Origin: Dinochytrium kinnereticum
Taxonomy: Eukaryota; Chytridiomycota; Chytridiomycetes; Chytridiales; Chytridiaceae
Assembly: GCA_027604005.1 (NCBI GenBank)
Contig: JADGJT010000001.1
Coordinates: 210,171-274,170, forward strand
Reading direction: 5' to 3'
Length of the DNA: 64,000 bases
A program made the translations under genes and the position numbers. Below the pieces are notes generated by a model. The model saw only the letters and a program-made list of their open reading frames with translations, had not been told where the DNA came from and searched no databases. Below are positions 1-64,000 of the stretch, one piece after another (positions within the stretch are counted from its first letter, which is position 1; every line of letters starts with the position of its first letter).

Positions 1-1427
1 ATCAATCTTACTCAACTTTGCCCTCAAATCCACATTATCCCCACCACCCGCCCCCTCCGTCTCCACAACCACCAAAGGCTGAACAGGCTGAACAGCCGAC
101 ACCCCCCTCGCTTTCTGCAGCGAAGAATGAGTGATAGTCGCGGGTGAGGGATCCATCGTCGTCGTCGTCGTCGTCGTGGTCGCAACGGGGGGTGACGGCC
201 GATGATGAAAATGTGGGTGAAATATCTGCTGTTGCTGTTGTTGCTGCTGTTGAGCAAACGGTGTCGAAAATTCAACAGGGGTGATTGGAATAGGGGTGGA
301 GGTTGCCGTTGAGCTCGGAGGGCTTAGACAGATGGATGTAGATGACGACTGAGTTTGACCACCACCCATCAGGCCGTGCAAGTTTGACGTGGTGGAGGGG
401 GAGGACGTTGCGGATGTGTTTGTTGAACCTCCTCCTGTTGAGCCTCCTCCTTGTGACAGAGCAAGATTGGTCATTCCCCCGGGACTTCGCGATGGTACCA
501 GTGGGGAGGTGTTGGAGATCGTAGGGGTTGGGATGAGGGTTGGGTGGAGGTGGGGATGGGGTAGGAGGGAGGGATGGGGTAGGGATGTGTGGTAGGGGAT
601 TGGGAGGGTGGGGAGTGCGTAGGGGTTGGGGTGGGGTGGGTGGTGGTGCGGGTGTAGGTGGTGGTGGGAGGAGGGATGTGTGGATGGGGAGGTGGAGGGC
701 AGGGTGCTCACGGAAGAGAGATGTCGCGTCCTCTCCAGCTCGTTTTCGAGGTCCGCCACTCGATTTCGTAGGGTGACTGGTTGGAGTGAAGTTGTGTGGG
801 AGGTAAGGATTAGCGTCAACCTTAACCGCCAACGATGCTTCCGAAAAATAAACAAACAAAAAAACAAACAAAAAATGCCCCTCCCCACCCTCTTAACCTT
901 CCCCAGACAACGAGCAAAACAGAAACCGCCAAAACCATAACTTACTGATATAGTCTCTCGCCTTCTCCATAATAAGAATCGTGGAAGGTTTATCCATCGA
1001 CAAGGATGGGATACTATCCTTCAAAAGCGTCAAAGCCTGTCTCTGATTGAATCGTCTCTTTCTTTCCAAAGCGTTATGGTTCGCGCGTTTCGGCTTCCGC
1101 TTTCCGGGTCTTCCAATAACAAAGAAAAAGAAAAAGAAAAAAAATAGGGCAAAAACGGTTAGAGAAAAAGAAAAAATGAATATATGGAGGAAGGGGTAGT
1201 GTGTGAGTTTGTGTGAGAGGTTCGAGGAAGAAGAGGAGGAGTGGAGAGGCAGCAACTTACCCTCCGAGAATGGGCGAGGTGGGTGAGGGGGAGAGAGACG
1301 CGTTCCCGCTGCCTGACGCCTGGTGGTAGACGTGTGATATGGACGACGATCCTTGCTGCTGTTGCAGCGGCATGGAGGTCAAAAGCTGCTCATCGTCGTC
1401 GCTCCCCGAGTCCTCGCAGTCGGCCAT
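1..1427 (-). CDS. Max-like bHLH leucine-zipper transcription factor (3' end outside window)
   Basis: Predicted E-box-binding nuclear regulator. Three exons are seen: 1427-1261, 1109-946 and 776 to the window edge, with GTAAGT donors and frame kept across both introns; at least 369 codons are visible. The basic region reads HNALERKRR, carrying the His/Glu/Arg spacing of Myc/Max-class proteins that bind CACGTG. It is followed by helix 1 (LLKDSIPSL), a loop, and helix 2 (ILIMEKARDYI) that runs across intron 2 into a short zipper (TLRNRVADLENELERT). The rest is rich in Ser, Pro, Thr, His and Gln, with a Gln8 run and a Thr8 run. The N-terminus is acidic (MADCEDSGSDDDE). The stop codon is not in the window. 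Class assignment rests on the basic region; the target genes are unknown. Confidence 0.85.
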
Positions 1428-3315
1428 CGCTCACAAGCAAGCAAAATGAATATTCCACGGAATAATATCCCGAGCAAAAGATTCCAGGGGATATTAGCAG
1501 CCGCTGGTCACACAAAGTCCCAGCGAAATGAAAGGACCAAAATTTCCTTTTTCCTGACGCTCAGCCAATGGCGCGAGAGGATGAGGCTTTGCCTGCTGTC
1601 AGGAGAGAGCGGCTCTTGGCGCTGACGCTGACTGACTGACGAGGACCCAAGCCTTGGATGCGGTCGATGCACCGGCGGATGTTGCGTTGCTTGGCTGCAG
1701 AGGGGCGACTGGACGGCGGTTGGCTGGTTGGCGTTGACTGGAGTGTGAGAGGTTGTGAGTGTGGATGGATGATGGATGCGGTGGATGTTCCGTCGGTTCA
1801 AAGGCTTTGTTTTCAACCAGGTACGATGAGGAGGGACGGAGGAGCGGTGGTTGTTGTGCTTGCTGTGTGATCTTTCTTCCGATGGCCCTCAGTGTTCACG
1901 AGACATTTTCCACCCTCAGGATGTGCTTGAATGGCTCCCCTTTTTTGCTTCCGCCGGTGAATGGGTGGATGAATGGGAGTGGATGTGTGTGCGTGTGTGT
2001 GTGTGTGTTTGCGGGTGTGTGGAAAGGTCCGTCCCTTCTCTGCTGCAAGCACTCTCTTGTCTAAAAGTCTAGGCCGATCTTCTGGCGGTGGTGGCTCCAG
2101 GTCCCTCCCTTTCCGTGCTTCCTTCAGCGTTCGTTCGCTCGTTCGTTCGTTTGTCTGGAGGGATGCGTTGGTTGGGGGGTATGCAGCAGCAAGCACAGAG
2201 AGAGGTGTGAGGTTTGGCGGTGAGGGATGGATTGAGGTGTCGGTCGGTTGAAGGGGGGGATTAAAATGTTTGTTCTTTATTATTATTATTTTAAAAGAAA
2301 GAAAATGAATGAATTAATAATAATAATAAAATTCTTCTTTCGGTAATATTTAAAGCAGCAGTCGCACAATCATGCATCACCAGGCAGTCCGTCTGTGTCT
2401 GTTTCCAGTGGCTTTTATTTTTACATTCTTCAAACTGTTTTGGTTGGTTTGGTTGGTTGTGGGATGAAACAGACCTCTGCTGCTCTCTCTTCTTTTATTT
2501 TATTTATTTTATTATTGTGAAACGCTCGCTCTCCCTTCTCCGCCCAGTGCTGCTGAAACAACCGCAAATCGGCGCTCCCCTCAACTATAGTATTGTGTTT
2601 TATTTTTCATTACTGGTTGACCGCAGTGGACAGAGGAGGAGGAGGAGGAGGAGGAGGAGGAGGTGATGCAGTCGCGCCTCTCTCCTGGTCATCATCACAC
2701 AACTGTGAAACATGCTGTTTTACCACCTACCCAAAATAGGAGACTGCTGCTGCACCAGGGGAGTAGTCACAGAAAGGCGGGCTGAGCTGCCGCATCAAGG
2801 CGGTGCTCGCTGTAGAGAGTGCAACGCTGCTCTAGCCAGAGCGTGCTGCTGGACCAAGGCTAATCACTGCTGTATCAAGGAGAGTGCTGTTGCAGCGCGC
2901 TATTTAGTCACACAAATGACAACGATGTTTGTCCCACAGCCTGCAGCCAATCAGCGATGGCCGTCACTGTGTCTGCCATCAGACCGTGGGAAAGGCGCAA
3001 ACCGTCCAATTCAAAAAAAAAAAACTTTAAGAAATCCGTCTTGACGGACTCCTCTGATCCCCTCGTCTCTGCCACGTCAACCCAACCAACCTTCCCTGCG
3101 TCCCCGCTTTTTGACTTATTCACCTCCTCGCTGTCTGTGGCTGTTAGATACCGCACCCCCCTGCCCCGTCGTGGTGTGCTGGAGATTGTCTCACGGAGGT
3201 TTACTGTTGCTGGAACGCTGTCGAGTGATAGCCAACTTCCCTTGGAAGACAAACACCAACCAACCCCCCTTCCCCACCCTCCGCCAGAACCACCCTCACC
3301 AAACAAACCCTAACC
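1428..3315. other. Divergent intergenic region between the bHLH gene and the first PH-domain gene
   Basis: About 1.9 kb lies between two divergent start codons and should hold both promoters. Many short open frames occur here but none shows recognisable protein features. It contains simple repeats: a GT run near 1990-2011, GTTC tetranucleotides near 2126-2152, an ATT run near 2277-2292 and a purine-rich GAG run near 2632-2661. I see no RNA gene. Confidence 0.5.
2632..2661. repeat. GAG/AGG trinucleotide repeat
   Basis: An uninterrupted purine-only tract of about ten GAG units lies in the divergent promoter region. It is a simple-sequence repeat; a regulatory role is possible but not shown. 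Confidence 0.8.
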
Positions 3316-6300
3316 ATGGACCCCACCGCAACCTCAACTCCAACCCCCTCCTCACCCTCTCCCCACCCTCCCCTAAACCCTGGCCTGGACGCCATACTTC
3401 GCAAAGGCACCGTCACCCACAAACGACTCACTGGCAAATCCAGACGAAACCTACTTCTGGTGAAACCCTCTTCTACTGAGGATGTTTTGGCTATTAGGGA
3501 TGAGTTGGCGGCTCTGGAGAGAGGCAAGTCGGTGAGGTCTTTGGATGAGGCTTGGGGGGAGGGTGGAGGGCCTGGGGGTGGAGCTGTGGGTAGCAAGGGC
3601 GTTAGGGAGAAGGAGGTCGTTGCGTACGGCAATTTGGCCTTTTCTGCTGTTACTGGTGAGTTGTCCTGTCCTTTTCTTTCTTTCTTTCTTTTTTTTTTTT
3701 GAGATCTGTCGGTTGATGGTGTGCCGTTTGGTGTGGACATTCTGGTCTTTGAGACGATGTTTATGTTTGGGTCTTTTTAGAAGGGTGGCAGATATGGTCC
3801 TTTGATTGTGTCTGGACAGCGAGTCTCATGTCAAAAGTTGGCATTCTTTTCTTATAAGGTGGACCGCGATGCCTCGCATCCGGTAAAAAAGCATCAAACG
3901 AAAGAAGAGATCCTTGAACGTCATTGCTGAGAAATTTAAGCCTTCAACAGCATCTAATCATTTTCATCACTTCCCCTACTCCTCAAAAAAAACAACAACA
4001 AAAAATACCAAAACCAGGCAACCCCCTCCTGATCCTCGGAACATCCAAACGCACCTACATCCATTTCTCCAAAGTCGCCTACATCCAAGACGAATCTGAC
4101 CTTGGTCTCCCGTGCCAATTCACCATCGTCACCTCGACAAAGCAGGAATACAAATTCATCTGCGACACATCCCCAGATTACCAGCAATGGATCACCGTCC
4201 TCAAAGATGCCTATCGCGAGACCTTTGGCGTCGACCCCAATGACAGCGAGGATGGGGATCTGGACGCTGGTCGACGCCGGTCTTTGTCGCGCGGTGGGAG
4301 AAGGAACTCTTCTCAGGGAGGGAGGGCGAGGTCGAGCTCGACGGTTCGAGGCGGTGGGGATGGACGTCGAATGTCCACTGCTTCAAGGGGACCACCGTCG
4401 CGGTCTGTTGAGCGGGACGTCGGCAGTCGTGTTAGGGAATCGAGGGATCGTCTGTACGATGATGATGAACCCCGTGGACCTCCGAAAGGTCGCCCCGCGT
4501 CCGTCAGGTCTACTCGATCGAACACGTCCACACGTACAGCCACACCACGGGCTCCAGGAGACCAGTCCTCTTCGTCAAGGTCGAGACCTAGTCGGTCGAA
4601 TCGCGGGGGACCGAGAGCCCCTGGTGATGGGGCCTCCCAACGTCGCTCCTCGTCGGCGGCGGGTCGTTATGATGACTCTGGCTCACGAAAATCCATTGGG
4701 AGTCGAAATGGGCATGTCGAGGGTGGGCCGGATGCGCATCGCTGGGAGGGTGGGGACGCGGAGGATGATGATGGGAGAAGCGTGAGGTCTTCCAGGTCCG
4801 TCTCTCTTCCGAGGAATGTGATGGGCCCGAATGGACAGCCGCTGAGATCCTCGTTGTCGAGAAACAAGTCGAGCAGCACCGGTGCGTTGCAGAATGTGCC
4901 TTCCGCTTCCTCTGTCAAACCGAGTCGATTGATCGAGGGTGGGAGCGATGAGGTTTATGAAATTGCAAAGATGGCCATGGAGACTGGATTGGTCGACGCT
5001 CCGCCGCCGTCACCGGCTGTCCCTTCTGAGACTCTTCGGAGCTTGGATCCCCCGACTCCAATGGGTGCGGGTGGCGAGGGAAGTGTTGAGTCTGTTAGAA
5101 AGGGATCAACGGCCTCGTCCAACCCTTCGTATGAGGCTCCAGCCAAACGGCCCCCAGGCCATGCGCTGAAAGCCGGGTTTGCTACACGAAGCGGATCGTT
5201 GGTTCGGTTCTCGGGGTACGATGAGAGTATCGTTATCTCTCCCGATGACGCCGTTCACCTCCGTCGACCGACTCTGAGAGCCAACTCTGTGACAGACGTG
5301 ACCCCCATCGACTCGCCTAGACCCTTCAAACAACCCCAATCATCTTCATCACCTTCCCTCCCTTCCTCGACATCCTCCACTTCGTCCCCCGCCGCCGCGT
5401 CCCCACGCACCTCCATCGCGCTCGACAGACGTCGTCCACCCGCGAGCCCTGCGCCGAAGCAACGAACCCGAACACCCTCGCTCGCGGATCAGAGACGTGT
5501 CGTCAATTCACTGTTTGATGATTCCTCCGCCTCGGAGAGGGGCCGATCTAACCCTATTGCTGCGGGGGACGGGCTAGTCAGGGCTACACCTGCTGGGAGG
5601 GATCGATCTGGATCTCGCGGTCCGCAGATGAGGGCGTCGAGCTCATTGGGGATGGTGGCTTCGACTCGTGGGAGGGATGCGGAGGTTTCGTCCATCGGCT
5701 CACGGGCGTCGAGGTCTAGCAGTGTTGGGGGGAGGGTTCCGTCGTCGACCAGACGGAGGGGATCCAATGCGTCCAATGCTAGCACTATTAAGGCGGGAGC
5801 TGCTGCTGCTGCTACCCCCTCGGTTGGGGTTGAGAAGGAGAAGAGCAGGTTTGGGTTTGCATCGCTTTTTGGGGGCGGGGGAAGGAAGGGTGATGGTGGG
5901 GAGGAGGGGAACTCCCCCACACCTGGACGACGACGGTCTTCTTCTTCATCGTCTGTTGGGACCTCTGGACCAGGATTGATGGCATCGTTGACGCTTGTTC
6001 CGTCTGTTAGGGTTGATCGGACCGCGTCGCTCGCCAGCATGTTTCGGAAGACCGCAAAGGATATGACGAAACCGTCGGCTTCGGGGTTGGTTGGTGATGG
6101 TGGGAGGGTGGTGAGTCCGAGGGGAACCGCGAGCGCCGCTCATGAGCTTGTCATGGCTGCTAATGGGGTCATGGAGGTTTCGCCTGTCACTCCGCTTACT
6201 CCATTGGGGGGGTTGCCTTCTCCTCCTGTTGCAGCTTTGACACAATCTCCCCTCAATGATTCCATCCCACACGATGTAGTTCAAGACCCCATCTCTCAAG

Positions 6301-7418
6301 ACCAATCAGTCGTCCAAGACCCCGTCCCCAACGACCACGCAGTCATTCAAGACCCAATCCCCCAACCCCCAACCCCCGCACCAACCCAAAACCCCATCCT
6401 CCAATCCTCAACCCACCAAATCGTCGAAGAACCCACACCCATGTCTGCCCAATCCCATCCGCATGAAGCCTTACCACCCCCAACCTCAAGCCCCGCGCCA
6501 ACCTTCGCGTCCCTCAGACCCCCGGTGCCGCCCAGCAGCCCCGTGTCGGTCTCGACGAGCTCATCGGGGGGGACTTTAATGCAGGAGTCGGTCCGACCCG
6601 CGACGGGGGGTGGTGTGATGAGGTCGCCTTTAGTTGTTAGGGGCGATGGGGCGTCGTCGGTGTCCGGGGGGTCGGTTTGTGATCGGGAGTCGATGGATTC
6701 GGATTCCGAGGATGGGGAGGGAGGTGCGGGTGGGAGTGCGGAGAAGAGTGGCGCGGGAATGGCCTTGATGATGACACCACCTGATTCTGTACCGCCCTCG
6801 CCGGAGGTCACCCCCAAAGCGGAACCTCGACGTGTGGTTGTTGTTGAGGAGGAGATTGAGGAGGTGAGGGGTGGCGGTAATGGGGGGAGTGGGAAAAAGG
6901 TGTTTGGGATGTTGGGGGGAGCGTCCACGCCGGTTTTCTCCACCTCTCCTCCACCTCCCACTCCTCCATCAAGGACGGCTGTTGAACCTGGTCAAGTTCC
7001 GTTGACCGTCACATCGTCGTCTACCGAGAGGCCGCAGGGAAATCCGAGCGCTTTTCGAAAGGCTTTTGAGACGTTTAACAGGAAGGTGAGGGAGTTTGGC
7101 GGGGGGGATGCGGGGAAATCTTTGCCTGCTTCTCCTGCTGTTGGTGCCAAGGTGGCGACGTATGGGTCTTCCCCTGCTGCTGTCGTGAAGGTTGGGTTGA
7201 ATGCACCACCGAACCCCGCACCTAGTAATCCGGTTATGGCGGGAAGTGAGTTGGATGTGGTTTTGGGGGGAAATGTTGATGGGGCGAGCCCGAAGGCTCT
7301 GAGAAGATTGGGGATTGTGGTGAAGGAGGAGGAGGAGAAGGGTGAAGAGGAGGAGGAGGAGGATGAGGAGGTTTTGAGACGGAGGAGGGAGGCGAAGGGG
7401 AAGGCTAGGGCTGAGTGA
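3316..7418 (+). CDS. PH-domain protein with long Ser/Arg/Pro-rich low-complexity tail
   Basis: Two exons, 3316-3655 and 4018-7418, give a protein of about 1246 residues. The donor splits a Gly codon (phase 1) and the acceptor CCAG restores the frame. The joined N-terminal 170 residues form a PH-like fold: ILRKGTVTHKR and NLLLV strands, then LLILGTSKRTYIHFSKV, FTIVTSTKQEYKFICD, and a closing helix with the usual Trp (QQWITVLKDAY). PH domains bind phosphoinositides or proteins at membranes. The remaining ~1050 residues are disordered, rich in Ser, Arg, Pro and Gly, with a short repeat built on VVQDP near 6270-6360 and an acidic/basic C-terminus. The start is the first ATG (ACCATGG context) after an upstream in-frame stop. 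A cortical or signalling scaffold is plausible, but no specific function is claimed. Confidence 0.8.
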
Positions 7419-8745
7419 GGAAGTTTTGGGTATGGTTTTTCTTTTTTTTCTTGTGGGGGAGGTGGATTTGATGCGTGTTTGAATTATTATTATTTTTTTT
7501 TCTTCTTTGCGGTGGATTTCTTCTTCTGTTTTTCTTTTATTCGTCGTGGGATGTGTGGGTGAAGACAGACTCTTTACTTTTTATTCTGGTGGAAGTGGTG
7601 GGTGTGGGGGTTTTCTTAATTTTTTATTTTATTTTTTTGGTGTGGTCCTCTCTTTACTCTTTTTCTTTTCTCTTTAATGTTGTGGTTAAACCGCCTTTTC
7701 GAATTAGTTTGGTTTGGACCTCTTTTAATGAATGGCCTTTTTGAATTTCCCCCCCCCCCCCCCTTTTTTCCTTCTTTTTTTGTTTTGAATCAGTCAGTTG
7801 TTGCACTTTGTCTTTGGCCGTTGTTGTCTTTTTTTTTTCAGTGCCGCTTCTTCATAATTGTTCCTGTTTTTGGAACCACCTTCTCTTCTTTATCTCTCTC
7901 TTTTTTTTCGCCTCTTGTTTTCTTCTTTACTCGTCCGTTCAGTCGTAGCCGTTATTTAAGTTGTTTTTTCGAGTGGTGCTGTGGAGGGTTGATCCTCTTC
8001 TTCTTAGTTGTGTTTTTGTGAACTTGGTGCCGTTCGTTGTTCTTGAGGCGGTGAAGAAAATGTGGGATGCTACACACTGCAGTGTTTTATTGAGTTTTGA
8101 GGCGAAGGTTATTTGGCCTCGTCATGTCAGCCAGCCGTCGGCGTCATTGCCGCGTTAACTGTTCGCTCAAGGAATGGCGCTCAGAACGAGTCTAAAGACG
8201 GAGCATCACCGCCAAAGAAAGAACTTTAACCTGAGCTTTGTGGACTTTGAATTTCTCACCAAAAGACAAACTGGCGGAGTTTGGTTTTGGTTTTGTTTTT
8301 CTGGCTTTTTTTTTTGTTCGTTCATTTCGGAGATTGTGTCTGCTGGGGTGGGTTGGTTGGCTCGTTGGCGGCACTGCTTGCGGGTGACTCCACAAACATG
8401 CGGCGAGCAAGAAAGAGACGAGATTCATTATTATTATTATTATTGCCTTTCCTTTTCATAACTCATTTGTTTTGGCAAAAAAACAAACGACGAGGCCCTT
8501 GCGACGGGACGACGACTCGACGCTGAGCGATCATTGCAACGACGTTAGCGACTGTCCTTGGGTTTGGGAGATCTGAGGTAGTCGGGAGCTTTGGGCTGGT
8601 GGGGTTTACCTGACAAAAGAGGCTTGGAGGGTTTGTGCGTAGATCCATTGCCGACTCTCTCCTTAAACAGTTGGCCCCCACCCACCCCCCTTCATCCCAG
8701 GCACCGACACAACAAAACCACGCAAGCAAGTTTGAAATTTGAAAC
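7419..8745. other. Intergenic region, T-rich
   Basis: This holds the 3' flank of the PH-domain gene and the promoter of the tyrosinase gene. It is dominated by T-rich tracts on the + strand, a C13-type homopolymer near 7748-7763 and an ATT run near 8428-8443. No convincing coding region was found. Confidence 0.5.
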
Positions 8746-11700
8746 ATGATCATGATGCCAGCGTCGTTTCTGGTTCTGAGCATGCTCGTCATCGCCGTTG
8801 ATGCCTTTCAGATCAAGTCCAGTGATGGATTGTGTTGGAGGTCGCGGGGGCTTGGATCACCGCTGGACTTGCAGAGATGTGATGAGACGGACCTCATGCA
8901 GGCTTTTGTTGTTGGACCTGAGGATGGGGTTGGGGCTGTGAGGATTTTGGATGCGGATGAGAATTGTTTGGATTTGTTTGATTGGAATCGGACTGTGGGG
9001 GCTCGGGTTGGGGTGGGTGGTCAATCACTTTTGTTTGCTTTTGAGTTTGCTCTTTCGTTCATTCGGTCTACGTGTTGCTTCATTTCGTGCTTTCAGGAAG
9101 ATGTGTTGGTTGTTTTTTTTGTTTTTTTTTGTTTTTTGTTTTTTTTGTTTAAACGCATCTTCATGTTTTAGATTTGGGAGTGTCAACCCAATGTTGGGAG
9201 AAGGCAGAATCAGCTTTTCAGGCTGACGGGATCGACTCAGATAAACTCTTTTTTTGTGCGGAGCGTTCTTTCAGGGTTATGCCTCGATTTTTCGGAGGGA
9301 AGTCGGCAAGTGAACAACACCATGATTCAGAGGTGAAAACCCCTCCTCTCCTTTTCACAGTGTTTAACATCTCCATTTCCAATTTAAAAAAGACCCTGCA
9401 CCTCTCAGCTCAGCCAAACGCACATTCTGAACATCACACCGCCTCTCATCACTGTGGGACATATCAAGTCCCCCCAGGGGCTTTGCTGGAGGTCTCAGGG
9501 GTCTGGTAATCCTGTTGATTTGCAGGTTTGCTCGAGTGAGGATGATTTGACTTTTGCTTTGGTGCCTTTTGGGTCGGGGATGTCGATTCGGAGTGTGGAT
9601 TTGAGCCTTTGCTTGGATGTTCAGAGGGGGGAACTAGGAGTTGGGGCGGGATTGATTGTAGGTTTTTTGTTTTTTGTTGTTGTTTTTGGCTTTGTCGGAG
9701 TGTGATGGGGTGGGATAGCCTAGTTGTTGATTACGTTTATGATCTTGCGTTATCTTTTATCTGATGGGTTCTTTCGGTAAAGATGTTTGAATGCAAGACC
9801 GACCCTCGAACCGCCTCAAACCAGATCTTCATCCCCACCGACATATTTAAGGACAACTCAACAACGGGATTCGCCAACCTCCTCTCAGGTTTCTGTGTCG
9901 ACCTTCCAGGCGGTCGCGAGCCTCTTATCGGAACGCAAATCGCTCAATGGTAAACCCTTCTAATCCTTCACGTATCCCAACCTTCTTACCCGCCGTTCTT
10001 CTAAGGTACTGCAACAACGAGCCGAACCAAATGTTCTTTGTCCCTGCGAGGAAAGAAACGTCACCTCCTTCCTCTTTTACACCAATTTTGACGTATGATG
10101 ATCCACCGCTTTGTTGGGACGTTGATTCGAGTGGGGCGGTTGTTGCGGGGGCGTGTGATGTTGCGAGGAATAGCCAGTGGTGGAGCTTGTCGTTCGGGCA
10201 GTTGGTTAATTTTAATACGACGAGGTGTGCGGACTTTTCGGCGGCGGATATGAGTGATGGGGCAGGGCTTGGGGTATGCTTATATTTTTTTTTTTTGGTT
10301 TTGTTTACTTCTCGTATAGTCTTTACTTCATAGAGGCGTAGTGAGAGGTTTTGCCGTTGTTTCTTGACATGTATTTCTGATGCTTCTTCCTTTTTTTTCT
10401 TTTTTTTTTCGTGCCGGATTAGACTTGGTCTTGTGGTAGCAGGTCAAATCAGTTTGTGATGCCGCAATACAATGGGTCGATTATTACTGGGCACTCATAC
10501 AAATGTATTGGGCTTCGGAATCCCTCTTGGAGTAACCACACAGCCGGGACAAGGATTGAGCAACGGTGACGATCCATTCATTTTAATTGCTTGGACGAGA
10601 TCTGACCTTCCACCTTTGTTAGATCTTGTGCTGGTTTAACCGGACAAACGTTCTTCGCACTCAACCCTTATGCATTTCGACAGACAGTTTCCACGACACC
10701 TTGCAAGGAGTTGACGGTTCGGAAGGAGTGGCGTGATATGACGGATGCGGAAAAGAGGCGGTTCATTAATGCTTTTAATGGGGTGAGGAGACTGCCATCC
10801 ACGGCAGGGAGGAGGAGTATTTTTGACGATCTGGTTGCCATTCATTCCATGTCCATTACCTACATTCATCAAGCGGTAATATGCTTCTTTCCTTTACTGC
10901 AACAAATAGCTAACCAATCTCACTCTCTAGCCCGTTTTTCTCCCATGGCATCGCGCTCTTTTGGAAAAACTCGAAACCCTTCTTCAACAGGTCGACAGCA
11001 CCGTGACAATCCCCTACTGGGACTGGGGCCACGACGGTCAAAACCCCCTCGCGAACACCAACATCTTCTCCTCCTCCGACCTCTCTTTTGGAACAAGAGG
11101 GGACCCTTCCTCATCACCTCCATGCGTGACAGATGGGTTTGCGAGAAACTGGACATCGAATTTCGGTGCATGTCTGTCGAGGAATTACACGGATGGGTTC
11201 ACCCTGTATGACACGTCCGTGATCGCGCCTTTGACAAACAATACCCCGGATTTTGCGAGCTTTGCTGGACCGTTGGAGACTGCGCATAATATTGTGCATT
11301 ATTATACTGGGGGATTTGGGACGGATTTGTTTTTCATTGATCTTTCGCCGAATGATCCGTTGTTCTTTTTGTTGCATGCGAATGTTGGTAAGTAGGGCTG
11401 GGTGGTTTTATTTTATTGTTTTATTCTTCTTTTCCGGATGGGTGCAGTTCTTGGTCACTTATTAATCATCGTAGACCGGTACTGGTACCTCTGGCAAAAA
11501 TCACACCCCGCCATCCCTACCCAATACATAGGAAGCGCCCAGCTCCCTCCCTTCTCAGGCAACAACATCGAGGTCTCTAAAGACGATATCATGCCTGGTT
11601 TCAATCTCCCGGTTTCCGCTGCCCTTCTAGTAGACGGTGGAGGTCTTTACTGTAGCTCCTACCAACCCTATTCCAAATCAAATGCCTCTCCTTTCCGCCG

Positions 11701-12091
11701 TCGTCGATCTGTACCGTCGCTGGATACGCCGGTTGGATCAGGAAAACATGGGACGCTGAAACGCGTGCCTCCTGGTACCCTTCCGGAAGATTACATCCTG
11801 GAGCAGCATGCCAGGGTGACTGGGGCTTTGGAGGGGAAAGTTGCAGGGGGTAAGATGGTTATGGGGAAGGGAAATGTAGTAGGGGCTTTGGGGGTTGGAT
11901 TGAGTGGGACTGTGGCTGATTTACCGAAACCAGCGGATCCTGTTAGGAGGATTAGGGAGAATGAAGCTGTGCTGAGATCCATTGCGAGTCAGTTTGATGA
12001 AGAGATGGATAAATATTTTTCGACGCATGGTGGAGCTAATTATGCAGAGGCTTTTGGAAGCGTGTTGAGGGGATGGGTTTGGAAAGGATGA
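8746..12091 (+). CDS. Secreted tyrosinase with N-terminal ricin-like lectin repeats
   Basis: Nine exons (8746-9012, 9172-9332, 9414-9657, 9783-9949, 10006-10273, 10423-10565, 10623-10875, 10931-11387, 11475-12091) give about 858 residues. A signal peptide (FLVLSMLVIAVDA) comes first. Residues ~20-415 hold repeated beta-trefoil-like units: SSDGLCWRS..PLDLQRC is echoed by SPQGLCWRS..PVDLQVC, followed by a third unit with LCWDVD and NSQWW. The tyrosinase core follows. CuA ligands are His491, His499 and His508 (FLPWHR); CuB ligands are His620, His624 (AHNIVHYY) and His650 (FLLHANVDRYW). The expected type-3 copper chemistry is oxidation of monophenols and diphenols to quinones, feeding melanin or protein cross-linking. 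After the core, an RRRR site at 11696-11707 looks like the Kex2-type site that removes the inhibitory C-terminal domain of fungal tyrosinases. All ligands are intact, so it should be active. Confidence 0.9.
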
Positions 12092-12290
12092 GTTTTTTAT
12101 TGGCGGAGCAACTGGTTCTCCGTCTGTTCTCTTCTTCTTCTTCTTCTTTTATTTTTAAACATCTGTATTTGCCATTTGCTTATTTATTTACATATGCTAT
12201 TTAGTCTTGATTCCTTTCAACCCCTCTCGTAAATCCCATCATCCCAGCACCTGAACCTGTATTTACCTATCACGTTTCTCCCCATCTTAA

Positions 12291-13379
12291 TCACATGCGT
12301 GGTGAATAATGTATGAAGAAAGTCTCCTCTCTGTTGAAAAATAAACCTTCAATCTCACCCGTCTGAAGAAAGGTTTCCGTGATCTTTATCAGAGCGCGTA
12401 GATCCAAAACTCCTTTATCCTCCCACAAAATATCTGTGCTTAACGTGCGTTGTGTGAAGAAAAGGTTAAGCAACGACTCGTGACGGATTTCCAAGACTGG
12501 AAGAGGAATGGCGGCCACGATGTGCAGAAGAGCTTGCTTAACGTCACGAAACCTTGCGCCAAAGGCTTGACGAAGATGCCTACAAGGAGGTTGGTTCCAA
12601 TTCCAAAGTGTGTGAACATACCATTCAACTTTCAAGCAATCAATCGGAGCGTTTCCATCTCCGATGGCATTCACGTCCTCCCATTCATCTCCTTTTTTAA
12701 CTGAAATATCCACACCAAAGAGCTCTACCGAGGCAGGCACGGCATCACCCAATTGACGTTGCTTCCCAATCTCTTCTTTTTTGACGTACATGTCCGTCAC
12801 CACCTTGCTGAGCCCAAGAGCCGACCTCCAACCACAAGGTATCTTCCGCATAGCGCATGCCGCTGCATACATGCAAAACACATCTGATCGCCTCACACCT
12901 GCGACCAAAGACAGGTCTGATGGTGGTTTGGTGTCCTGCAAGGTTGATGCAGGCTTTATAATTGCTGGCACCGCGTCTCTATCTACTCGAGAACCTTTTC
13001 TAGGTGTTGCTTTTGGGGTCGGTGGTGTTGATACGGGATCGCTGGGTGGTGGAGATAATGATGATGGGTTTGACGGGTGTTCAACTGGCTTTTGAGGCGT
13101 CGGTGGCAAAGTCAACAGTGCGGTGGAATGGCTGCTGGGCCAGTGATCATGGATTCTATGTCTTTTTCTGTCGTCTTCGCGGGAGCCTGCAGTCTGATCA
13201 TAGTGATCGGCCTGGTCAATGGCTCGTTTCAAGTGGAGGGATGAAGAGTGTGAGGCTCTGGAGTGTGAGGCTCTGGCATCAGCCTCTGCGGCTACAAGTT
13301 GTTTCAGCTCCTCTGCAGTCAAAGTTTCGTCAATGTCGAACTGAGTATCGTCAACATTCTCTTTGCAGGCTGCCGACAT
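12291..13379 (-). CDS. Hypothetical protein, single exon, 362 residues
   Basis: One uninterrupted ATG-to-stop frame on the minus strand, tail-to-tail with the tyrosinase gene (about 200 bp between stops). I do not recognise the family. The N-terminal ~150 residues are polar and low-complexity, with an acidic start, Ser/His repeats and a Pro-rich stretch (TLPPTPQKP, TPPTPKATPRKG). The C-terminal ~200 residues look folded, alternating hydrophobic and charged residues, with a Cys/Ala-rich helix (FCMYAAACAMRKIPCGW) and a Trp-rich segment (WYVHTLWNWNQPPCRHL). No signal peptide or membrane segment is seen. The composition of the second half argues for a real gene rather than a chance frame. A structural search would be needed for function. 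Confidence 0.6.
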   Translation of the reverse strand: MSAACKENVDDTQFDIDETLTAEELKQLVAAEADARASHSRASHSSSLHLKRAIDQADHYDQTAGSREDDRKRHRIHDHWPSSHSTALLTLPPTPQKPVEHPSNPSSLSPPPSDPVSTPPTPKATPRKGSRVDRDAVPAIIKPASTLQDTKPPSDLSLVAGVRRSDVFCMYAAACAMRKIPCGWRSALGLSKVVTDMYVKKEEIGKQRQLGDAVPASVELFGVDISVKKGDEWEDVNAIGDGNAPIDCLKVEWYVHTLWNWNQPPCRHLRQAFGARFRDVKQALLHIVAAIPLPVLEIRHESLLNLFFTQRTLSTDILWEDKGVLDLRALIKITETFLQTGEIEGLFFNREETFFIHYSPRM

Positions 13380-14042
13380 CTCTCACTGACGCAGTTAAGC
13401 ACACCTCGTGTTAAAATAAAGTGTAATTCGTTTAAATTACTTATTTAAATGCGGAACGAGTGTTGACAATAATGCATGCGGACCCTGACTTTTCTTGCCT
13501 AAAGCCTTCACGCAGGCAAACCCAGGAACAGGCCGTAAGGAAGCACGGACTCCACAGGGACAAGCCCAGCAGACTGGCCATTCTACAATCGCAACCTGAG
13601 CTTTCCACTCTTTTCCCCCTTGATCTCTCCTCATCAAGCATGCATCGCCCCGTCTTTTTTCCCTAACGCGACAACAGTACGAATCGACCATTCAGGCACC
13701 CCGCGTCAACGCCCAGCAGCCCAATAGTGATGGTCAGAAATTTTCAAAAATTCAAAGACCAAAAATTTAGATTTCGACAAAAATCGAAGGCAGCCAGAGG
13801 CTCTTCGTACTGCTGCTGCTGCTGGTCCTGCGTGCGAAAGCGACCATCTCACCCTTCCCCACAGCACTCACATCTGGCTGAGGGCTGCTGCTTTCCATAC
13901 TCTCTGTAGCATCGGGGAGGTCTTTATCGTCAGGAAGTGATCTTGCAAGGCTTTGCTTGGCGACTTCGGGATTCTCTGGACTTTTGTCGGATTTCAAGCT
14001 ATCAACTGTTTCTCCTCGGGCTTCACCGCGACTTGAACGACG
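13380..14042. other. Intergenic region before the Swi3-like gene
   Basis: About 660 bp between divergent genes. Short minus-strand frames (13437-13691 and 13767-13997) lack recognisable features or splice continuity and are treated as chance. No RNA gene or repeat stands out. Confidence 0.4.
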
Positions 14043-16382
14043 ATGGATGGCAGCGTGGGTGCGTTGTCCTTAGCTCGCTTTAGCGCTTTATTGTCATTTT
14101 TTGGGCCAATTTTTGTTCGGGTCTGAGACTTTGACTGGACACTGAGTGAGTTAACGCGGGGTCAGTTGGTCCTATGGATTGCTGCCCGTATGGAACGTCG
14201 GCTTTGCACTGGCATATGCACTTGCGGGGGTTCATATCTTCTGTAGAGAAGGGGCCTTTTCTTTTCCTTTCACTCTCTCCTCATCTCCGTTCTTGGGCTT
14301 TGCAATTAAGAGTTTAGGGCATCTTCTATCTTTTGGACAACCTTTCTAACGTTTCATTTTTTAACACTAGTTCATCACACGGAGAACGGAGTAAAACCCG
14401 TAAACACCAACAATAACACCAGCCCAAACGTCTCTGTCAGCGTTGCCATCCGGATCTCTGATGCCGGCCGGGGCGCCAAGGTCCTTCCCTCTCAACTTCT
14501 AGAGATAATTGTTCCTTCCTACTCAGCCTGGTTCTCTTTATCCTCCATTCATGATATTGAGAGAAAAGGATTGCCCGAGTTTTTCAACAACCGAAATAAG
14601 AGCAAGACGGCGGATACTTATGTTGAGTACCGGAATTTTATGGTCAATACGTATCGATTGAACCCAGGAGAATATCTTACTGTGACGGCTTGTAGGAGAA
14701 ATCTTACTGGCGATGTTTGCGCCATTATAAGGGTGCATGCGTTTTTGGAGCAATGGGGATTGATAAACTACCAGGTATGGCTTCTCTGAATCTCGCATCA
14801 TTTGTTTTGCTTCCGCCCTTATATTGTATTCACTACGAAACCTTCAAACTCATTTCTTTTGTATATTATAATGTAGCCTGAATTGGACACGAGACCAGGC
14901 TTTGGGGAGAAACCCAGTTTAATAGGGCCTGATTTCCGAAGTCATTTCAGGGTCACGGCGCACGCTATCAAAGGGCATTCTGCCTCCTATGGCCCGATAA
15001 CTCGGGAGAAGGTGCAGCACCTACAACAACTTCAAAATGGTCTACAAAAGAGTACCGAAATCACCCTCCCTACCAAGACTATCGAACCCTCATCCTCATC
15101 CACCAGCATCATCCCCCAGAAGCGAGCCGCTGCAGACGACGATTTTGGTTTGGAGGCATCTACGGCCGTGCTACCACCTAGAGCACCTGTGATGAAGCGG
15201 GTGAAGCGGTCTTGCAATACTTGCCTTGCAGAGTGCACTGCATACTTTTATCATTCGGTGAAGAGCCCGAGTCTTAACCTCTGTATCGCGTGCTATGCGG
15301 ATGCACGGTTTCCTTCTTCTATGATATCGTCAGAATTCGTGAGGATCAGCACCGTTGATGCTGAGGCTAGACTGGCGGTTGCAGCGGCTGAAGGTACTGG
15401 GTTTTTGGATGACTCGATTCCTTGGACTGAAGGGGAGATGTACCTTCTGCTGGAGGCCGTGGAGCTTTTTGAGGAAGATTGGTCCAAAGTCGCAGACCAT
15501 GTCGGAACGCGGAATAAGGAGCAGTGCTTCACATGTTTCCTACAACTTCCAATCATGGAGGGTCACCTTCCTGGAGGTTTAGAAGGAACTGTTGGGGATG
15601 TTGTGGATCTATTGGCAGATGTGGATGTTGACATGAAGAGCAGAGCGACAACGCTTCCTATGCGACTTCGACGCTTGCCAATATCTCTTGATGTGGACCC
15701 AGGTTTAGGTCTAGGCGCACTGCTAGTTGCGCTAGTAAGACCGGAGATCGCGAGGGTCGCGGCCAAGGCGGCTATCCAGGCCGTGGAGGATATCCGTGCT
15801 GCACATTGGGCAGTCGAAACGATTGCTATTGCTCACGAGGTTAAGGAAAGGGAGATTGCAAAGGCACACCAGCAGCACTCTGGAAAGTCTGCGTTGCAGA
15901 ATTGTGAATCGGCCCCCGTTCAGGCGACCAAGAGTAGCTTGTCCCAAAACGGTGCGCCATTCCATTCTGTTGCGGTTGCAACAGATAATGAAGACACGGA
16001 CGCCGAGCTCTGGCAACCGGCTCACCTTAATCCTGAGGAGGAGAAGGCTGCGCGTCACCTTCGGTCTCGCTATCATCATCTCGAGGGCCAGCTCTTCTCT
16101 CAGCGCCTTCTCCAATTTCTTGAGGTCGATACTGCTCTTGAGAATGAACGTGCAGAGCTTGAGAGCGAGAAGAAACAGCTCATGCATGATCGCGTTATTC
16201 TTGGGAGGGATCGGGTGCTTCAGGGGATCATGGCGCAGGCTGCCAGACCTCCGCCTATGCAGGCGGCACCAGTTTCTGTTAAGGGCGGATCAGTGCAGAA
16301 GAGTGGGTTGTTGAAAGGGACACCTGGGGGTTTGGCTAATGGGAACGGGGATGGGAAAGGCGCATTGTATTCTGTCGGGTGA
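14043..16382 (+). CDS. SWI3: Swi3/Rsc8/SMARCC-type chromatin remodelling subunit
   Basis: Core scaffold of SWI/SNF-type remodellers. Exons 14371-14774 and 14877-16382 are secure; a short first exon 14043-14058 (M-D-G-S-V) is inferred because its phase fits, though its GTGCGT donor is weak. The total is about 641 residues. Domains in order: SWIRM ([62 protein letters not shown]), then a ZZ-like cysteine cluster ([20 protein letters not shown]), a SANT domain ([20 protein letters not shown]) and a C-terminal coiled coil beginning near [20 protein letters not shown]. The order and the highly conserved SWIRM core match Rsc8/Swi3/SMARCC. A second possible SWI/SNF component (BCL7-like) lies 24 kb downstream. 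Confidence 0.92.
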
Positions 16383-17112
16383 TTGATGCTTTGGTGGTTT
16401 GTTTTTTTTTATTTGGGGTAGCGCGTTTCTTTTCTCTATTCTTTGATACAGTTCCTTGGCAAGTTGGGTGTTGTTTAGTGGTGGGGAATCCCGAGTGCTT
16501 ATCTCTCTTGCCTTGCACTCTCTTTTGTTTCCTTGTTTTTTATTGTTTCTTCTATTCTTGTTCGTCTTGCTGAAGGCTGTTGTCATCTTTTTTTTTTTTA
16601 AAGTGTAATTCACGCTATACTATTCTACATAACGGCTTGCCCGTGTTTGTGCCCTGCAGGCTTGATAGAGTTTTGCCAGCCAGTCAAGCAGCCAAGCAGT
16701 TTTGCTGTTCCTGGGTCGTGCGGGGCTGATGTTTTTGGTGGCCAGTGTTTGTTTGTTTTTCTTCGGAGAATAAATAAATAATGCTGCCTCGAAAACAGAT
16801 GGGAGGCCAGAGGGTTCTCAGCCAGCCTGACGTTCCACGCTGACTGATGCACTTCTGACCGACACTTCCCGGCTTCGCTTCACGCTTCTTTTCGGAGTGT
16901 TCGATTCGACCTGCCCTCGCTGCTCCCAATTATTTATTTATTTATAAAGAGGCCAAAGTCACATCACGGCAGCCCCGCATCCTCCTCATACCCCCCGTTC
17001 GCCCCTCGCCAACGCCTCCCCAAGTTTCTCAATCCGCAAGAAAGTCGGATTGGGATTGAGAGTGCAAGCAGAGCGACTCAGCTGCATCAACGTCAGATAC
17101 GCACCAAAACAA
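16383..17112. other. Intergenic region before the chitin deacetylase gene
   Basis: About 730 bp holding the 3' flank of the Swi3-like gene and the promoter of the next gene. It contains T-rich stretches near 16400-16600 and AT-rich TTTATTTATTTATAAA near 16930-16947. No coding region is recognised. Confidence 0.4.
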
Positions 17113-18794
17113 ATGCAGTATCAACAACAGCTTCGAAGGATGAAGAACCTCATTGCACCTATCACGGTGCTCGGCTTGCTCGCCTTGTCCTCACTGGTTT
17201 CTGCGCAGTGAGTGTTTTTGCTGTCTCGGTCCCGCCCAGGTGTTGTTTTTTCTGCGGGCAGCTAATCTTCCCGTTCTTTCTAAGGTACCCCGCGGGCAAC
17301 GCCATCCCTCCATCCAACCCCGAGTGGAACAGCCGATACCTCGATAACCTCCCGTCTGAGGGGGCGTGGGTTCGCAATCTGTGCTCTGACGGCAGGGCAT
17401 GGGCACTCACTTACGACGATGGACCGAGGTTTGTTCACCCCTCTTCTTCCCATGGCCAGCACCGATGAGAAACCTCACTGGCGAGCGATAGCAAACATGC
17501 CTGTGTGGCTGGCTGGCTTTGCCTGGGTCAGGGGCTTTGGCCTTATCTGACTCCAGTGTGTTGCTTTGACCAAAGAATATTCTTTGATCAACCTTGTCAA
17601 CCGAAATGAAAGCTGCTGAGCTGCTGGGGTCGAAAACTCAACCACACGCGTTTTTCCTTTGCTGAACGTCCCCGTTTATCACCTCCAGCGACAACACACG
17701 CGCCGTCCTCGATACACTTGACGGCGTCAATGGGCAGAAGGCAACGTTCTTTGTCGTTGGAACGCGGCTGCTTGATGGCGGCGCTCAGGAGATGCTGAGG
17801 AGGGCTTATCGCGCTGGTCATCAGATTGCCATTCATACTTGGAGCCATTCAAGGTTGACGTCTTTGACGAATGAGCAGATTGTTGCAGAGGTGATGTGGA
17901 CTGGGAGGATCATTCAGGACGTTATCGGGGTTTTCCCTCGGTACATGAGGCCGCCTTGTGAGTTTCAACTGCTCTATTTGTTTGAGGTTTTGCTCAGTCC
18001 CATACTGACGCTTCTGAAAATTAGACGGCGCTGTTGACGACAGGGTACTTCGAGTGATGAGGGCCTTGGGAATGGAGGTCATTAACTGGAATGTGGTTAG
18101 TATACAACTCTCATCTTTTCTCGCTCTTCGCAAAAGCAATAGCATTGCCCTCCTTAACATTTCCTCCCCTCAGGATTCGCTTGACTGGCAGAACGCTGCA
18201 TCAACTATGGATCGTATGAACGAAGGCATCGCAAACAACCGGGGCAGAAATGGTGTCATCTCTCTCCAACATGACATCGAAACCGCTCCTGTACAGGCCG
18301 GCTTGCCAGCTGTCCGGGCAGTTTTAGATGCTGGATTTAACCTTAGGACTGTCGAATACTGCGTTGGGGGACCCAGGGCCTACATGGATGGCTCAGGGAG
18401 CTCTGGAGGAAACAACAATGGCGGCGGCGCCGGCGGCACCACCACTCGAAGGCCTCCTCTAACGAGTTCTACATCTCCGATCCCTCGCCCACCACCACCA
18501 CCGACGTCCACCACTGTTATCATTCCAACTTCGACATCGGTGGTGATTGTTCCAACGTCCACGACCACCTCGGTAGGCCCTATATCGGATTCGAGGTCTG
18601 TGACGCTATCCATTCCGACATCGTCCATTGATAGTGGCGCGTCTGTGACTACATCTTCGACCAGCTCTGTGCTGTCGTTCTCAAGAGTATCTTCACCGAC
18701 TACTACCGACAATCTTGCCAGATCTGGGGCTTCCAAGCCTACCATTGCGGTGACGGTATTTGGCGTGGCCTGGCTGGCATTCTGCCTGTTTTAA
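17113..18794 (+). CDS. Chitin deacetylase (polysaccharide deacetylase, NodB domain), GPI-anchored
   Basis: Removes acetyl groups from chitin to give chitosan at the cell surface. Five exons (17113-17207, 17285-17428, 17689-17957, 18025-18095, 18174-18794) give about 399 residues. A signal peptide ends at VSAQ, split by intron 1. All five NodB motifs are present: TYDDGP (catalytic base and metal Asp), HTWSH (metal His pair), RPPYGAVDDR, DSLDW and ISLQHD (catalytic His). Two motifs are assembled only after splicing (RPPY and TYDDGPS). A Ser/Thr/Pro-rich stalk of ~130 residues follows, then a hydrophobic C-terminus (TIAVTVFGVAWLAFCLF) typical of a GPI-attachment signal. This resembles wall-linked fungal chitin deacetylases. 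Confidence 0.93.
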
Positions 18795-19688
18795 AGGGTT
18801 GACGAAAGTTTTCTTTATTTATTGCTCTTTTAATTTCTTGAATCATTACTCTATTCTTTATGTTCTGGACGGGAAATGCCGTTCTTCGTCTTTATTCTTA
18901 TTGGAATTTCTCCCTTGCTTTTATACCACATTAATTAATCTCCGCTCTCTATTTGCTGCTTCTCATGCCAGTATTGGCTGCTTATTCTACTGCCCCATCC
19001 CCCTCTCCCAACCTAATGCTTGCTCAGATCCTTCCTCATTTATGACCTGCTGGTCCCATTCACTGGCAGGCCCATTACACCACCCACCCAACTTCTTTAT
19101 TACATCCTTTTTCGCTGCCTTATCCCCCTCATATATGGTACCAAAGTGCCTTCCCCTGACTTGCCTGCTATCCTGTAACCTTTCAAGCTGAAGGTCGTAG
19201 GTGTATGCTGCTTCTGTGAGTAATAAACAGTTTTCTCGCGATAATCCACACGTTAGCGCGAAGGGAGTGCTCACTGGAGCTTCTTGACGCGTAGGCCATC
19301 GTCTTATCGTCGCCATTGAGGGCGGCTTTGAACTTGGATACACACTGAGGTGATGATGTGCAACGCAACTTGTTGCACATTTTTGAGACGAGTGTCGGGA
19401 GACTCAAACAACGACAAACGACGGCAACGAGCGACAGCCCGAGGCAAGGAAACGGGTTGCTCTGTGACTGCGTGGTGAAGAGCCTGTTGAGTTTTACTGC
19501 CTTCACAGCGTTTTCTCTTGCATCGCTGCAACGCCTTTTCCTGGCAAGGGTGTCGAGGGTACTTGTGTCTTCAGACATTCGTTGTTGGAGCTCCAAAAGC
19601 CGACGGCGCTACTGCATTCCCGCACACATCTGCCGCTGCAACTTACCCCATCTGATTCAGTGGAGCTGTTAAGTCTGTTACAGACACC
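18795..19688. other. Intergenic region before the BTB gene
   Basis: About 890 bp with no recognisable gene on either strand. Frames at 18987-19343 and 19183-19596 (minus) have no domain features. It should include the terminator of the deacetylase gene and the BTB gene promoter. Confidence 0.4.
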
Positions 19689-22600
19689 ATGGACCGCCTT
19701 CTCCGACGTCCGACGTCCCCACAACCCCAACCTCCGTCAACAGCCTCGTCAACCCTCTTCAACGTCGCACCCATGGAACGAACCTCCTCATCCTCCCCAT
19801 CTTCAGCTACTTCGCCCTCTCGCTCTCTCTCTCCGGCCAGAGCATCATCCGTTAAGCGGGCCTCTGCATACCTTCCGTCCATCTTTGGGACGACATTGCT
19901 GGGTGTTCCTTCTGCTGCTGCTTCGACATCGACTTCCCCTGCTTTGACCGCTGGTTCGGCTGGTGTGGGAGGAATCGCTCCCATGTCTTCTTCGGCGACA
20001 AAGGCGAGGCTGAGGAATGATTTGTTGTCACTGATGAATGATACGGCATCTTCGGACGTTCAACTGGTGGTTGGGGATGATCGGGTCGAGTTTGCAACCC
20101 ATCGGTATGTTGTATTGCTTTTTTTTTTGATTTCGATGCTGTCTGGGATCTTGGTGGGAACTTTGCCAGTTTGACTGAATACATTGTATTTAGCATCATA
20201 CTAATTGCCCGGAGTGACTACTTTCGAAAGCTCCTTGCCGCTTCAAGCATGGACCCGCGATCGCCTGTGAGGGTCGAGCTCTTATTTTTGGACCGTAAGT
20301 CAATATTTTCTCCTCTTTGTCGACTCTAACCCCTACATCATGTAGCGGACGCCTTCCGCATCGTTCTGAGATACCTCTACACTGCCGAAGAAGAGGACGA
20401 GGCAACTACACCAAGATCAGAAGACTGGAGGCTGATTCTGGAATGTTACAGGATAACAGAGTTTTTGGGGATTCAGGAAAGGTCGCCTATCTACCTGTCT
20501 TGCTTTGTGTCGCTTTTCGGTCGACTCTCAAAACGTAATGATCGGGAATCTTGTGGAGATATGTGGGCCTCTGCGGATGCTCATCAGCTTGAAGATGTCT
20601 TGGTGGGATGCGCTCCAGAGTTTTGGAGACTGTTTGGAGGTGGAAACAGTGGTTTGGAGGCTTCTTCCTCATCTTCTTCGTTCGCTCTATCACCTGTTTC
20701 GGCACCGGTAGGACGAGGTGAGGTTGCAAGGCTGCTTAACCTTGGAAACCGGCTAGAGATTTTGGTCAAGGTGATGAACGCTATTCCGAACTATCTTGAA
20801 ACACCTGTTGGGAAGTTCCGCATTGTCAGATCCTGGTTGATGGCTCAACCACCGCCCCCATCGCCAAGCGATGAGGACTCGGCTGCTGAAATGGCGCAGC
20901 AGGCTCAAGCTTCTTTAAGCCGCCGGGCCTCTGCCGCGGTTGTTGTTATGCCACTTTCGTTACAAAACACGACGGCTTTGGATGAGTCACAGCTTTATCG
21001 GCTTAGGGAAGAATACGCGGAGGGCAGCGAAGGGTCTTCTCCGCCTAATGAGACTGGGTTTTCCCATACCCAGCCACCAATTCGCGCGAATCCATCTATA
21101 CCCGGTCATTCCTCAGGCGATGACGCCAAGTCACCACCACAGAGCCCTGTGGTTGGTTCTGCGGCACCGGGAACTTCAGGAGCGCCTGTAGCGACGCGAA
21201 AACGGAGGGAGAGTTACCTGTCCACTATCACGACATCTTCAGGCGGTATGGCACCAAGCTCTGTTGGACCGCCGTCATCTGCCGGTTGGAGAAAGGGGGC
21301 CCCAACTATTGGGTTAAGTAAAGAGGCTGGTGTTGTTACTGGTAATCAATGGGGAGGAGTTGGGTCTTCCACCTCTTATGCTCCTTCTGTCGCATCGGGT
21401 GGAGGCTCCGTTGGTAGGTCTCCGTCTGTTTATGGAGCGCTTGCGGGAGTTGGCATTGGTGGGCCTGGATCTTATGCCTCTGGTCCGTCGATGAGTGGTG
21501 CCTTTTCAGGGGGTCTGGATGTGAGAGCGGCCAGACAGAAGGTCTTGACCAGACTTAACCTGTCTGGCATCACTGCGACTGATCTGGCGGAGGAAGTGGA
21601 GCCGTCCGGGATTCTCTCTGATCGACACCTCTTGTCTCTCTATCGATCTGCGGCATTAGAGAAGGAACACCCGCCTCTTTGGATGCCTGTTCCTGTTGGA
21701 TTTACGCAGTCACAGAACCACCATGTCACCCATCATGGAGGGTTGGGACTGGGAAGACGAAACACCGCTTCCAACGCTAGAGCAAAGACCGTTACGCTTA
21801 CTGCGTCGCATCTGGGTCCTGGGTTTGTTACCTACTGCCAGGCAGATCCTGTCTCTTCTGGAAGGCACGTTTGGACCGTGGTGCCTCTTTCCTCTAAAGA
21901 TGGATTGATTGGTATTGGTGTCTCGGCTGATACAGTGCTCGGGTCTGGGGCCTCTACCCTTGGGGCTACACCTATGAGCCCTATGCCCTCTGAATCCTTT
22001 GGTCTATTTCCCAACTCCTCGTTATCCTCTACTGATGGGCTTCTTTTGAACCCCGGATATCATCACCACAATGGTCTCCAATCCTCCCCGTCAAACGCAC
22101 TCCCACAATCTGCCCAGTATGGGCATTTGAACTCGTCCCGCAACTCTCCGGCATCTCCTTCACCCTATGGGACTCCTCCAAGCACATCGATTTATTCTCC
22201 GGACAGGAGGTTATCTTCGCCACCATCGGTGCCTTCAACTCTTGTTAATTTAGCTCCATCTGGCCCTATGTCTCCACGACCTCCACATGCTTCTCTCGCG
22301 GGGACCACGGCAGTGGTGTCAGATGCCTTAAACCGAATCGGAACCGCCGTGACGAGTTTATGGCAAACTGGGGAGGGTGATGACTTTGGCACTCGGTCTC
22401 GGCCTTCCTCGCCTGGACCTGCTCCAATTTATGCTCCCACGTCTCCCAACCTTGAACCTATGCAAGCACTAGGTGGCAAGTTTGGGGATCCTGCTGGATT
22501 TGACCCTGTTGCCGTGGCGGCCCACGGTCGAGTTCCTCATCCAGCTAACGGTCCTATCGCCATTCCACCATCGTTCTTAGCGCCGTCATCCAGTGCTTGG

Positions 22601-23233
22601 TTCGGAGTAGCTTCCCCTGAGACTGGCAACGCGTTCCCCCCACCCCCACCTCCCTCGGCTGCCATTGTTCGAGATTCTGGAAGTAACTCTGACTACTTCT
22701 CCCTTGACGCCGATACCCTCACCAGATCCCTTATGCAACATCAGCAGGTGCAGCAGGGAAGTAGGTCAAGCCCTCTATTGTCCCCTGCCACGTTTCCTCG
22801 CGGTGGGTCGTCGAGGACGACGACCGTCCTTCAGGATGGGGAAAGTAGTGGGTCTGATGCATTTGCTCCAGCCCCACCGCCTATGCCTGTCGCTCGAGCA
22901 GCGGTACCCACTTCTCCACGATTCGTTGGAGAGGATGGAGGTTGGTCGCTTTGGTCTGATGGATCGCTTCGGGTGGGCCGAATATTTGTGGGAAGGCTTC
23001 CATCTGGTATAGGCTTTACACGGGGAACGGTGGTAACGTGTAGGCTGGACATGGATGCTAGAACACTATCCTTTGAGGTTGGAGGGAAGGATTGTGGTGT
23101 TGCTTTTAGGAACCTGCCCAGTCCTATTTATCCTTCTGTCGTGTTTTCGGGGCTTGCCGCTGGGTCGGGTGCTTCACCGCTGTCGGCGATGGTTACATGG
23201 CATGGGCATACTCTTCAGACGACTGCAACTTAA
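19689..23233 (+). CDS. BTB/POZ protein with interrupted C-terminal SPRY domain
   Basis: Three exons (19689-20104, 20194-20294, 20346-23233) give about 1134 residues. A low-complexity N-terminus of ~100 residues leads into a BTB domain (~107-235): SSDVQLVVGDDRVEFATH, ILIARSDYFRKLLAAS, VELLFLDPDAFRIVLRYLYT. A BACK-like helical stretch follows (ITEFLGIQERSPIYLSCF and on). Residues ~660-708 look like the first half of a SPRY/B30.2 domain (SSGRHVWTVVP, DGLIGIGVS). Residues ~1039-1130 look like the second half (WSLWSDGSLRVGR, TCRLDMDARTLSFEVGG, CGVAFRNLPSPIYPSVVF). About 330 Ser/Pro/Gly-rich residues separate them. BTB-SPRY proteins often act as Cullin-3 adaptors; that role is inference here. Confidence 0.82.
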
Positions 23234-23547
23234 ATCTCACTTCGACTTCTGCTTGAACGGTCATTTCTCGATCATTTTATATGGGATCATCAGTTTTGCT
23301 TCCATCTGAAGGGGGTTTTTTGAGATTGGGTTGGCTCTCCAATATGTTGCTTTCTATGGGTTGAGAGTTTATTTGAGACTTTTTGTCTTCTTGCACTGTT
23401 TTGCTTTTATGTATCTTTTTTTTTTTGCTTTATTCTCTGCTTCATCACATTTCTCTCTCTGGGACAGTTTTCCTTTTTGTTGTTGTTTGGTCTTCACAAG
23501 TCAGTCCCGCTTGATGAACAGGTGAAGGGGGTGAATAAACGCAGCAC
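23234..23547. other. Short intergenic region before MED19
   Basis: About 310 bp of T-rich sequence between the BTB stop codon and the first ATG of the MED19 gene. Nothing else is recognised. Confidence 0.4.
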
Positions 23548-25647
23548 ATGCCAGCACACATTGCATCCTGCGCAAGCCGTTCGTTGTGCCCTGCAGCCCC
23601 CTCGCAGATGGCCGTCGTCTGTCGCGATGCGCTTGAGACGCGGTCGGTGGGTGGGTGGAAGGAGGAAGAAAAATTAATTATCATCTGCCAGCCTGTTCCC
23701 AAAAATCGCTCTGCAACGACTCCAAAAGCGCTTGCGAGTGTTCTGCTCAGGCAGGACAGCCCATCAGACGACGACTCCCTGGGATCGTCCAGCGGCAAGC
23801 GAGCCATGGCGTTTGCAGCAGACCCTGCGGTGGGCGGTGGTATTGATGCCGGCGGTGCGGGCGGAGGCCACTTCTCGCTGTCAAGCAGCTCACCAATGGA
23901 GGTGGACGACGAGTTGGGGCTGCACTCTGCCAGCAGGCGAGGGGACGACAGGGATGCTGCGAAACAACATCCTCAAGGAGGCCTTCACCCGTCGACACTC
24001 CTCCCGAGCGATATCCCGTCAACGCCTCACCCGACACCCGCAGCAGACAGCCAGACATCAGCAAATTCTTCACAACCAAGGCAGCCTGACCCTGGAGTCA
24101 CCGAACCCCTCTCGCGTCCACCCCCCCCGAAACCCTCACTCTACTTTGTAAATGCCACCCCACCGTCAATACAGAACCCGCCTCCCCACAGACAACACTC
24201 CTCATTCAGCTTCGACAGTTCACATCCAGCAGACTCTTTCCTGAGACCAAATGCTGACTCCCACCTGGCCTTTCCCCCAAACCCTTACCATCACCAACCG
24301 TACCTCCCGCATACCCTTCGCTTCACAGAACGATGGAGCAGAATACACCAACCGCTGACGGCAGAGACCGACCTCCTTTCTCTCTTCTCCCTAACACGTC
24401 TTCGCGAAACGGCTGATAGTCCTGCAGGAACGGGGGTAGCTGGCACTTCTGCGGATACTGGAAAGGGATCATCTACCAAAATCATCTTGAACTCCCAGCC
24501 AACAGGCGGGTCGAGACCGATAGGGACGTTGCACGGGAATGGACTGGGGGCTTCGAAGACGCTGATACCAGGGGATCCTGAGGGACGAACCTATCTGGCC
24601 TACCTTAAAGATCTGCCAGGTGTGTTATCTTTTCCTTCTTATTTCTCTTTGAGTCTGCGATTGATCGATTGGGACTGTCTTTTTTTTGTGGGAAGATGAC
24701 TACTGGTTGCCATCGTTTTTCAATGGCCCAGTTTGCAGTTCAGTTGCAACCAGAAAACTCGCAGATTATTTATGGTCCTTGCGGTTCGATGCCTAACCTT
24801 TTGCTGCAGGGAAACTTGAGGTTGTTAAGGATAGGTCATTACGAGATGCGGTTCTGGCACCGCCAAAAGGAGATCCCATACCCATTCGAAAGTTCGATGA
24901 GGATACTCTTATGGCTGCTTTTACGATTCGGCCAGGGCCAATTCCAGGGGTAAGCGCCCGCTTTTTTAAGAACCATGTAATTTTTAAAGTTACGGAAGTG
25001 CTCACTGTAGGGTGGTCTTCTGCCCACTTTCTTTTGATTACATATGAATTTTGCTGGAGTTCTTTTTCTTATGCTGCCTTCATCTATTTTTTTTGTAGTT
25101 CGACGCTTCTGTGCTGGGCGCAGATCGTTTAGGAGAACCTGTGGATGAGCCGGTACCACCACCCCATCAGAATGGAGCTGTGGATAGTGGAATGGGTAGG
25201 CCCTCCAGCCTGCAGCCTTTGTCGAAGCCTACAATAAAACTGCGGCTAGGTAAGAAAGATGATCTCTTCCCCTTATTATTTTTTGTTTGTTTTTCTTGTC
25301 ACTGCAGTTGTTCATCACGTTTCAGATTATAAGCCGGACGAAACGGGCTCACCGAACGGGGATGGCGAGAAAAAGAAGAAGGTGGGGGGGCGGGCTGTTT
25401 TTTTGTTGTTTTTTTTCATCCATTCACTAGCCGTTCCATTTTTGGTCTTGTATTTGGATATTAACGTTCTTCATCACAGAAAAAGAAGCGGAAGCATGAA
25501 GGTGATGGAGAAGATGATGGGGCGAAAAAGAAGAAAAAGAAAAAGAAGGTTGGTGTACTGTCCGTTTCCATTATTGAAGTGGGTCCTCAGCATAAGGGTG
25601 AAGACCATGACCACCATGATCAACCAGTGGATATCGAAGGGCTATAG
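23548..25647 (+). CDS. MED19: Mediator subunit 19 (Rox3/MED19-like)
   Basis: Head-module subunit of the RNA polymerase II Mediator. Exons 23548-24619, 24810-24949, 25099-25249, 25326-25381 and 25480-25647 give about 528 residues. Diagnostic segments are DLLSLFSL near residue 275, then LAYLKDLPG spliced directly to KLEVVKDRSLRDAVLAPP, and FDEDTLMAAFTIRPGPIPG. This is the order seen in fungal Rox3 and animal MED19. The last exons encode a lysine-rich tail (KKKKKKRKHEG, then AKKKKKKKK), also a MED19 hallmark. The frame is open from 23548, but the conserved part begins much later; the ATG at 23806 (MAFAADP) is a possible alternative start giving 442 residues. A phase-0 intron of about 46 nt after the last Lys run (25549-25594) cannot be excluded. 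Confidence 0.85.
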
Positions 25648-26198
25648 TGCGTAGCTTAAAGTTGCACTGTGTAATTACTCCTTTGTTTCCTCGTAGCCTC
25701 CTGAAAGTATCAGGTACGGGGCAAAGCATGCCCTTCGCACATGTTGTTGTATTTTGATACTGATGCTCTTTGGCTTGGTTTCATGTTGATTTTTTAAATC
25801 ACTCTCTTTCTTGATATATCTTAGTACTGCGGAGCAAGGTCGTATGCTGCTCCCAGTACGGTGGCAACCGTATAAATTGCAATAACACTGAATGGTCAAT
25901 CTTGATTCTTTTTTCATCTCTTCTGTTGCTGTTTTTTTGAATTTGCGTTCAGTCATATCTTTGCTCCTTATTCGCTGCCTATCCGGTACAATGGTTTGGG
26001 CCAGTATGATAATCCACATCGTGCTAATTAATGCTACCTCGGGCAACATCCAGAAATCCAGTGAAGACCTTTAGTAAACAATGTTGGTGGGATTATCATT
26101 ACTTTCCCTCGATCCGGAACTCGGATTTTAACAATCACGGATGGGCAGTGATTGGATCCATTAGTGTTTCTCGCTTTAATGTAATTGAGCCCAGAGAG
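25648..26198. other. Intergenic region upstream of cyclase A
   Basis: About 550 bp of AT-richer sequence between MED19 and the cyclase start. A short plus-strand frame (26031 on) merges into the cyclase N-terminus, but the first ATG in frame with the cyclase domain is at 26199. No other feature is seen. Confidence 0.4.
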
Positions 26199-29100
26199 AT
26201 GAGCCCTTTGGACGCATCTCGGGAGTCCCCGGTCATAAGGCGTCGGCCGTCGCAGGCTGCGCCACCAGAGCATCCGGAGGCATATCTTGCTCGTCATGTG
26301 CGGCAAGTCTGCACCATACCACATTACCACGGTTCGTTAGAAGAAGCAAAGGTTGAGGCTTCATCGGAGCCATTTCCATTTTATGTCAAGGATGAGGATG
26401 CAGCTGTGGCCATCATCGATCTTTCAGGTTGATTCTATAACTTCTTGATGATTGTAATAACTTTCCATTGCCTAATATTCTTGATCAAATACAGGATATT
26501 CAAGTTAGTGCGATACTGTTATCTTAAAATTCCTTACTTAGTTCTATTCAGAATTGACGACCATCCTTTCCGAAAGATTGGGAAATACCGGAGCGGGTGC
26601 TGATCGTCTGCGAAACATTATTAACCCCTACTTCGATCGTCTTGTTGAGACCTGCCTAAGCTTTGGTGGAGATATCTTCAAGTTTGCGGTAATTACCTCG
26701 TAAAAAGATATCATGTTAATAATCTGTAGGGAGACTCCATGGTTGTGGCATGGACAGCCGACACATGCAACCCCATCGACCTTCCATTGACGCCATCAGC
26801 ATCAACACCCGATTCTAGATCTCCAATAGCCACCAGTCTGCGTCAGAACTATTCCCCTAGCTGCCGTGCATTTATATGTTGCCTGAACATTATTCAACAA
26901 TTCAATAGCAAAACGAGTCCGCATCCATCTGCAAATCAGGGGACGCAACCCCATCAACCTTCCTTAGTATCTCTATCTCCTAGTGTGATGACTAGATCTC
27001 TCAGCACCGCGGAAGAGTCTGACCTCGCCGCCCTCACGGCAGGCCGCCTCTCTATTCATATTGGACTCGGAGTCGGTTCAGTTTTTCGCATTCACGTAGG
27101 AACGCAAGGGATTCGACGAGAATGCTTTTTGTCTGGAAAAGCTTTGGGAGAAGCGTCCATGTGCTTAGATCTCGCCACAAAGGGCGAGATGTGCGTGCCC
27201 CTGGAGTCTTGGAATGCAATTCTGAAAGCTGAACCGTCCATGCAGAACGCGGTCAAAGGATTGAAGCTGAGAGCTTCAGTCGATGGATCTTCGATGGTAT
27301 TTGATGATAAAGCGGCCACCGCAATGCTGAGACTCTGGTATGATCACCCGGCGCCTCTAAATCTGAGTGGACCTGAATCCTTCAAGCAACGAAAGAGACT
27401 GCCTGGATTTGCGCCGTCGGAGGGTATGGAGTTAGGACCATGGTTTAAGGATTACATCAACGAAGCAACTGCTCATCGACTTTTGGCATCAAGAGGAGAG
27501 GCGCAACCCAACTTAAACACGCTACGGAAGCTATCTGTAGTGTTTTTGAAACTGGAAAAGTTTCCAACGGATGACGCAGAGGAAGGATTGAGAATAGCCC
27601 AGTCAGTTATGGACATAGTGCTACCGCCCCTACGGCAGTTCCAGGGAACAATGAGACAATTTAATGTCGATGACAAAGGCGCTACCGTCTTACTTGTCTG
27701 GGGTTTGTGCTGTTGAAAAGGCTGCTATTAAAATGAGAACTAGGATTACCCCCTTATTCGCATGAGATTGAGGGTGTTCACGCGCTGCAGGCGGCTGTCG
27801 CTATACGCGATGCATGCTCCCCCCTCTTCAGAACTGGGTTTTCGATAGGCGTTACAACAGGCTCTGTGTAAGTATTTTCTGATAATAATGCCTACAGCAT
27901 CTGAACAAATCTGCTTCTTAGGTTTTCAGGCTCGATTGGAAATGATATTCGGAGTGATCATTCTATTTTAGGAAGGGCTGTGAATGAGGTTATTACTTTC
28001 AATATTTTCTTTTGTACTGAAAACCTTACAGGCGGCGCGGCTGATGTGTCATGAATATGCAGTTGGTACCATTCTCTGCGATTCGTCAACATACAATGAA
28101 TCACATGCATCGTTTAAATTCCAATCGAACAGCAAGAAAATTCACATCAAAGGGAGTGACGAGCCCATGGAAGTTTACGTACCCTTAAATCCGCGCCTTG
28201 CCCCTCGAAGCAGTGTTGCCTCGAGTAGCGGAAGCATACGTCGCAGAAACACGTCAGGTCTAAAAGGTTCATCTACCTATCCATCAAAGCCCCCGCCACA
28301 GAAGTCATCATCGGACCTTTCCTTTTCATCATCTGCTTCAGCGAGTTCCTCCGGGTTTAGCACTCCGTATGGCGGGAAACCCTATAGACCACCTCATCTC
28401 TCTCCACAAAATTCAATATTGAGCCCTATCTTTGGCAGTGCGACTCTCTCAAACTTTCCTGAAAGCGAAAGAGATACCTCGACGACTTCAGCGAATTCAA
28501 CTCTTTCAATCATTGGACGAAGTAAAGAGACAGATCAAATATTGGAGTGTATTTCATCTTGGTCTGAAGGGAATATTGGATCCCCAACTCATGTGGGTAG
28601 AAAGATTCTGCTGGTCGGAGAATCGGGACAGGGAAAGACAGCTCTTTGTGATTTTTTTCTGGAGAAAGTGAAGACAATACCGAGAGCAATTGTGTGCTGG
28701 GGCCGTGCGAGTGAGGCAGAGGTAGCGTTGTTTCTTTTTTCCAATATGAAATGCTTACTCGTCATGCAGAGATTCACCCCATACTATTGTTATCGGGGCA
28801 TTTTGAAAAGTTTCACAGAGCAGGTCGATATAGCTGAAGCACCCGCAAACCACCATTCAACGAGCTTTTTAAAAAGTCGAAAGTCTGCCATAGATCACGC
28901 TCCACCGTCCCTCAAGAGTGAAGGCTCCTACTACGGATCTTCTTCCTCAGTAGGATCGAGCTCCCGAAGAATGAGCTTCTCGATTATTGATGCCATCGAA
29001 GGCAAAGCAGAAAGTGATCCCAAACCAGCTATCGATGGGTATGATAATTCCTCAAGACGTCTCTCGAATGGCTCCGAGATAAGTCAAGAGAATTTTAAAA

Positions 29101-32100
29101 ATGCTTCACCGACCGTCGACTCATCGCGGAGAGTGTCTACAGAAGAACGACCACAACTTCAAATATCGATTCAGATTCAGAAATGCGCTGATACTTCAAA
29201 CGAGAATATGTCGGAGATGAAGAAAGGTGTGGATGGAACTGAGTTCTCACTCCCTGAGGGTTTCGCAGAAATTGCTGTTGTACCTGTGAAAGATAATTCT
29301 AAGGGGCGATGGGCTGATTATTGGGAATCTTCCATGGTAGCTCCTCTAGCTATAAGCCCGATAGATGGAGATGCCCAGGATGCAACTTCACCTATGGTGA
29401 AATACCCTTTAAGTCCGCAGCCCAAATCAGTGTTCGGTGATTTTTTCAGTAGCCCTGATCTTTTGGAGACTCAAAACGATCCGGGCACAAACACAAGCGC
29501 CATGCCGAAGACCTCTGAAGAATATCCTAGTGGTGCTGTGAATTCGCATCGAATAGGAAGGAGCGAGCCGCAAAGACTCCCTATAGAAGCCAAATCTTAT
29601 TTGATTCGGAATTCTCTTGCGCTATCACAGCCTACCAAGTCGTCCTCTCTGTCTCGGTCGTGGACCGTTAACTCTGATGACAATTCGCCGGCTGGCTCGG
29701 CTCCGAACGTCCCCGAATCCCTAACCACTTTTACTGAAGGATCGGCAGAACAACCTCCGAACGCTCTCTACTCCACCTCGGATGCAACGCAAGAGTTTGC
29801 ATGGGAAAAAACAAATATTGATGACTTGCAGTTAGCGAGACATTCTATTGGCGTTTCTGCTAATTTGTCCGACACCCAGAAACTTAAAAGTGCAGACTGT
29901 TCTCCGTATAATTCTTTAGAGGATTTACCTGTGAACTTTAAAGAAACGGAAACAACGCTAAAGAGAGTAGTTCTGAAGTTGAGAGAGAATTGGCATGTTC
30001 TTCCTTTATTCAATGATTTGCTCGGGTGCAAGTTTCAGACAAATCAGCTTTTAAAGTCGATGACTGGAGAGAATGCCAGAAGATGCTTGACACGAGCTGT
30101 CGTTTCCCTTATTAATCAGGCGTCCGTTATATTGAAAGCGCCGGTTTGTATTTTATTGGATGATATGCAGGTAAGATTCCATTATCTCGGCATTATCTAA
30201 TTATTCTTTCTCAGTGGCAAGATTCGTTAAGCTGGCAACTAACTATCGAGGTATAGGTTATGTTAGAATTCATGTCTTACTTTTACAGATCATCACAAAC
30301 TGCCCTCATGCTCTAGTGTTTATGAGTTCGCGACCATTACAGGTAAAAAGCTTTGTGTGGACTTTTCAGAATTATTGATATATTTGAAGGAATATGAAAT
30401 TAGCACAAAGAGTTTCTTTGCAGCGGCGCTTCAAAATGATGCATGTAAGATCCTAAATCTGACTTCATTAGACCAGAGTGGAGTTGAGAGTTTTATGATC
30501 GCGATGTTCTCGGATCTAGGCGTTTCACATGTGGATCCATCTCTTGTTGTCGAAGTTCTTCAGAGGTCGAATGGAAACTGCTTTGTACTTGAGACTATCT
30601 GCTCATCGTTAAAGAAGAGCATGGATCCTGGGCCACTTAGAAGTAAAGACGTAGGCGGTACACTGAAGATACGGAATAACGTCGGCCGCAACGAGCTCAT
30701 CATCAAGGACGGAAAGTATCTTACCTTCTCTGGTGGGTCTTCTATCCAAGAGATTCTGGAGGAGTTCTTGCCAGCCGATACGAATTTGGCAATTTTGATT
30801 CAATACGATCGCCTGAGCGCTAAATTTCAGCGACTCTTAGCGGTTGCTTCTTGTATTGGTCAAACATTCACTTTACGGACTTTGTGGACTGTTTGTATTC
30901 GCGATGAAGGGTCACTGGAGCTACTGGGACAGGCGTCCCCAGAATCCATGCGATCACTAATTAAGGCAGAGGACATGTTCAATTTTCTTGTTCCTGCTGG
31001 CGGACGTCGTACTTCAGTGGATAACGTGGGAATTGGCCAGAAAAATGGATATCGCTTTCGACATGTCTTAATTCAGAAGGGTATTTACAATACTCTTCTG
31101 AGTGACGACAAAGAATGCCTTCACGTAGCGATTGCTGATCACTTATCGGAGGACGCTTTAAACGACAACAATTCTACACAAATTCTTCCGTTAGTAATAT
31201 ACCACCTAGAGCATGTTTCTGGATTGGAATCAAGAAAGTTCAAAATCTATCAGCAGCTTTTAAGCACATACCACAGCTCAAGCTCTGTAGTGGAAGGCCT
31301 TGCCACATATCTTAAACTTCATCAGCTGTTGGAAACGAAAAAAATCGAAGTGGACAAGCAGTCCCTTCGGGTTATATACAAAGATGCTGCCGATCTTTAC
31401 TTGTGTGTTCAGGATTATGAGGTTTTAGATTCATATATGCGTCTCGTTCTAATGTTGTTTTTTGGCGTAGGAATCAAAGAAACTGGCCACTATAGCTTTC
31501 GCAAATCTGGGTAAACCAGTGAAGATTGATCAATTTCGAATGATTTCGGAATTGTTTCTCCATATGGGGGTTATGCGGAGGCTAAGCAGTCTTCAAGAAA
31601 CCCCTGGAAGGAGTGCTGGGCTTGAGAATTTGCCCGTACACCCCGACGTCGAATCACTGACGACAGATGAGACCGTGGCTTGGCTTGATCTACTAGATCT
31701 TTTGAACATATGCGGGCAATCCTCAAATAACTGGATTGAAAGAATTACATTGAGCCTCCTGTATGTCAACAGCTCTTCGGCCATAGCATCAAAGCATCCG
31801 ATTAAGTTTGCTATTTGTTTGATGAGCGCATCGAATCTCCTCACGAGCTTTGGAATGGAGGTTATGGCCGCTCAATATTTTAACACTGCGATGATGATTG
31901 GCGGTTTCTCCGATAATTTGAAATACTTGCCACTCCAGCACCGATCGCTTACTGGTAGTCTTACCTCGAACGACTTGAGAAGTGGTGAATATCAGGAAGA
32001 CAAAGAGGACATTGGTTTGAAAATAAGACGGCTGGCCTCAGGATCTTCTATTTCATACGATGAAGAGAGGCTCCTAACAGAAGCACTGAATGTTCTGTCA

Positions 32101-33297
32101 GGACTAGGTTACTATGATGCTGCTGCTTCTATATCGTATCAAATACGTGCTTCTATCGAAGCAAAATCAGCAGAAGGATGCTGGATGTACATAAATGCCT
32201 ACAGAGTTGAATGTCGGGCGAGGTTATTGGCTGGACCAATTACTTCGTATCGGATGCTTGCAGTGAGATTCTTGAACGTTGCGAGGGAAGTGCAAACTCT
32301 TCGCAAGTCCTTTGCCGAACCCTGTGCAATTGTGCATCAGCTTTTGGGGGATATTCTTTGTGGGGACCTCGCGGCCGCAGCGGTATCATCCGTTCATGCT
32401 AATCGTTATCTGACGAGGATGGAGGAATGCAAGGGTAGGAATTTCGTAAGTTTTTCGCATCAAATAACGACTGAACTCAGGAGAATATAAATCGGCCGCC
32501 TTAAAGCTATCTCACTTGGAAGTCCTTAACGCCTTAAGAATTGCTCTTTTGTTGTTTTCATTGTGGGCAGGGACTACGGAGGAAGTTAATAGCATTACCC
32601 ATAGATTCGTTCAAAGCTTCACAGAAGATTTACCAAAAGGTTGCTTAACCTTTGTTTTTACCTGATGCTAATCAGAACTTTTGTAGATAATGACGGACTC
32701 ACGACATTCAGGTAATTAAGAAAAGAGGTTCCATATCTGATTTAAAATAGCATCGTTATCATGACTATCGCCTTCGATGCCTGGGCTGACCGTTTAAGCT
32801 CCGATATGGTCCAGAATATTGCAGCTGAGAAGGCCAGCCTTTCTAAATTGGCCTCACTGATAAAGCAATCATTCAGAACCACTTCCAGCAAGGAGCGCGA
32901 AATGATTCAAGTCTGCAAGGACGCAATTAAATCCATCGTTCTCTTTATTCAAGGCGAAACTTTTCAGGCGGCGAATCTGCTAAAAAAGGTGTTGCACTGT
33001 AATCGCAAGCAGCTTTCGCATGCTGTCATGCTTGCCGGAATTCTGCATGCCCGATACGCGAAAATAGCGATGGCTGCTCACTTGGTGAAAGTGGAAGACA
33101 ACCCGCTGAGCGTGGACTCTTTATGGAGCATTGCGACCCGGATATGGAATGTGGGTATTGGATGGACTCGATTGCATCACAACGACGAGTGGGAGGTTGA
33201 AGCCCGCTCCCACGCGCTGAAGGCAAGGCAGATGCTAACCGAATGCAATGCTCAGTCGCTTCTTGCGCGCTTCACCGCGTCCGTGTCTGTTGAATAA
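26199..33297 (+). CDS. ADCY10-like (soluble) adenylyl cyclase, copy A
   Basis: Fifteen exons: 26199-26427, 26495-26503, 26552-26688, 26730-27702, 27744-27867, 27922-27988, 28032-28721, 28770-30170, 30215-30250, 30289-30342, 30390-31421, 31471-32434, 32481-32639, 32687-32711, 32751-33297; about 2148 residues. The first class III cyclase domain carries both metal Asp residues, D74 (AIIDLSGYSKL) and D127 (GGDIFKFAGDSMVVAW). The second has RKLSVVFLKL, FNVDDKGATVLLVWG, FSIGVTTGSVFSGSIGND and the transition-state pair N512/R516 (VNEAARL). A P-loop NTPase follows: Walker A GESGQGKT at 709-716 and Walker B-like ILLDD near 1207. A Ser-rich insertion (~760-1150) lies between them. The helical C-terminus is TPR-like. 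The order matches mammalian ADCY10, which makes cAMP and responds to bicarbonate and calcium; such regulation here is inference. Confidence 0.9.
26495..26503 (+). other. Nine-nucleotide micro-exon in cyclase A
   Basis: Exon 2 of the cyclase A model. It supplies GA TAT TCA A, completing Gly and giving Tyr-Ser plus the first base of Lys, so that DLSG joins to YSKLTTILSERLG. Flanking signals are ACAG before and GTTAGT after. Without it the conserved D-x-S-G-[YF]-[ST]-K-L segment cannot be formed in frame; with it the segment matches copy B (DISGYTKLT). Confidence 0.75.
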
Positions 33298-33301
33298 TAA
33301 A
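33296..33301 (+). terminator. AATAAA polyadenylation signal overlapping the cyclase A stop
   Basis: The canonical AATAAA hexamer starts inside the TAA stop codon of cyclase A, and only about 140 bp separate it from the lipase ATG. It may be the cleavage/polyadenylation signal for a very short 3' UTR. Confidence 0.4.
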
Positions 33302-33440
33302 GCGCGTCCCTTGAGAGTTGAGTTGCTTGAGGATGGATGGTGTGGGTTGGCTCCTGTGAAACTCTTTTTGTAAACGTGACAATCGATTCCAGTTCAGGTT
33401 TTGGAGGTCACCCGCTTGGCCCTATGAATTGCGAGCGCAC

Positions 33441-34696
33441 ATGTTCCGTCTCATCGCCTTGATAGCCGGATGCCTGGCCCTTGGGTGCGGAAAGATGGTC
33501 TGTGATGGCGCCCAGCAGATTCTCCTGAGTCCGCTCTCAGACACGCTGCCGGAAGACCCGCTGCCACCCACCACCATCCCTGTCCCGCGGAAGGACGTCA
33601 ATAAGATTAAGGTGAGCTGATGGAGGTGGCTGCTTTGATCTGAATGGCGTTGCTTTTGTTCGTCAAGTTTGGGTGGGTTCCCTACGCCCAGTCCGCTTAC
33701 TGCATTGATGGCCTTCCTGAGTGGAAGTGCACGACTTGTGGGGGAGACACCCTGGGAGCCGAGAATATCACTTTATTTGGAGACTTTCAGGTCAGCGTTT
33801 TTGGGTATGTCTTGCTCTTTCTTCCGTGTCCATTTTCCGCTCCTCTTGAATTGCTTGGCTCTGATGGGCCCTTTTGTTCATTTAGATATGTCGCCATTAA
33901 CCATCGGCGGTCGCATATCGTGGTCGCTTTCCGAGGGTCGAGGAATATGGATAACTGGATTGATGACCTCTTAATAGCCAAACCCGACTGCCCTTTTCCA
34001 GGAGCACCGGAGGGTGCCAAAATTCATCTCGGGTTTTTAAATGCATGGAACCTCGTTCGAGAAGATGTGGTGATGAACGTGCAGCGATTTGTCGAGTTAT
34101 ACCCTGCATATGAAGTCTGGTTCACGGGGCACAGCCTTGGAGGAGGTATGTGTTCAAAACGGTTGCTTTGACCCACCGTTAGCTTTGGCAACTCTGGCCG
34201 CTGTGGACTTGAGGCAAACACTCGATGAAGCCCTGGTGAGAAACACAATATTTTGATTGTCATGTGTGGACTCATACTCTGCGTTATCGGAAAACAGCCA
34301 TCTTTCCGGATCAAGCTGTTGACGTTCGGCCAACCTCGCGTTGGAAACGGCAAATGGGCTGAATGGGTTGATTCTCTCTCCTTTGACTACTCTATGCGAG
34401 TTGTCAACCAAGACGATCTGACTCCTCATCTTCCTCCCTCTTTTGCTGGGTTCAAGCACTGCCCAGACGAGGTCTGGATTGCCGATGAAAATGGCACCAC
34501 GCTGCTCTGTTCGGACGATATCGGAGATTTTGACAGCCAGAAATTGAACACGCCGGCGAATCGCTACAACATAATTGAGCTCGAGGAGAACAGGGACTGT
34601 GCGAATCGTATCAAGTGGAGGTATAATGTTTCCAGGCATGCGTGGGTCTGGCAGATGCAGATTGGCATCAAAGCGTGTAATGGCTCCACTTTCTAA
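33441..34696 (+). CDS. Secreted class 3 lipase
   Basis: Triacylglycerol/phospholipid hydrolase of the fungal lipase_3 (Rhizomucor-type) family. Five exons (33441-33611, 33668-33804, 33886-34145, 34183-34235, 34298-34696) give about 339 residues. An N-terminal signal peptide (FRLIALIAGCLALG) is followed by a propeptide-like stretch. Core motifs: HIVVAFRGSRN (oxyanion strand), WIDDLL, the nucleophile elbow FTGHSLGGA (the Ser codon lies in exon 3 and the box is completed across the intron), LLTFGQPRVGN, the acid residue in VVNQDDLTPHLPP and a late His (VSRHAWVW) as the likely third triad member. The ATG at 33441 is preferred because the upstream extension has no ATG in frame. It lies 143 bp after cyclase A on the same strand. 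Confidence 0.92.
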
Positions 34697-34725
34697 AGGG
34701 CGACTTGATGGGGAAGTTGAAGGGC

Positions 34726-34731
34726 AATAAA
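34726..34731 (+). terminator. AATAAA polyadenylation signal after the lipase gene
   Basis: Canonical AATAAA about 30 bp after the lipase stop codon and before the next gene's start at 34852. Confidence 0.45.
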
Positions 34732-34851
34732 AACCAAACCACTCGAATGTGACGTCTGGCAGCTTCCCTTCACATTAATATCGCTTTTATTTTTATTTTT
34801 AAGTGCTGAAAGGTTGCCTTTTGACTTTCAAAATTTTGGAAACTTCTACAA

Positions 34852-35575
34852 ATGGCCCCTCCACTTCAAACCGCACTCATCTCCTTTGTACGTTCCAACG
34901 CCATGCAACAGGCCGATGTTCAGACTGACACATTCCTCTGTCGCTCACGCAGCTGCTCGGCATTCTCTTTCTAGATGCCAGTTTGGGGACCTACCAGCTC
35001 TTCCCTTTCCTGGTTTCTGGATTTCAGGACCCAACCATCCTTAGAAGCAAGATTCCTTCCTCTGTTCGAGGCGAGATTCTGGTAAGCCTTCTACCCTCTC
35101 TATATCATCTAATGGGGTTGAATTTGAAGACCCTTCACAAGACCATCTTCAGCTCCTTACCTATGTAAGTCGGGAAACTCCCCCACCATCTTTCCTGTCT
35201 AACATAACAATGAACAGCTGGGCCCCCGCCACCATAGCCGTTGTCTATGTCCTTCTTCTTATAACATCGCTTCTGAACACTGCAATCGACTCTGGTCGCC
35301 GTGCCGTCCACATCTTCACCATGATTCTGTCTCTTGCGGCGGCGGCTCCTATTGCTGTTCGCGTCATTCCTGGACCTGCTATGACTCTTGTGAAGGGACG
35401 TACCGCTCGGTTGTCGGCGGCAATGGAGCCTGTTGCTTTGTATGATATTGGATTGGCTGTTGGTGTTGCCAGTGCTTGTCTTGGGGTTGCGTTTTTGATG
35501 AATTTGGTGGATGGTGGAGAGGTGGCGGACGCGCCGAAGGAGGATAAGAAGAAGAAGGTCAAGAAGACTGAGTAA
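34852..35575 (+). CDS. Small multi-pass membrane protein with C-terminal dilysine (KKxx) signal
   Basis: Four exons (34852-34887, 34953-35081, 35130-35164, 35218-35575) give about 185 residues. Hydrophobic stretches suggest four membrane segments: LLGILFLDASLGTYQLFPFL, IAVVYVLLLITSLL, IFTMILSLAAAAPIAV and GLAVGVASACLGVAFLM. The cytosolic tail is strongly basic and ends K-K-T-E, a K(-3)K(-4) COPI retrieval signal, so it probably resides in the ER. Splice junctions are all consensus and keep frame. I do not recognise the family with confidence; size, four-span layout and ER signal are reminiscent of Shr3-type permease chaperones, but the sequence match is weak. Confidence 0.75.
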
Positions 35576-35624
35576 GACACCCATAGTGTGTTTGTCTATC
35601 CTTTGGTTTTCTTTCTTGGTTGCA

Positions 35625-35630
35625 AATAAA
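35625..35630 (+). terminator. AATAAA polyadenylation signal after the ER protein gene
   Basis: Canonical AATAAA about 50 bp after the stop codon at 35573-35575, in the short interval before the convergent CFAP206 gene. Confidence 0.45.
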
Positions 35631-35757
35631 TGCTTTATTGCTTTTGTTAGTTTTGTTGCTGCCGTATAGGGAGTACTGTCATTGCATGCTGCTCCTTCCG
35701 TTTTCTTTTTTTTTTTTTGTGTTGTTTTTCTTGCCTGTACAATTGCTGCATCTCCAC

Positions 35758-38739
35758 TTAAATATCGACCGTGAGGTCAACCACCTTGAACTTGTTCTTG
35801 GCCTTTCCATCATTTCGCAGCCCAGCCATGTAATTCACACGCCTCGGAACGTTTGTGGATGATTCTGTGGTAGTCTGCGTGGCTTGCAACCTACGCATCA
35901 GAGAAAGAGGAAGCAAAAGAAAGTTAAGTAAAAGGTGAATTCACTCAAACAACACGAAAACCGTACTTTGGCGCGTAATGCTGTGTCTCGCTTTCCCGAC
36001 GAAAGTGGCTGAGAGCTGTTTGAGAGGAATGTGTTTTCTTGGTCTTGAGATTCACCTATTTAAATAATTTGGTTTTTTCAGTTCCTTTGCTGGTGGTAAT
36101 GAGAGGTAAAATATAGCTTACGAGCATCAACGCCTGACGACGGAGTTCCCACTCATTCCATTGGTACTTTGAATCCATTTTATTGTCGTTGATGTGAGTG
36201 TCAACCTGGGTTCCAGCCTCCGAGACCATCGGCATCTGACCTAACAGCCTCTGACGAGTAAATGATTTCGCCTAAATTTGATGAGCATCAATCGCACATG
36301 CTCAAACCCACATTTTCCAGTGCATCGACGGTGGGAAAGTAACTATAAAGGTGAAGAAGTTGAACGAGGTCGGGCATTTTTTTGGCCATCTCCAATACAC
36401 CTTCCATGTATCTGCATTGATTTAGTTTGGCGTTTTGGGTTTCGCTAACTGCTGCCCTTACCGGTCTGGGTACTTTGAAAACTCTCGCGCTGCTTCGGAA
36501 TTTGAGAATGCGAAGAGCCTGTCTCGGTATCTTAGCAATCCCAAATTTTTGTCGCCGGGCGTGACGACACCGTCTCTTCGAATTAATGTGTATGGGCAGA
36601 ATCCCTAAAAAACAGTTAGACCCTATCACATAGTAATGATGTTATGAGCTTACGCCGTATTCAACTGGGAGTTTAAAATACTGAGTGGTGTTCCCGGGAT
36701 GAATAACCTCCACAGTTTTGTTGATTATAGCGACTGCTGCCATCAGCTCTGATGCCTTCATGATGATATCCGCCTCTTTTTGGAGGGAGTTTGGTGTTGG
36801 TATTTCATGTCGAAAGAGACGAGGTAGATGCATGTTAAAACTAACCTGGAAGAATTTCCGGCTCAATTTCCTTCCTGAACGGTGCAGCAGATTCAACAAC
36901 ATCTTCAGAAATGGTGACTTCAAAGCACTAATGAAAATGTTAACTCTCGAATCCTTCCATCACAACCTTTGATTGGTAATCGATCGTGTCCAATATTCCT
37001 CTTCTAAAGGCAATAAAGAAAAGCTCGTCCATCCATTTCGTCCAGAGATTTGAGAGCGCGATGAATTGAGGCTATTTATTGGATATTTAATATGTTCGTT
37101 TTTTTTTTTTTTTTATCCCTTTCTGGTTAGTCTTCTGGAATTTGAGTGATTGTGAGCTTACATAAACTTGGTCCACAGGAACAGCAGTTTTGGCTTTGCA
37201 AGTTGATTTAAGGTCCCGAATTATTTCGTCAAAGTTTTCTCCTAGTTTTGATAGTGACTGGCGGGTCCTCTCCAGTTGTTCCTATCTATTATTAGATTTG
37301 ATGTGAAACCAACTTCTGAGAACCTGCAAGGCATCCAGGTACATCAAATACTGCCTTTTGAAGACAAGTGTGGATCTGACTCGCTCCAGCAAGGAGTTGT
37401 TAAGTTTGGGATTAACACTCTTCGCCGCTGAATCAAGAGTGGCTATTCAAAAAGATGTCAGATGTGGGCTTCACTTTAAACATCAAACCTAGATACAGCT
37501 GAATGTCGTCCTCAGTCTTTGCAGTCTGAATCCCAACCTCTGATGTCAATTCCTGTAATTCACTTGCGCATAGTTCGATGACTAAATGGATCATTTAACA
37601 GACAAAAACTTTATGATGAAAAAGGTTCACCATCATCAACTGCTTCACCGCCTTTCCCTAGTTGCTTGTTGAAAAGCCGGATACCAGTTACCAGTTGAGA
37701 TAGACCGTTTAGCTGGGCCTCCTTTTCGCCCCGTGAAAGTGAAATGAATGCTGAAAGTTCACTTTGGGGGAAGACCGATTCGAGGGCGGCTTTGATTTGA
37801 AGGAATATGAATGGATTGAGATTCGTTGATGAAAATACCAGTTGCCTCTCGGATAATGCGAATATCGGTTGGACTGCCGACGTAGCTCTTTAGAAGGATG
37901 TATGAGACTATTTTTCGATATAAGACTGTTTGTTTTTTTTTTTTGATTTTTTTTTGAGGAGGATGAATTGAGAAGTTTAAAAAGAAAAATAAGAATACTG
38001 GTGTGAAAAGTGAGGAACAAAAAAAGTGAGAACAAAAACCTTCATAGACAGCCACATTCTTTGTCTTGATCTCTGTGATTTCACGGAGAACTCCTGAACA
38101 AGATGCAATGCGGGACATCTTCTCGCGGTGAAGATAGTCGGCTTTCTCATGGGGTCAGTTATCAAATAACTGGAAAGAAGTAGGCCAAACCTTGAGCCGG
38201 GAAAGTTGTATCAAAGTAAACCTGCATTTTTACGGTTTCCATCACTGGGGAGTTGAGCTCTGTAATTTTCTCCACACACATCTGCAATGATTAACGACTC
38301 ATTTAATATCCTATTCACTTGAACTTTCATCATCCTATGAACTTACTGAGATAAGCCTCTGAACCTCCTCCTTTGAAAGCTCCCGCTCAATCCTGAAGTC
38401 ATTGCGGGGGTCAAGAACAACTGCCCTGACCACGAATGCCGCCAATGTATCCGACACAGTGTATGGTGTATGATGACTCTTTATTCCAGCAGCAAACAAA
38501 TGCTTCACCTGCGGTAACGGCGTCATGGGTGGAACAGGTGGGAGACTCGAGTCATCCCCTACTGCCTGCCTTAACGCCTCACCAGCAGCAGCACCCCCCT
38601 GATCATGGACATGATCCCCTGATTCAACCTTTGCCGGCAGCGGTGGAAGTGACGTTCTCCTCTTCTTCAGGATCCCCGTCGACTGGGCGACGATGTCGCG
38701 GATGATGTGTCGGATGATGTCCTCGCTGCTGGCTGACAT
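35758..38739 (-). CDS. CFAP206: CFAP206, axonemal radial-spoke-associated protein
   Basis: Cilia- and flagella-associated protein 206, needed at the base of radial spoke 2 in motile axonemes. Sixteen exons (38739-38347, 38281-38191, 38141-38040, 37925-37839, 37789-37631, 37581-37489, 37442-37324, 37281-37162, 37071-36967, 36927-36846, 36775-36654, 36604-36462, 36411-36312, 36271-36122, 36055-35962, 35882-35758) give about 694 residues. Recognisable segments in order: IIRHIIRDI, LAAFVVRAVVLDPRNDF, VKMQVYFD, RKIVSYILLKSYVGSPTDI, REATGALESVFPQSEL, LVTGIRLFN..GKGGEAVDD, KAKTAVPVDQV, FIALSNLWT, GFCPYTLIRRDGVVTPGD, YQWNEWELRRQAL, QTALSHFRRESETQ and the C-terminal VPRRVNYMAGLRND. The length is close to the animal protein (just over 600). 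Its presence implies a motile flagellum, as in zoospores. A few donors are non-canonical after GT (GTTGTG, GTTCTC). Confidence 0.93.
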
Positions 38740-38788
38740 GGTTGCGGGTTGTCAATGCCTGTGTGCTACCCAACTTTTTGCTGAAAGG
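38740..38788. promoter_or_regulatory. Very short divergent promoter interval between CFAP206 and the BCL7-like gene
   Basis: Only 49 bp separate the minus-strand CFAP206 ATG (38739) from the preferred BCL7-like ATG (38789). An alternative plus-strand ATG at 38738, in the same frame, would overlap the CFAP206 start. The two genes must share a bidirectional promoter or have overlapping 5' leaders. No TATA element is evident. Confidence 0.5.
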
Positions 38789-39707
38789 ATGGAAAGGGAG
38801 AGGCCGATCCGAGCTGTTGCGCAGGCGTACGTCAACAGGAACTATGCCGCCGCTGCGTCGGTTGAGCGGGACCCTTACGCTGATATTCCCTTCTGGATGC
38901 CTACGACGCGATGGTGTGCTGCTGCTGCTTGCAGTGTGGTCTGTGGTGACTGACTGGCTGTTCTATTTCTGTCTGTGCAGGGAGAAGAAGTGGGTCACGC
39001 CGTCAGCGACAAACTCAATGCCTGTTTTTGGTCAGAAGCCGTCGTCGCATCGGGCAATGGTGCTCAAATGGGTTGCTGGTGGGGTTTGCGTTTTGTCTTG
39101 GTTACTGGTTTTTTTTGAAGTTGAAATAGGGCCTTGACTGATGCTTCACTCATTGCTTAGTTCCGGGAAAGAAGCCGGAAAACTTTGAGGAAGATGACTT
39201 GAATGCTGAGGAGGAGGAAGTTAAGGCTGATGCAGAGGAGCAGGATGAAACACTGGAGGCGGTTGAAGGTTGTTGACTCTTCTGGGCAAATGATTTCTAA
39301 ACTCTTTGGCAGAGCCTGAAGATGCTCCTGCTGAAGTTACCGTTGACGAAGCATCAGCAAAAGAGGAATCAAATGAGAGAGAGGACGGACAAGGAAACGT
39401 GCGTGCCTTTTTTCCGTTCCGTAGTGACTCTTTTTTACAGAAGAAGGAGGAACTTGCCTCCATTTCCAGGAAACTTCATATGACTCTTCCACCATCGATA
39501 CGTATGGAGCTTCTCGGAAAGAACCCAGATGCTGCAACCCCCCCCAATTCCGCCGTCCCTATATCACCATCAAGAAATCAGATACAGTTCCCGCCATCAG
39601 CGTTTTCAAAAATCACTGATAATGAAGACGAGGATGCCGATGCTATGGAATCTGAAGAAACACCGGAGAACAAATCTGCTCCAGGATCCATGGATGTTGA
39701 TAACTGA
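38789..39707 (+). CDS. BCL7-like protein (candidate SWI/SNF accessory subunit)
   Basis: Exons 38789-38913, 38981-39078, 39161-39268, 39313-39398 and 39441-39707 give about 227 residues. The last intron is only 42 nt and would stay in frame if retained. The diagnostic block is RWEKKWVTPSATNSM..MVLKWV, formed across intron 1. In animal BCL7A/B/C the same RKWEKKWVTVGDTSL..KWVPV block defines the N-terminal domain. The rest is acidic and disordered (EEDDLNAEEEEVKADAEE), as in BCL7 proteins. BCL7 members are subunits of mammalian SWI/SNF (BAF) complexes. Homology is based on one short motif plus architecture, so the name is provisional. A Swi3/SMARCC gene lies upstream in the same window. Confidence 0.7.
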
Positions 39708-39823
39708 TCTTCATTATTATTTTTTTCTCTTCTTTTTTTTTTGTTGTTGTATTATTCGTGAATGTTTAGGGACATTCGCTGTAACTTTATATATATAAAT
39801 AGCAAAGGCAAAGCAGTCTTCTT

Positions 39824-40877
39824 TTACATTCGCAACCTTTTTTTTGCGGCCGCCGATGCTGCAATGTTCTTTGATTTTCCCCGCATGGTCGCAAGAGGTC
39901 GGCGGTAAGCTTTTGTCTTGGCCTCCTTTTCCCCCTGGATTTTCGTGAACTTTTTCTTCAGGTAAGACTTTGTCTCCCGGTCGGCCATCAGCTCCCCCAA
40001 AATTCCGTCCTTCCTCTCCTTCTTTGCTAACCGCGCAGAGTAGAAATCCGCGGCACTGTCCATCACCGTACCGATCTGGAAAAACTTGGGCAGCTTTCCT
40101 TTCATCGACTTGTCCGGTTTCTTATAGTGGCGTTTGGGGTCCAATGCGGCTCTTGATCTGATCACTTGGAGGTCGCGCTTGAGCTCGTCTGTCAAATCGG
40201 GGGCCTTCATGTGGAACCACCCAGCGCCAGCCGTTTCGCCCTCCTTTGCCAACTTTCACGCAAACAACATTAGAGCCATCAGGTATATGAAGGAGAATAA
40301 GATGTTAAAAAAACGAGTAAAAGCTGCAGAGAGGCGACTGAGCAAACTTGACGAACCTTCTTCTTATCCTTCTCCGTCATATCCAACCCAACCGGAAGCA
40401 CCTCTGGCTTCCGAGGGATAACTATTCTCTCAACAAGATCGGGTCTGCTCCGATCCAGACCCTTTGAGACCGCCAGATCCAGCCCAGAGGTCTTTGAGGA
40501 GCTTCCCGTGCCTTTTGCTTCAACCACATCAATCCGCGATTTATCCAGCGTCACTGGTCTCAGCTTCGACTTTTTTAGGTAGGGTGAGCTTGACGGGATC
40601 CCTGCAGAGAGCCGGATCTTGCTTTGTATACAGCGAGCGATGGGTTAGGGGCGATGCGCATTGCATGGCTGATCTTTAGTTACCCGAGAGCAGACTTTTG
40701 GCTTCTTTTGCTGGTGGTGGTGTTGGATGGCTCACTGCCGTTGTCACCGTCAAAGGAGATCTTTCCGTCCTCCCTCTCCTTCTCCTCCTCCTCCTCTGCC
40801 TGCAGCCTCCTCCTGTGCAGGTTTGCGGCCGCCTTCTCCAGCAGGAGGTCGAGGTCAGCGAGTGGTGGAGCTGGCAT
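39824..40877 (-). CDS. FCF2: Fcf2 pre-rRNA processing protein
   Basis: Nucleolar factor of the Fcf2/DNTTIP2 family, needed for early cleavages in 18S rRNA maturation. Exons 40877-40684, 40621-40357 (or 40348) and 40252-39824 give about 295 residues. The C-terminal Fcf2 core is unmistakable: GAGWFHMKAPDLTDELKRDL, RSRAALDPKRHYKKPD, KLPKFFQIGTVMDSAADFYS, RLAKKERKDGILGELMAD, YLKKKFTKIQ. The N-terminus is charged (LLLEKAAANLHRRRLQAEEE) and disordered in the middle. The acceptor of intron 1 (ACAAAG) is inferred from frame; the donor of exon 2 is ambiguous between AAG/GTTCGT and CAA/GTTTGC, which differ by three residues. Confidence 0.88.
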
Positions 40878-40905
40878 GTTTTTTCTTTTTATTGTAATAA
40901 TATAA

Positions 40906-40942
40906 TAATATGTATTATGTATTATTATTATTATTATTATGT
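40906..40942. repeat. ATT trinucleotide microsatellite
   Basis: Tandem ATT units, slightly interrupted by TATGTATT, immediately upstream of the FCF2 start codon region. Confidence 0.8.
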
Positions 40943-41027
40943 ATTGATTATTTGGATTTGGACTTGTCGCAGAGCACAAATTAAAAAGAAATAATGTACA
41001 TTATACATAGTATGTATGTATGTAATA

Positions 41028-41069
41028 CAGAATAATAATTAATAATTAATAATTAATTAATTAATTAAT
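41028..41069. repeat. AATT/AATAATT tandem repeat
   Basis: Repeated AATAATTAATAATT units changing into five AATT units; an AT-only tract of about 40 bp. Confidence 0.8.
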
Positions 41070-41095
41070 TCCAATGCTGGTGTGCAGCAGGGCCT

Positions 41096-41116
41096 CCGCA
41101 GCAGCAGCAGCAGCAG
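41096..41116. repeat. CAG trinucleotide microsatellite
   Basis: Six to seven tandem CAG/GCA units in noncoding sequence. Confidence 0.8.
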
Positions 41117-41182
41117 GGACAAGACGCGCTCTCCACCATCACGCACGCCTGCATGGCTGCTCACATCACAGACTGCGCTTGG

Positions 41183-41212
41183 CATTCATTCATTCATTCA
41201 TTCATTCATTCA
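41183..41212. repeat. CATT tetranucleotide microsatellite
   Basis: Seven tandem CATT units, followed directly by several GCCA units. Confidence 0.85.
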
Positions 41213-41277
41213 GCCTGCCAGCCAGCCAGCAACAACGACACGGCCTCAGCGGCTGCTGCAAATAAAACACACATCAC

Positions 41278-41298
41278 ATCAATCAATCAATCAATCAT
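41278..41298. repeat. AATC tetranucleotide microsatellite
   Basis: About five tandem AATC units, the last of the simple-repeat cluster. Confidence 0.8.
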
Positions 41299-42018
41299 AC
41301 CACCATCATTCTATGCAGTGCCCTATGCTCTGATGCCTTTGCAGCATGCTGATGGCTGGCGGTAGGATGCGGCGGACAGAGTGGGGATGGATCGGCAGCG
41401 AGGCCCTTGCCTAAAGGTTTTCTCGTTTTCGTCTCAAAAAAGAGCGATTTCCAGAGGAAGATTTTCTCCTGCTCAACACTCACCCACACACACACCACAC
41501 ACACGAGAGGAGCTGCTGCGAGCGAGACCACCACCGGCAATCCACCCAACGAGCTCGTTCCCCTCACCGCATCGCCGACATCACCGGTGACTACAGCTGT
41601 GCTGCTGAGGTGCTGACTTATTTATCTCTGGCGCTGGGTGCTCGCTTGCTCAGACCCTCCTCCACCATCCTCTCTCTCCAGTTCCCAGTCCACCTCACCC
41701 CGTTCCATTCACGCTCTACCTTCCCTTGGTAATCTGCCAGCTGACCGAAAACAGTGCTTTCAATTAAGACTCTAGCTGGCCTCGCGACCAGATCGAGCTA
41801 GCACACACACCATCCCGTGCTCGTCGCTGCATAGGCAGAGCAGTCGCTCGTTTTCTCAAGACATCTCGCCGTGGCTCAAGCTTTCGTGGATGTTGCCCTC
41901 TACTTTGGCAACCGCCATCACCTCTCTGCTCTGAGCCGATCACGACGGGTAAAACCGAGTCTCGGTAAAGATAAGACTTGTTGAGAAAAGAAAAAGTGAG
42001 ACCCCGTTGCATGAGTGA

Positions 42019-45000
42019 ATGCCTCCATTCAACCCAACCAAAACCAAGGCAACGGACGCACCTCAACCTCAACCTCCACCCTTCCCGTACACCCGGCCTT
42101 CGTACCCTTACTTTCCTTCCTCCTATCCCGTCGAATCCTTTGGCCACCCATTGCCACCTGGGCCTTTCGCTTGCAAAGGGCTCGGCGGCGGTCAACCCAA
42201 CTTCTACCCCTCAGCTCCCATGCTTGGGACGGATGTAGGCTTGCCCGCTGAAACCTACTGGTCAAACGTACATCACAGCTATCATTCAAGTCAGGAGCAC
42301 GTCGCCTGGGCTGAAGCGCACTACGGTGGGGCCTTGCCTCGGCGCATGCCTGACTTTGACTCAACTCCCCACCACGGTGGCCACGGCTACAACCCGCATT
42401 CTCATCTTGACATCCATCATCACTCGCTTGTTTATCACCATCACGCTGATCACCATAATCTCGCCTCCCCCTTATACCCTCCCGTGACGTCCACATCCAA
42501 CCGCAAGCAGCAATCTCCAAGTCCTCGTCCTTCATCTTCTTCCACTCGACCCTCTTCTAATATCGCGGGCAGCACGAAGGCAGATATGTCGCATGCTCCT
42601 CCTGTTACTGGTGGCGCGAGCTCGGCTCCGCGGAGGTCGATTTCCGGGCCCTCTGCGACATCGCCAGCTACCTTGACTACTCCGACGAACCCGAAGAGAA
42701 GGGTGGTTTTTGTTGACCCCGATGATTCAGAAGCGCCTTGGTGGTGGCCAGCTTTGGTATGATTTGGATCTTGATCATTTTTCAATGCCGTTAAGACTTT
42801 GTTCTTTATTCAGGTTGTGCCTCCATCTGAATTTGAAAAGTTTCGAAAGTCTGTTGATAGCGATGTCTCCGAGCCCAGGGATGGCGAATACCTCGTTTGT
42901 TACTTTGAGGACGGATCATTGTGAGTTTCAGTCTATTGACTCAAATCGGATCTAACTACCACAATTTTTGCTTTTAACGACAGTTCGGTAATCCCGGAAT
43001 CCGATGCCGTTCCTTTCAGCCCTCTCCTTCCTCCCTACACCGTCTATGTCTCCGGTCCCGACGGGCCTCGGTTTAGGGCCGATAATGCTGTGAGACTCGC
43101 TACGCAGTTTTGGGAGACTGGCATTCCTCCTCCTTCCTTTATCTGGCTTCATGATAATCCGAGCGCTGCCGCTGCCGTTGGAAGCACTCAGTTTAATGGC
43201 AAGAAGGTCGGCATTTCCGAAGGGAAGGGGACGGCGGCTAACCTAAAGAAGAGGGCGGCAGCAGCCGCCCTTAGTTCGAAGGATACTGGAGCACAGAAGA
43301 AGAGGGGTGTAGGCATAGGGTCTGGTGGGATTTTGGAGACCCAAGGGCCGCCGAGTAAGAAGCTAAAGAGGGATAACTCTTTGCCTAGCCCTGCTGGTGG
43401 GAGTGGATCTATGCCTTTTGAAAAGCATAAGAAGGTAGGGTTAATTCCGTTTGATTTGCTTTTCAGTCTCTTATATTCCTAAACGGCCGCCCTCTTTAGT
43501 CCTCAAAACATCGTCACTCGTCGGGGCATGCGACCTCGGTTTCCGTGTCTCCTCCGCCAGGGAGTAAATCATCCAAACACCGATCATCCGCCGACATTTT
43601 GGATTCTGAACAACCTTCAAGGAGCCACAGTAATTCTTCCATCGTCCCTGTTAAACGTTCGGGGTCACCTCTTTCTGGCAAATCCCTAATTGAAGGCTTT
43701 TTCCCCGCGTCTCCACTACGCGACGACACTCATACTCGGCTTCGCCGGTCTTCTGCGGACATGCATTATTCGGGCCACACCTCTTCGTCCTCGGCGAATT
43801 CACCTGTTTCCGCAACGTCCGTGCATTCAGGTTCGTCTGGCGGGCCTTTGGAACTTGCGAGGGGTAGCGCTTGTGGTGGGTGTGGCGGCGCGATTGCTGA
43901 ACCCTCTTTGGCCACTTTAGTGCCTACGCCGACACGTGCTATGTTTGGGGGTACATCTGGGAGTGGGCCTTTGCTTTTGTGTGGGCCTTGCTTGGCGAAG
44001 AGGATGGTGCAGTCACCATTGGTTGCGGTGGAGGGGGAGGAGGCGAGTGGTAGCCCGTTTGTGGGAGCTAAGGATTTGGCTGGGCTTGGTTGTAGGTTGG
44101 ATTCGTCTCAAGAAGGACGGTCTTTGGTAACGTCTTCTGGCGTCTCACTCTCTCAGGAAGCTTTGAAACCCGCCGCTGTGAGTTGTGAGCGTGATGCTTT
44201 TCTGGCTAGCGACGTTTGGATCTAAATTGTATATCGCCCTTTTCTTTTCTTTTCTATCTCTATATAGAAATCATCATTGCATCCTGTAACCTCTCCTGCC
44301 CTTGGTTCGGGCTATGCGAATGCATCCCAATCTCAGCAGCCGCCGCCGGCTCATTCACATGGTCTACAATACAACAATCATCAAGCCGGGGCGATACCCA
44401 CTCACATGCATAAGCACTATGCAGCGGCTGGACACACGCCTTCCTCTGCGGTTTACGTTGTCAGACGTTGGGGTTGGTATAATTTTTGTTTTTTCGGACG
44501 TTTTTTTTTTTTTGCGTTCTGAGGATTTTTAACATCTTTGTTCTTTTTTTTCTTTGCATTTTAGAGAGACCTGAGCCGACTCTGTTGAAGGATTTGCTTC
44601 CTGTTAGCAAGAAGAAGAGATGGATTGAGCGGTTTCAAGGTGCAGTAGTTATTTTCATTTGCTTTCTATTTTGCTAGGGGGGTTTTTTTTTTTTGGGAAC
44701 AGAAAAACTTATTATTCGTTTTTCATCGTCATGCAGCCGTTCAGAGAATGTCGAGCGTTGGGCCGCAAGCACCCTCAAGACCGGTTGTGCCTTCAAGCAA
44801 AGAACTCATCGAGCCATCCTCTGACTTTGCCGTAGCCTCGACTCTGCCTTTTGCGCAAAGCGAGAACTTGACAAGTTTGATCACGGGTGATGTGGAGGTG
44901 AGAGACGGCTTTTTACCCGCCAAGCCCGAGATGTTGGAGATGCCTGAACCTGGTTCGACCGGTTTGGACGCTGAGATGGAGGATAAAATGGATGTTTCAA

Positions 45001-45512
45001 GGTTTTCTGAAGATGGACAGGCTTCTGGGGTTGAGGTGAAGCAGGACATTGTTGGGCCCTGGAAGGATGTTGATATGGTCGACACCCAATCTGTTGGTCT
45101 TTCTGAGCCTAGGGCCGTATCGGATGAAGCCACAGGACTCACGACAGGTTTGGCGAGTGAAGACGGTGCTGTGGTGGTTCATGACGGCCCAGTTGCACCT
45201 CCTCCGCAATCTGGATCTTATCCGACTCCACCAATTGACTTGCAACAACAGCGACAGCAATCTGCTGCTCCTCAACCTTCTACACCTCCTGAGGGTGAGC
45301 AACCCGTTCATCTGTTGGATTTGAAGAGTGAGGTGCTGGAGAGAGGGCATGCTAGGGGAGAGGGGGTGATGGATGGTGAGCATTCTGTGGCAAGATCAAA
45401 TGTCGGTGAGGCGGTGGAAATGGTTGAGTCCACCGCGGGCGGGGACAAAGACGACGGTTGTGTGATTGAAGGGGGTGGTGCGGCAGAGGCGCACTCTGAT
45501 GTGAAGCAGTAG
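42019..45512 (+). CDS. PWWP-like nuclear protein with C-terminal cysteine pairs
   Basis: Seven exons (42019-42756, 42814-42920, 42984-43434, 43500-44177, 44268-44472, 44565-44639, 44737-45512) give about 1009 residues. The N-terminal ~235 residues are rich in Pro, His and Ser, with dense His clusters. A PWWP-type module follows at ~235-290, built across two introns: KRRVVFVDPDD, APWWWPALVVPPSEFEKF, GEYLVCYFEDGSFSVIPESD. PWWP domains bind methylated histone tails plus DNA, so a chromatin role is likely. Lys-rich segments (LKKRAAAAAL, AQKKRG, KKLKR) look like nuclear localisation signals. Near 43871-43995 two Cys-x2-Cys pairs (ACGGCGG and LCGPC) about 33 residues apart could bind zinc, GATA-like in spacing only loosely. 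The C-terminal half is acidic and disordered. Confidence 0.75.
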
Positions 45513-46116
45513 CATTGTTTTGTTATTCATGTTCTTCATCCTTTTTTTTTTTTTTTTTTTGACTTGCCTTGTTTCGTTATTCTTTTTCCCAGCGTTTACC
45601 CTTTTTGTTTTGTGCGTTTTTTCTTTGGGAAAGTTTGGAGAAGATGTTGGTGTTTGATTGTTTGGTGTTTTTTTTTTTTCTTGTAGTAATATTTTTATTA
45701 TTATTTTTTTTGTTCATTTCAATTGCGAGCTACTTGCCTTCACCTTTTGATGGTGTTTTGTTGAGCACGGTTCTTACTCCTTTTCTATCATTTTTATTTA
45801 AACGATTGATGACTTCCTTATCATGAATTTCTCTTTAATTTCGCAGAGTGCTGGCAAATGCCTTTTTTGTGGTTGGTTCGCGCATGGGCACAAGTGCGCC
45901 TCTGAAAATGCCCTTGAAGGTATTTTTGGGTGTAAACAAAACACCACACACCCACAAGCTCGGCTGCATCTTGCTTGCACGCATCGCCAGCAAACGACGG
46001 ATCACGACGCAAGACGAACGCTTGCAACAGATTGAGTCTGCGTGAGACTCGCTCGTCTTTTTGAAGAGAATAAATATAGAGAGGACAAGAAACAAGGGCT
46101 GTAGGCGTTGAAGGGA
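45513..46116. other. Intergenic region between the PWWP-like gene and the second PH-domain gene
   Basis: About 600 bp with long T homopolymers near 45540-45560 and 45670-45715. Frames on both strands at 45800-46080 have no recognisable features. Confidence 0.4.
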
Positions 46117-49100
46117 ATGGCATCGCCATCGAGTTTGAGGAAGACATCACTGTTGCTGGAGGCTGCTAGTGCGGGTGACTCGGCGGTTGATCTTCTTGCT
46201 GCTAGAAATCAGAAGCAGCTTGAGAAGATGATACCACCCGTCGGGGATGAGGGAGCTGCCATGGAGGAGGAGGAGCCAGTGCAGGACCAGAAGTTTGAGG
46301 AGGAGGCACCACAACCAGATGACGTTGCTCAGCCGATGTCTCCTTCACCACCGATAACGCTGGAGCCGCCTGAGGAGCTGGATTATGAGAACTTTGTTGA
46401 GAACCCCATCTGGACGCCTGAGACCAGGAAAGTGGAGCAGCTGCAGAGGAGCTCGACAACTCGATCAGCCGATAACTTTACCTCGGGCAAGGTTCTGACA
46501 AGGCCTGTGCGATCCCTGTCGCATTCAGTAATGGAAGTGAGGACCAGGCAGAGGGCCATCAGCTCAAGCTCGACGGCGTCCACGATGTCCCAGATGCAGC
46601 GCAGGAATGAACTGTTGGCGTTTCATCAAATCTTGGAGCAACCGCCGTCACCCATTGTGGGGAGAGAGAGAGCATTGAAAATCAAGCCGAGTCAGTTGGA
46701 GAATCTACAGCTTTCTTTGGAGCTGATTTTGGAGCATCGTAGGGCTATGACACCCACAACTCCTTCGCCTGTTCTTCGAGCTGCAGCTTGGTCAGTCGCA
46801 GTTTCCAGTTCGACACCCAAGACGGAGGCGATGCAAGACGATGTGCTTGATGATTATTACTTTATGGACGATTCAGCTGATATGTCGACTTCTACATCAT
46901 CCGAGATGAGTTTTGTTGATACTGGGATGAAGTTCTATCAGCGGTTTGTGACGAGTGACAGTGAGGATGATCATTCTGACATGGAGTTGTTGGATCAAAT
47001 GGCTGTGGCGGCACTGGCCGCTGCCCAACGTGCCCGGGAGCATGGAGTTACCTTGGCAATGAGGAATCTTGGCATCTCTGACGCAGATGTTGCTGCGGCC
47101 GCCATTGCATCATGGCATGGAGATGATGCCTCTTCCCTCCATAGTCTTTCTATGGCTGATACTTCACAGCGCCATCGTTTCTCTCGTAATGCTCATGATC
47201 GGAACTCATCATCACCAGTTCCCTCTCAATCATCCTTGTCACGCCTTTCCGTCTCCCTCGCGTCGCTCTCCATTCCCAGGACGTCTCCGATACCAAGCTC
47301 TGTCGGCTACGGGTCGTCTGTCCCTGAGCTCATGTCCCGCCTTGATGTGTTTGCGGTTGAGATGGAGGGCATCATCACAGAGCTCAACGCGATGCAAGAT
47401 CAGCTTGAAAAGGAGATTCGAAACGAAGAGCACAGGGCTCTGGCTAATGATACTAGGTTGTTCCAAGCTATGGGGCTTGACGGGAGCGACGGGAGCGCTG
47501 GATCTCACTCACCTTTCGGTTTTTACGCTAATGATATGACATCCGAAGATGGATCCTGGGAGTCCCGTGCATCTCCTAAGCCGATGAACATAGACAATGA
47601 CACAGACAGCATCTTTGAGTTGAGCCCGAGAATGACTCGATCGAAAAGTGGCAAGTCAAAGGCTGTTCGCATGATGGGCATCAGCGAGAAAGAGGAGGCT
47701 AACTTGATGAGGCGATCCATCCTCCCCTCCGGGGAAACAGCCGTTATGGCGAACGCAGAGCCCCATAACTCGTCATCACGCAGGCAGACGATCTTAACCG
47801 CTCCCGGTCCGTTACGAAACGTGATAAATGAGTCCGACAGCGATGATTCCATCCTTCCGGCTTCCATTCAGCGCAAGAAAAGGCCAGTGTCCACTATGAA
47901 GGCGCTGAAGATGATGGGGATTAACGATGGTGAGGCGCCCAAATCTCAAATGGCTTTTAGACCCATCTCAATGTTGAATCCCATGTCGCCGCATGGGTCA
48001 GTCGTATCTGAGAACAGCAGCCTTGCATCCCTGAAATCACCACCCTCATCTTTGGCTTCTCCTAAGGCTTTGAAGTTGATGGGTCTCTCAACCACCCCAA
48101 AGTTGCAGATTGCTCCAGACGCGCCGATGGGGAGGCGCCGTTCCATTGCTCGCGCCACCCCATCGCCGACGAACTCGTTTTCATCGTCGTCATTCGCGCA
48201 GTCTGCTGGTGCCAATCCCGTTCCTTTAGCGCGCACCGGCAGCATCGTTTCATTTGGAAGCCTTCGTGGAGGGTTCGGTAGGAGGCCGTCTCAGGCGACC
48301 ATCACCACTACGACGACACAGTCTCATGAGGAGATTGATTACTTTACTGATCATGATCCCAATGAGGATGAGATGGCATTCCTCGAGGATGATTCTGGAA
48401 AGGGTCGTGATAAGGAGGGAATCCGTCGATCAAAGTCTACGACCTCCAAGGCATATAAGTTGATGGGCATCGATCCTACCACTCAGGAGAATGTCCCTAC
48501 GATGCCGCAACTCGACCGCCGACGCTCCTCCACTCCTTCTGAAGATGATATCGATGCCTTACAGAACCGGAACTCTCGCCGTCGCTCCCGCAGCCGTATG
48601 TCGAGGATTGGGGCTAGGAACCCAAGTGTTCCGCCTCCCTCCACTTCTTCCGATACCACTAAACCTGCCATCACAGTCGCCTCCCTCTTCCAAGACACCC
48701 TTAATCCTCCGTCGATGCAAGGATACCTCCAGAAGCATAACCCCGGCAAGATGTTCCGTGCTTGGAAGAGACGGTTCTTCGTCTTGGTTCCGAGCAAGTC
48801 TAGGCTGTTTTATTTTGCCTCTGCTGAGCCAGGAGAGCTTGCTGTTGGTGTAATCCCGATGGATTTGAGGACCGATGTGGCGTCTGCTAGGAATGCGCAA
48901 TTTAAGGGAAAGCCTGTCATTCAAATTACTGGACAGATGACAGGACAGCTATCGCAGGGGGCCAGTGCTGACCGGGGAGAGAAGTTTTGGTATCTTCTAG
49001 CCGATGATGAGGCTGCTAAGGGGGCTTGGATGAACGCCTTGGTTGAAGTTATAATGGCTGCAAAGGTGCGATACTGTTTTGATACATAGTTTTATCTTCT

Positions 49101-49476
49101 ATCATGCTAACGGCATTTAAATGAAAAACAACAGCCTGGTTCTATCAATACTTCGTTTGGTGGAATGCCTTTTGTCCCTGCTACTTCCCGCAATCCCAAC
49201 CTTCCCCCCGGAACTGACGGCATCACCTCTTCTATCACTAGCGGTCGCCGACCTTCCCTTGGCCTTCTGAACATTGGGGCGTTTGGTATGACTGGAAACA
49301 CATCCAACGGCCTTCTCGACATCCACCTACCATCCCCTATCTCTACCCAGAAAGCTCTTCCTCCTATTGCCAATGACCATGCAGGATTTGAGTTTAAGGA
49401 CTCTATTGGCGGGTCACAGGACACGCTTTATTCCGAGATTGATTTTGATAGGAGGATAGCAGAGATTTCTCTTTAA
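46117..49476 (+). CDS. PH-domain protein with four KA-x-[KR]-x-MG-[IL] motifs
   Basis: Two exons (46117-49065 and 49135-49476) give about 1096 residues. The middle is largely disordered, with a predicted helical stretch around PELMSRLDVFAVEMEGIITE and a coiled-coil-like QDQLEKEIRNEEHR. A PH domain sits at ~866-983: MQGYLQKHNPGKMFRAWKRR, FFVLVPSKSRLFYFAS, IPMDLRTDV, and a closing GAWMNALVEVIM with the conserved Trp. A 113-residue tail follows. Four short motifs of the form K-A-x-[KR]-x-M-G-[IL] occur at residues ~515, 595, 650 and 778, always preceded by Ser/Lys-rich sequence. This suggests a scaffold with repeated docking sites and one lipid-binding domain. The start is the first ATG (46117). 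Confidence 0.8.
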
Positions 49477-49832
49477 CGCTCATTTTGGCTCTTTTTCAGT
49501 GCCTTTTTCGATCCCCGATTCCTTTCATTTAAATTATTATTGTTTTTCTCCTTTGAAGTTTTACCCCCATCTGAAAGAGCAAAAAAAGAAAAACATATAT
49601 GGTGTGTCATCACGGTTATCATTTTTTTCGCCGAGTTTTTTCTCTCTTTTTTCTTTTCCTTGAGTTCCCCTTTCCAGTCGTCTGTCTATTCACCCAATCA
49701 TTCGCCTCACGATCTCCCCTCCACAAAAAGTACAATATTCAAAAAACACCGGTTTTTGTGAATGTTATAAAAGAAGGAATCTATGGTTTATCTATTTATC
49801 ATAGCAAACATAAGGAAACACAGTCTTTTAAA
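49477..49832. other. Convergent 3' intergenic region
   Basis: About 350 bp of AT-rich sequence between the stops of the plus-strand PH-domain gene and the minus-strand DHHC gene. Nothing else is seen. Confidence 0.4.
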
Positions 49833-51722
49833 TTAACCAGACTTGATAAACTTGGGACCGTTAGCATCTCCCGAAACTTCTTCAGCGACATGCAGCGTAA
49901 CCGCATCCACGTTCTCCGTCCTTCCTGCCATCAATTCTTCTTCAATCTGAAAAACAAGTTGTGGAGGCGGCGGCACCCGGCTGCCAGCTGATAAGAATTC
50001 AGAGGAGTGGGAAGGGGGGGTGTAGGTGAGAAGGAGGGAGGATTCCAAAGGGCGGCAGAGAACCCAGCTAGCATTCGCCAGTCGTGAACCTTTCCAGAAA
50101 GGGTGGGGGCGGACTCTAGGGCCATTGGAGGAGACTTCAGGTTCGTCATAGTAGTATTTGCGTTTAAGCTAGTCATTTATCAAAGAAAAGAGCAGCGAAG
50201 GGTCAGCCAAAGAGAAAAAAAAAGGCTGTCACTAGGATCGTTTAGTTCCTTACGTGCTCATGAGTAGTAAGGTTGTTCATAGTCAACCATACGTGGAATG
50301 GAGTCATAGCAAGGAAGCTGATTGCGAGTAAGGTCGTAAATACTTGAATAGTGACAAGTAGAGGCTGCGCTGAAAGTGTGTCCACCCAGGAAGTGTTGTC
50401 CAGGTCCGAGCGCTGCTTTGCCAATATGGAAATGTGCGCCAAAGTGCTGGACCAAACAAAAATGTCGAGTAGGGAAACATAGATAAGGAAAGCTAGGAAG
50501 TGGCGGTAGTTTCTTTTCCCAATGCAGTTTGCCTGTACAAACCGTTAGCCAGCTTTCAAGAAAACAAAAGGAAAGCTAGAAAAGTCCTCACCATCCAAGG
50601 ACAATGATGGTCATGGTTCTCGACGCACCGATCGCAAGTTGCGCAATGGGAGGTGCGAGGGGGCCTCCATATTCTACAGGTATGGCAGTACTTTATCTTG
50701 ACAACAACACCATTGATCTCAACCTTGCCGATACCAGGTAGAACTGGTCGAATAACATTCGTGATTGGCTGTTCTGATCCAGACTGTCCATATCCATCGT
50801 TTAATGTGGGGGCGATGAACGGATAGCCCCTTGGTAAAGGCTGCTCTTCCATCGATTCAGGTGCGTTTGCTGGTGACTGTCCTTCGGATTGTATGTAGGG
50901 GGGGAAAGCTTGCATCTGGTTATTCACCATGCAGGTTTCACCGTCCACCGTCCATTCCTGACTGGGTCTCATTGGTGCTGAATTTGCTGGAGCTAGAGGT
51001 GGCATACTCTTTAAACTCATTAGGCCACATTACGCCAAATCATACAATAAAGAAGTCAGCATACCCTCTGGTAGGCATCCAGTGCCGAGGCTGGGCCGGC
51101 ATGGGTTGGATCCAGATGCAGGTCCACAGGAAGATATCCAGGATCTGTGAGAGTGGTTTTGAAAAGATGCGCCAGCGTATTCAGGAATAGGTAGACGAAC
51201 GAAATCGGCACAAGCACAGACGATCTCTGGGTCAGAAACGGCACTCTGATTCCGATGGATTAAAACAAAGGCAGAACCAAAGCAGATGGGCCATCCTTAC
51301 GTCAGAATAGCATGCGCCGTTGAAACTCCAACGATCAGGCCCACAGCAGACAAAAAGACTATTGAGTCTCTTCTACTGAAGAACCACTTCCAGAATGCCG
51401 CTGGCCCCTTGTTTCCTCCTCGAAATGGAATCAGAGGCTTTGCATTCCTTCGCTGTCCAGATGGAGGGAAGGCGGACGGTTGTCGTTGCACATTCAGCAG
51501 TGGTCTTGCTGAAATTACGGATGGTGTGTGATGGCTTGCAATCGTCGCAGTTGTGTTGATGGTCGTTATTGAAGGCGCAAGAGGGGGTGGGTGCGCCTCT
51601 CTCTGCATTTTTGGACAGTCTTTTTTTGCACCACACCAAAACGCTAGCAAGTGGTCGTGATGGAAACACGAAAAGCAAGAGCTGAGGTCCTTAACTTCAC
51701 GCAAGAAGGAAGACACGACCAT
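49833..51722 (-). CDS. DHHC protein S-palmitoyltransferase (Erf2-like)
   Basis: Attaches palmitate to cysteines of membrane proteins. Five exons (51722-51301, 51245-51065, 51008-50592, 50532-50254, 50168-49833) give about 544 residues. Four membrane segments are apparent, two before the catalytic domain ([37 protein letters not shown]) and two after it. The cysteine-rich domain reads [32 protein letters not shown], and continues across intron 3 as [11 protein letters not shown]; the DHHC is at ~334-337. After the last membrane segment, TTHEHLKRKYYY fits the TTxE motif region. The N-terminal extension carries Cys/His-rich sequence ([12 protein letters not shown]). The start codon lies only 36 bp beyond the stop of cyclase B on the same strand. 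Confidence 0.93.
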
Positions 51723-51758
51723 TATCTTCTGCCTTTACGGCTCACGGTGGTTGCCCTT

Positions 51759-54700
51759 TTATTTTGATATGTCGGCAATAATCTGTGCTTCAAAAATCAA
51801 CCCATGTCCGCGCAGCTGTTCCATCAACTTCTCTGGAGACATGAACTCTTCAGGGAAGGTAGCCACTCTCGACTTGCGAGTCCTCTTGGTACTTATAAAA
51901 TGCGGGCTACCTTCCTGCAGGGAGATTATGAACAAGTGCGAATGCCTAGCTTGGACGCGTCTTGCCCTGAAGGCACGTGCCATCAATTGCATAATGTGGT
52001 TCTCTGCCGAAGATACAAAAGTGTACATACGCTTGAAACGATCCAATTCTATGAGGAGCTTCTCGGAGAATCGTGTAAGACTACCGTCGCATAGCGTCAT
52101 AATGATCCCTGCCATTGCTTGAAAGTAGCGAGTGAAGTGGGGACGCTTAGGGTAAATTAAGCCAGATTGCTTCTGAATAAGCATGCAGGCCGTGCGGACC
52201 TCCTTCACAATCTGAAACGTCAAGTTTTTTTCAGCAGCGTCTTCAATATCTTTGGGTGTCGAAGGTTTGACGATTTCTGCGTAGTCCCCGGTTGCAAAGT
52301 CGATTTGATCCAAAAGGACTTCACATAATATTGGAAAGCACTTCATATATAGTGGTCCAGTGTGGGCGTACTTAATAAAAAAGATATCAAAATCGCTGCG
52401 CAAATTATGAAGTAATGAATAGTGAAGATACCCGTCAAGAAACTGACCTGAAACAAGCCAAGCCTCTCCATCCCATGAATTGCAAAACGCAAAGACGAAA
52501 TTATCTTTTCAGCCCACCCCCGTCGAGTCTCGGCGTTTTCAGATGAATAGTGCTTGAAAGATTCATAACGCAACTGATTAAGGGCTGAATAGAATGATAT
52601 CCATCCATTCTCTAGAGGATGACCCTACTCAAAAAAGTTCAGAACTCATTTGTGGAGGCTAGCTTTTAGTTCACCTCTAATTTCCTTGAGGATTTTACAC
52701 CGTCAGTATACATAATCTTAGCTAGCTCAAGGTCTCCAGTTGTTGATCTAAGGCCTGCTAGCAAGAGCTTTATCGTAGATACGTCAAGGCTATCATCCTG
52801 ACCGGCGTAATACTCTAAGAACTTCTCCTCGATCTGGTATCGAAGGATCGATAAATCTCCAACTCTAAGAAAAAAGGATTTTTACAAAAGGAATTTAAAA
52901 GGAGATGTGATTAGAACGAAGCGAAATGCCCTTACAGCTCCCGAACCACAGCATCCACAACTCGGCTTAAGTGAGGAATGGGAGAAGCACCGTCTCCAAC
53001 AGAATCCATAGACGACAAATGAACCTTATAAAACGATATGCATTTCTCCCATTCGCCTCTGGAGTCATATAGAATTGCTCTAGTTTCGGCATACCGGCAC
53101 AAATCCATGATTTCACTATAGGTTTCATGATAAGTTGGAAGATAGACTGCTGCAACTTCATGTATCCTATCGCTTGCCTTCCCAAAGCCAAGCACGTCAA
53201 GACAATTTCCTGCTCTCCCGAACTGCATGCATAGAGATGACTTGTCAGCCATCCGTATCAAGTGTGCTATTAGAAGTAATGCAGATATTAGTGGCACATC
53301 GAGGCTTGCCTGGCCGTGGTAGCAAACGTAGAGACCAGTTTCCATCATCTCAGTAAGCTCCTCCAGGAAGCTTTGAAATTTTGCCATCTCCTTCGCGACT
53401 CTTTGACCATTTGCATCCGTCGATTGCGGAAAATTCATCTTTGTTATGGATTTGCCAGTCTGATGCTTCATTTGCCGAAAAGTGCGCCGAATAAGTGCTT
53501 TGTCAAAAGTTCGAAATGCTGCTGGGAATGTTTTCGACGCGAGGTCAAAAGAGCGAATAATTCGTCGTCGTTCAGTATTTTTTGCCAGAGATAGTGAAAA
53601 TAAACAGTATCTTAGGGCGGTGTATATAAGCTTTGGCATTTCTTTATGAGGGTTCGGGAACCGAAAACCAAACAATTTCATCGCTAGCCTGAAATAGTCC
53701 AACGCCTTATTCAGTTCTCTGCATTTGTAATTAGAAATATTCCTCTCAGTTATCTTACTTGTTTTCAAAATACATTTGCGAGAGAAGACGGTATTCTCGG
53801 GCTTGTTCAATTAAAGTCTTCTTCTCAAGATCCGGAGATATTAACAGGAATTCATTGTAAAGGTTGAAATATTCCATGGCCTCCAGGCTTCTTCTTTTCT
53901 CTACTGATACTTTAAAGGCCTCGTAGAGGTATATTTTCTTTCTTTCTTCTTCGTTCGGCACTTTTAAAAGATGGTTGATGATGGCTGTTACGTTATCCTT
54001 TCGATTCTCATCCGTCAAAGTGGATTCATAGTACTCGGCGTAATGGTGATGAAGCTCCTCCCTTCTGCTTGGTACCAGACTGGAGTAAATCCCTTGCTGA
54101 ATCAGGTAATGAGAGAAGAGAAATCGATTCTCATGGTTATTCCAATGAATTAAGTCATACGGATCCGACTCTTTCAATAGCTGACGCATTTCATCTGTGG
54201 ATATCGTATCCGAAAGAATAGATTCCGTTGATTGAAGAACATAGTGTACTTCCTCGACGTGAAAGTATTGACCAGCTACCGATGCGATCCTCAAAATTGT
54301 TTTCATATTTGAAGATAACTTATCAAACCTAAGTGACCAGTTAGTATGTAATATTCGCTGCAGAATGCTTACTGAGCGATAACCGCACTTGTCGAGTCGA
54401 GAGGGAGAACTGTAGCGGTAAGATCCTTTCCTCCTCTTCTGAATAAAACGCCTCCATCCAGTATGATAGTTTCATCCTGCAGAAGAATACCGCAGATAAT
54501 CTTAACGACCAGTGGATTTCCTGAAAATAAGAAGTTAGACTAGCAATAAATTGATGCCAAAAAAAAAAAGCTGCAATCTGCTTACCTTGGCTTTTTTCAA
54601 ATACTTCATTCAAAAGAGAAGGGGCCACTTTATCGCCTACCCCCATCACGTGTGAGAATCTATTCTTGATAATTTCTCCGACAGCATCTCCATCTAGCTT

Positions 54701-57700
54701 ATCGACAACAATTTTCACACAAAATCGAGATTCTTCGATTTGGTTGAAGCGAGAGCGAAGGGTGTCTTTATACTCCTGAAAGATAAAAATCAACAGGAGT
54801 TAAGTATATAACCATAATAGCAAAACAATTGAATAATCATTTTAAGTAAACATAGACTGAACCTCAAGCGGTCTAGATAGAAAAAACGGAAGCAAGAAAG
54901 GACATCGATTTCCTAACTCAATTGCAATGTCGTAGGATCCAGAATCAAACCACTGGACGTCGTCTAGTATAAAAACGGTTCGTAATCCCAGCTTATATAA
55001 CGTTTGAAGGATGCGAGATATGTAGGATAATAGTCGTGGACCAACGTCTTGAGCAGGGGCTACAGTAATATGTGTGAATCGTCCAAACAATCTCGGAAAA
55101 AGGTTGCGCAGCTAATGGAGGTTGAATTGCGATACATGTTAACCATCTTTTAATGTATAGGTATACCGAAATGGAAATAACGAGACGAAAGCTCACCAAC
55201 TCAATGGTGGAGAGAGGTTCTCCAAGCGCCAATAAAACTTCACTTAAGGGATCCTCTCCAGCTATAGAGGCCGTCCGCTGCCTCGCCAAAATATCACAGC
55301 TCTCAATCTTCTGGAGGACAACACTTGGCTCGATGTTAATTGATCCTCTTATCCCCATTGCCATGCTTCTTCTACCCCCCAAAGTTCTCTCATAAGTTGT
55401 TATTAAGCTAGAAATGTTGGTCTGTGAATGAATATCTCCAGTAGATACATGGGACGGGCTAGAAAAGACGGCACGACGTCCCTTACGGATGCGATGCGTG
55501 GACCAGCCATTGGCAGTGAGGTGGTTGGAGATAGCTTCGATAATGTATTCAAATATAAAGAATGCGGCTTGACGATTTTCTTGACCTGATGCAAAACTTT
55601 GGAGGTTTAGAAGCGATGACAAAAGAATCGTTCTTTTAGAAAAGGCTTACCAAGTAATCACTGAAGGATCGTCCTTAAAGGTCTGTATTATGTTGCGCAC
55701 CAAGAATGTCTTTCCTGAACCAGATTTGCCGATGATCAATATTGATACCCTTTCACCTTGATACCATTTCTGAATTGCGTCGGATACAATGCCTGCTTCA
55801 TTTGTACGCCCAGAAAGAGTCTGTCCGGGAGCCGTTTGTGACCCTAACTTGCTACCATCCGCATTATCCATACTATGGCCGTTATTATCCGTCGGCGAGG
55901 TCAATACGTTTTGGATTCTGAGCGGCTCATGCACTTGAACGTCTTGTTGAACGCCTTTAACGGAGTTATGGTTGTGTTTTTAGGGAAATCGAGCATAGAG
56001 ACAAATAGATCAAGGTCAAACGTAATCAAATGGGGTACAGTATCCAACCTTTTAGAGTCAAATACGAATAGTTTGAATTAAAAAGGAAATCATCCGAGCA
56101 TTCTTTAAAAGTTTCCGAGTCACATAGAATCTTTGACTGGCATACTTTTTGGCACATTATTCGAGCTGCGAGATTCACACAGGGTCCAAGAAGGGTGCCA
56201 TCCCCACGAAGCTCATTTCCAATGACTCCTGCGAAACTGTAGATGTTTCAAAGAATTAAATAGAGAATACCCAGTAGATAGTAAGAATGACACCAAAGCA
56301 AAAGGTTGATTGCAAGGACTAATAATGAAATCATTAAAACGTCAAATAAGGCTAGGGAAGAACGAGTAGCAATCAATTCGCCAAAATTGATAAATACACT
56401 TGTCCCGTCGCAACCCCAATTGAGAAGGTGCCTCCAAAGATCTGAAAAAGTCGTTGCTGGATCTCCAGAGCCGCCGAGATTGCATGTCTAGCCTCCCCTT
56501 TCTCATGAGCAAACCCCTCTAAGCCCCATACGAGAAGCGCGCACAAACCCTTCTCATCGCAATTCAGCTGCCTGCAGCATCCTCCATGTCTTCTTACACT
56601 TGTCGTGACGGCTTCCATAAAAGCTTGAAGTTGGGGAAGGTTGGAATCCGCCCCTATGTCTTTTAGGGGTAAGGCTTGTATTTGGATAAAAACGATGGAC
56701 ACTCGGCGGAGTTGATTGTAATCGTCTAGCTGGATGCAAAAAAGGGCATCATCTTGAGGTACTTCAATCTACAAGAATTTAAATTTCATAAATGACAGTA
56801 ATAAGAAGTTATTAAAAGTACACACCTGAGCGACCTGCGCATCGGATTTCCTTCTGCGAGTCGTTTTTTTCCTTAAAGGAGACGAATTGTCTAGACTTTT
56901 AATCACATTTTTTACCTCTTGCCCGTTCATGGATGTGGTTCTCATAGGCTCCCTTGACGTGGAGGATGATCTTGCAATACCATTTAGCGCTGACGAGATA
57001 AAGGCATGCAAACTCTCATCCATAAAGGCCAACGCCTTCCTACAAGCCTCAAAACTGACTGTAGAAGGAGGCATCGAGCCTTCCCTCGTCAGCCAATCCC
57101 GAGAAGATTCCGGCGCGTTTGTTAAAGCGGTCGCAGTGCGGACTAAGTCAATAACGGTTTCGAAATCGTCTTTGATAACAAAGGAATTTGTCTGAGAGTT
57201 TTCGTGCATTAGCTTGGAAAGTGTCGGGGATTTAAGAAGAATCTTTTCGAGATAATAATGAGCGTGCCCTGGGAATGCTAGCTCTCCGGTTTTACCGAGC
57301 CCCAACATATCGCCGGCTTCTTGTACTGCTAGACCTGCTACGAATTGCTCAACACGGTCGTTAACAATAGAGTTCCGAACAGATAGGGGTTCGCTTTCGC
57401 TCTCATAGATGACACTAGGGAGAGCTGATGATGTATTTCCGGATTCCTGCTCTTTGTTCCCGAGAAAAATATGGCGAAACGATCCCAGTCCTATTCCAAT
57501 ATGAATCCGGAGGGTTTGGTCTTCTGCTAGATGTGTGTGATGAGGGCTGGAGACCTCGCTTTTCCTTGGATTTTCTCCAGCTACGCTGCGTCGAGTTATG
57601 GTGTTGCCACGACCGATTTCTGCACATTGGTTCCAATTCGAATGAAGAATATCAACACCAGCTGAGGTCCGTCTATTCGTGATCCCATCTTTTGACAAGG

Positions 57701-58277
57701 TTGCAAAGGCGTTATTGGGATCATTAGAGTCTCCTCCAGCTCTTCCACTCATAAGCATGGTTCCAGCCCAACGCTCGGGAATGACCAATTTATAGTTTTC
57801 GAAGAGGCACATAAGCTCACAGCAGCATAGAATGCATTGAACGAAAAGATCGTCGATCACGGGCTCTGATTTCTCCGCTACTTCGTCTTCCACTAGATGA
57901 GTCAAATGCTTGTTGATGACAGGAGGCGGCGTCCATATTGCTAGGACGCTATCTCCTGCGAATTTGATGATGGATCCTCCGCATTTATGGATAGTCCTGA
58001 TAATCAGCTCGAAAGGTGGGTTTAGAATCTCTCGAATACGTTCACTAGTTCCCATCCGAGCCAGAGAGTCAGTCAGTTTCGTATATCCTGTCAAAGAGAG
58101 TGGCATAAGTGTATACTGACGCGATTTATAAATTGAAAGAGAAAGCGCCTTACCCGAAATATCAACGATGGCAACGACGCCTGACGGAATATCTTCCTTC
58201 AGGGGGAGCTTATGGATATATTTTTCACCCAACACGCTAAGTCTTGCGCGGTGCGTGAGCAAACTCAGCGGATGCAT
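51759..58277 (-). CDS. ADCY10-like (soluble) adenylyl cyclase, copy B
   Basis: Fourteen exons: 58277-58154, 58087-56826, 56768-56398, 56236-56049, 55954-55651, 55596-55197, 55111-54863, 54775-54586, 54520-54373, 54328-53759, 53718-52936, 52864-52675, 52624-52448, 52370-51759; about 1855 residues. The first cyclase domain has D39 (VAIVDISGYTKLT) and D87 (IIKFAGDSVLAIW). The second has RRVSIVFIQI, NCDEKGLCALLVWG, FSIGVATGQV, then N607/R611 (CVNLAARI). Walker A is GKSGSGKT at 724-731 and Walker B ILDDVQWFDS near 933. A long helical tail follows (YSSLVPSRREELHHHYAEYY and on). All four catalytic positions are kept. It is a paralogue of the plus-strand copy at 26199-33297 and shares intron positions with it. 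The acceptor before the last exon (TTAAG) was chosen because the nearer one breaks frame. Confidence 0.9.
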
Positions 58278-58940
58278 TATTGGTGTTGGTCCTAATACAG
58301 CCTCCTGAACGTCCTTTCAAAGATAAGAAAATGAACGGAAGAAACGATCTAGTCCAGTCTTTCAAAGACACCAAGCTGAACCCCGGCTATATCAATCGGC
58401 CAGGCCGCCTCCAACGAGCCCTGAAAAAACCGAACGATTCCTGGTCACCTCGATGACCCCAGCCCCCTCGAAGGTTGCCTGCTGCGTAAGTAACGAAGCC
58501 CTCTAGAGGCAGAGTGAATTCTCGAACTCGTTTTACGGATCAGCCTCACGAGATGCGCTTCTGGCACCAGAAGTATTGTAAAAAAAAGGATTTTCACACC
58601 GTCAGGGCTGAGGAAATCCCCAGGTGATCTCAAGTTCTTAACCACGGCGGCAAGCAATCATAGCTCGATCAAATAGGCAAATTCCAATCCATGGAGATCT
58701 TATATTAAAACGAAGACGGCACATTCACTTTACATGGGAGTGCCGAAAAAGAATCATAAATAACGTTAAGCTGAAAGACAGGTTGCAATAAAAAGAGGAA
58801 GCGCGGGTTTCAAGGAATTCAAAAACGTGGTGCTGATTATGAATATAAAAGAACTCGAGATAGTCGAACAGAAAGATGTGTGGCTGCTACCCACCACGTC
58901 TGGAAAAAACAAGGACCGAAATGAAGACCACACCACTCCA
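58278..58940. other. Intergenic region upstream of cyclase B
   Basis: About 660 bp between the LLPH-like stop and the cyclase B start, both on the minus strand. It should hold the cyclase B promoter. A minus-strand frame at 58445-58657 shows no recognisable features. Confidence 0.4.
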
Positions 58941-59710
58941 TCACCTCCTCCCAGCAAACCCAGTCTTCTTCTTTCCCTTCCCCTTCTTGACTCCCGCAGC
59001 AGCCGTCACTTTCCTTGACTTGCTCTGGGCCCTCTGCTTCCTCTTGTACTGGTTCTTTGTCAACATTATCTTTTCCCTCTCCGCCTTGGTTAATTTGGGT
59101 GTCGAGATTTCTGTCATCATGGCGTCGGTTTCTTCAGCAGCGGGGGTAAGTTCAGGGGCGGAGGCGGAGGCGGGGGGAGCGTCAGAGTCCATGGGCTTGG
59201 CGCTTACGACAGCTTGAGCTTCTGCAAGACGTGCCAGGCGAGCATCTTCAGTTGCTTTGAAGACCTGTTGGATTTTGAAATGTTAAGGATTGAACGCAGA
59301 GTAGCAAAGAAAGATTATTCAGAAGATGGGGTGATATCCAGCCCATTTGAACATCTAAAGATCCAGATATAATTCGATCATCATAATCTTTCGTTGGCTC
59401 GTGGACCTTAAGAAAAACGTCAATCCGAGGATCCAACCGCAACGACGCATTGATTCCTTCGTATCCATATGTGCAGCCGGTAAGTTTGAAGGCTGAGCAC
59501 TGATATAGCCGCCATGCAACATCATCATACCAAGGCCATCCTTTACTGCCATATCAAAACCAACTTTCAGCGACATTTCCCATCCTTCGCTCCAAGATGA
59601 TCATAGACCACAAGAGGAATACTAGAGCAGTGACATGCAGTCAGCCTCACCTCTTCCCTCTTGATTGTTCGGAAGTGCTTCTTGGTCTTCGACCTAATAC
59701 TTTTGCCCAT
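58941..59710 (-). CDS. LLPH/DUF2423-like ribosome biogenesis protein
   Basis: Small basic nucleolar protein of the LLP-homologue/DUF2423 family. Two exons, 59710-59651 and 59264-58941, give 127 residues. The N-terminus MGKSIRSKTKKHFRTIKREE matches the family's signature M-[AG]-K-S-[LI]-R-S-K. The second exon continues VFKATEDARLARLAEAQ and ends in a Lys/Arg-rich tail (LTKNQYKRKQRAQSKSRK, VKKGKGKKK). A central acidic/Ala-Pro stretch links them. The intron (59265-59650, 386 nt) is much longer than most in the window and contains a candidate box C/D snoRNA on the same strand. Confidence 0.85.
59309..59392 (-). ncRNA. Candidate intronic box C/D snoRNA
   Basis: Lies inside the LLPH-like gene's single intron on the coding strand. 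Reading 5'-3' on the minus strand there is GAAAGATT, then a perfect box C (ATGATGA, plus positions 59378-59384), about 55 nt of spacer, a perfect box D (CTGA, 59319-59322), then ATAATCTTTC. The 10 bases at each end (59383-59392 and 59309-59318) are exact reverse complements, forming the terminal stem that defines this RNA class. Size (about 84 nt) and a host gene linked to ribosome biogenesis fit an intron-encoded methylation guide. The guide would be the bases just before box D (CACCCCATCTT); I could not match it to a known rRNA site from memory. The internal C'/D' boxes are degenerate. Confidence 0.65.
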
Positions 59711-60001
59711 AGTGTTGCTGGTGGCAGTTGGAAACACAAAAAAAAAAAAAAAAAAGCCTGACAAGCTGCAAATAGGAGCACACACACTGGGCTCTTTCAT
59801 TTCAATTACGCGCAATCAATGATTTAAAATCATAGCACCAGAAACAGAAAAGACATTGAAACACGGAGTTTTCTAATCACGAAAACGAAGCATTGCAAAC
59901 ACCGAACTCAAGCTTCCAAAGGTGATATGAATATCGTGCAAACAATCAACGAGCGTTTCCAGTGTTTATAAAAAAATGGATATGGCAAACAATCTATGAA
60001 T

Positions 60002-62463
60002 CTAGACCCCCACCGAGCCAAATCCAGTAACTGATCCGCTGGCAACAGTCCCTGCCTTCTCAGGCGCCACTATACCCACTACGGAGCCTGAAGATGCGTC
60101 GGGGAACTGGTAGCAAAGGGGATAAAATCTATAATTAGCCAAATACTGAACCAAAGAAAAATCTACTTATTGATGAAAGGAAACGGAAGGGAAAAACAAG
60201 AATAGTGGGGGCAACTTACCAGGCTATTGACAATATCATAATTCAACTTCTTTGATAGTTGTTTTTTGGCGCTCACTAGCGATTGTGCCGCCTCCTGAGC
60301 CGTCGTGCTGGCAGTCGAGTTTCCATCCCTTTTCTTGCGGGGGCGCTTGGGCTTTGGTCCCGTCCCATTCTTTTCAGCAAGGGCTTTGGCTAAACAGAGG
60401 AGAAACATCGATCAGTGAATAAATTAAGATAACCAAGCTACAAAGCGAGAAATGGCTTGGCGGTATACCTGCGTTTTTAACGATCCAATCAGCGTTCTCA
60501 TCAACCCAATATTGGGTTTTAATCTCAATTTCCTCATCCGTGAGCTTGACGTTCATAATCTCAATATCGTCGTCAAGATCTCCAAGATCCTCTTCATCCG
60601 CGTCCATTTGTATACCCTCTTAGAGTTCGAAGTAAAAAACAGAAGGGAAGTTTGTGAATACATAGCTAAAGATAAAGACGCCATAAAATGATTACCTCCT
60701 TCAGCAATACTGGCCAGAGCTGAACTTCCAAGTACAGCCCGAAACTCTTCCTCGTCATCAATATCTTCTAATTCATCTCCAAACCCCATAATGTTTGCAA
60801 AAGCCACTCTAGGCCCCTCATCTTCCTCTATATATTCTTCATCATATCCATCATCGACAAATCCAGGGATCGGAAATCCGAGTTCGTCGACTCCACGTTT
60901 GCGCTTTAATGACGGAGAGCCATCTGTGATAGCAAGAGTGGTAGAGGAGTCGATGGACTTGCTTTTCTTTTTATGAACAAAGGAGGGGGGATCCGCAGCT
61001 TCTTCCAGCATGAGAGTTTGAAAATCTTCGACGCTCAAAGCACTGCTAGGGGTGTTTTTGAAATCGGCCAGCCTATTACCAGAAAAAAAGAAATCAGAAT
61101 CGATAAATACAGTGATATAAAATCCCACTTCTTTGTTATACCCTCCCAAAATAAACAGAACATAGAAGATAAAAAAGAAAACCAACCGATTTCTTAGGGT
61201 GGTCTCACAAATCTTCATGACCTTAACTAATTCCCAAGTACTCCTCTTAAATCCATTCATTCTAGCTGCGATATACAAGCAAGCACCGCAGATACCCGAA
61301 GGACGCCTTCCTTTCGTAATCCAATCCCTATCCATTCGACTGACGAGCCGAGAAGCATCCCTAACGACTTCTTGATAGCGATCCTCAAATTCAAGTTTTG
61401 CTGCAAAACGTGCAATGTAGAGCATAGGGTCGACGAGGGGGATATCGTGCAGTTTCAGTGTTGCTACGAGGCGAATAAAGGTTGCGCCGAGAATATAAAC
61501 GTTTATCTGGGAAAGTGAGGGTTAGTTCAAGTGTACTAGAAAAGGAGAAAGCAACAAAAAAAAAGCGAGCTTACTCTCAAGTTCTCTGAAAAGTCGATTA
61601 ACATGTGCGACAACTTTTCCTGTCTGCAAACAATATACAGGCACGCCGATGCGACGTTATTCGCCCTCCTACCCTTTGTGAAGTTTTCTATAACGGCAAG
61701 GTTGAAGTAACGCTGAGCGGCCTCAATCTGACGATCACTCATGCGCATTTGGTTCCCAATTTGTGCAATTCGACGATGCCCTGCAATAAGGGTTGCACTG
61801 TAAGAGTTCTTAAACCAGAAAAATCCTTAAACAAACCATTTGCTATGGTAACTTCACGGGATTCTACAGAGTTCATTCGGACGGGTCCAGAAGCGCCACC
61901 ACGATTACTCGCCCATGCTATTCTCCAGTGCATTGGTCAGAAGAGATATTTGTAAGTCTTAACCCCAAAAGATATCCTTCAAAGAGAAGACATTGAGGGC
62001 GGGTATGGAAGCAGATTGCATCAATGTCAAAAACCTACATGAATCAAGGTTCACCCTCACACCATCTGCCACTGTTCCTCCCTTTGCAGTTTCCGAAAAA
62101 GTGGCCTCTGAAACGATGGCATTTTCTTCCAACACCTATAGAGTTTCAAACCAGGAAACATGTGAGAATCTATGCGATCAGTCGATCCCACAAACTATGC
62201 AAACGCAACACCAAAAACAACAGAAACCCCCATCTCCAGTTCATCCCTACCTCTCCACACTCCACACAAACTGAATGCCCCAAATTGGCCTCATACTCAA
62301 TATTGTTCGAGCCACATTTGCAGGAAGTTCTGCTTGATGGAGCGGATGCTGATGATGAAGAGCCAGCTGAGCGAGAAGATGATTGTGAGATGCCAAAGTT
62401 GCCGCTTGAGTGGATCGAGGAGAGGGTGGACGAGGTGCTGCCGAGACTTCCAAGTAGTGGCAT
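60002..62463 (-). CDS. BRF1: TFIIIB subunit BRF1 (TFIIB-related factor)
   Basis: RNA polymerase III initiation factor that recruits the polymerase to tRNA and 5S genes. Nine exons (62463-62251, 62135-62063, 61917-61837, 61780-61575, 61506-61187, 61072-60696, 60618-60469, 60389-60220, 60106-60002) give about 564 residues. An N-terminal zinc ribbon (CKCGSNN, CVECGEVLEENAIVSEATF) is followed by two cyclin-like repeats: RIAQIGNQMRMSDRQIEAAQ..NNVASACLYIVCRQ, and LHDIPLVDPMLYIARFAAKL..RRPSGICGACLYIAARM. The BRF1-specific C-terminal part contains VKLTDEEIEIKTQYW, which matches the BRF homology block that contacts TBP, and a basic PKPKRPRKKRDG. The first zinc knuckle is C-x-C rather than the usual C-x2-C. 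Frame continuity is good at every junction. Confidence 0.92.
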
Positions 62464-64000
62464 CCTGTATTTGAGAGCCGCACTTACAGCTGGTCTATTT
62501 GGTTGAAGCGGAGGGAACCCTTAGGCTATCTCTTGGAAGGGAACAGGACTAAGTAGAGGGTGGCTTCTGAACTGTGAAAAATTTTCTTCAACTTGACAAA
62601 CGACATGCAGCGGGAAGGAGGTCATGGATGCTCAGTTGGGATTCACCTAAGTTACCGTACTGCGTTTACGAGGACGGAGTTAAGAAGCTTCAAGCCATAA
62701 TCGGATTGGAAGTGGGCTGGTCTGGCGTCGACTTGGGTTGGACGTTTGGAGATCAAATTGTACTGGAAAGATGTTTTTGAAAGCCTTTTGAACTTTGCAT
62801 GGCATGAGCTTTTCAAGCTAACCCTTACCTGCTGACAATAGTTGAAGTTTTTTTGTATTTGTCCCAGTATCATTCTTTTCACTTCACCGTCAGGAGCAGA
62901 ATACTAGCCCCCACCATCATTATTCCAATATCACCAGGGTATGTAATCCAATACACTTTTCCATTTGGAATTGTCTCGAGCTCCACAATGGTCATGTATG
63001 GGCCTTTTCTTAATTATTCTTCTCAATGAAGATAAAAGCATAAGCGTTTCAAAATAGAACTAAATAAGAAGTGTTAAGAATTCTCGTAAGATCACCATTT
63101 TGCTCCTCAGCCTCTCTCTTAGGAAAAAGAATTATATCTGATGAATTTCAAATTAATGAAGCTGCAAGCTTTAGTGTTTGGATGGATGCCAACCAAACTT
63201 CCTTCGAATTACATATTCCTACAACCACAAAGCTGACACCTGGAAAGGTCAGCAGGTTGCATCCAACAAATTACATATTCCTACAACCACAAAGCTGACA
63301 CTTGGAAGGGTCAGCAGGTTGCATCCAAATTCAAAGTAATACTTCCCAAGGCGCAAAACTTCTTCACAATCACGAGGAGCCACATATCATGAGTATGCCG
63401 CGTTGCTGGCACTTTGTGAATAGGCCAACGATGGAGCGCTGATTTTTGCTGTTTTTGACTCATCGATGATGGTGCGTGGTTTTCTGGTTGCGAAATGGCC
63501 ATAAAGACCAGAGGTTCAACAGTGGATAGCTAGAACCACCTCAAGGTACATCTAATACAAGCCAAACGGATGTCGAAATCTATTCACGAGCGTGGGCCAA
63601 AGAAAAGCTGGATCTACGGATTGCATTTTTTGTTTTCTCTCATTTTCGTTCCAGCTTTTCAATATAATATTGAACGTTCGGAAAATAAAAACTACTAATC
63701 TTGTTGATATGCAGGCTATTTTTGTCGATGCGAAAAGGGCCGAATCAGCATTTCTCTCGTTACCTAATGCTGGTTTCATCATGAGGACCACAAGAATGCA
63801 AATGATTGGGATTTTCAGCAACAACTTATCTGGTTTGGTATTTCCTTTTTCTTGCTTTTCCTTCGCTCACCATTTCCTCTGGGACCTCATGTACTTAAAA
63901 GATATTTAGTGTGGGTCAAAAGGGGCCGGGGACATGGGGACAACGCCGGGGACTTCATCAGTGGGACAAGCTTCAAGATATCCGCTCCAATCCTTTACTA
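62464..64000. other. Gene-poor right end of the window
   Basis: About 1.5 kb with no recognisable gene on either strand. Short frames (62574-62780, 63071-63298, 63592-63909, minus 63552-63824) show no domains, and none has convincing start and splice context. It contains the BRF1 promoter and a 62-bp tandem duplication. Confidence 0.4.
63207..63330. repeat. 62-bp direct tandem duplication
   Basis: The sequence beginning AATTACATATTCCTACAACC near 63207 recurs at 63269 with a 62-bp period. The copies differ at only a few positions (for example ACACCTGGAAAGG against ACACTTGGAAGGG). The second copy degenerates at its end near 63330. It lies in noncoding sequence. Confidence 0.9.

Follow-up and report, generated by a model that had tools for sequence, protein, structure and literature searches.

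Yeasts, with their single Cyr1 cyclase, are the usual basis for describing cyclic AMP signalling in fungi, and a Cyr1-type fungal adenylyl cyclase combines LRR and PP2C domains with one class III cyclase domain. Soluble adenylyl cyclase (sAC, or ADCY10) is best known from animal sperm; in the human enzyme, tandem C1 and C2 cyclase domains are followed by a P-loop ATPase and then a long tail. In mammalian sAC, the R176–D99 pair is described as the bicarbonate switch (PMC12250328). According to PMC12867704, neutralisation of either K95 or R176 in human sAC greatly reduces both catalytic activity and the response to HCO3−, and non-mammalian sACs lack K95, R176 or both, with few exceptions. The same source reports that the sAC of the sea urchin Arbacia punctulata, which keeps K95 and has Asn in place of R176, is activated by alkaline pH but not by HCO3−, and its Table 1 gives Lys144 as the PPi receptor.

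We analysed a stretch of 64,000 nucleotides (the window) that an initial annotation, made from the letters alone, had assigned to a fungus with zoospores. The genome is indeed that of a chytrid, Dinochytrium kinnereticum (Chytridiomycota).

Two ADCY10-type genes in the window

Gene A lies at 26199–33297 on the forward strand, where GT-AG introns divide it into 15 exons (26199–26427, 26495–26503, 26552–26688, 26730–27702, 27744–27867, 27922–27988, 28032–28721, 28770–30170, 30215–30250, 30289–30342, 30390–31421, 31471–32434, 32481–32639, 32687–32711 and 32751–33297) that encode 2148 amino acids in a frame open to its end. Gene B, at 58277–51759 on the reverse strand, has 14 exons joined by GT-AG introns, the last of which is uncertain (58154–58277, 56826–58087, 56398–56768, 56049–56236, 55651–55954, 55197–55596, 54863–55111, 54586–54775, 54373–54520, 53759–54328, 52936–53718, 52675–52864, 52448–52624 and 51759–52370), and encodes 1855 amino acids, again with the frame open to the end. 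The initial annotation had both pairs of coordinates right to the base, and the spliced models bear out the layout it gave to both genes: C1, C2, P-loop NTPase and a long tail. In A, these are a C1 domain at 26394–27254 (D74, K123 and D127, with H235 at human K144 and S268 at human R176), a C2 domain at 27510–28187 (K441, S505 at human T405, N512 and R516) and the Walker A stretch GESGQGKT of an AAA_16-type ATPase at 28605–28697 (Pfam AAA_16, 2.8e-10). The counterparts in B, all on the reverse strand, are C1 at 57222–58187 (D39, K83 and D87, with H237 at K144 and G300 at R176), C2 at 55935–56729 (K535, T600 at T405, N607 and R611) and GKSGSGKT at 55665–55763 (Pfam AAA_16, 1.3e-9). The metal Asp pairs D74/D127 and D39/D87 and the pairs N512/R516 and N607/R611 stand exactly where the initial annotation had put them, and with these catalytic residues intact both proteins do look catalytically able.

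Gene B is deposited as HDU67_000084 (P0001), a 'hypothetical protein'. That model matches ours across the residues compared (1–1658) except at two introns: it retains the first intron (66 bases, in-frame), which splits the DISGYTKL motif, and an intron towards the C terminus is spliced in another way. Three intron positions, with their phases, are common to A and B (inside DxSG^Y, GxV^F and SRPL[Q/E]^EY).

Both genes are members of the ADCY10 (sAC) family and have its layout. In phmmer searches of the PDB, human ADCY10 was the first match to A (5.7e-34; next kind of protein, 2.3e-9) and to B (1.1e-22; next kind, 3.8e-9). In Pfam searches, PF00211 stayed just under its cut-off of 21.9 bits in both (A 20.5, B 15.8). 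AAA_16 was above its own cut-off in both. When the AlphaFold model of P0003, an orthologue of B, was searched against known folds, the best 24 matches were 24 human sAC entries (E = 7e-25 to 1e-20), followed by a membrane cyclase at 7e-14; identity between human ADCY10 and the orthologue is 16–18% in these fold alignments. The nearest relatives of A are in Blyttiomyces, Quaeritorhiza, Zopfochytrium and Chytridiales JEL 0842. Chytrid proteins that annotators have labelled 'Adenylate cyclase type 10' (in Phlyctochytrium, Blyttiomyces and Rhizophlyctis) are orthologous or closely related to A or B, with identities of up to 51% (P0002 to B), and no study of them is among the hits listed by our literature searches.

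The initial annotation was also correct that A and B are not of the Cyr1 type: Pfam searches at E up to 1 found no LRR or PP2C domain in either. A separate Cyr1-type gene with LRR, PP2C and cyclase domains is located on contig C63, so the organism has both cyclase types. A search for Cyr1 with the Ad_cyc_g-alpha family returned nothing, and is uninformative because it detected no control either.

Expansion and phylogeny of the family

The family is a known one, but it is unexpectedly expanded in D. kinnereticum: we found 29 ADCY10-like loci in the 22.4-Mb genome, 27 of them in addition to A and B. We used guided models for the loci; unguided models dropped exons. Motifs of the first 16 further loci are visible without guidance too, and the later 11 are known from guided models alone. 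Applied exon by exon, the Pfam cyclase model detected a single locus among the 29. Allelic copies do not explain the count among the first 16 further loci, to which the comparison was confined, because DNA matches among their pieces are 68–84% identical, so that these are not haplotypes. Outside this genome, our three protein searches drew their words from A, from B and from related proteins, with about 8,000 candidates scored in each, so the relatives found are lower bounds; these searches returned no animal ADCY10.

The fungal rows formed one clade in the tree of C1 and C2 together (support 99/97, with subclades at 100/100, 100/99 and 100/99) and in the C2 tree with outgroups (97/94). The 29 loci are spread over three old clades. 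The initial annotation had called A and B two paralogues; both do belong to the family, but they are two loci of 29, and the C2 tree rejects them as sisters (AU p = 3e-5). Nor did the trees place them outside the ADCY10 clade, the outcome it had named as decisive against it, with the qualification that human ADCY10 is on a long branch: it joins the fungal rows at a moderate 87/92 in the C2 tree, and its placement is unsure in the C1+C2 tree, where it is nearer to bacterial rows. Holding 57 rows as one clade gave AU p = 0.057 (C2 tree). Some rows were left out of the C1+C2 tree for length (Dk_C544b, Dk_C6, Phlycto_plan_2, P0048, Dk_C158 and Dk_C417b) and others by choice (the outgroups, P0032, P0056, JEL0842, Phlycto_bull, bac_P0057 and bac_KSB1). 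The C2 tree omitted rows shorter than 95 residues (Dk_C544b, Dk_C417b, Phlycto_bull, JEL0842 and out_HAMP) and, by choice, the long-branched bac_P0028. A further tree was made without Dk_C544b and Phlycto_plan_2. Two Allomyces proteins (P0044 and P0046) were found and not taken as rows.

The initial annotation had stressed the closeness of A and B and had called a zoospore signalling role attractive, though inferential, in view of a flagellar gene nearby, CFAP206 (FAP206; partial extent 36461–37443 on the reverse strand, six-frame matches to PF12018 at 3.3e-15 and 8.3e-9). Neither is supported. For 29 loci, 1.16 pairs within 32,079 bases are expected by chance (the calculation assumes one unbroken genome, and fragmentation lowers the expectation), so the nearness of A and B is no evidence for a meaningful cluster, which the tree also rejects, and CFAP206 is a neighbour, not evidence of a flagellar role. 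The family is also present in the Mortierellaceae, which are not known to have flagella, though the catalytic Asn is Val in all three of their rows.

Active-site residues and regulation

Catalytic positions are nearly invariant across the loci in which each could be read. Asp is found at the D47 position in 24 of 24 and at D99 in 27 of 27, Lys at K334 in 27 of 28, Asn at N412 in 24 of 25 and Arg at R416 in 26 of 26. The adenine contact Thr405 is variable (among 26 loci, Ser in 8, Gly in 8, Thr in 4, Ala in 4 and Asn in 2). K95 is Lys in 25 of 27 loci and Arg in the other two; R176 is replaced by a neutral residue in 27 of 28, the exception being Lys in C416; and K144 has become His in all but one of the 29 loci and in all 17 other fungal rows read. 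JEL0842 and Phlycto_bull were unreadable in this readout. Not all members are enzymes, because C341, with several catalytic positions lost, looks dead, and C6 has Val in place of the catalytic Asn, as do three of three Mortierellaceae rows. Two single-row observations depend on the model or the alignment: Zopfochytrium shows Arg in the R176 column, within an Ala/Arg-rich run of a deposited model that looks misread, and bac_KSB1 shows Arg in the K144 column of one alignment and His in another.

These departures bear on whether A and B might instead be signalling ATPases of the STAND type, with a cyclase part that is vestigial or a mere nucleotide sensor. The higher score of AAA_16 than of the cyclase family in both genes, the state of C341 and the Val of C6 and the Mortierellaceae rows fit such proteins, but we think them unlikely, since a vestigial cyclase would not be expected to retain its metal Asp pair and its Lys, Asn and Arg, as A, B and almost all of the paralogues do at every position that could be read. 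The Dictyostelium enzyme sGC is related to sAC and makes cGMP, and A and B could likewise feed a zoospore cGMP pathway: Thr405 is not fixed across the loci, cGMP steers Blastocladiella zoospores (PMC9616733), and photoorientation of fungal zoospores is reported to be mediated by rhodopsin guanylyl cyclases (PMC12264004). However, the base-reading residue of the latter is given as Glu (PMC12264004), whereas the adenine-reading Lys334 is kept in all but one of the loci read, and we consider cGMP production very improbable.

Two further alternatives concern the regulation and the origin of the family. Bicarbonate sensing like that of mammalian sAC, with some other residue standing in for R176, could draw on the Lys95 kept in A and B and on the Lys at R176 in C416, a two-Lys genotype being reported for insects (PMC12867704); against it, A has Ser at the position and B has Gly, nearly every locus read is neutral there, and replacing either residue costs human sAC much of its HCO3− sensitivity (PMC12867704). 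We also regard this reading as unlikely. Entry into fungi from bacterial AAA_16/TPR cyclases, as opposed to descent from an early eukaryotic sAC, seems to us quite improbable. The matches include bacterial proteins with this layout, the bacterial row P0028 falls among sAC rows in two trees (C1+C2 and the further tree), and P0041, P0043 and P0047, of unnamed source, lie near the long-branched human row; but the single fungal clade takes in Blastocladiomycota and Mortierellaceae and excludes the named bacterial rows in both trees, and the 87/92 branch separates 14 bacterial and outgroup rows (C2 tree, P0028 left out).

The reading we favour, and hold to be reasonably probable, is that A and B are catalytically able sACs in a fungal clade of the family that numbers about 29 loci in this species, with no bicarbonate switch and a direct response to pH. 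C1 would contribute the two metal Asp residues and C2 the Lys, Asn and Arg of one joint active site for the conversion of ATP to cAMP, with the AAA_16-type P-loop ATPase and the long tail presumably regulating or anchoring the cyclase. In the second, degenerate site Lys95 is retained, but the Arg by which bicarbonate releases Asp99 in mammals (human R176) is gone. The bicarbonate response implied by the initial annotation thus finds no switch in Ser268 (A) or Gly300 (B), and these active-site changes suggest that bicarbonate sensing of the mammalian kind is absent from the two proteins. The same genotype as in the sea urchin leads us to infer that they are probably tuned directly by pH, a property carried over from one tested enzyme, with additional inputs via the ATPase and tail. 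The missing Arg could also mean a weak enzyme, because neutralising K95 or R176 cuts the activity of human sAC (PMC12867704). A candidate for a titratable group is the His that takes the place of the pyrophosphate contact, human K144; sea urchin and salmon sACs keep Lys144, so pH sensing does not require His. An SLC9C1-like exchanger as a pH partner was rejected, since an exon-wise search, which is weak evidence, found no contig with exons of both PF00999 (Na+/H+ exchanger) and PF00027 (cNMP-binding). The analysis itself shows the family, the layout, the residues, the expansion and the tree, whereas activity, ATP specificity, the missing bicarbonate response, pH control and any zoospore role are inferred.

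A more tentative possibility is that zoosporic fungi have inherited an ancient sAC branch that evolved separately, in which the pyrophosphate contact Lys144 became His, without a bicarbonate switch and gated directly by pH, and that in this chytrid it was multiplied into an intracellular sensor array of about 29 genes. Family searches would miss such an array, since the Pfam cyclase model fails to detect most of the copies.

Relation to known cyclases

This chytrid keeps a Cyr1-type gene alongside about 29 animal-type soluble cyclases, and its genome illustrates how a zoosporic fungus can conceal an sAC family when domain scores stay below the standard threshold and gene models are faulty. If these proteins are active, the animal sperm enzyme would be one twig of an older and wider eukaryotic family, and bicarbonate sensing a special case within it. 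The His that nearly all loci have in place of the pyrophosphate-binding Lys would offer a testable single-residue handle on the pH response.

Cyr1-type cyclases are class III enzymes like A and B, but of another architecture. Bacterial class III cyclase/AAA_16/TPR proteins (for example P0006, P0029 and P0051) resemble A and B in joining a cyclase and AAA_16 in one chain, but in the C2 tree they lie opposite the fungal and human rows; P0028 is an exception in the other two trees. Human ADCY10 shares the tandem C1–C2, the metal Asp pair in C1 and the Lys/Asn/Arg set in C2, and differs from the two chytrid proteins at R176, at Lys144 (His in both) and, in A, at Thr405 (Ser). The sea urchin sAC is an animal enzyme that keeps Lys144 (its Lys166), and its pH response was measured whereas that of A and B is predicted, but it has in common with them a retained Lys95 together with a neutral residue at position 176 (PMC12867704).

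Gene models, family assignment and neighbours

The assembly of Dinochytrium kinnereticum (order Chytridiales) comprises 22.4 Mb in 558 contigs, and the window covers positions 210171-274170 of contig C1. By reading the DNA and joining GT-AG introns, we modelled gene A (window 26199-33297, + strand) with 15 exons and 2148 amino acids, and gene B (58277-51759, - strand) with 14 exons and 1855 amino acids. A 9-base micro-exon of A completes the motif DLSGYSKL. Every residue that the initial annotation named in these two proteins is present in the spliced models with the number it was given. The deposited B protein has 98% identity to our model over the whole query, and over its printed part (residues 1-1658) the two are the same save for two introns: the deposited version retains intron 1, breaking the motif DISGYTKL, and splices one C-terminal intron differently. 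The deposited version of gene A seems to be wrong. The only Dinochytrium protein returned by our protein search for A, HDU67_000072 (P0022, 1635 amino acids, with a BTB domain; window 19773-26700, + strand), is a fusion of the upstream BTB gene to the first 125 residues of A, and because it absorbs the start of A the public model looks faulty.

The best PDB sequence match for the two cyclase domains (C1-C2) of both A and B is human ADCY10, the soluble adenylyl cyclase (sAC); proteins of any other kind score far lower. Fold comparison used P0003, the orthologue of B from Chytridium lagenaria, as a stand-in for A and B; its AlphaFold-type prediction (pLDDT 67.9 on average, and mostly 80-94 in the cyclase cores) has human sAC entries as its 24 best matches, at a TM by target of 0.73-0.78, followed by a membrane cyclase. 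In a Pfam profile search AAA_16 is above the cut-off in both proteins, and the cyclase family PF00211 is narrowly below it. A and B are genuine, correctly read genes of the sAC family, which is a known family in a new variant. A Cyr1-type adenylyl cyclase, with LRR, PP2C and class III domains in that order, is a separate gene on another contig (C63; piece L014, about 5300-9900, - strand).

CFAP206, which the initial annotation tentatively linked to a zoospore signalling role, is a real gene by profile match, but it is a neighbour only. A term search of the main text of an atlas of fungal flagellar proteins (PMC13358043) found neither CFAP206 nor ADCY10 nor adenylate/adenylyl cyclase. Directly downstream of A is a class 3 lipase gene (window 33644-34171, + strand; PF01764, 1.2e-17), and B is adjoined by a TFIIB-repeat gene of the TFIIB/BRF family (60553-61521, - strand; PF00382, 7.7e-25). 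About 10 kb upstream of A there is a Myb gene (14877-16382, + strand) with a sub-threshold SWIRM-associated match (SWI3/RSC8-like). A single deposited protein of Chytridiales JEL 0842 (P0016) combines SWIRM, Myb and polysaccharide deacetylase domains with an A-type sAC, and together these hint at a conserved neighbourhood.

Expansion and phylogeny of the family

The two genes had been described as a pair of paralogues. Both are real, but they are only 2 of 29 such loci that we found in genome searches starting from A and B and continuing with paralogues from clades II and III (defined below), and they are not sisters. The 29 loci were judged on their C1-C2 pieces; the ATPase and tail are confirmed in A and B. 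Only one of them (C156a) is detected by an exon-by-exon genome search with PF00211. PF00211 also marks class III cyclase loci on 14 contigs besides C156, and these gave no tblastn match (1e-4) to A, B or 13 relatives, except for C2-type matches at C86 and C357.

The nearness of A and B, which the initial annotation had presented as notable, calls for no explanation: if 29 loci are placed at random, the expected number of pairs no more than 32,079 bases apart is 1.16, and 70% of draws contain one or more. There are three close same-contig pairs (C156a/b, C544a/b and C417a/b). We found this large sAC expansion described nowhere. The A/B pair itself carries less weight than had been implied, and the family carries more. 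The literature matches listed, which mostly do not extend to subscription journals, include no work on ADCY10-like genes of fungi.

We made two C2 trees with outgroups (64 and 73 rows) and a C1+C2 tree without outgroups (63 rows), all by IQ-TREE under LG+C20 PMSF. The fungal sequences, together with P0040, form a single clade with support of 96/97, 97/94 and 99/97, respectively. Within it, the C1+C2 tree has a clade I of C81, Blastocladiella, Allomyces and P0040 (100/100), a clade II of Mortierellaceae and the Dinochytrium expansion (100/99), and a clade III of A, B, their orthologues and the Spizellomyces/Rhizophlyctis types (100/99). Dinochytrium has one locus in clade I, 20 in clade II (C156a, C156b, C175, C158, C73, C417a, C417b, C416, C3, C93, C83, C392, C341, C97, C382, C205, C396, C34, C137 and C6) and eight in clade III (A, B, C48, C218, C280, C337, C544a and C544b). 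Trees placed 27 of the 29; C417b (C1 only) was assigned from the query that found it and its neighbour locus, and C544b from its likeness to C544a and C337. Both sit at contig ends.

A and B have 41% identity in C2 and three intron positions in common. A is closer to its relatives in Blyttiomyces, Quaeritorhiza, Zopfochytrium and Chytridiales JEL 0842 than to B, and B is closer to those in Phlyctochytrium and Chytridium than to A. A sister relationship between them is rejected (AU p = 2.9e-5, 73-row C2 tree).

In the same tree an 87/92 branch separates the fungal, human, stramenopile and several further rows from 14 bacterial and outgroup rows, and forcing 57 rows of the fungal/human side into one clade gives an AU p of 0.057. 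Against a clean split between sAC and bacteria count the bacterial row bac_P0028, which groups among sAC rows in the 64-row C2 and C1+C2 trees and was omitted from the 73-row tree, and the human row, which is nearer the bacterial rows in the C1+C2 tree. Both are long branches, so their positions are unsure.

Catalytic residues and the K144 position

Residue counts (human ADCY10 numbering) cover the 29 loci, with some columns unread where the fetched or modelled piece ended. Asp is found at D47 in 24/24 and at D99 in 27/27, Lys at K334 in 27/28 (Ser in C341), Asn at N412 in 24/25 (Val in C6) and Arg at R416 in 26/26. Lys334 argues for ATP over GTP as the probable substrate. The T405 column has Ser in A and Thr in B; over the 26 loci read it is Ser or Gly in eight each, Thr or Ala in four each and Asn in two. 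At C341 (L057, C341:6400-9300) the first motif lacks Asp, DDKG is lost and the Asn and Arg are not visible in the model; the D47, N412 and R416 columns were unreadable, and the locus looks like a decayed, dead sAC paralogue.

Mortierellaceae are not known to have a flagellum. In all three of their rows (P0021, P0025 and P0026) the catalytic Asn is replaced by Val, which is compatible with a loss of catalysis in this part of clade II after flagellum loss; being related, the three would represent one event. The R176 column is acidic in these rows.

According to Table 1 of PMC12867704, human Lys144 is a PPi receptor. This column is His in 28 of the 29 Dinochytrium loci (Asn in C341), including the first 16 paralogue loci when modelled without profile guidance. 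A set of 20 further named fungal sequences shows His in each of the 17 that could be read, the exceptions being Quaeritorhiza, JEL 0842 and P. bullatum. The 14 rows outside the named fungal, bacterial and outgroup sets have Lys six times (human, P0024, P0027, P0030, P0043 and P0048), His four times (P0040, Ectocarpus, Phytophthora and P0050), Arg in P0041 and P0047 and Cys in P0056, with P0032 unread; His is therefore not strictly fungal. In literature searches directed at other aspects of these genes, we came across no mention of this His. The 12 bacterial rows have Lys/Arg (7) or Ser/Thr (4), and KSB1 has His in one alignment and Arg in another; the four outgroup rows have Arg (2) or Gly (2). 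His versus other residues requires five changes on the 73-row C2 tree, which excludes this column.

Two of the Lys rows, P0024 and P0030, carry an sAC-type cyclase, AAA_16 and a cyclic-nucleotide phosphodiesterase (PF00233) in one chain, and so appear to combine cyclic-nucleotide synthesis and breakdown. In Dinochytrium, C287:23607-25593 (- strand) has four cyclic-nucleotide-binding matches in 2 kb, one below the cut-off, and is possibly a multi-domain cyclic-nucleotide receptor.

Proposed regulation

In human sAC, D99 is paired with R176 and freed by bicarbonate (PMC12250328), and a neutral residue at either K95 or R176 causes a large drop in activity (PMC12867704). The sea urchin enzyme keeps Lys95 and carries Asn at position 176; alkaline pH activates it, HCO3- does not, and activation by pH is proposed widely for non-mammalian metazoans (PMC12867704); a term search of that text found no word with the stem 'fung'.

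Contig C337 carries a Na+/H+ exchanger match (9128-10306) and an sAC locus (17245-18956) some 7 kb apart. With five exchanger contigs and 29 loci, chance alone would give only about 0.1 exchanger/sAC pairs at 8 kb or less, so a pH-linked pair is a suggestive lead, no more.

Among 20 other named fungal rows, the R176 column (18 read) is neutral in 14, acidic in the three Mortierellaceae and Arg in one, Zopfochytrium, where it falls in a doubtful stretch. In Dinochytrium it is neutral in 27 of the 28 loci read (Gly in 18, Ser in five, Phe in two, with a single Ala and a single Asn) and Lys in C416, and the K95 column is Lys in 25/27 (Arg in C83 and C341). Nearly all the loci thus have the genotype of sea urchin sAC, Lys95 kept and 176 neutral, and from this likeness our leading interpretation is that the Dinochytrium sACs would be under direct pH control, without the bicarbonate switch.
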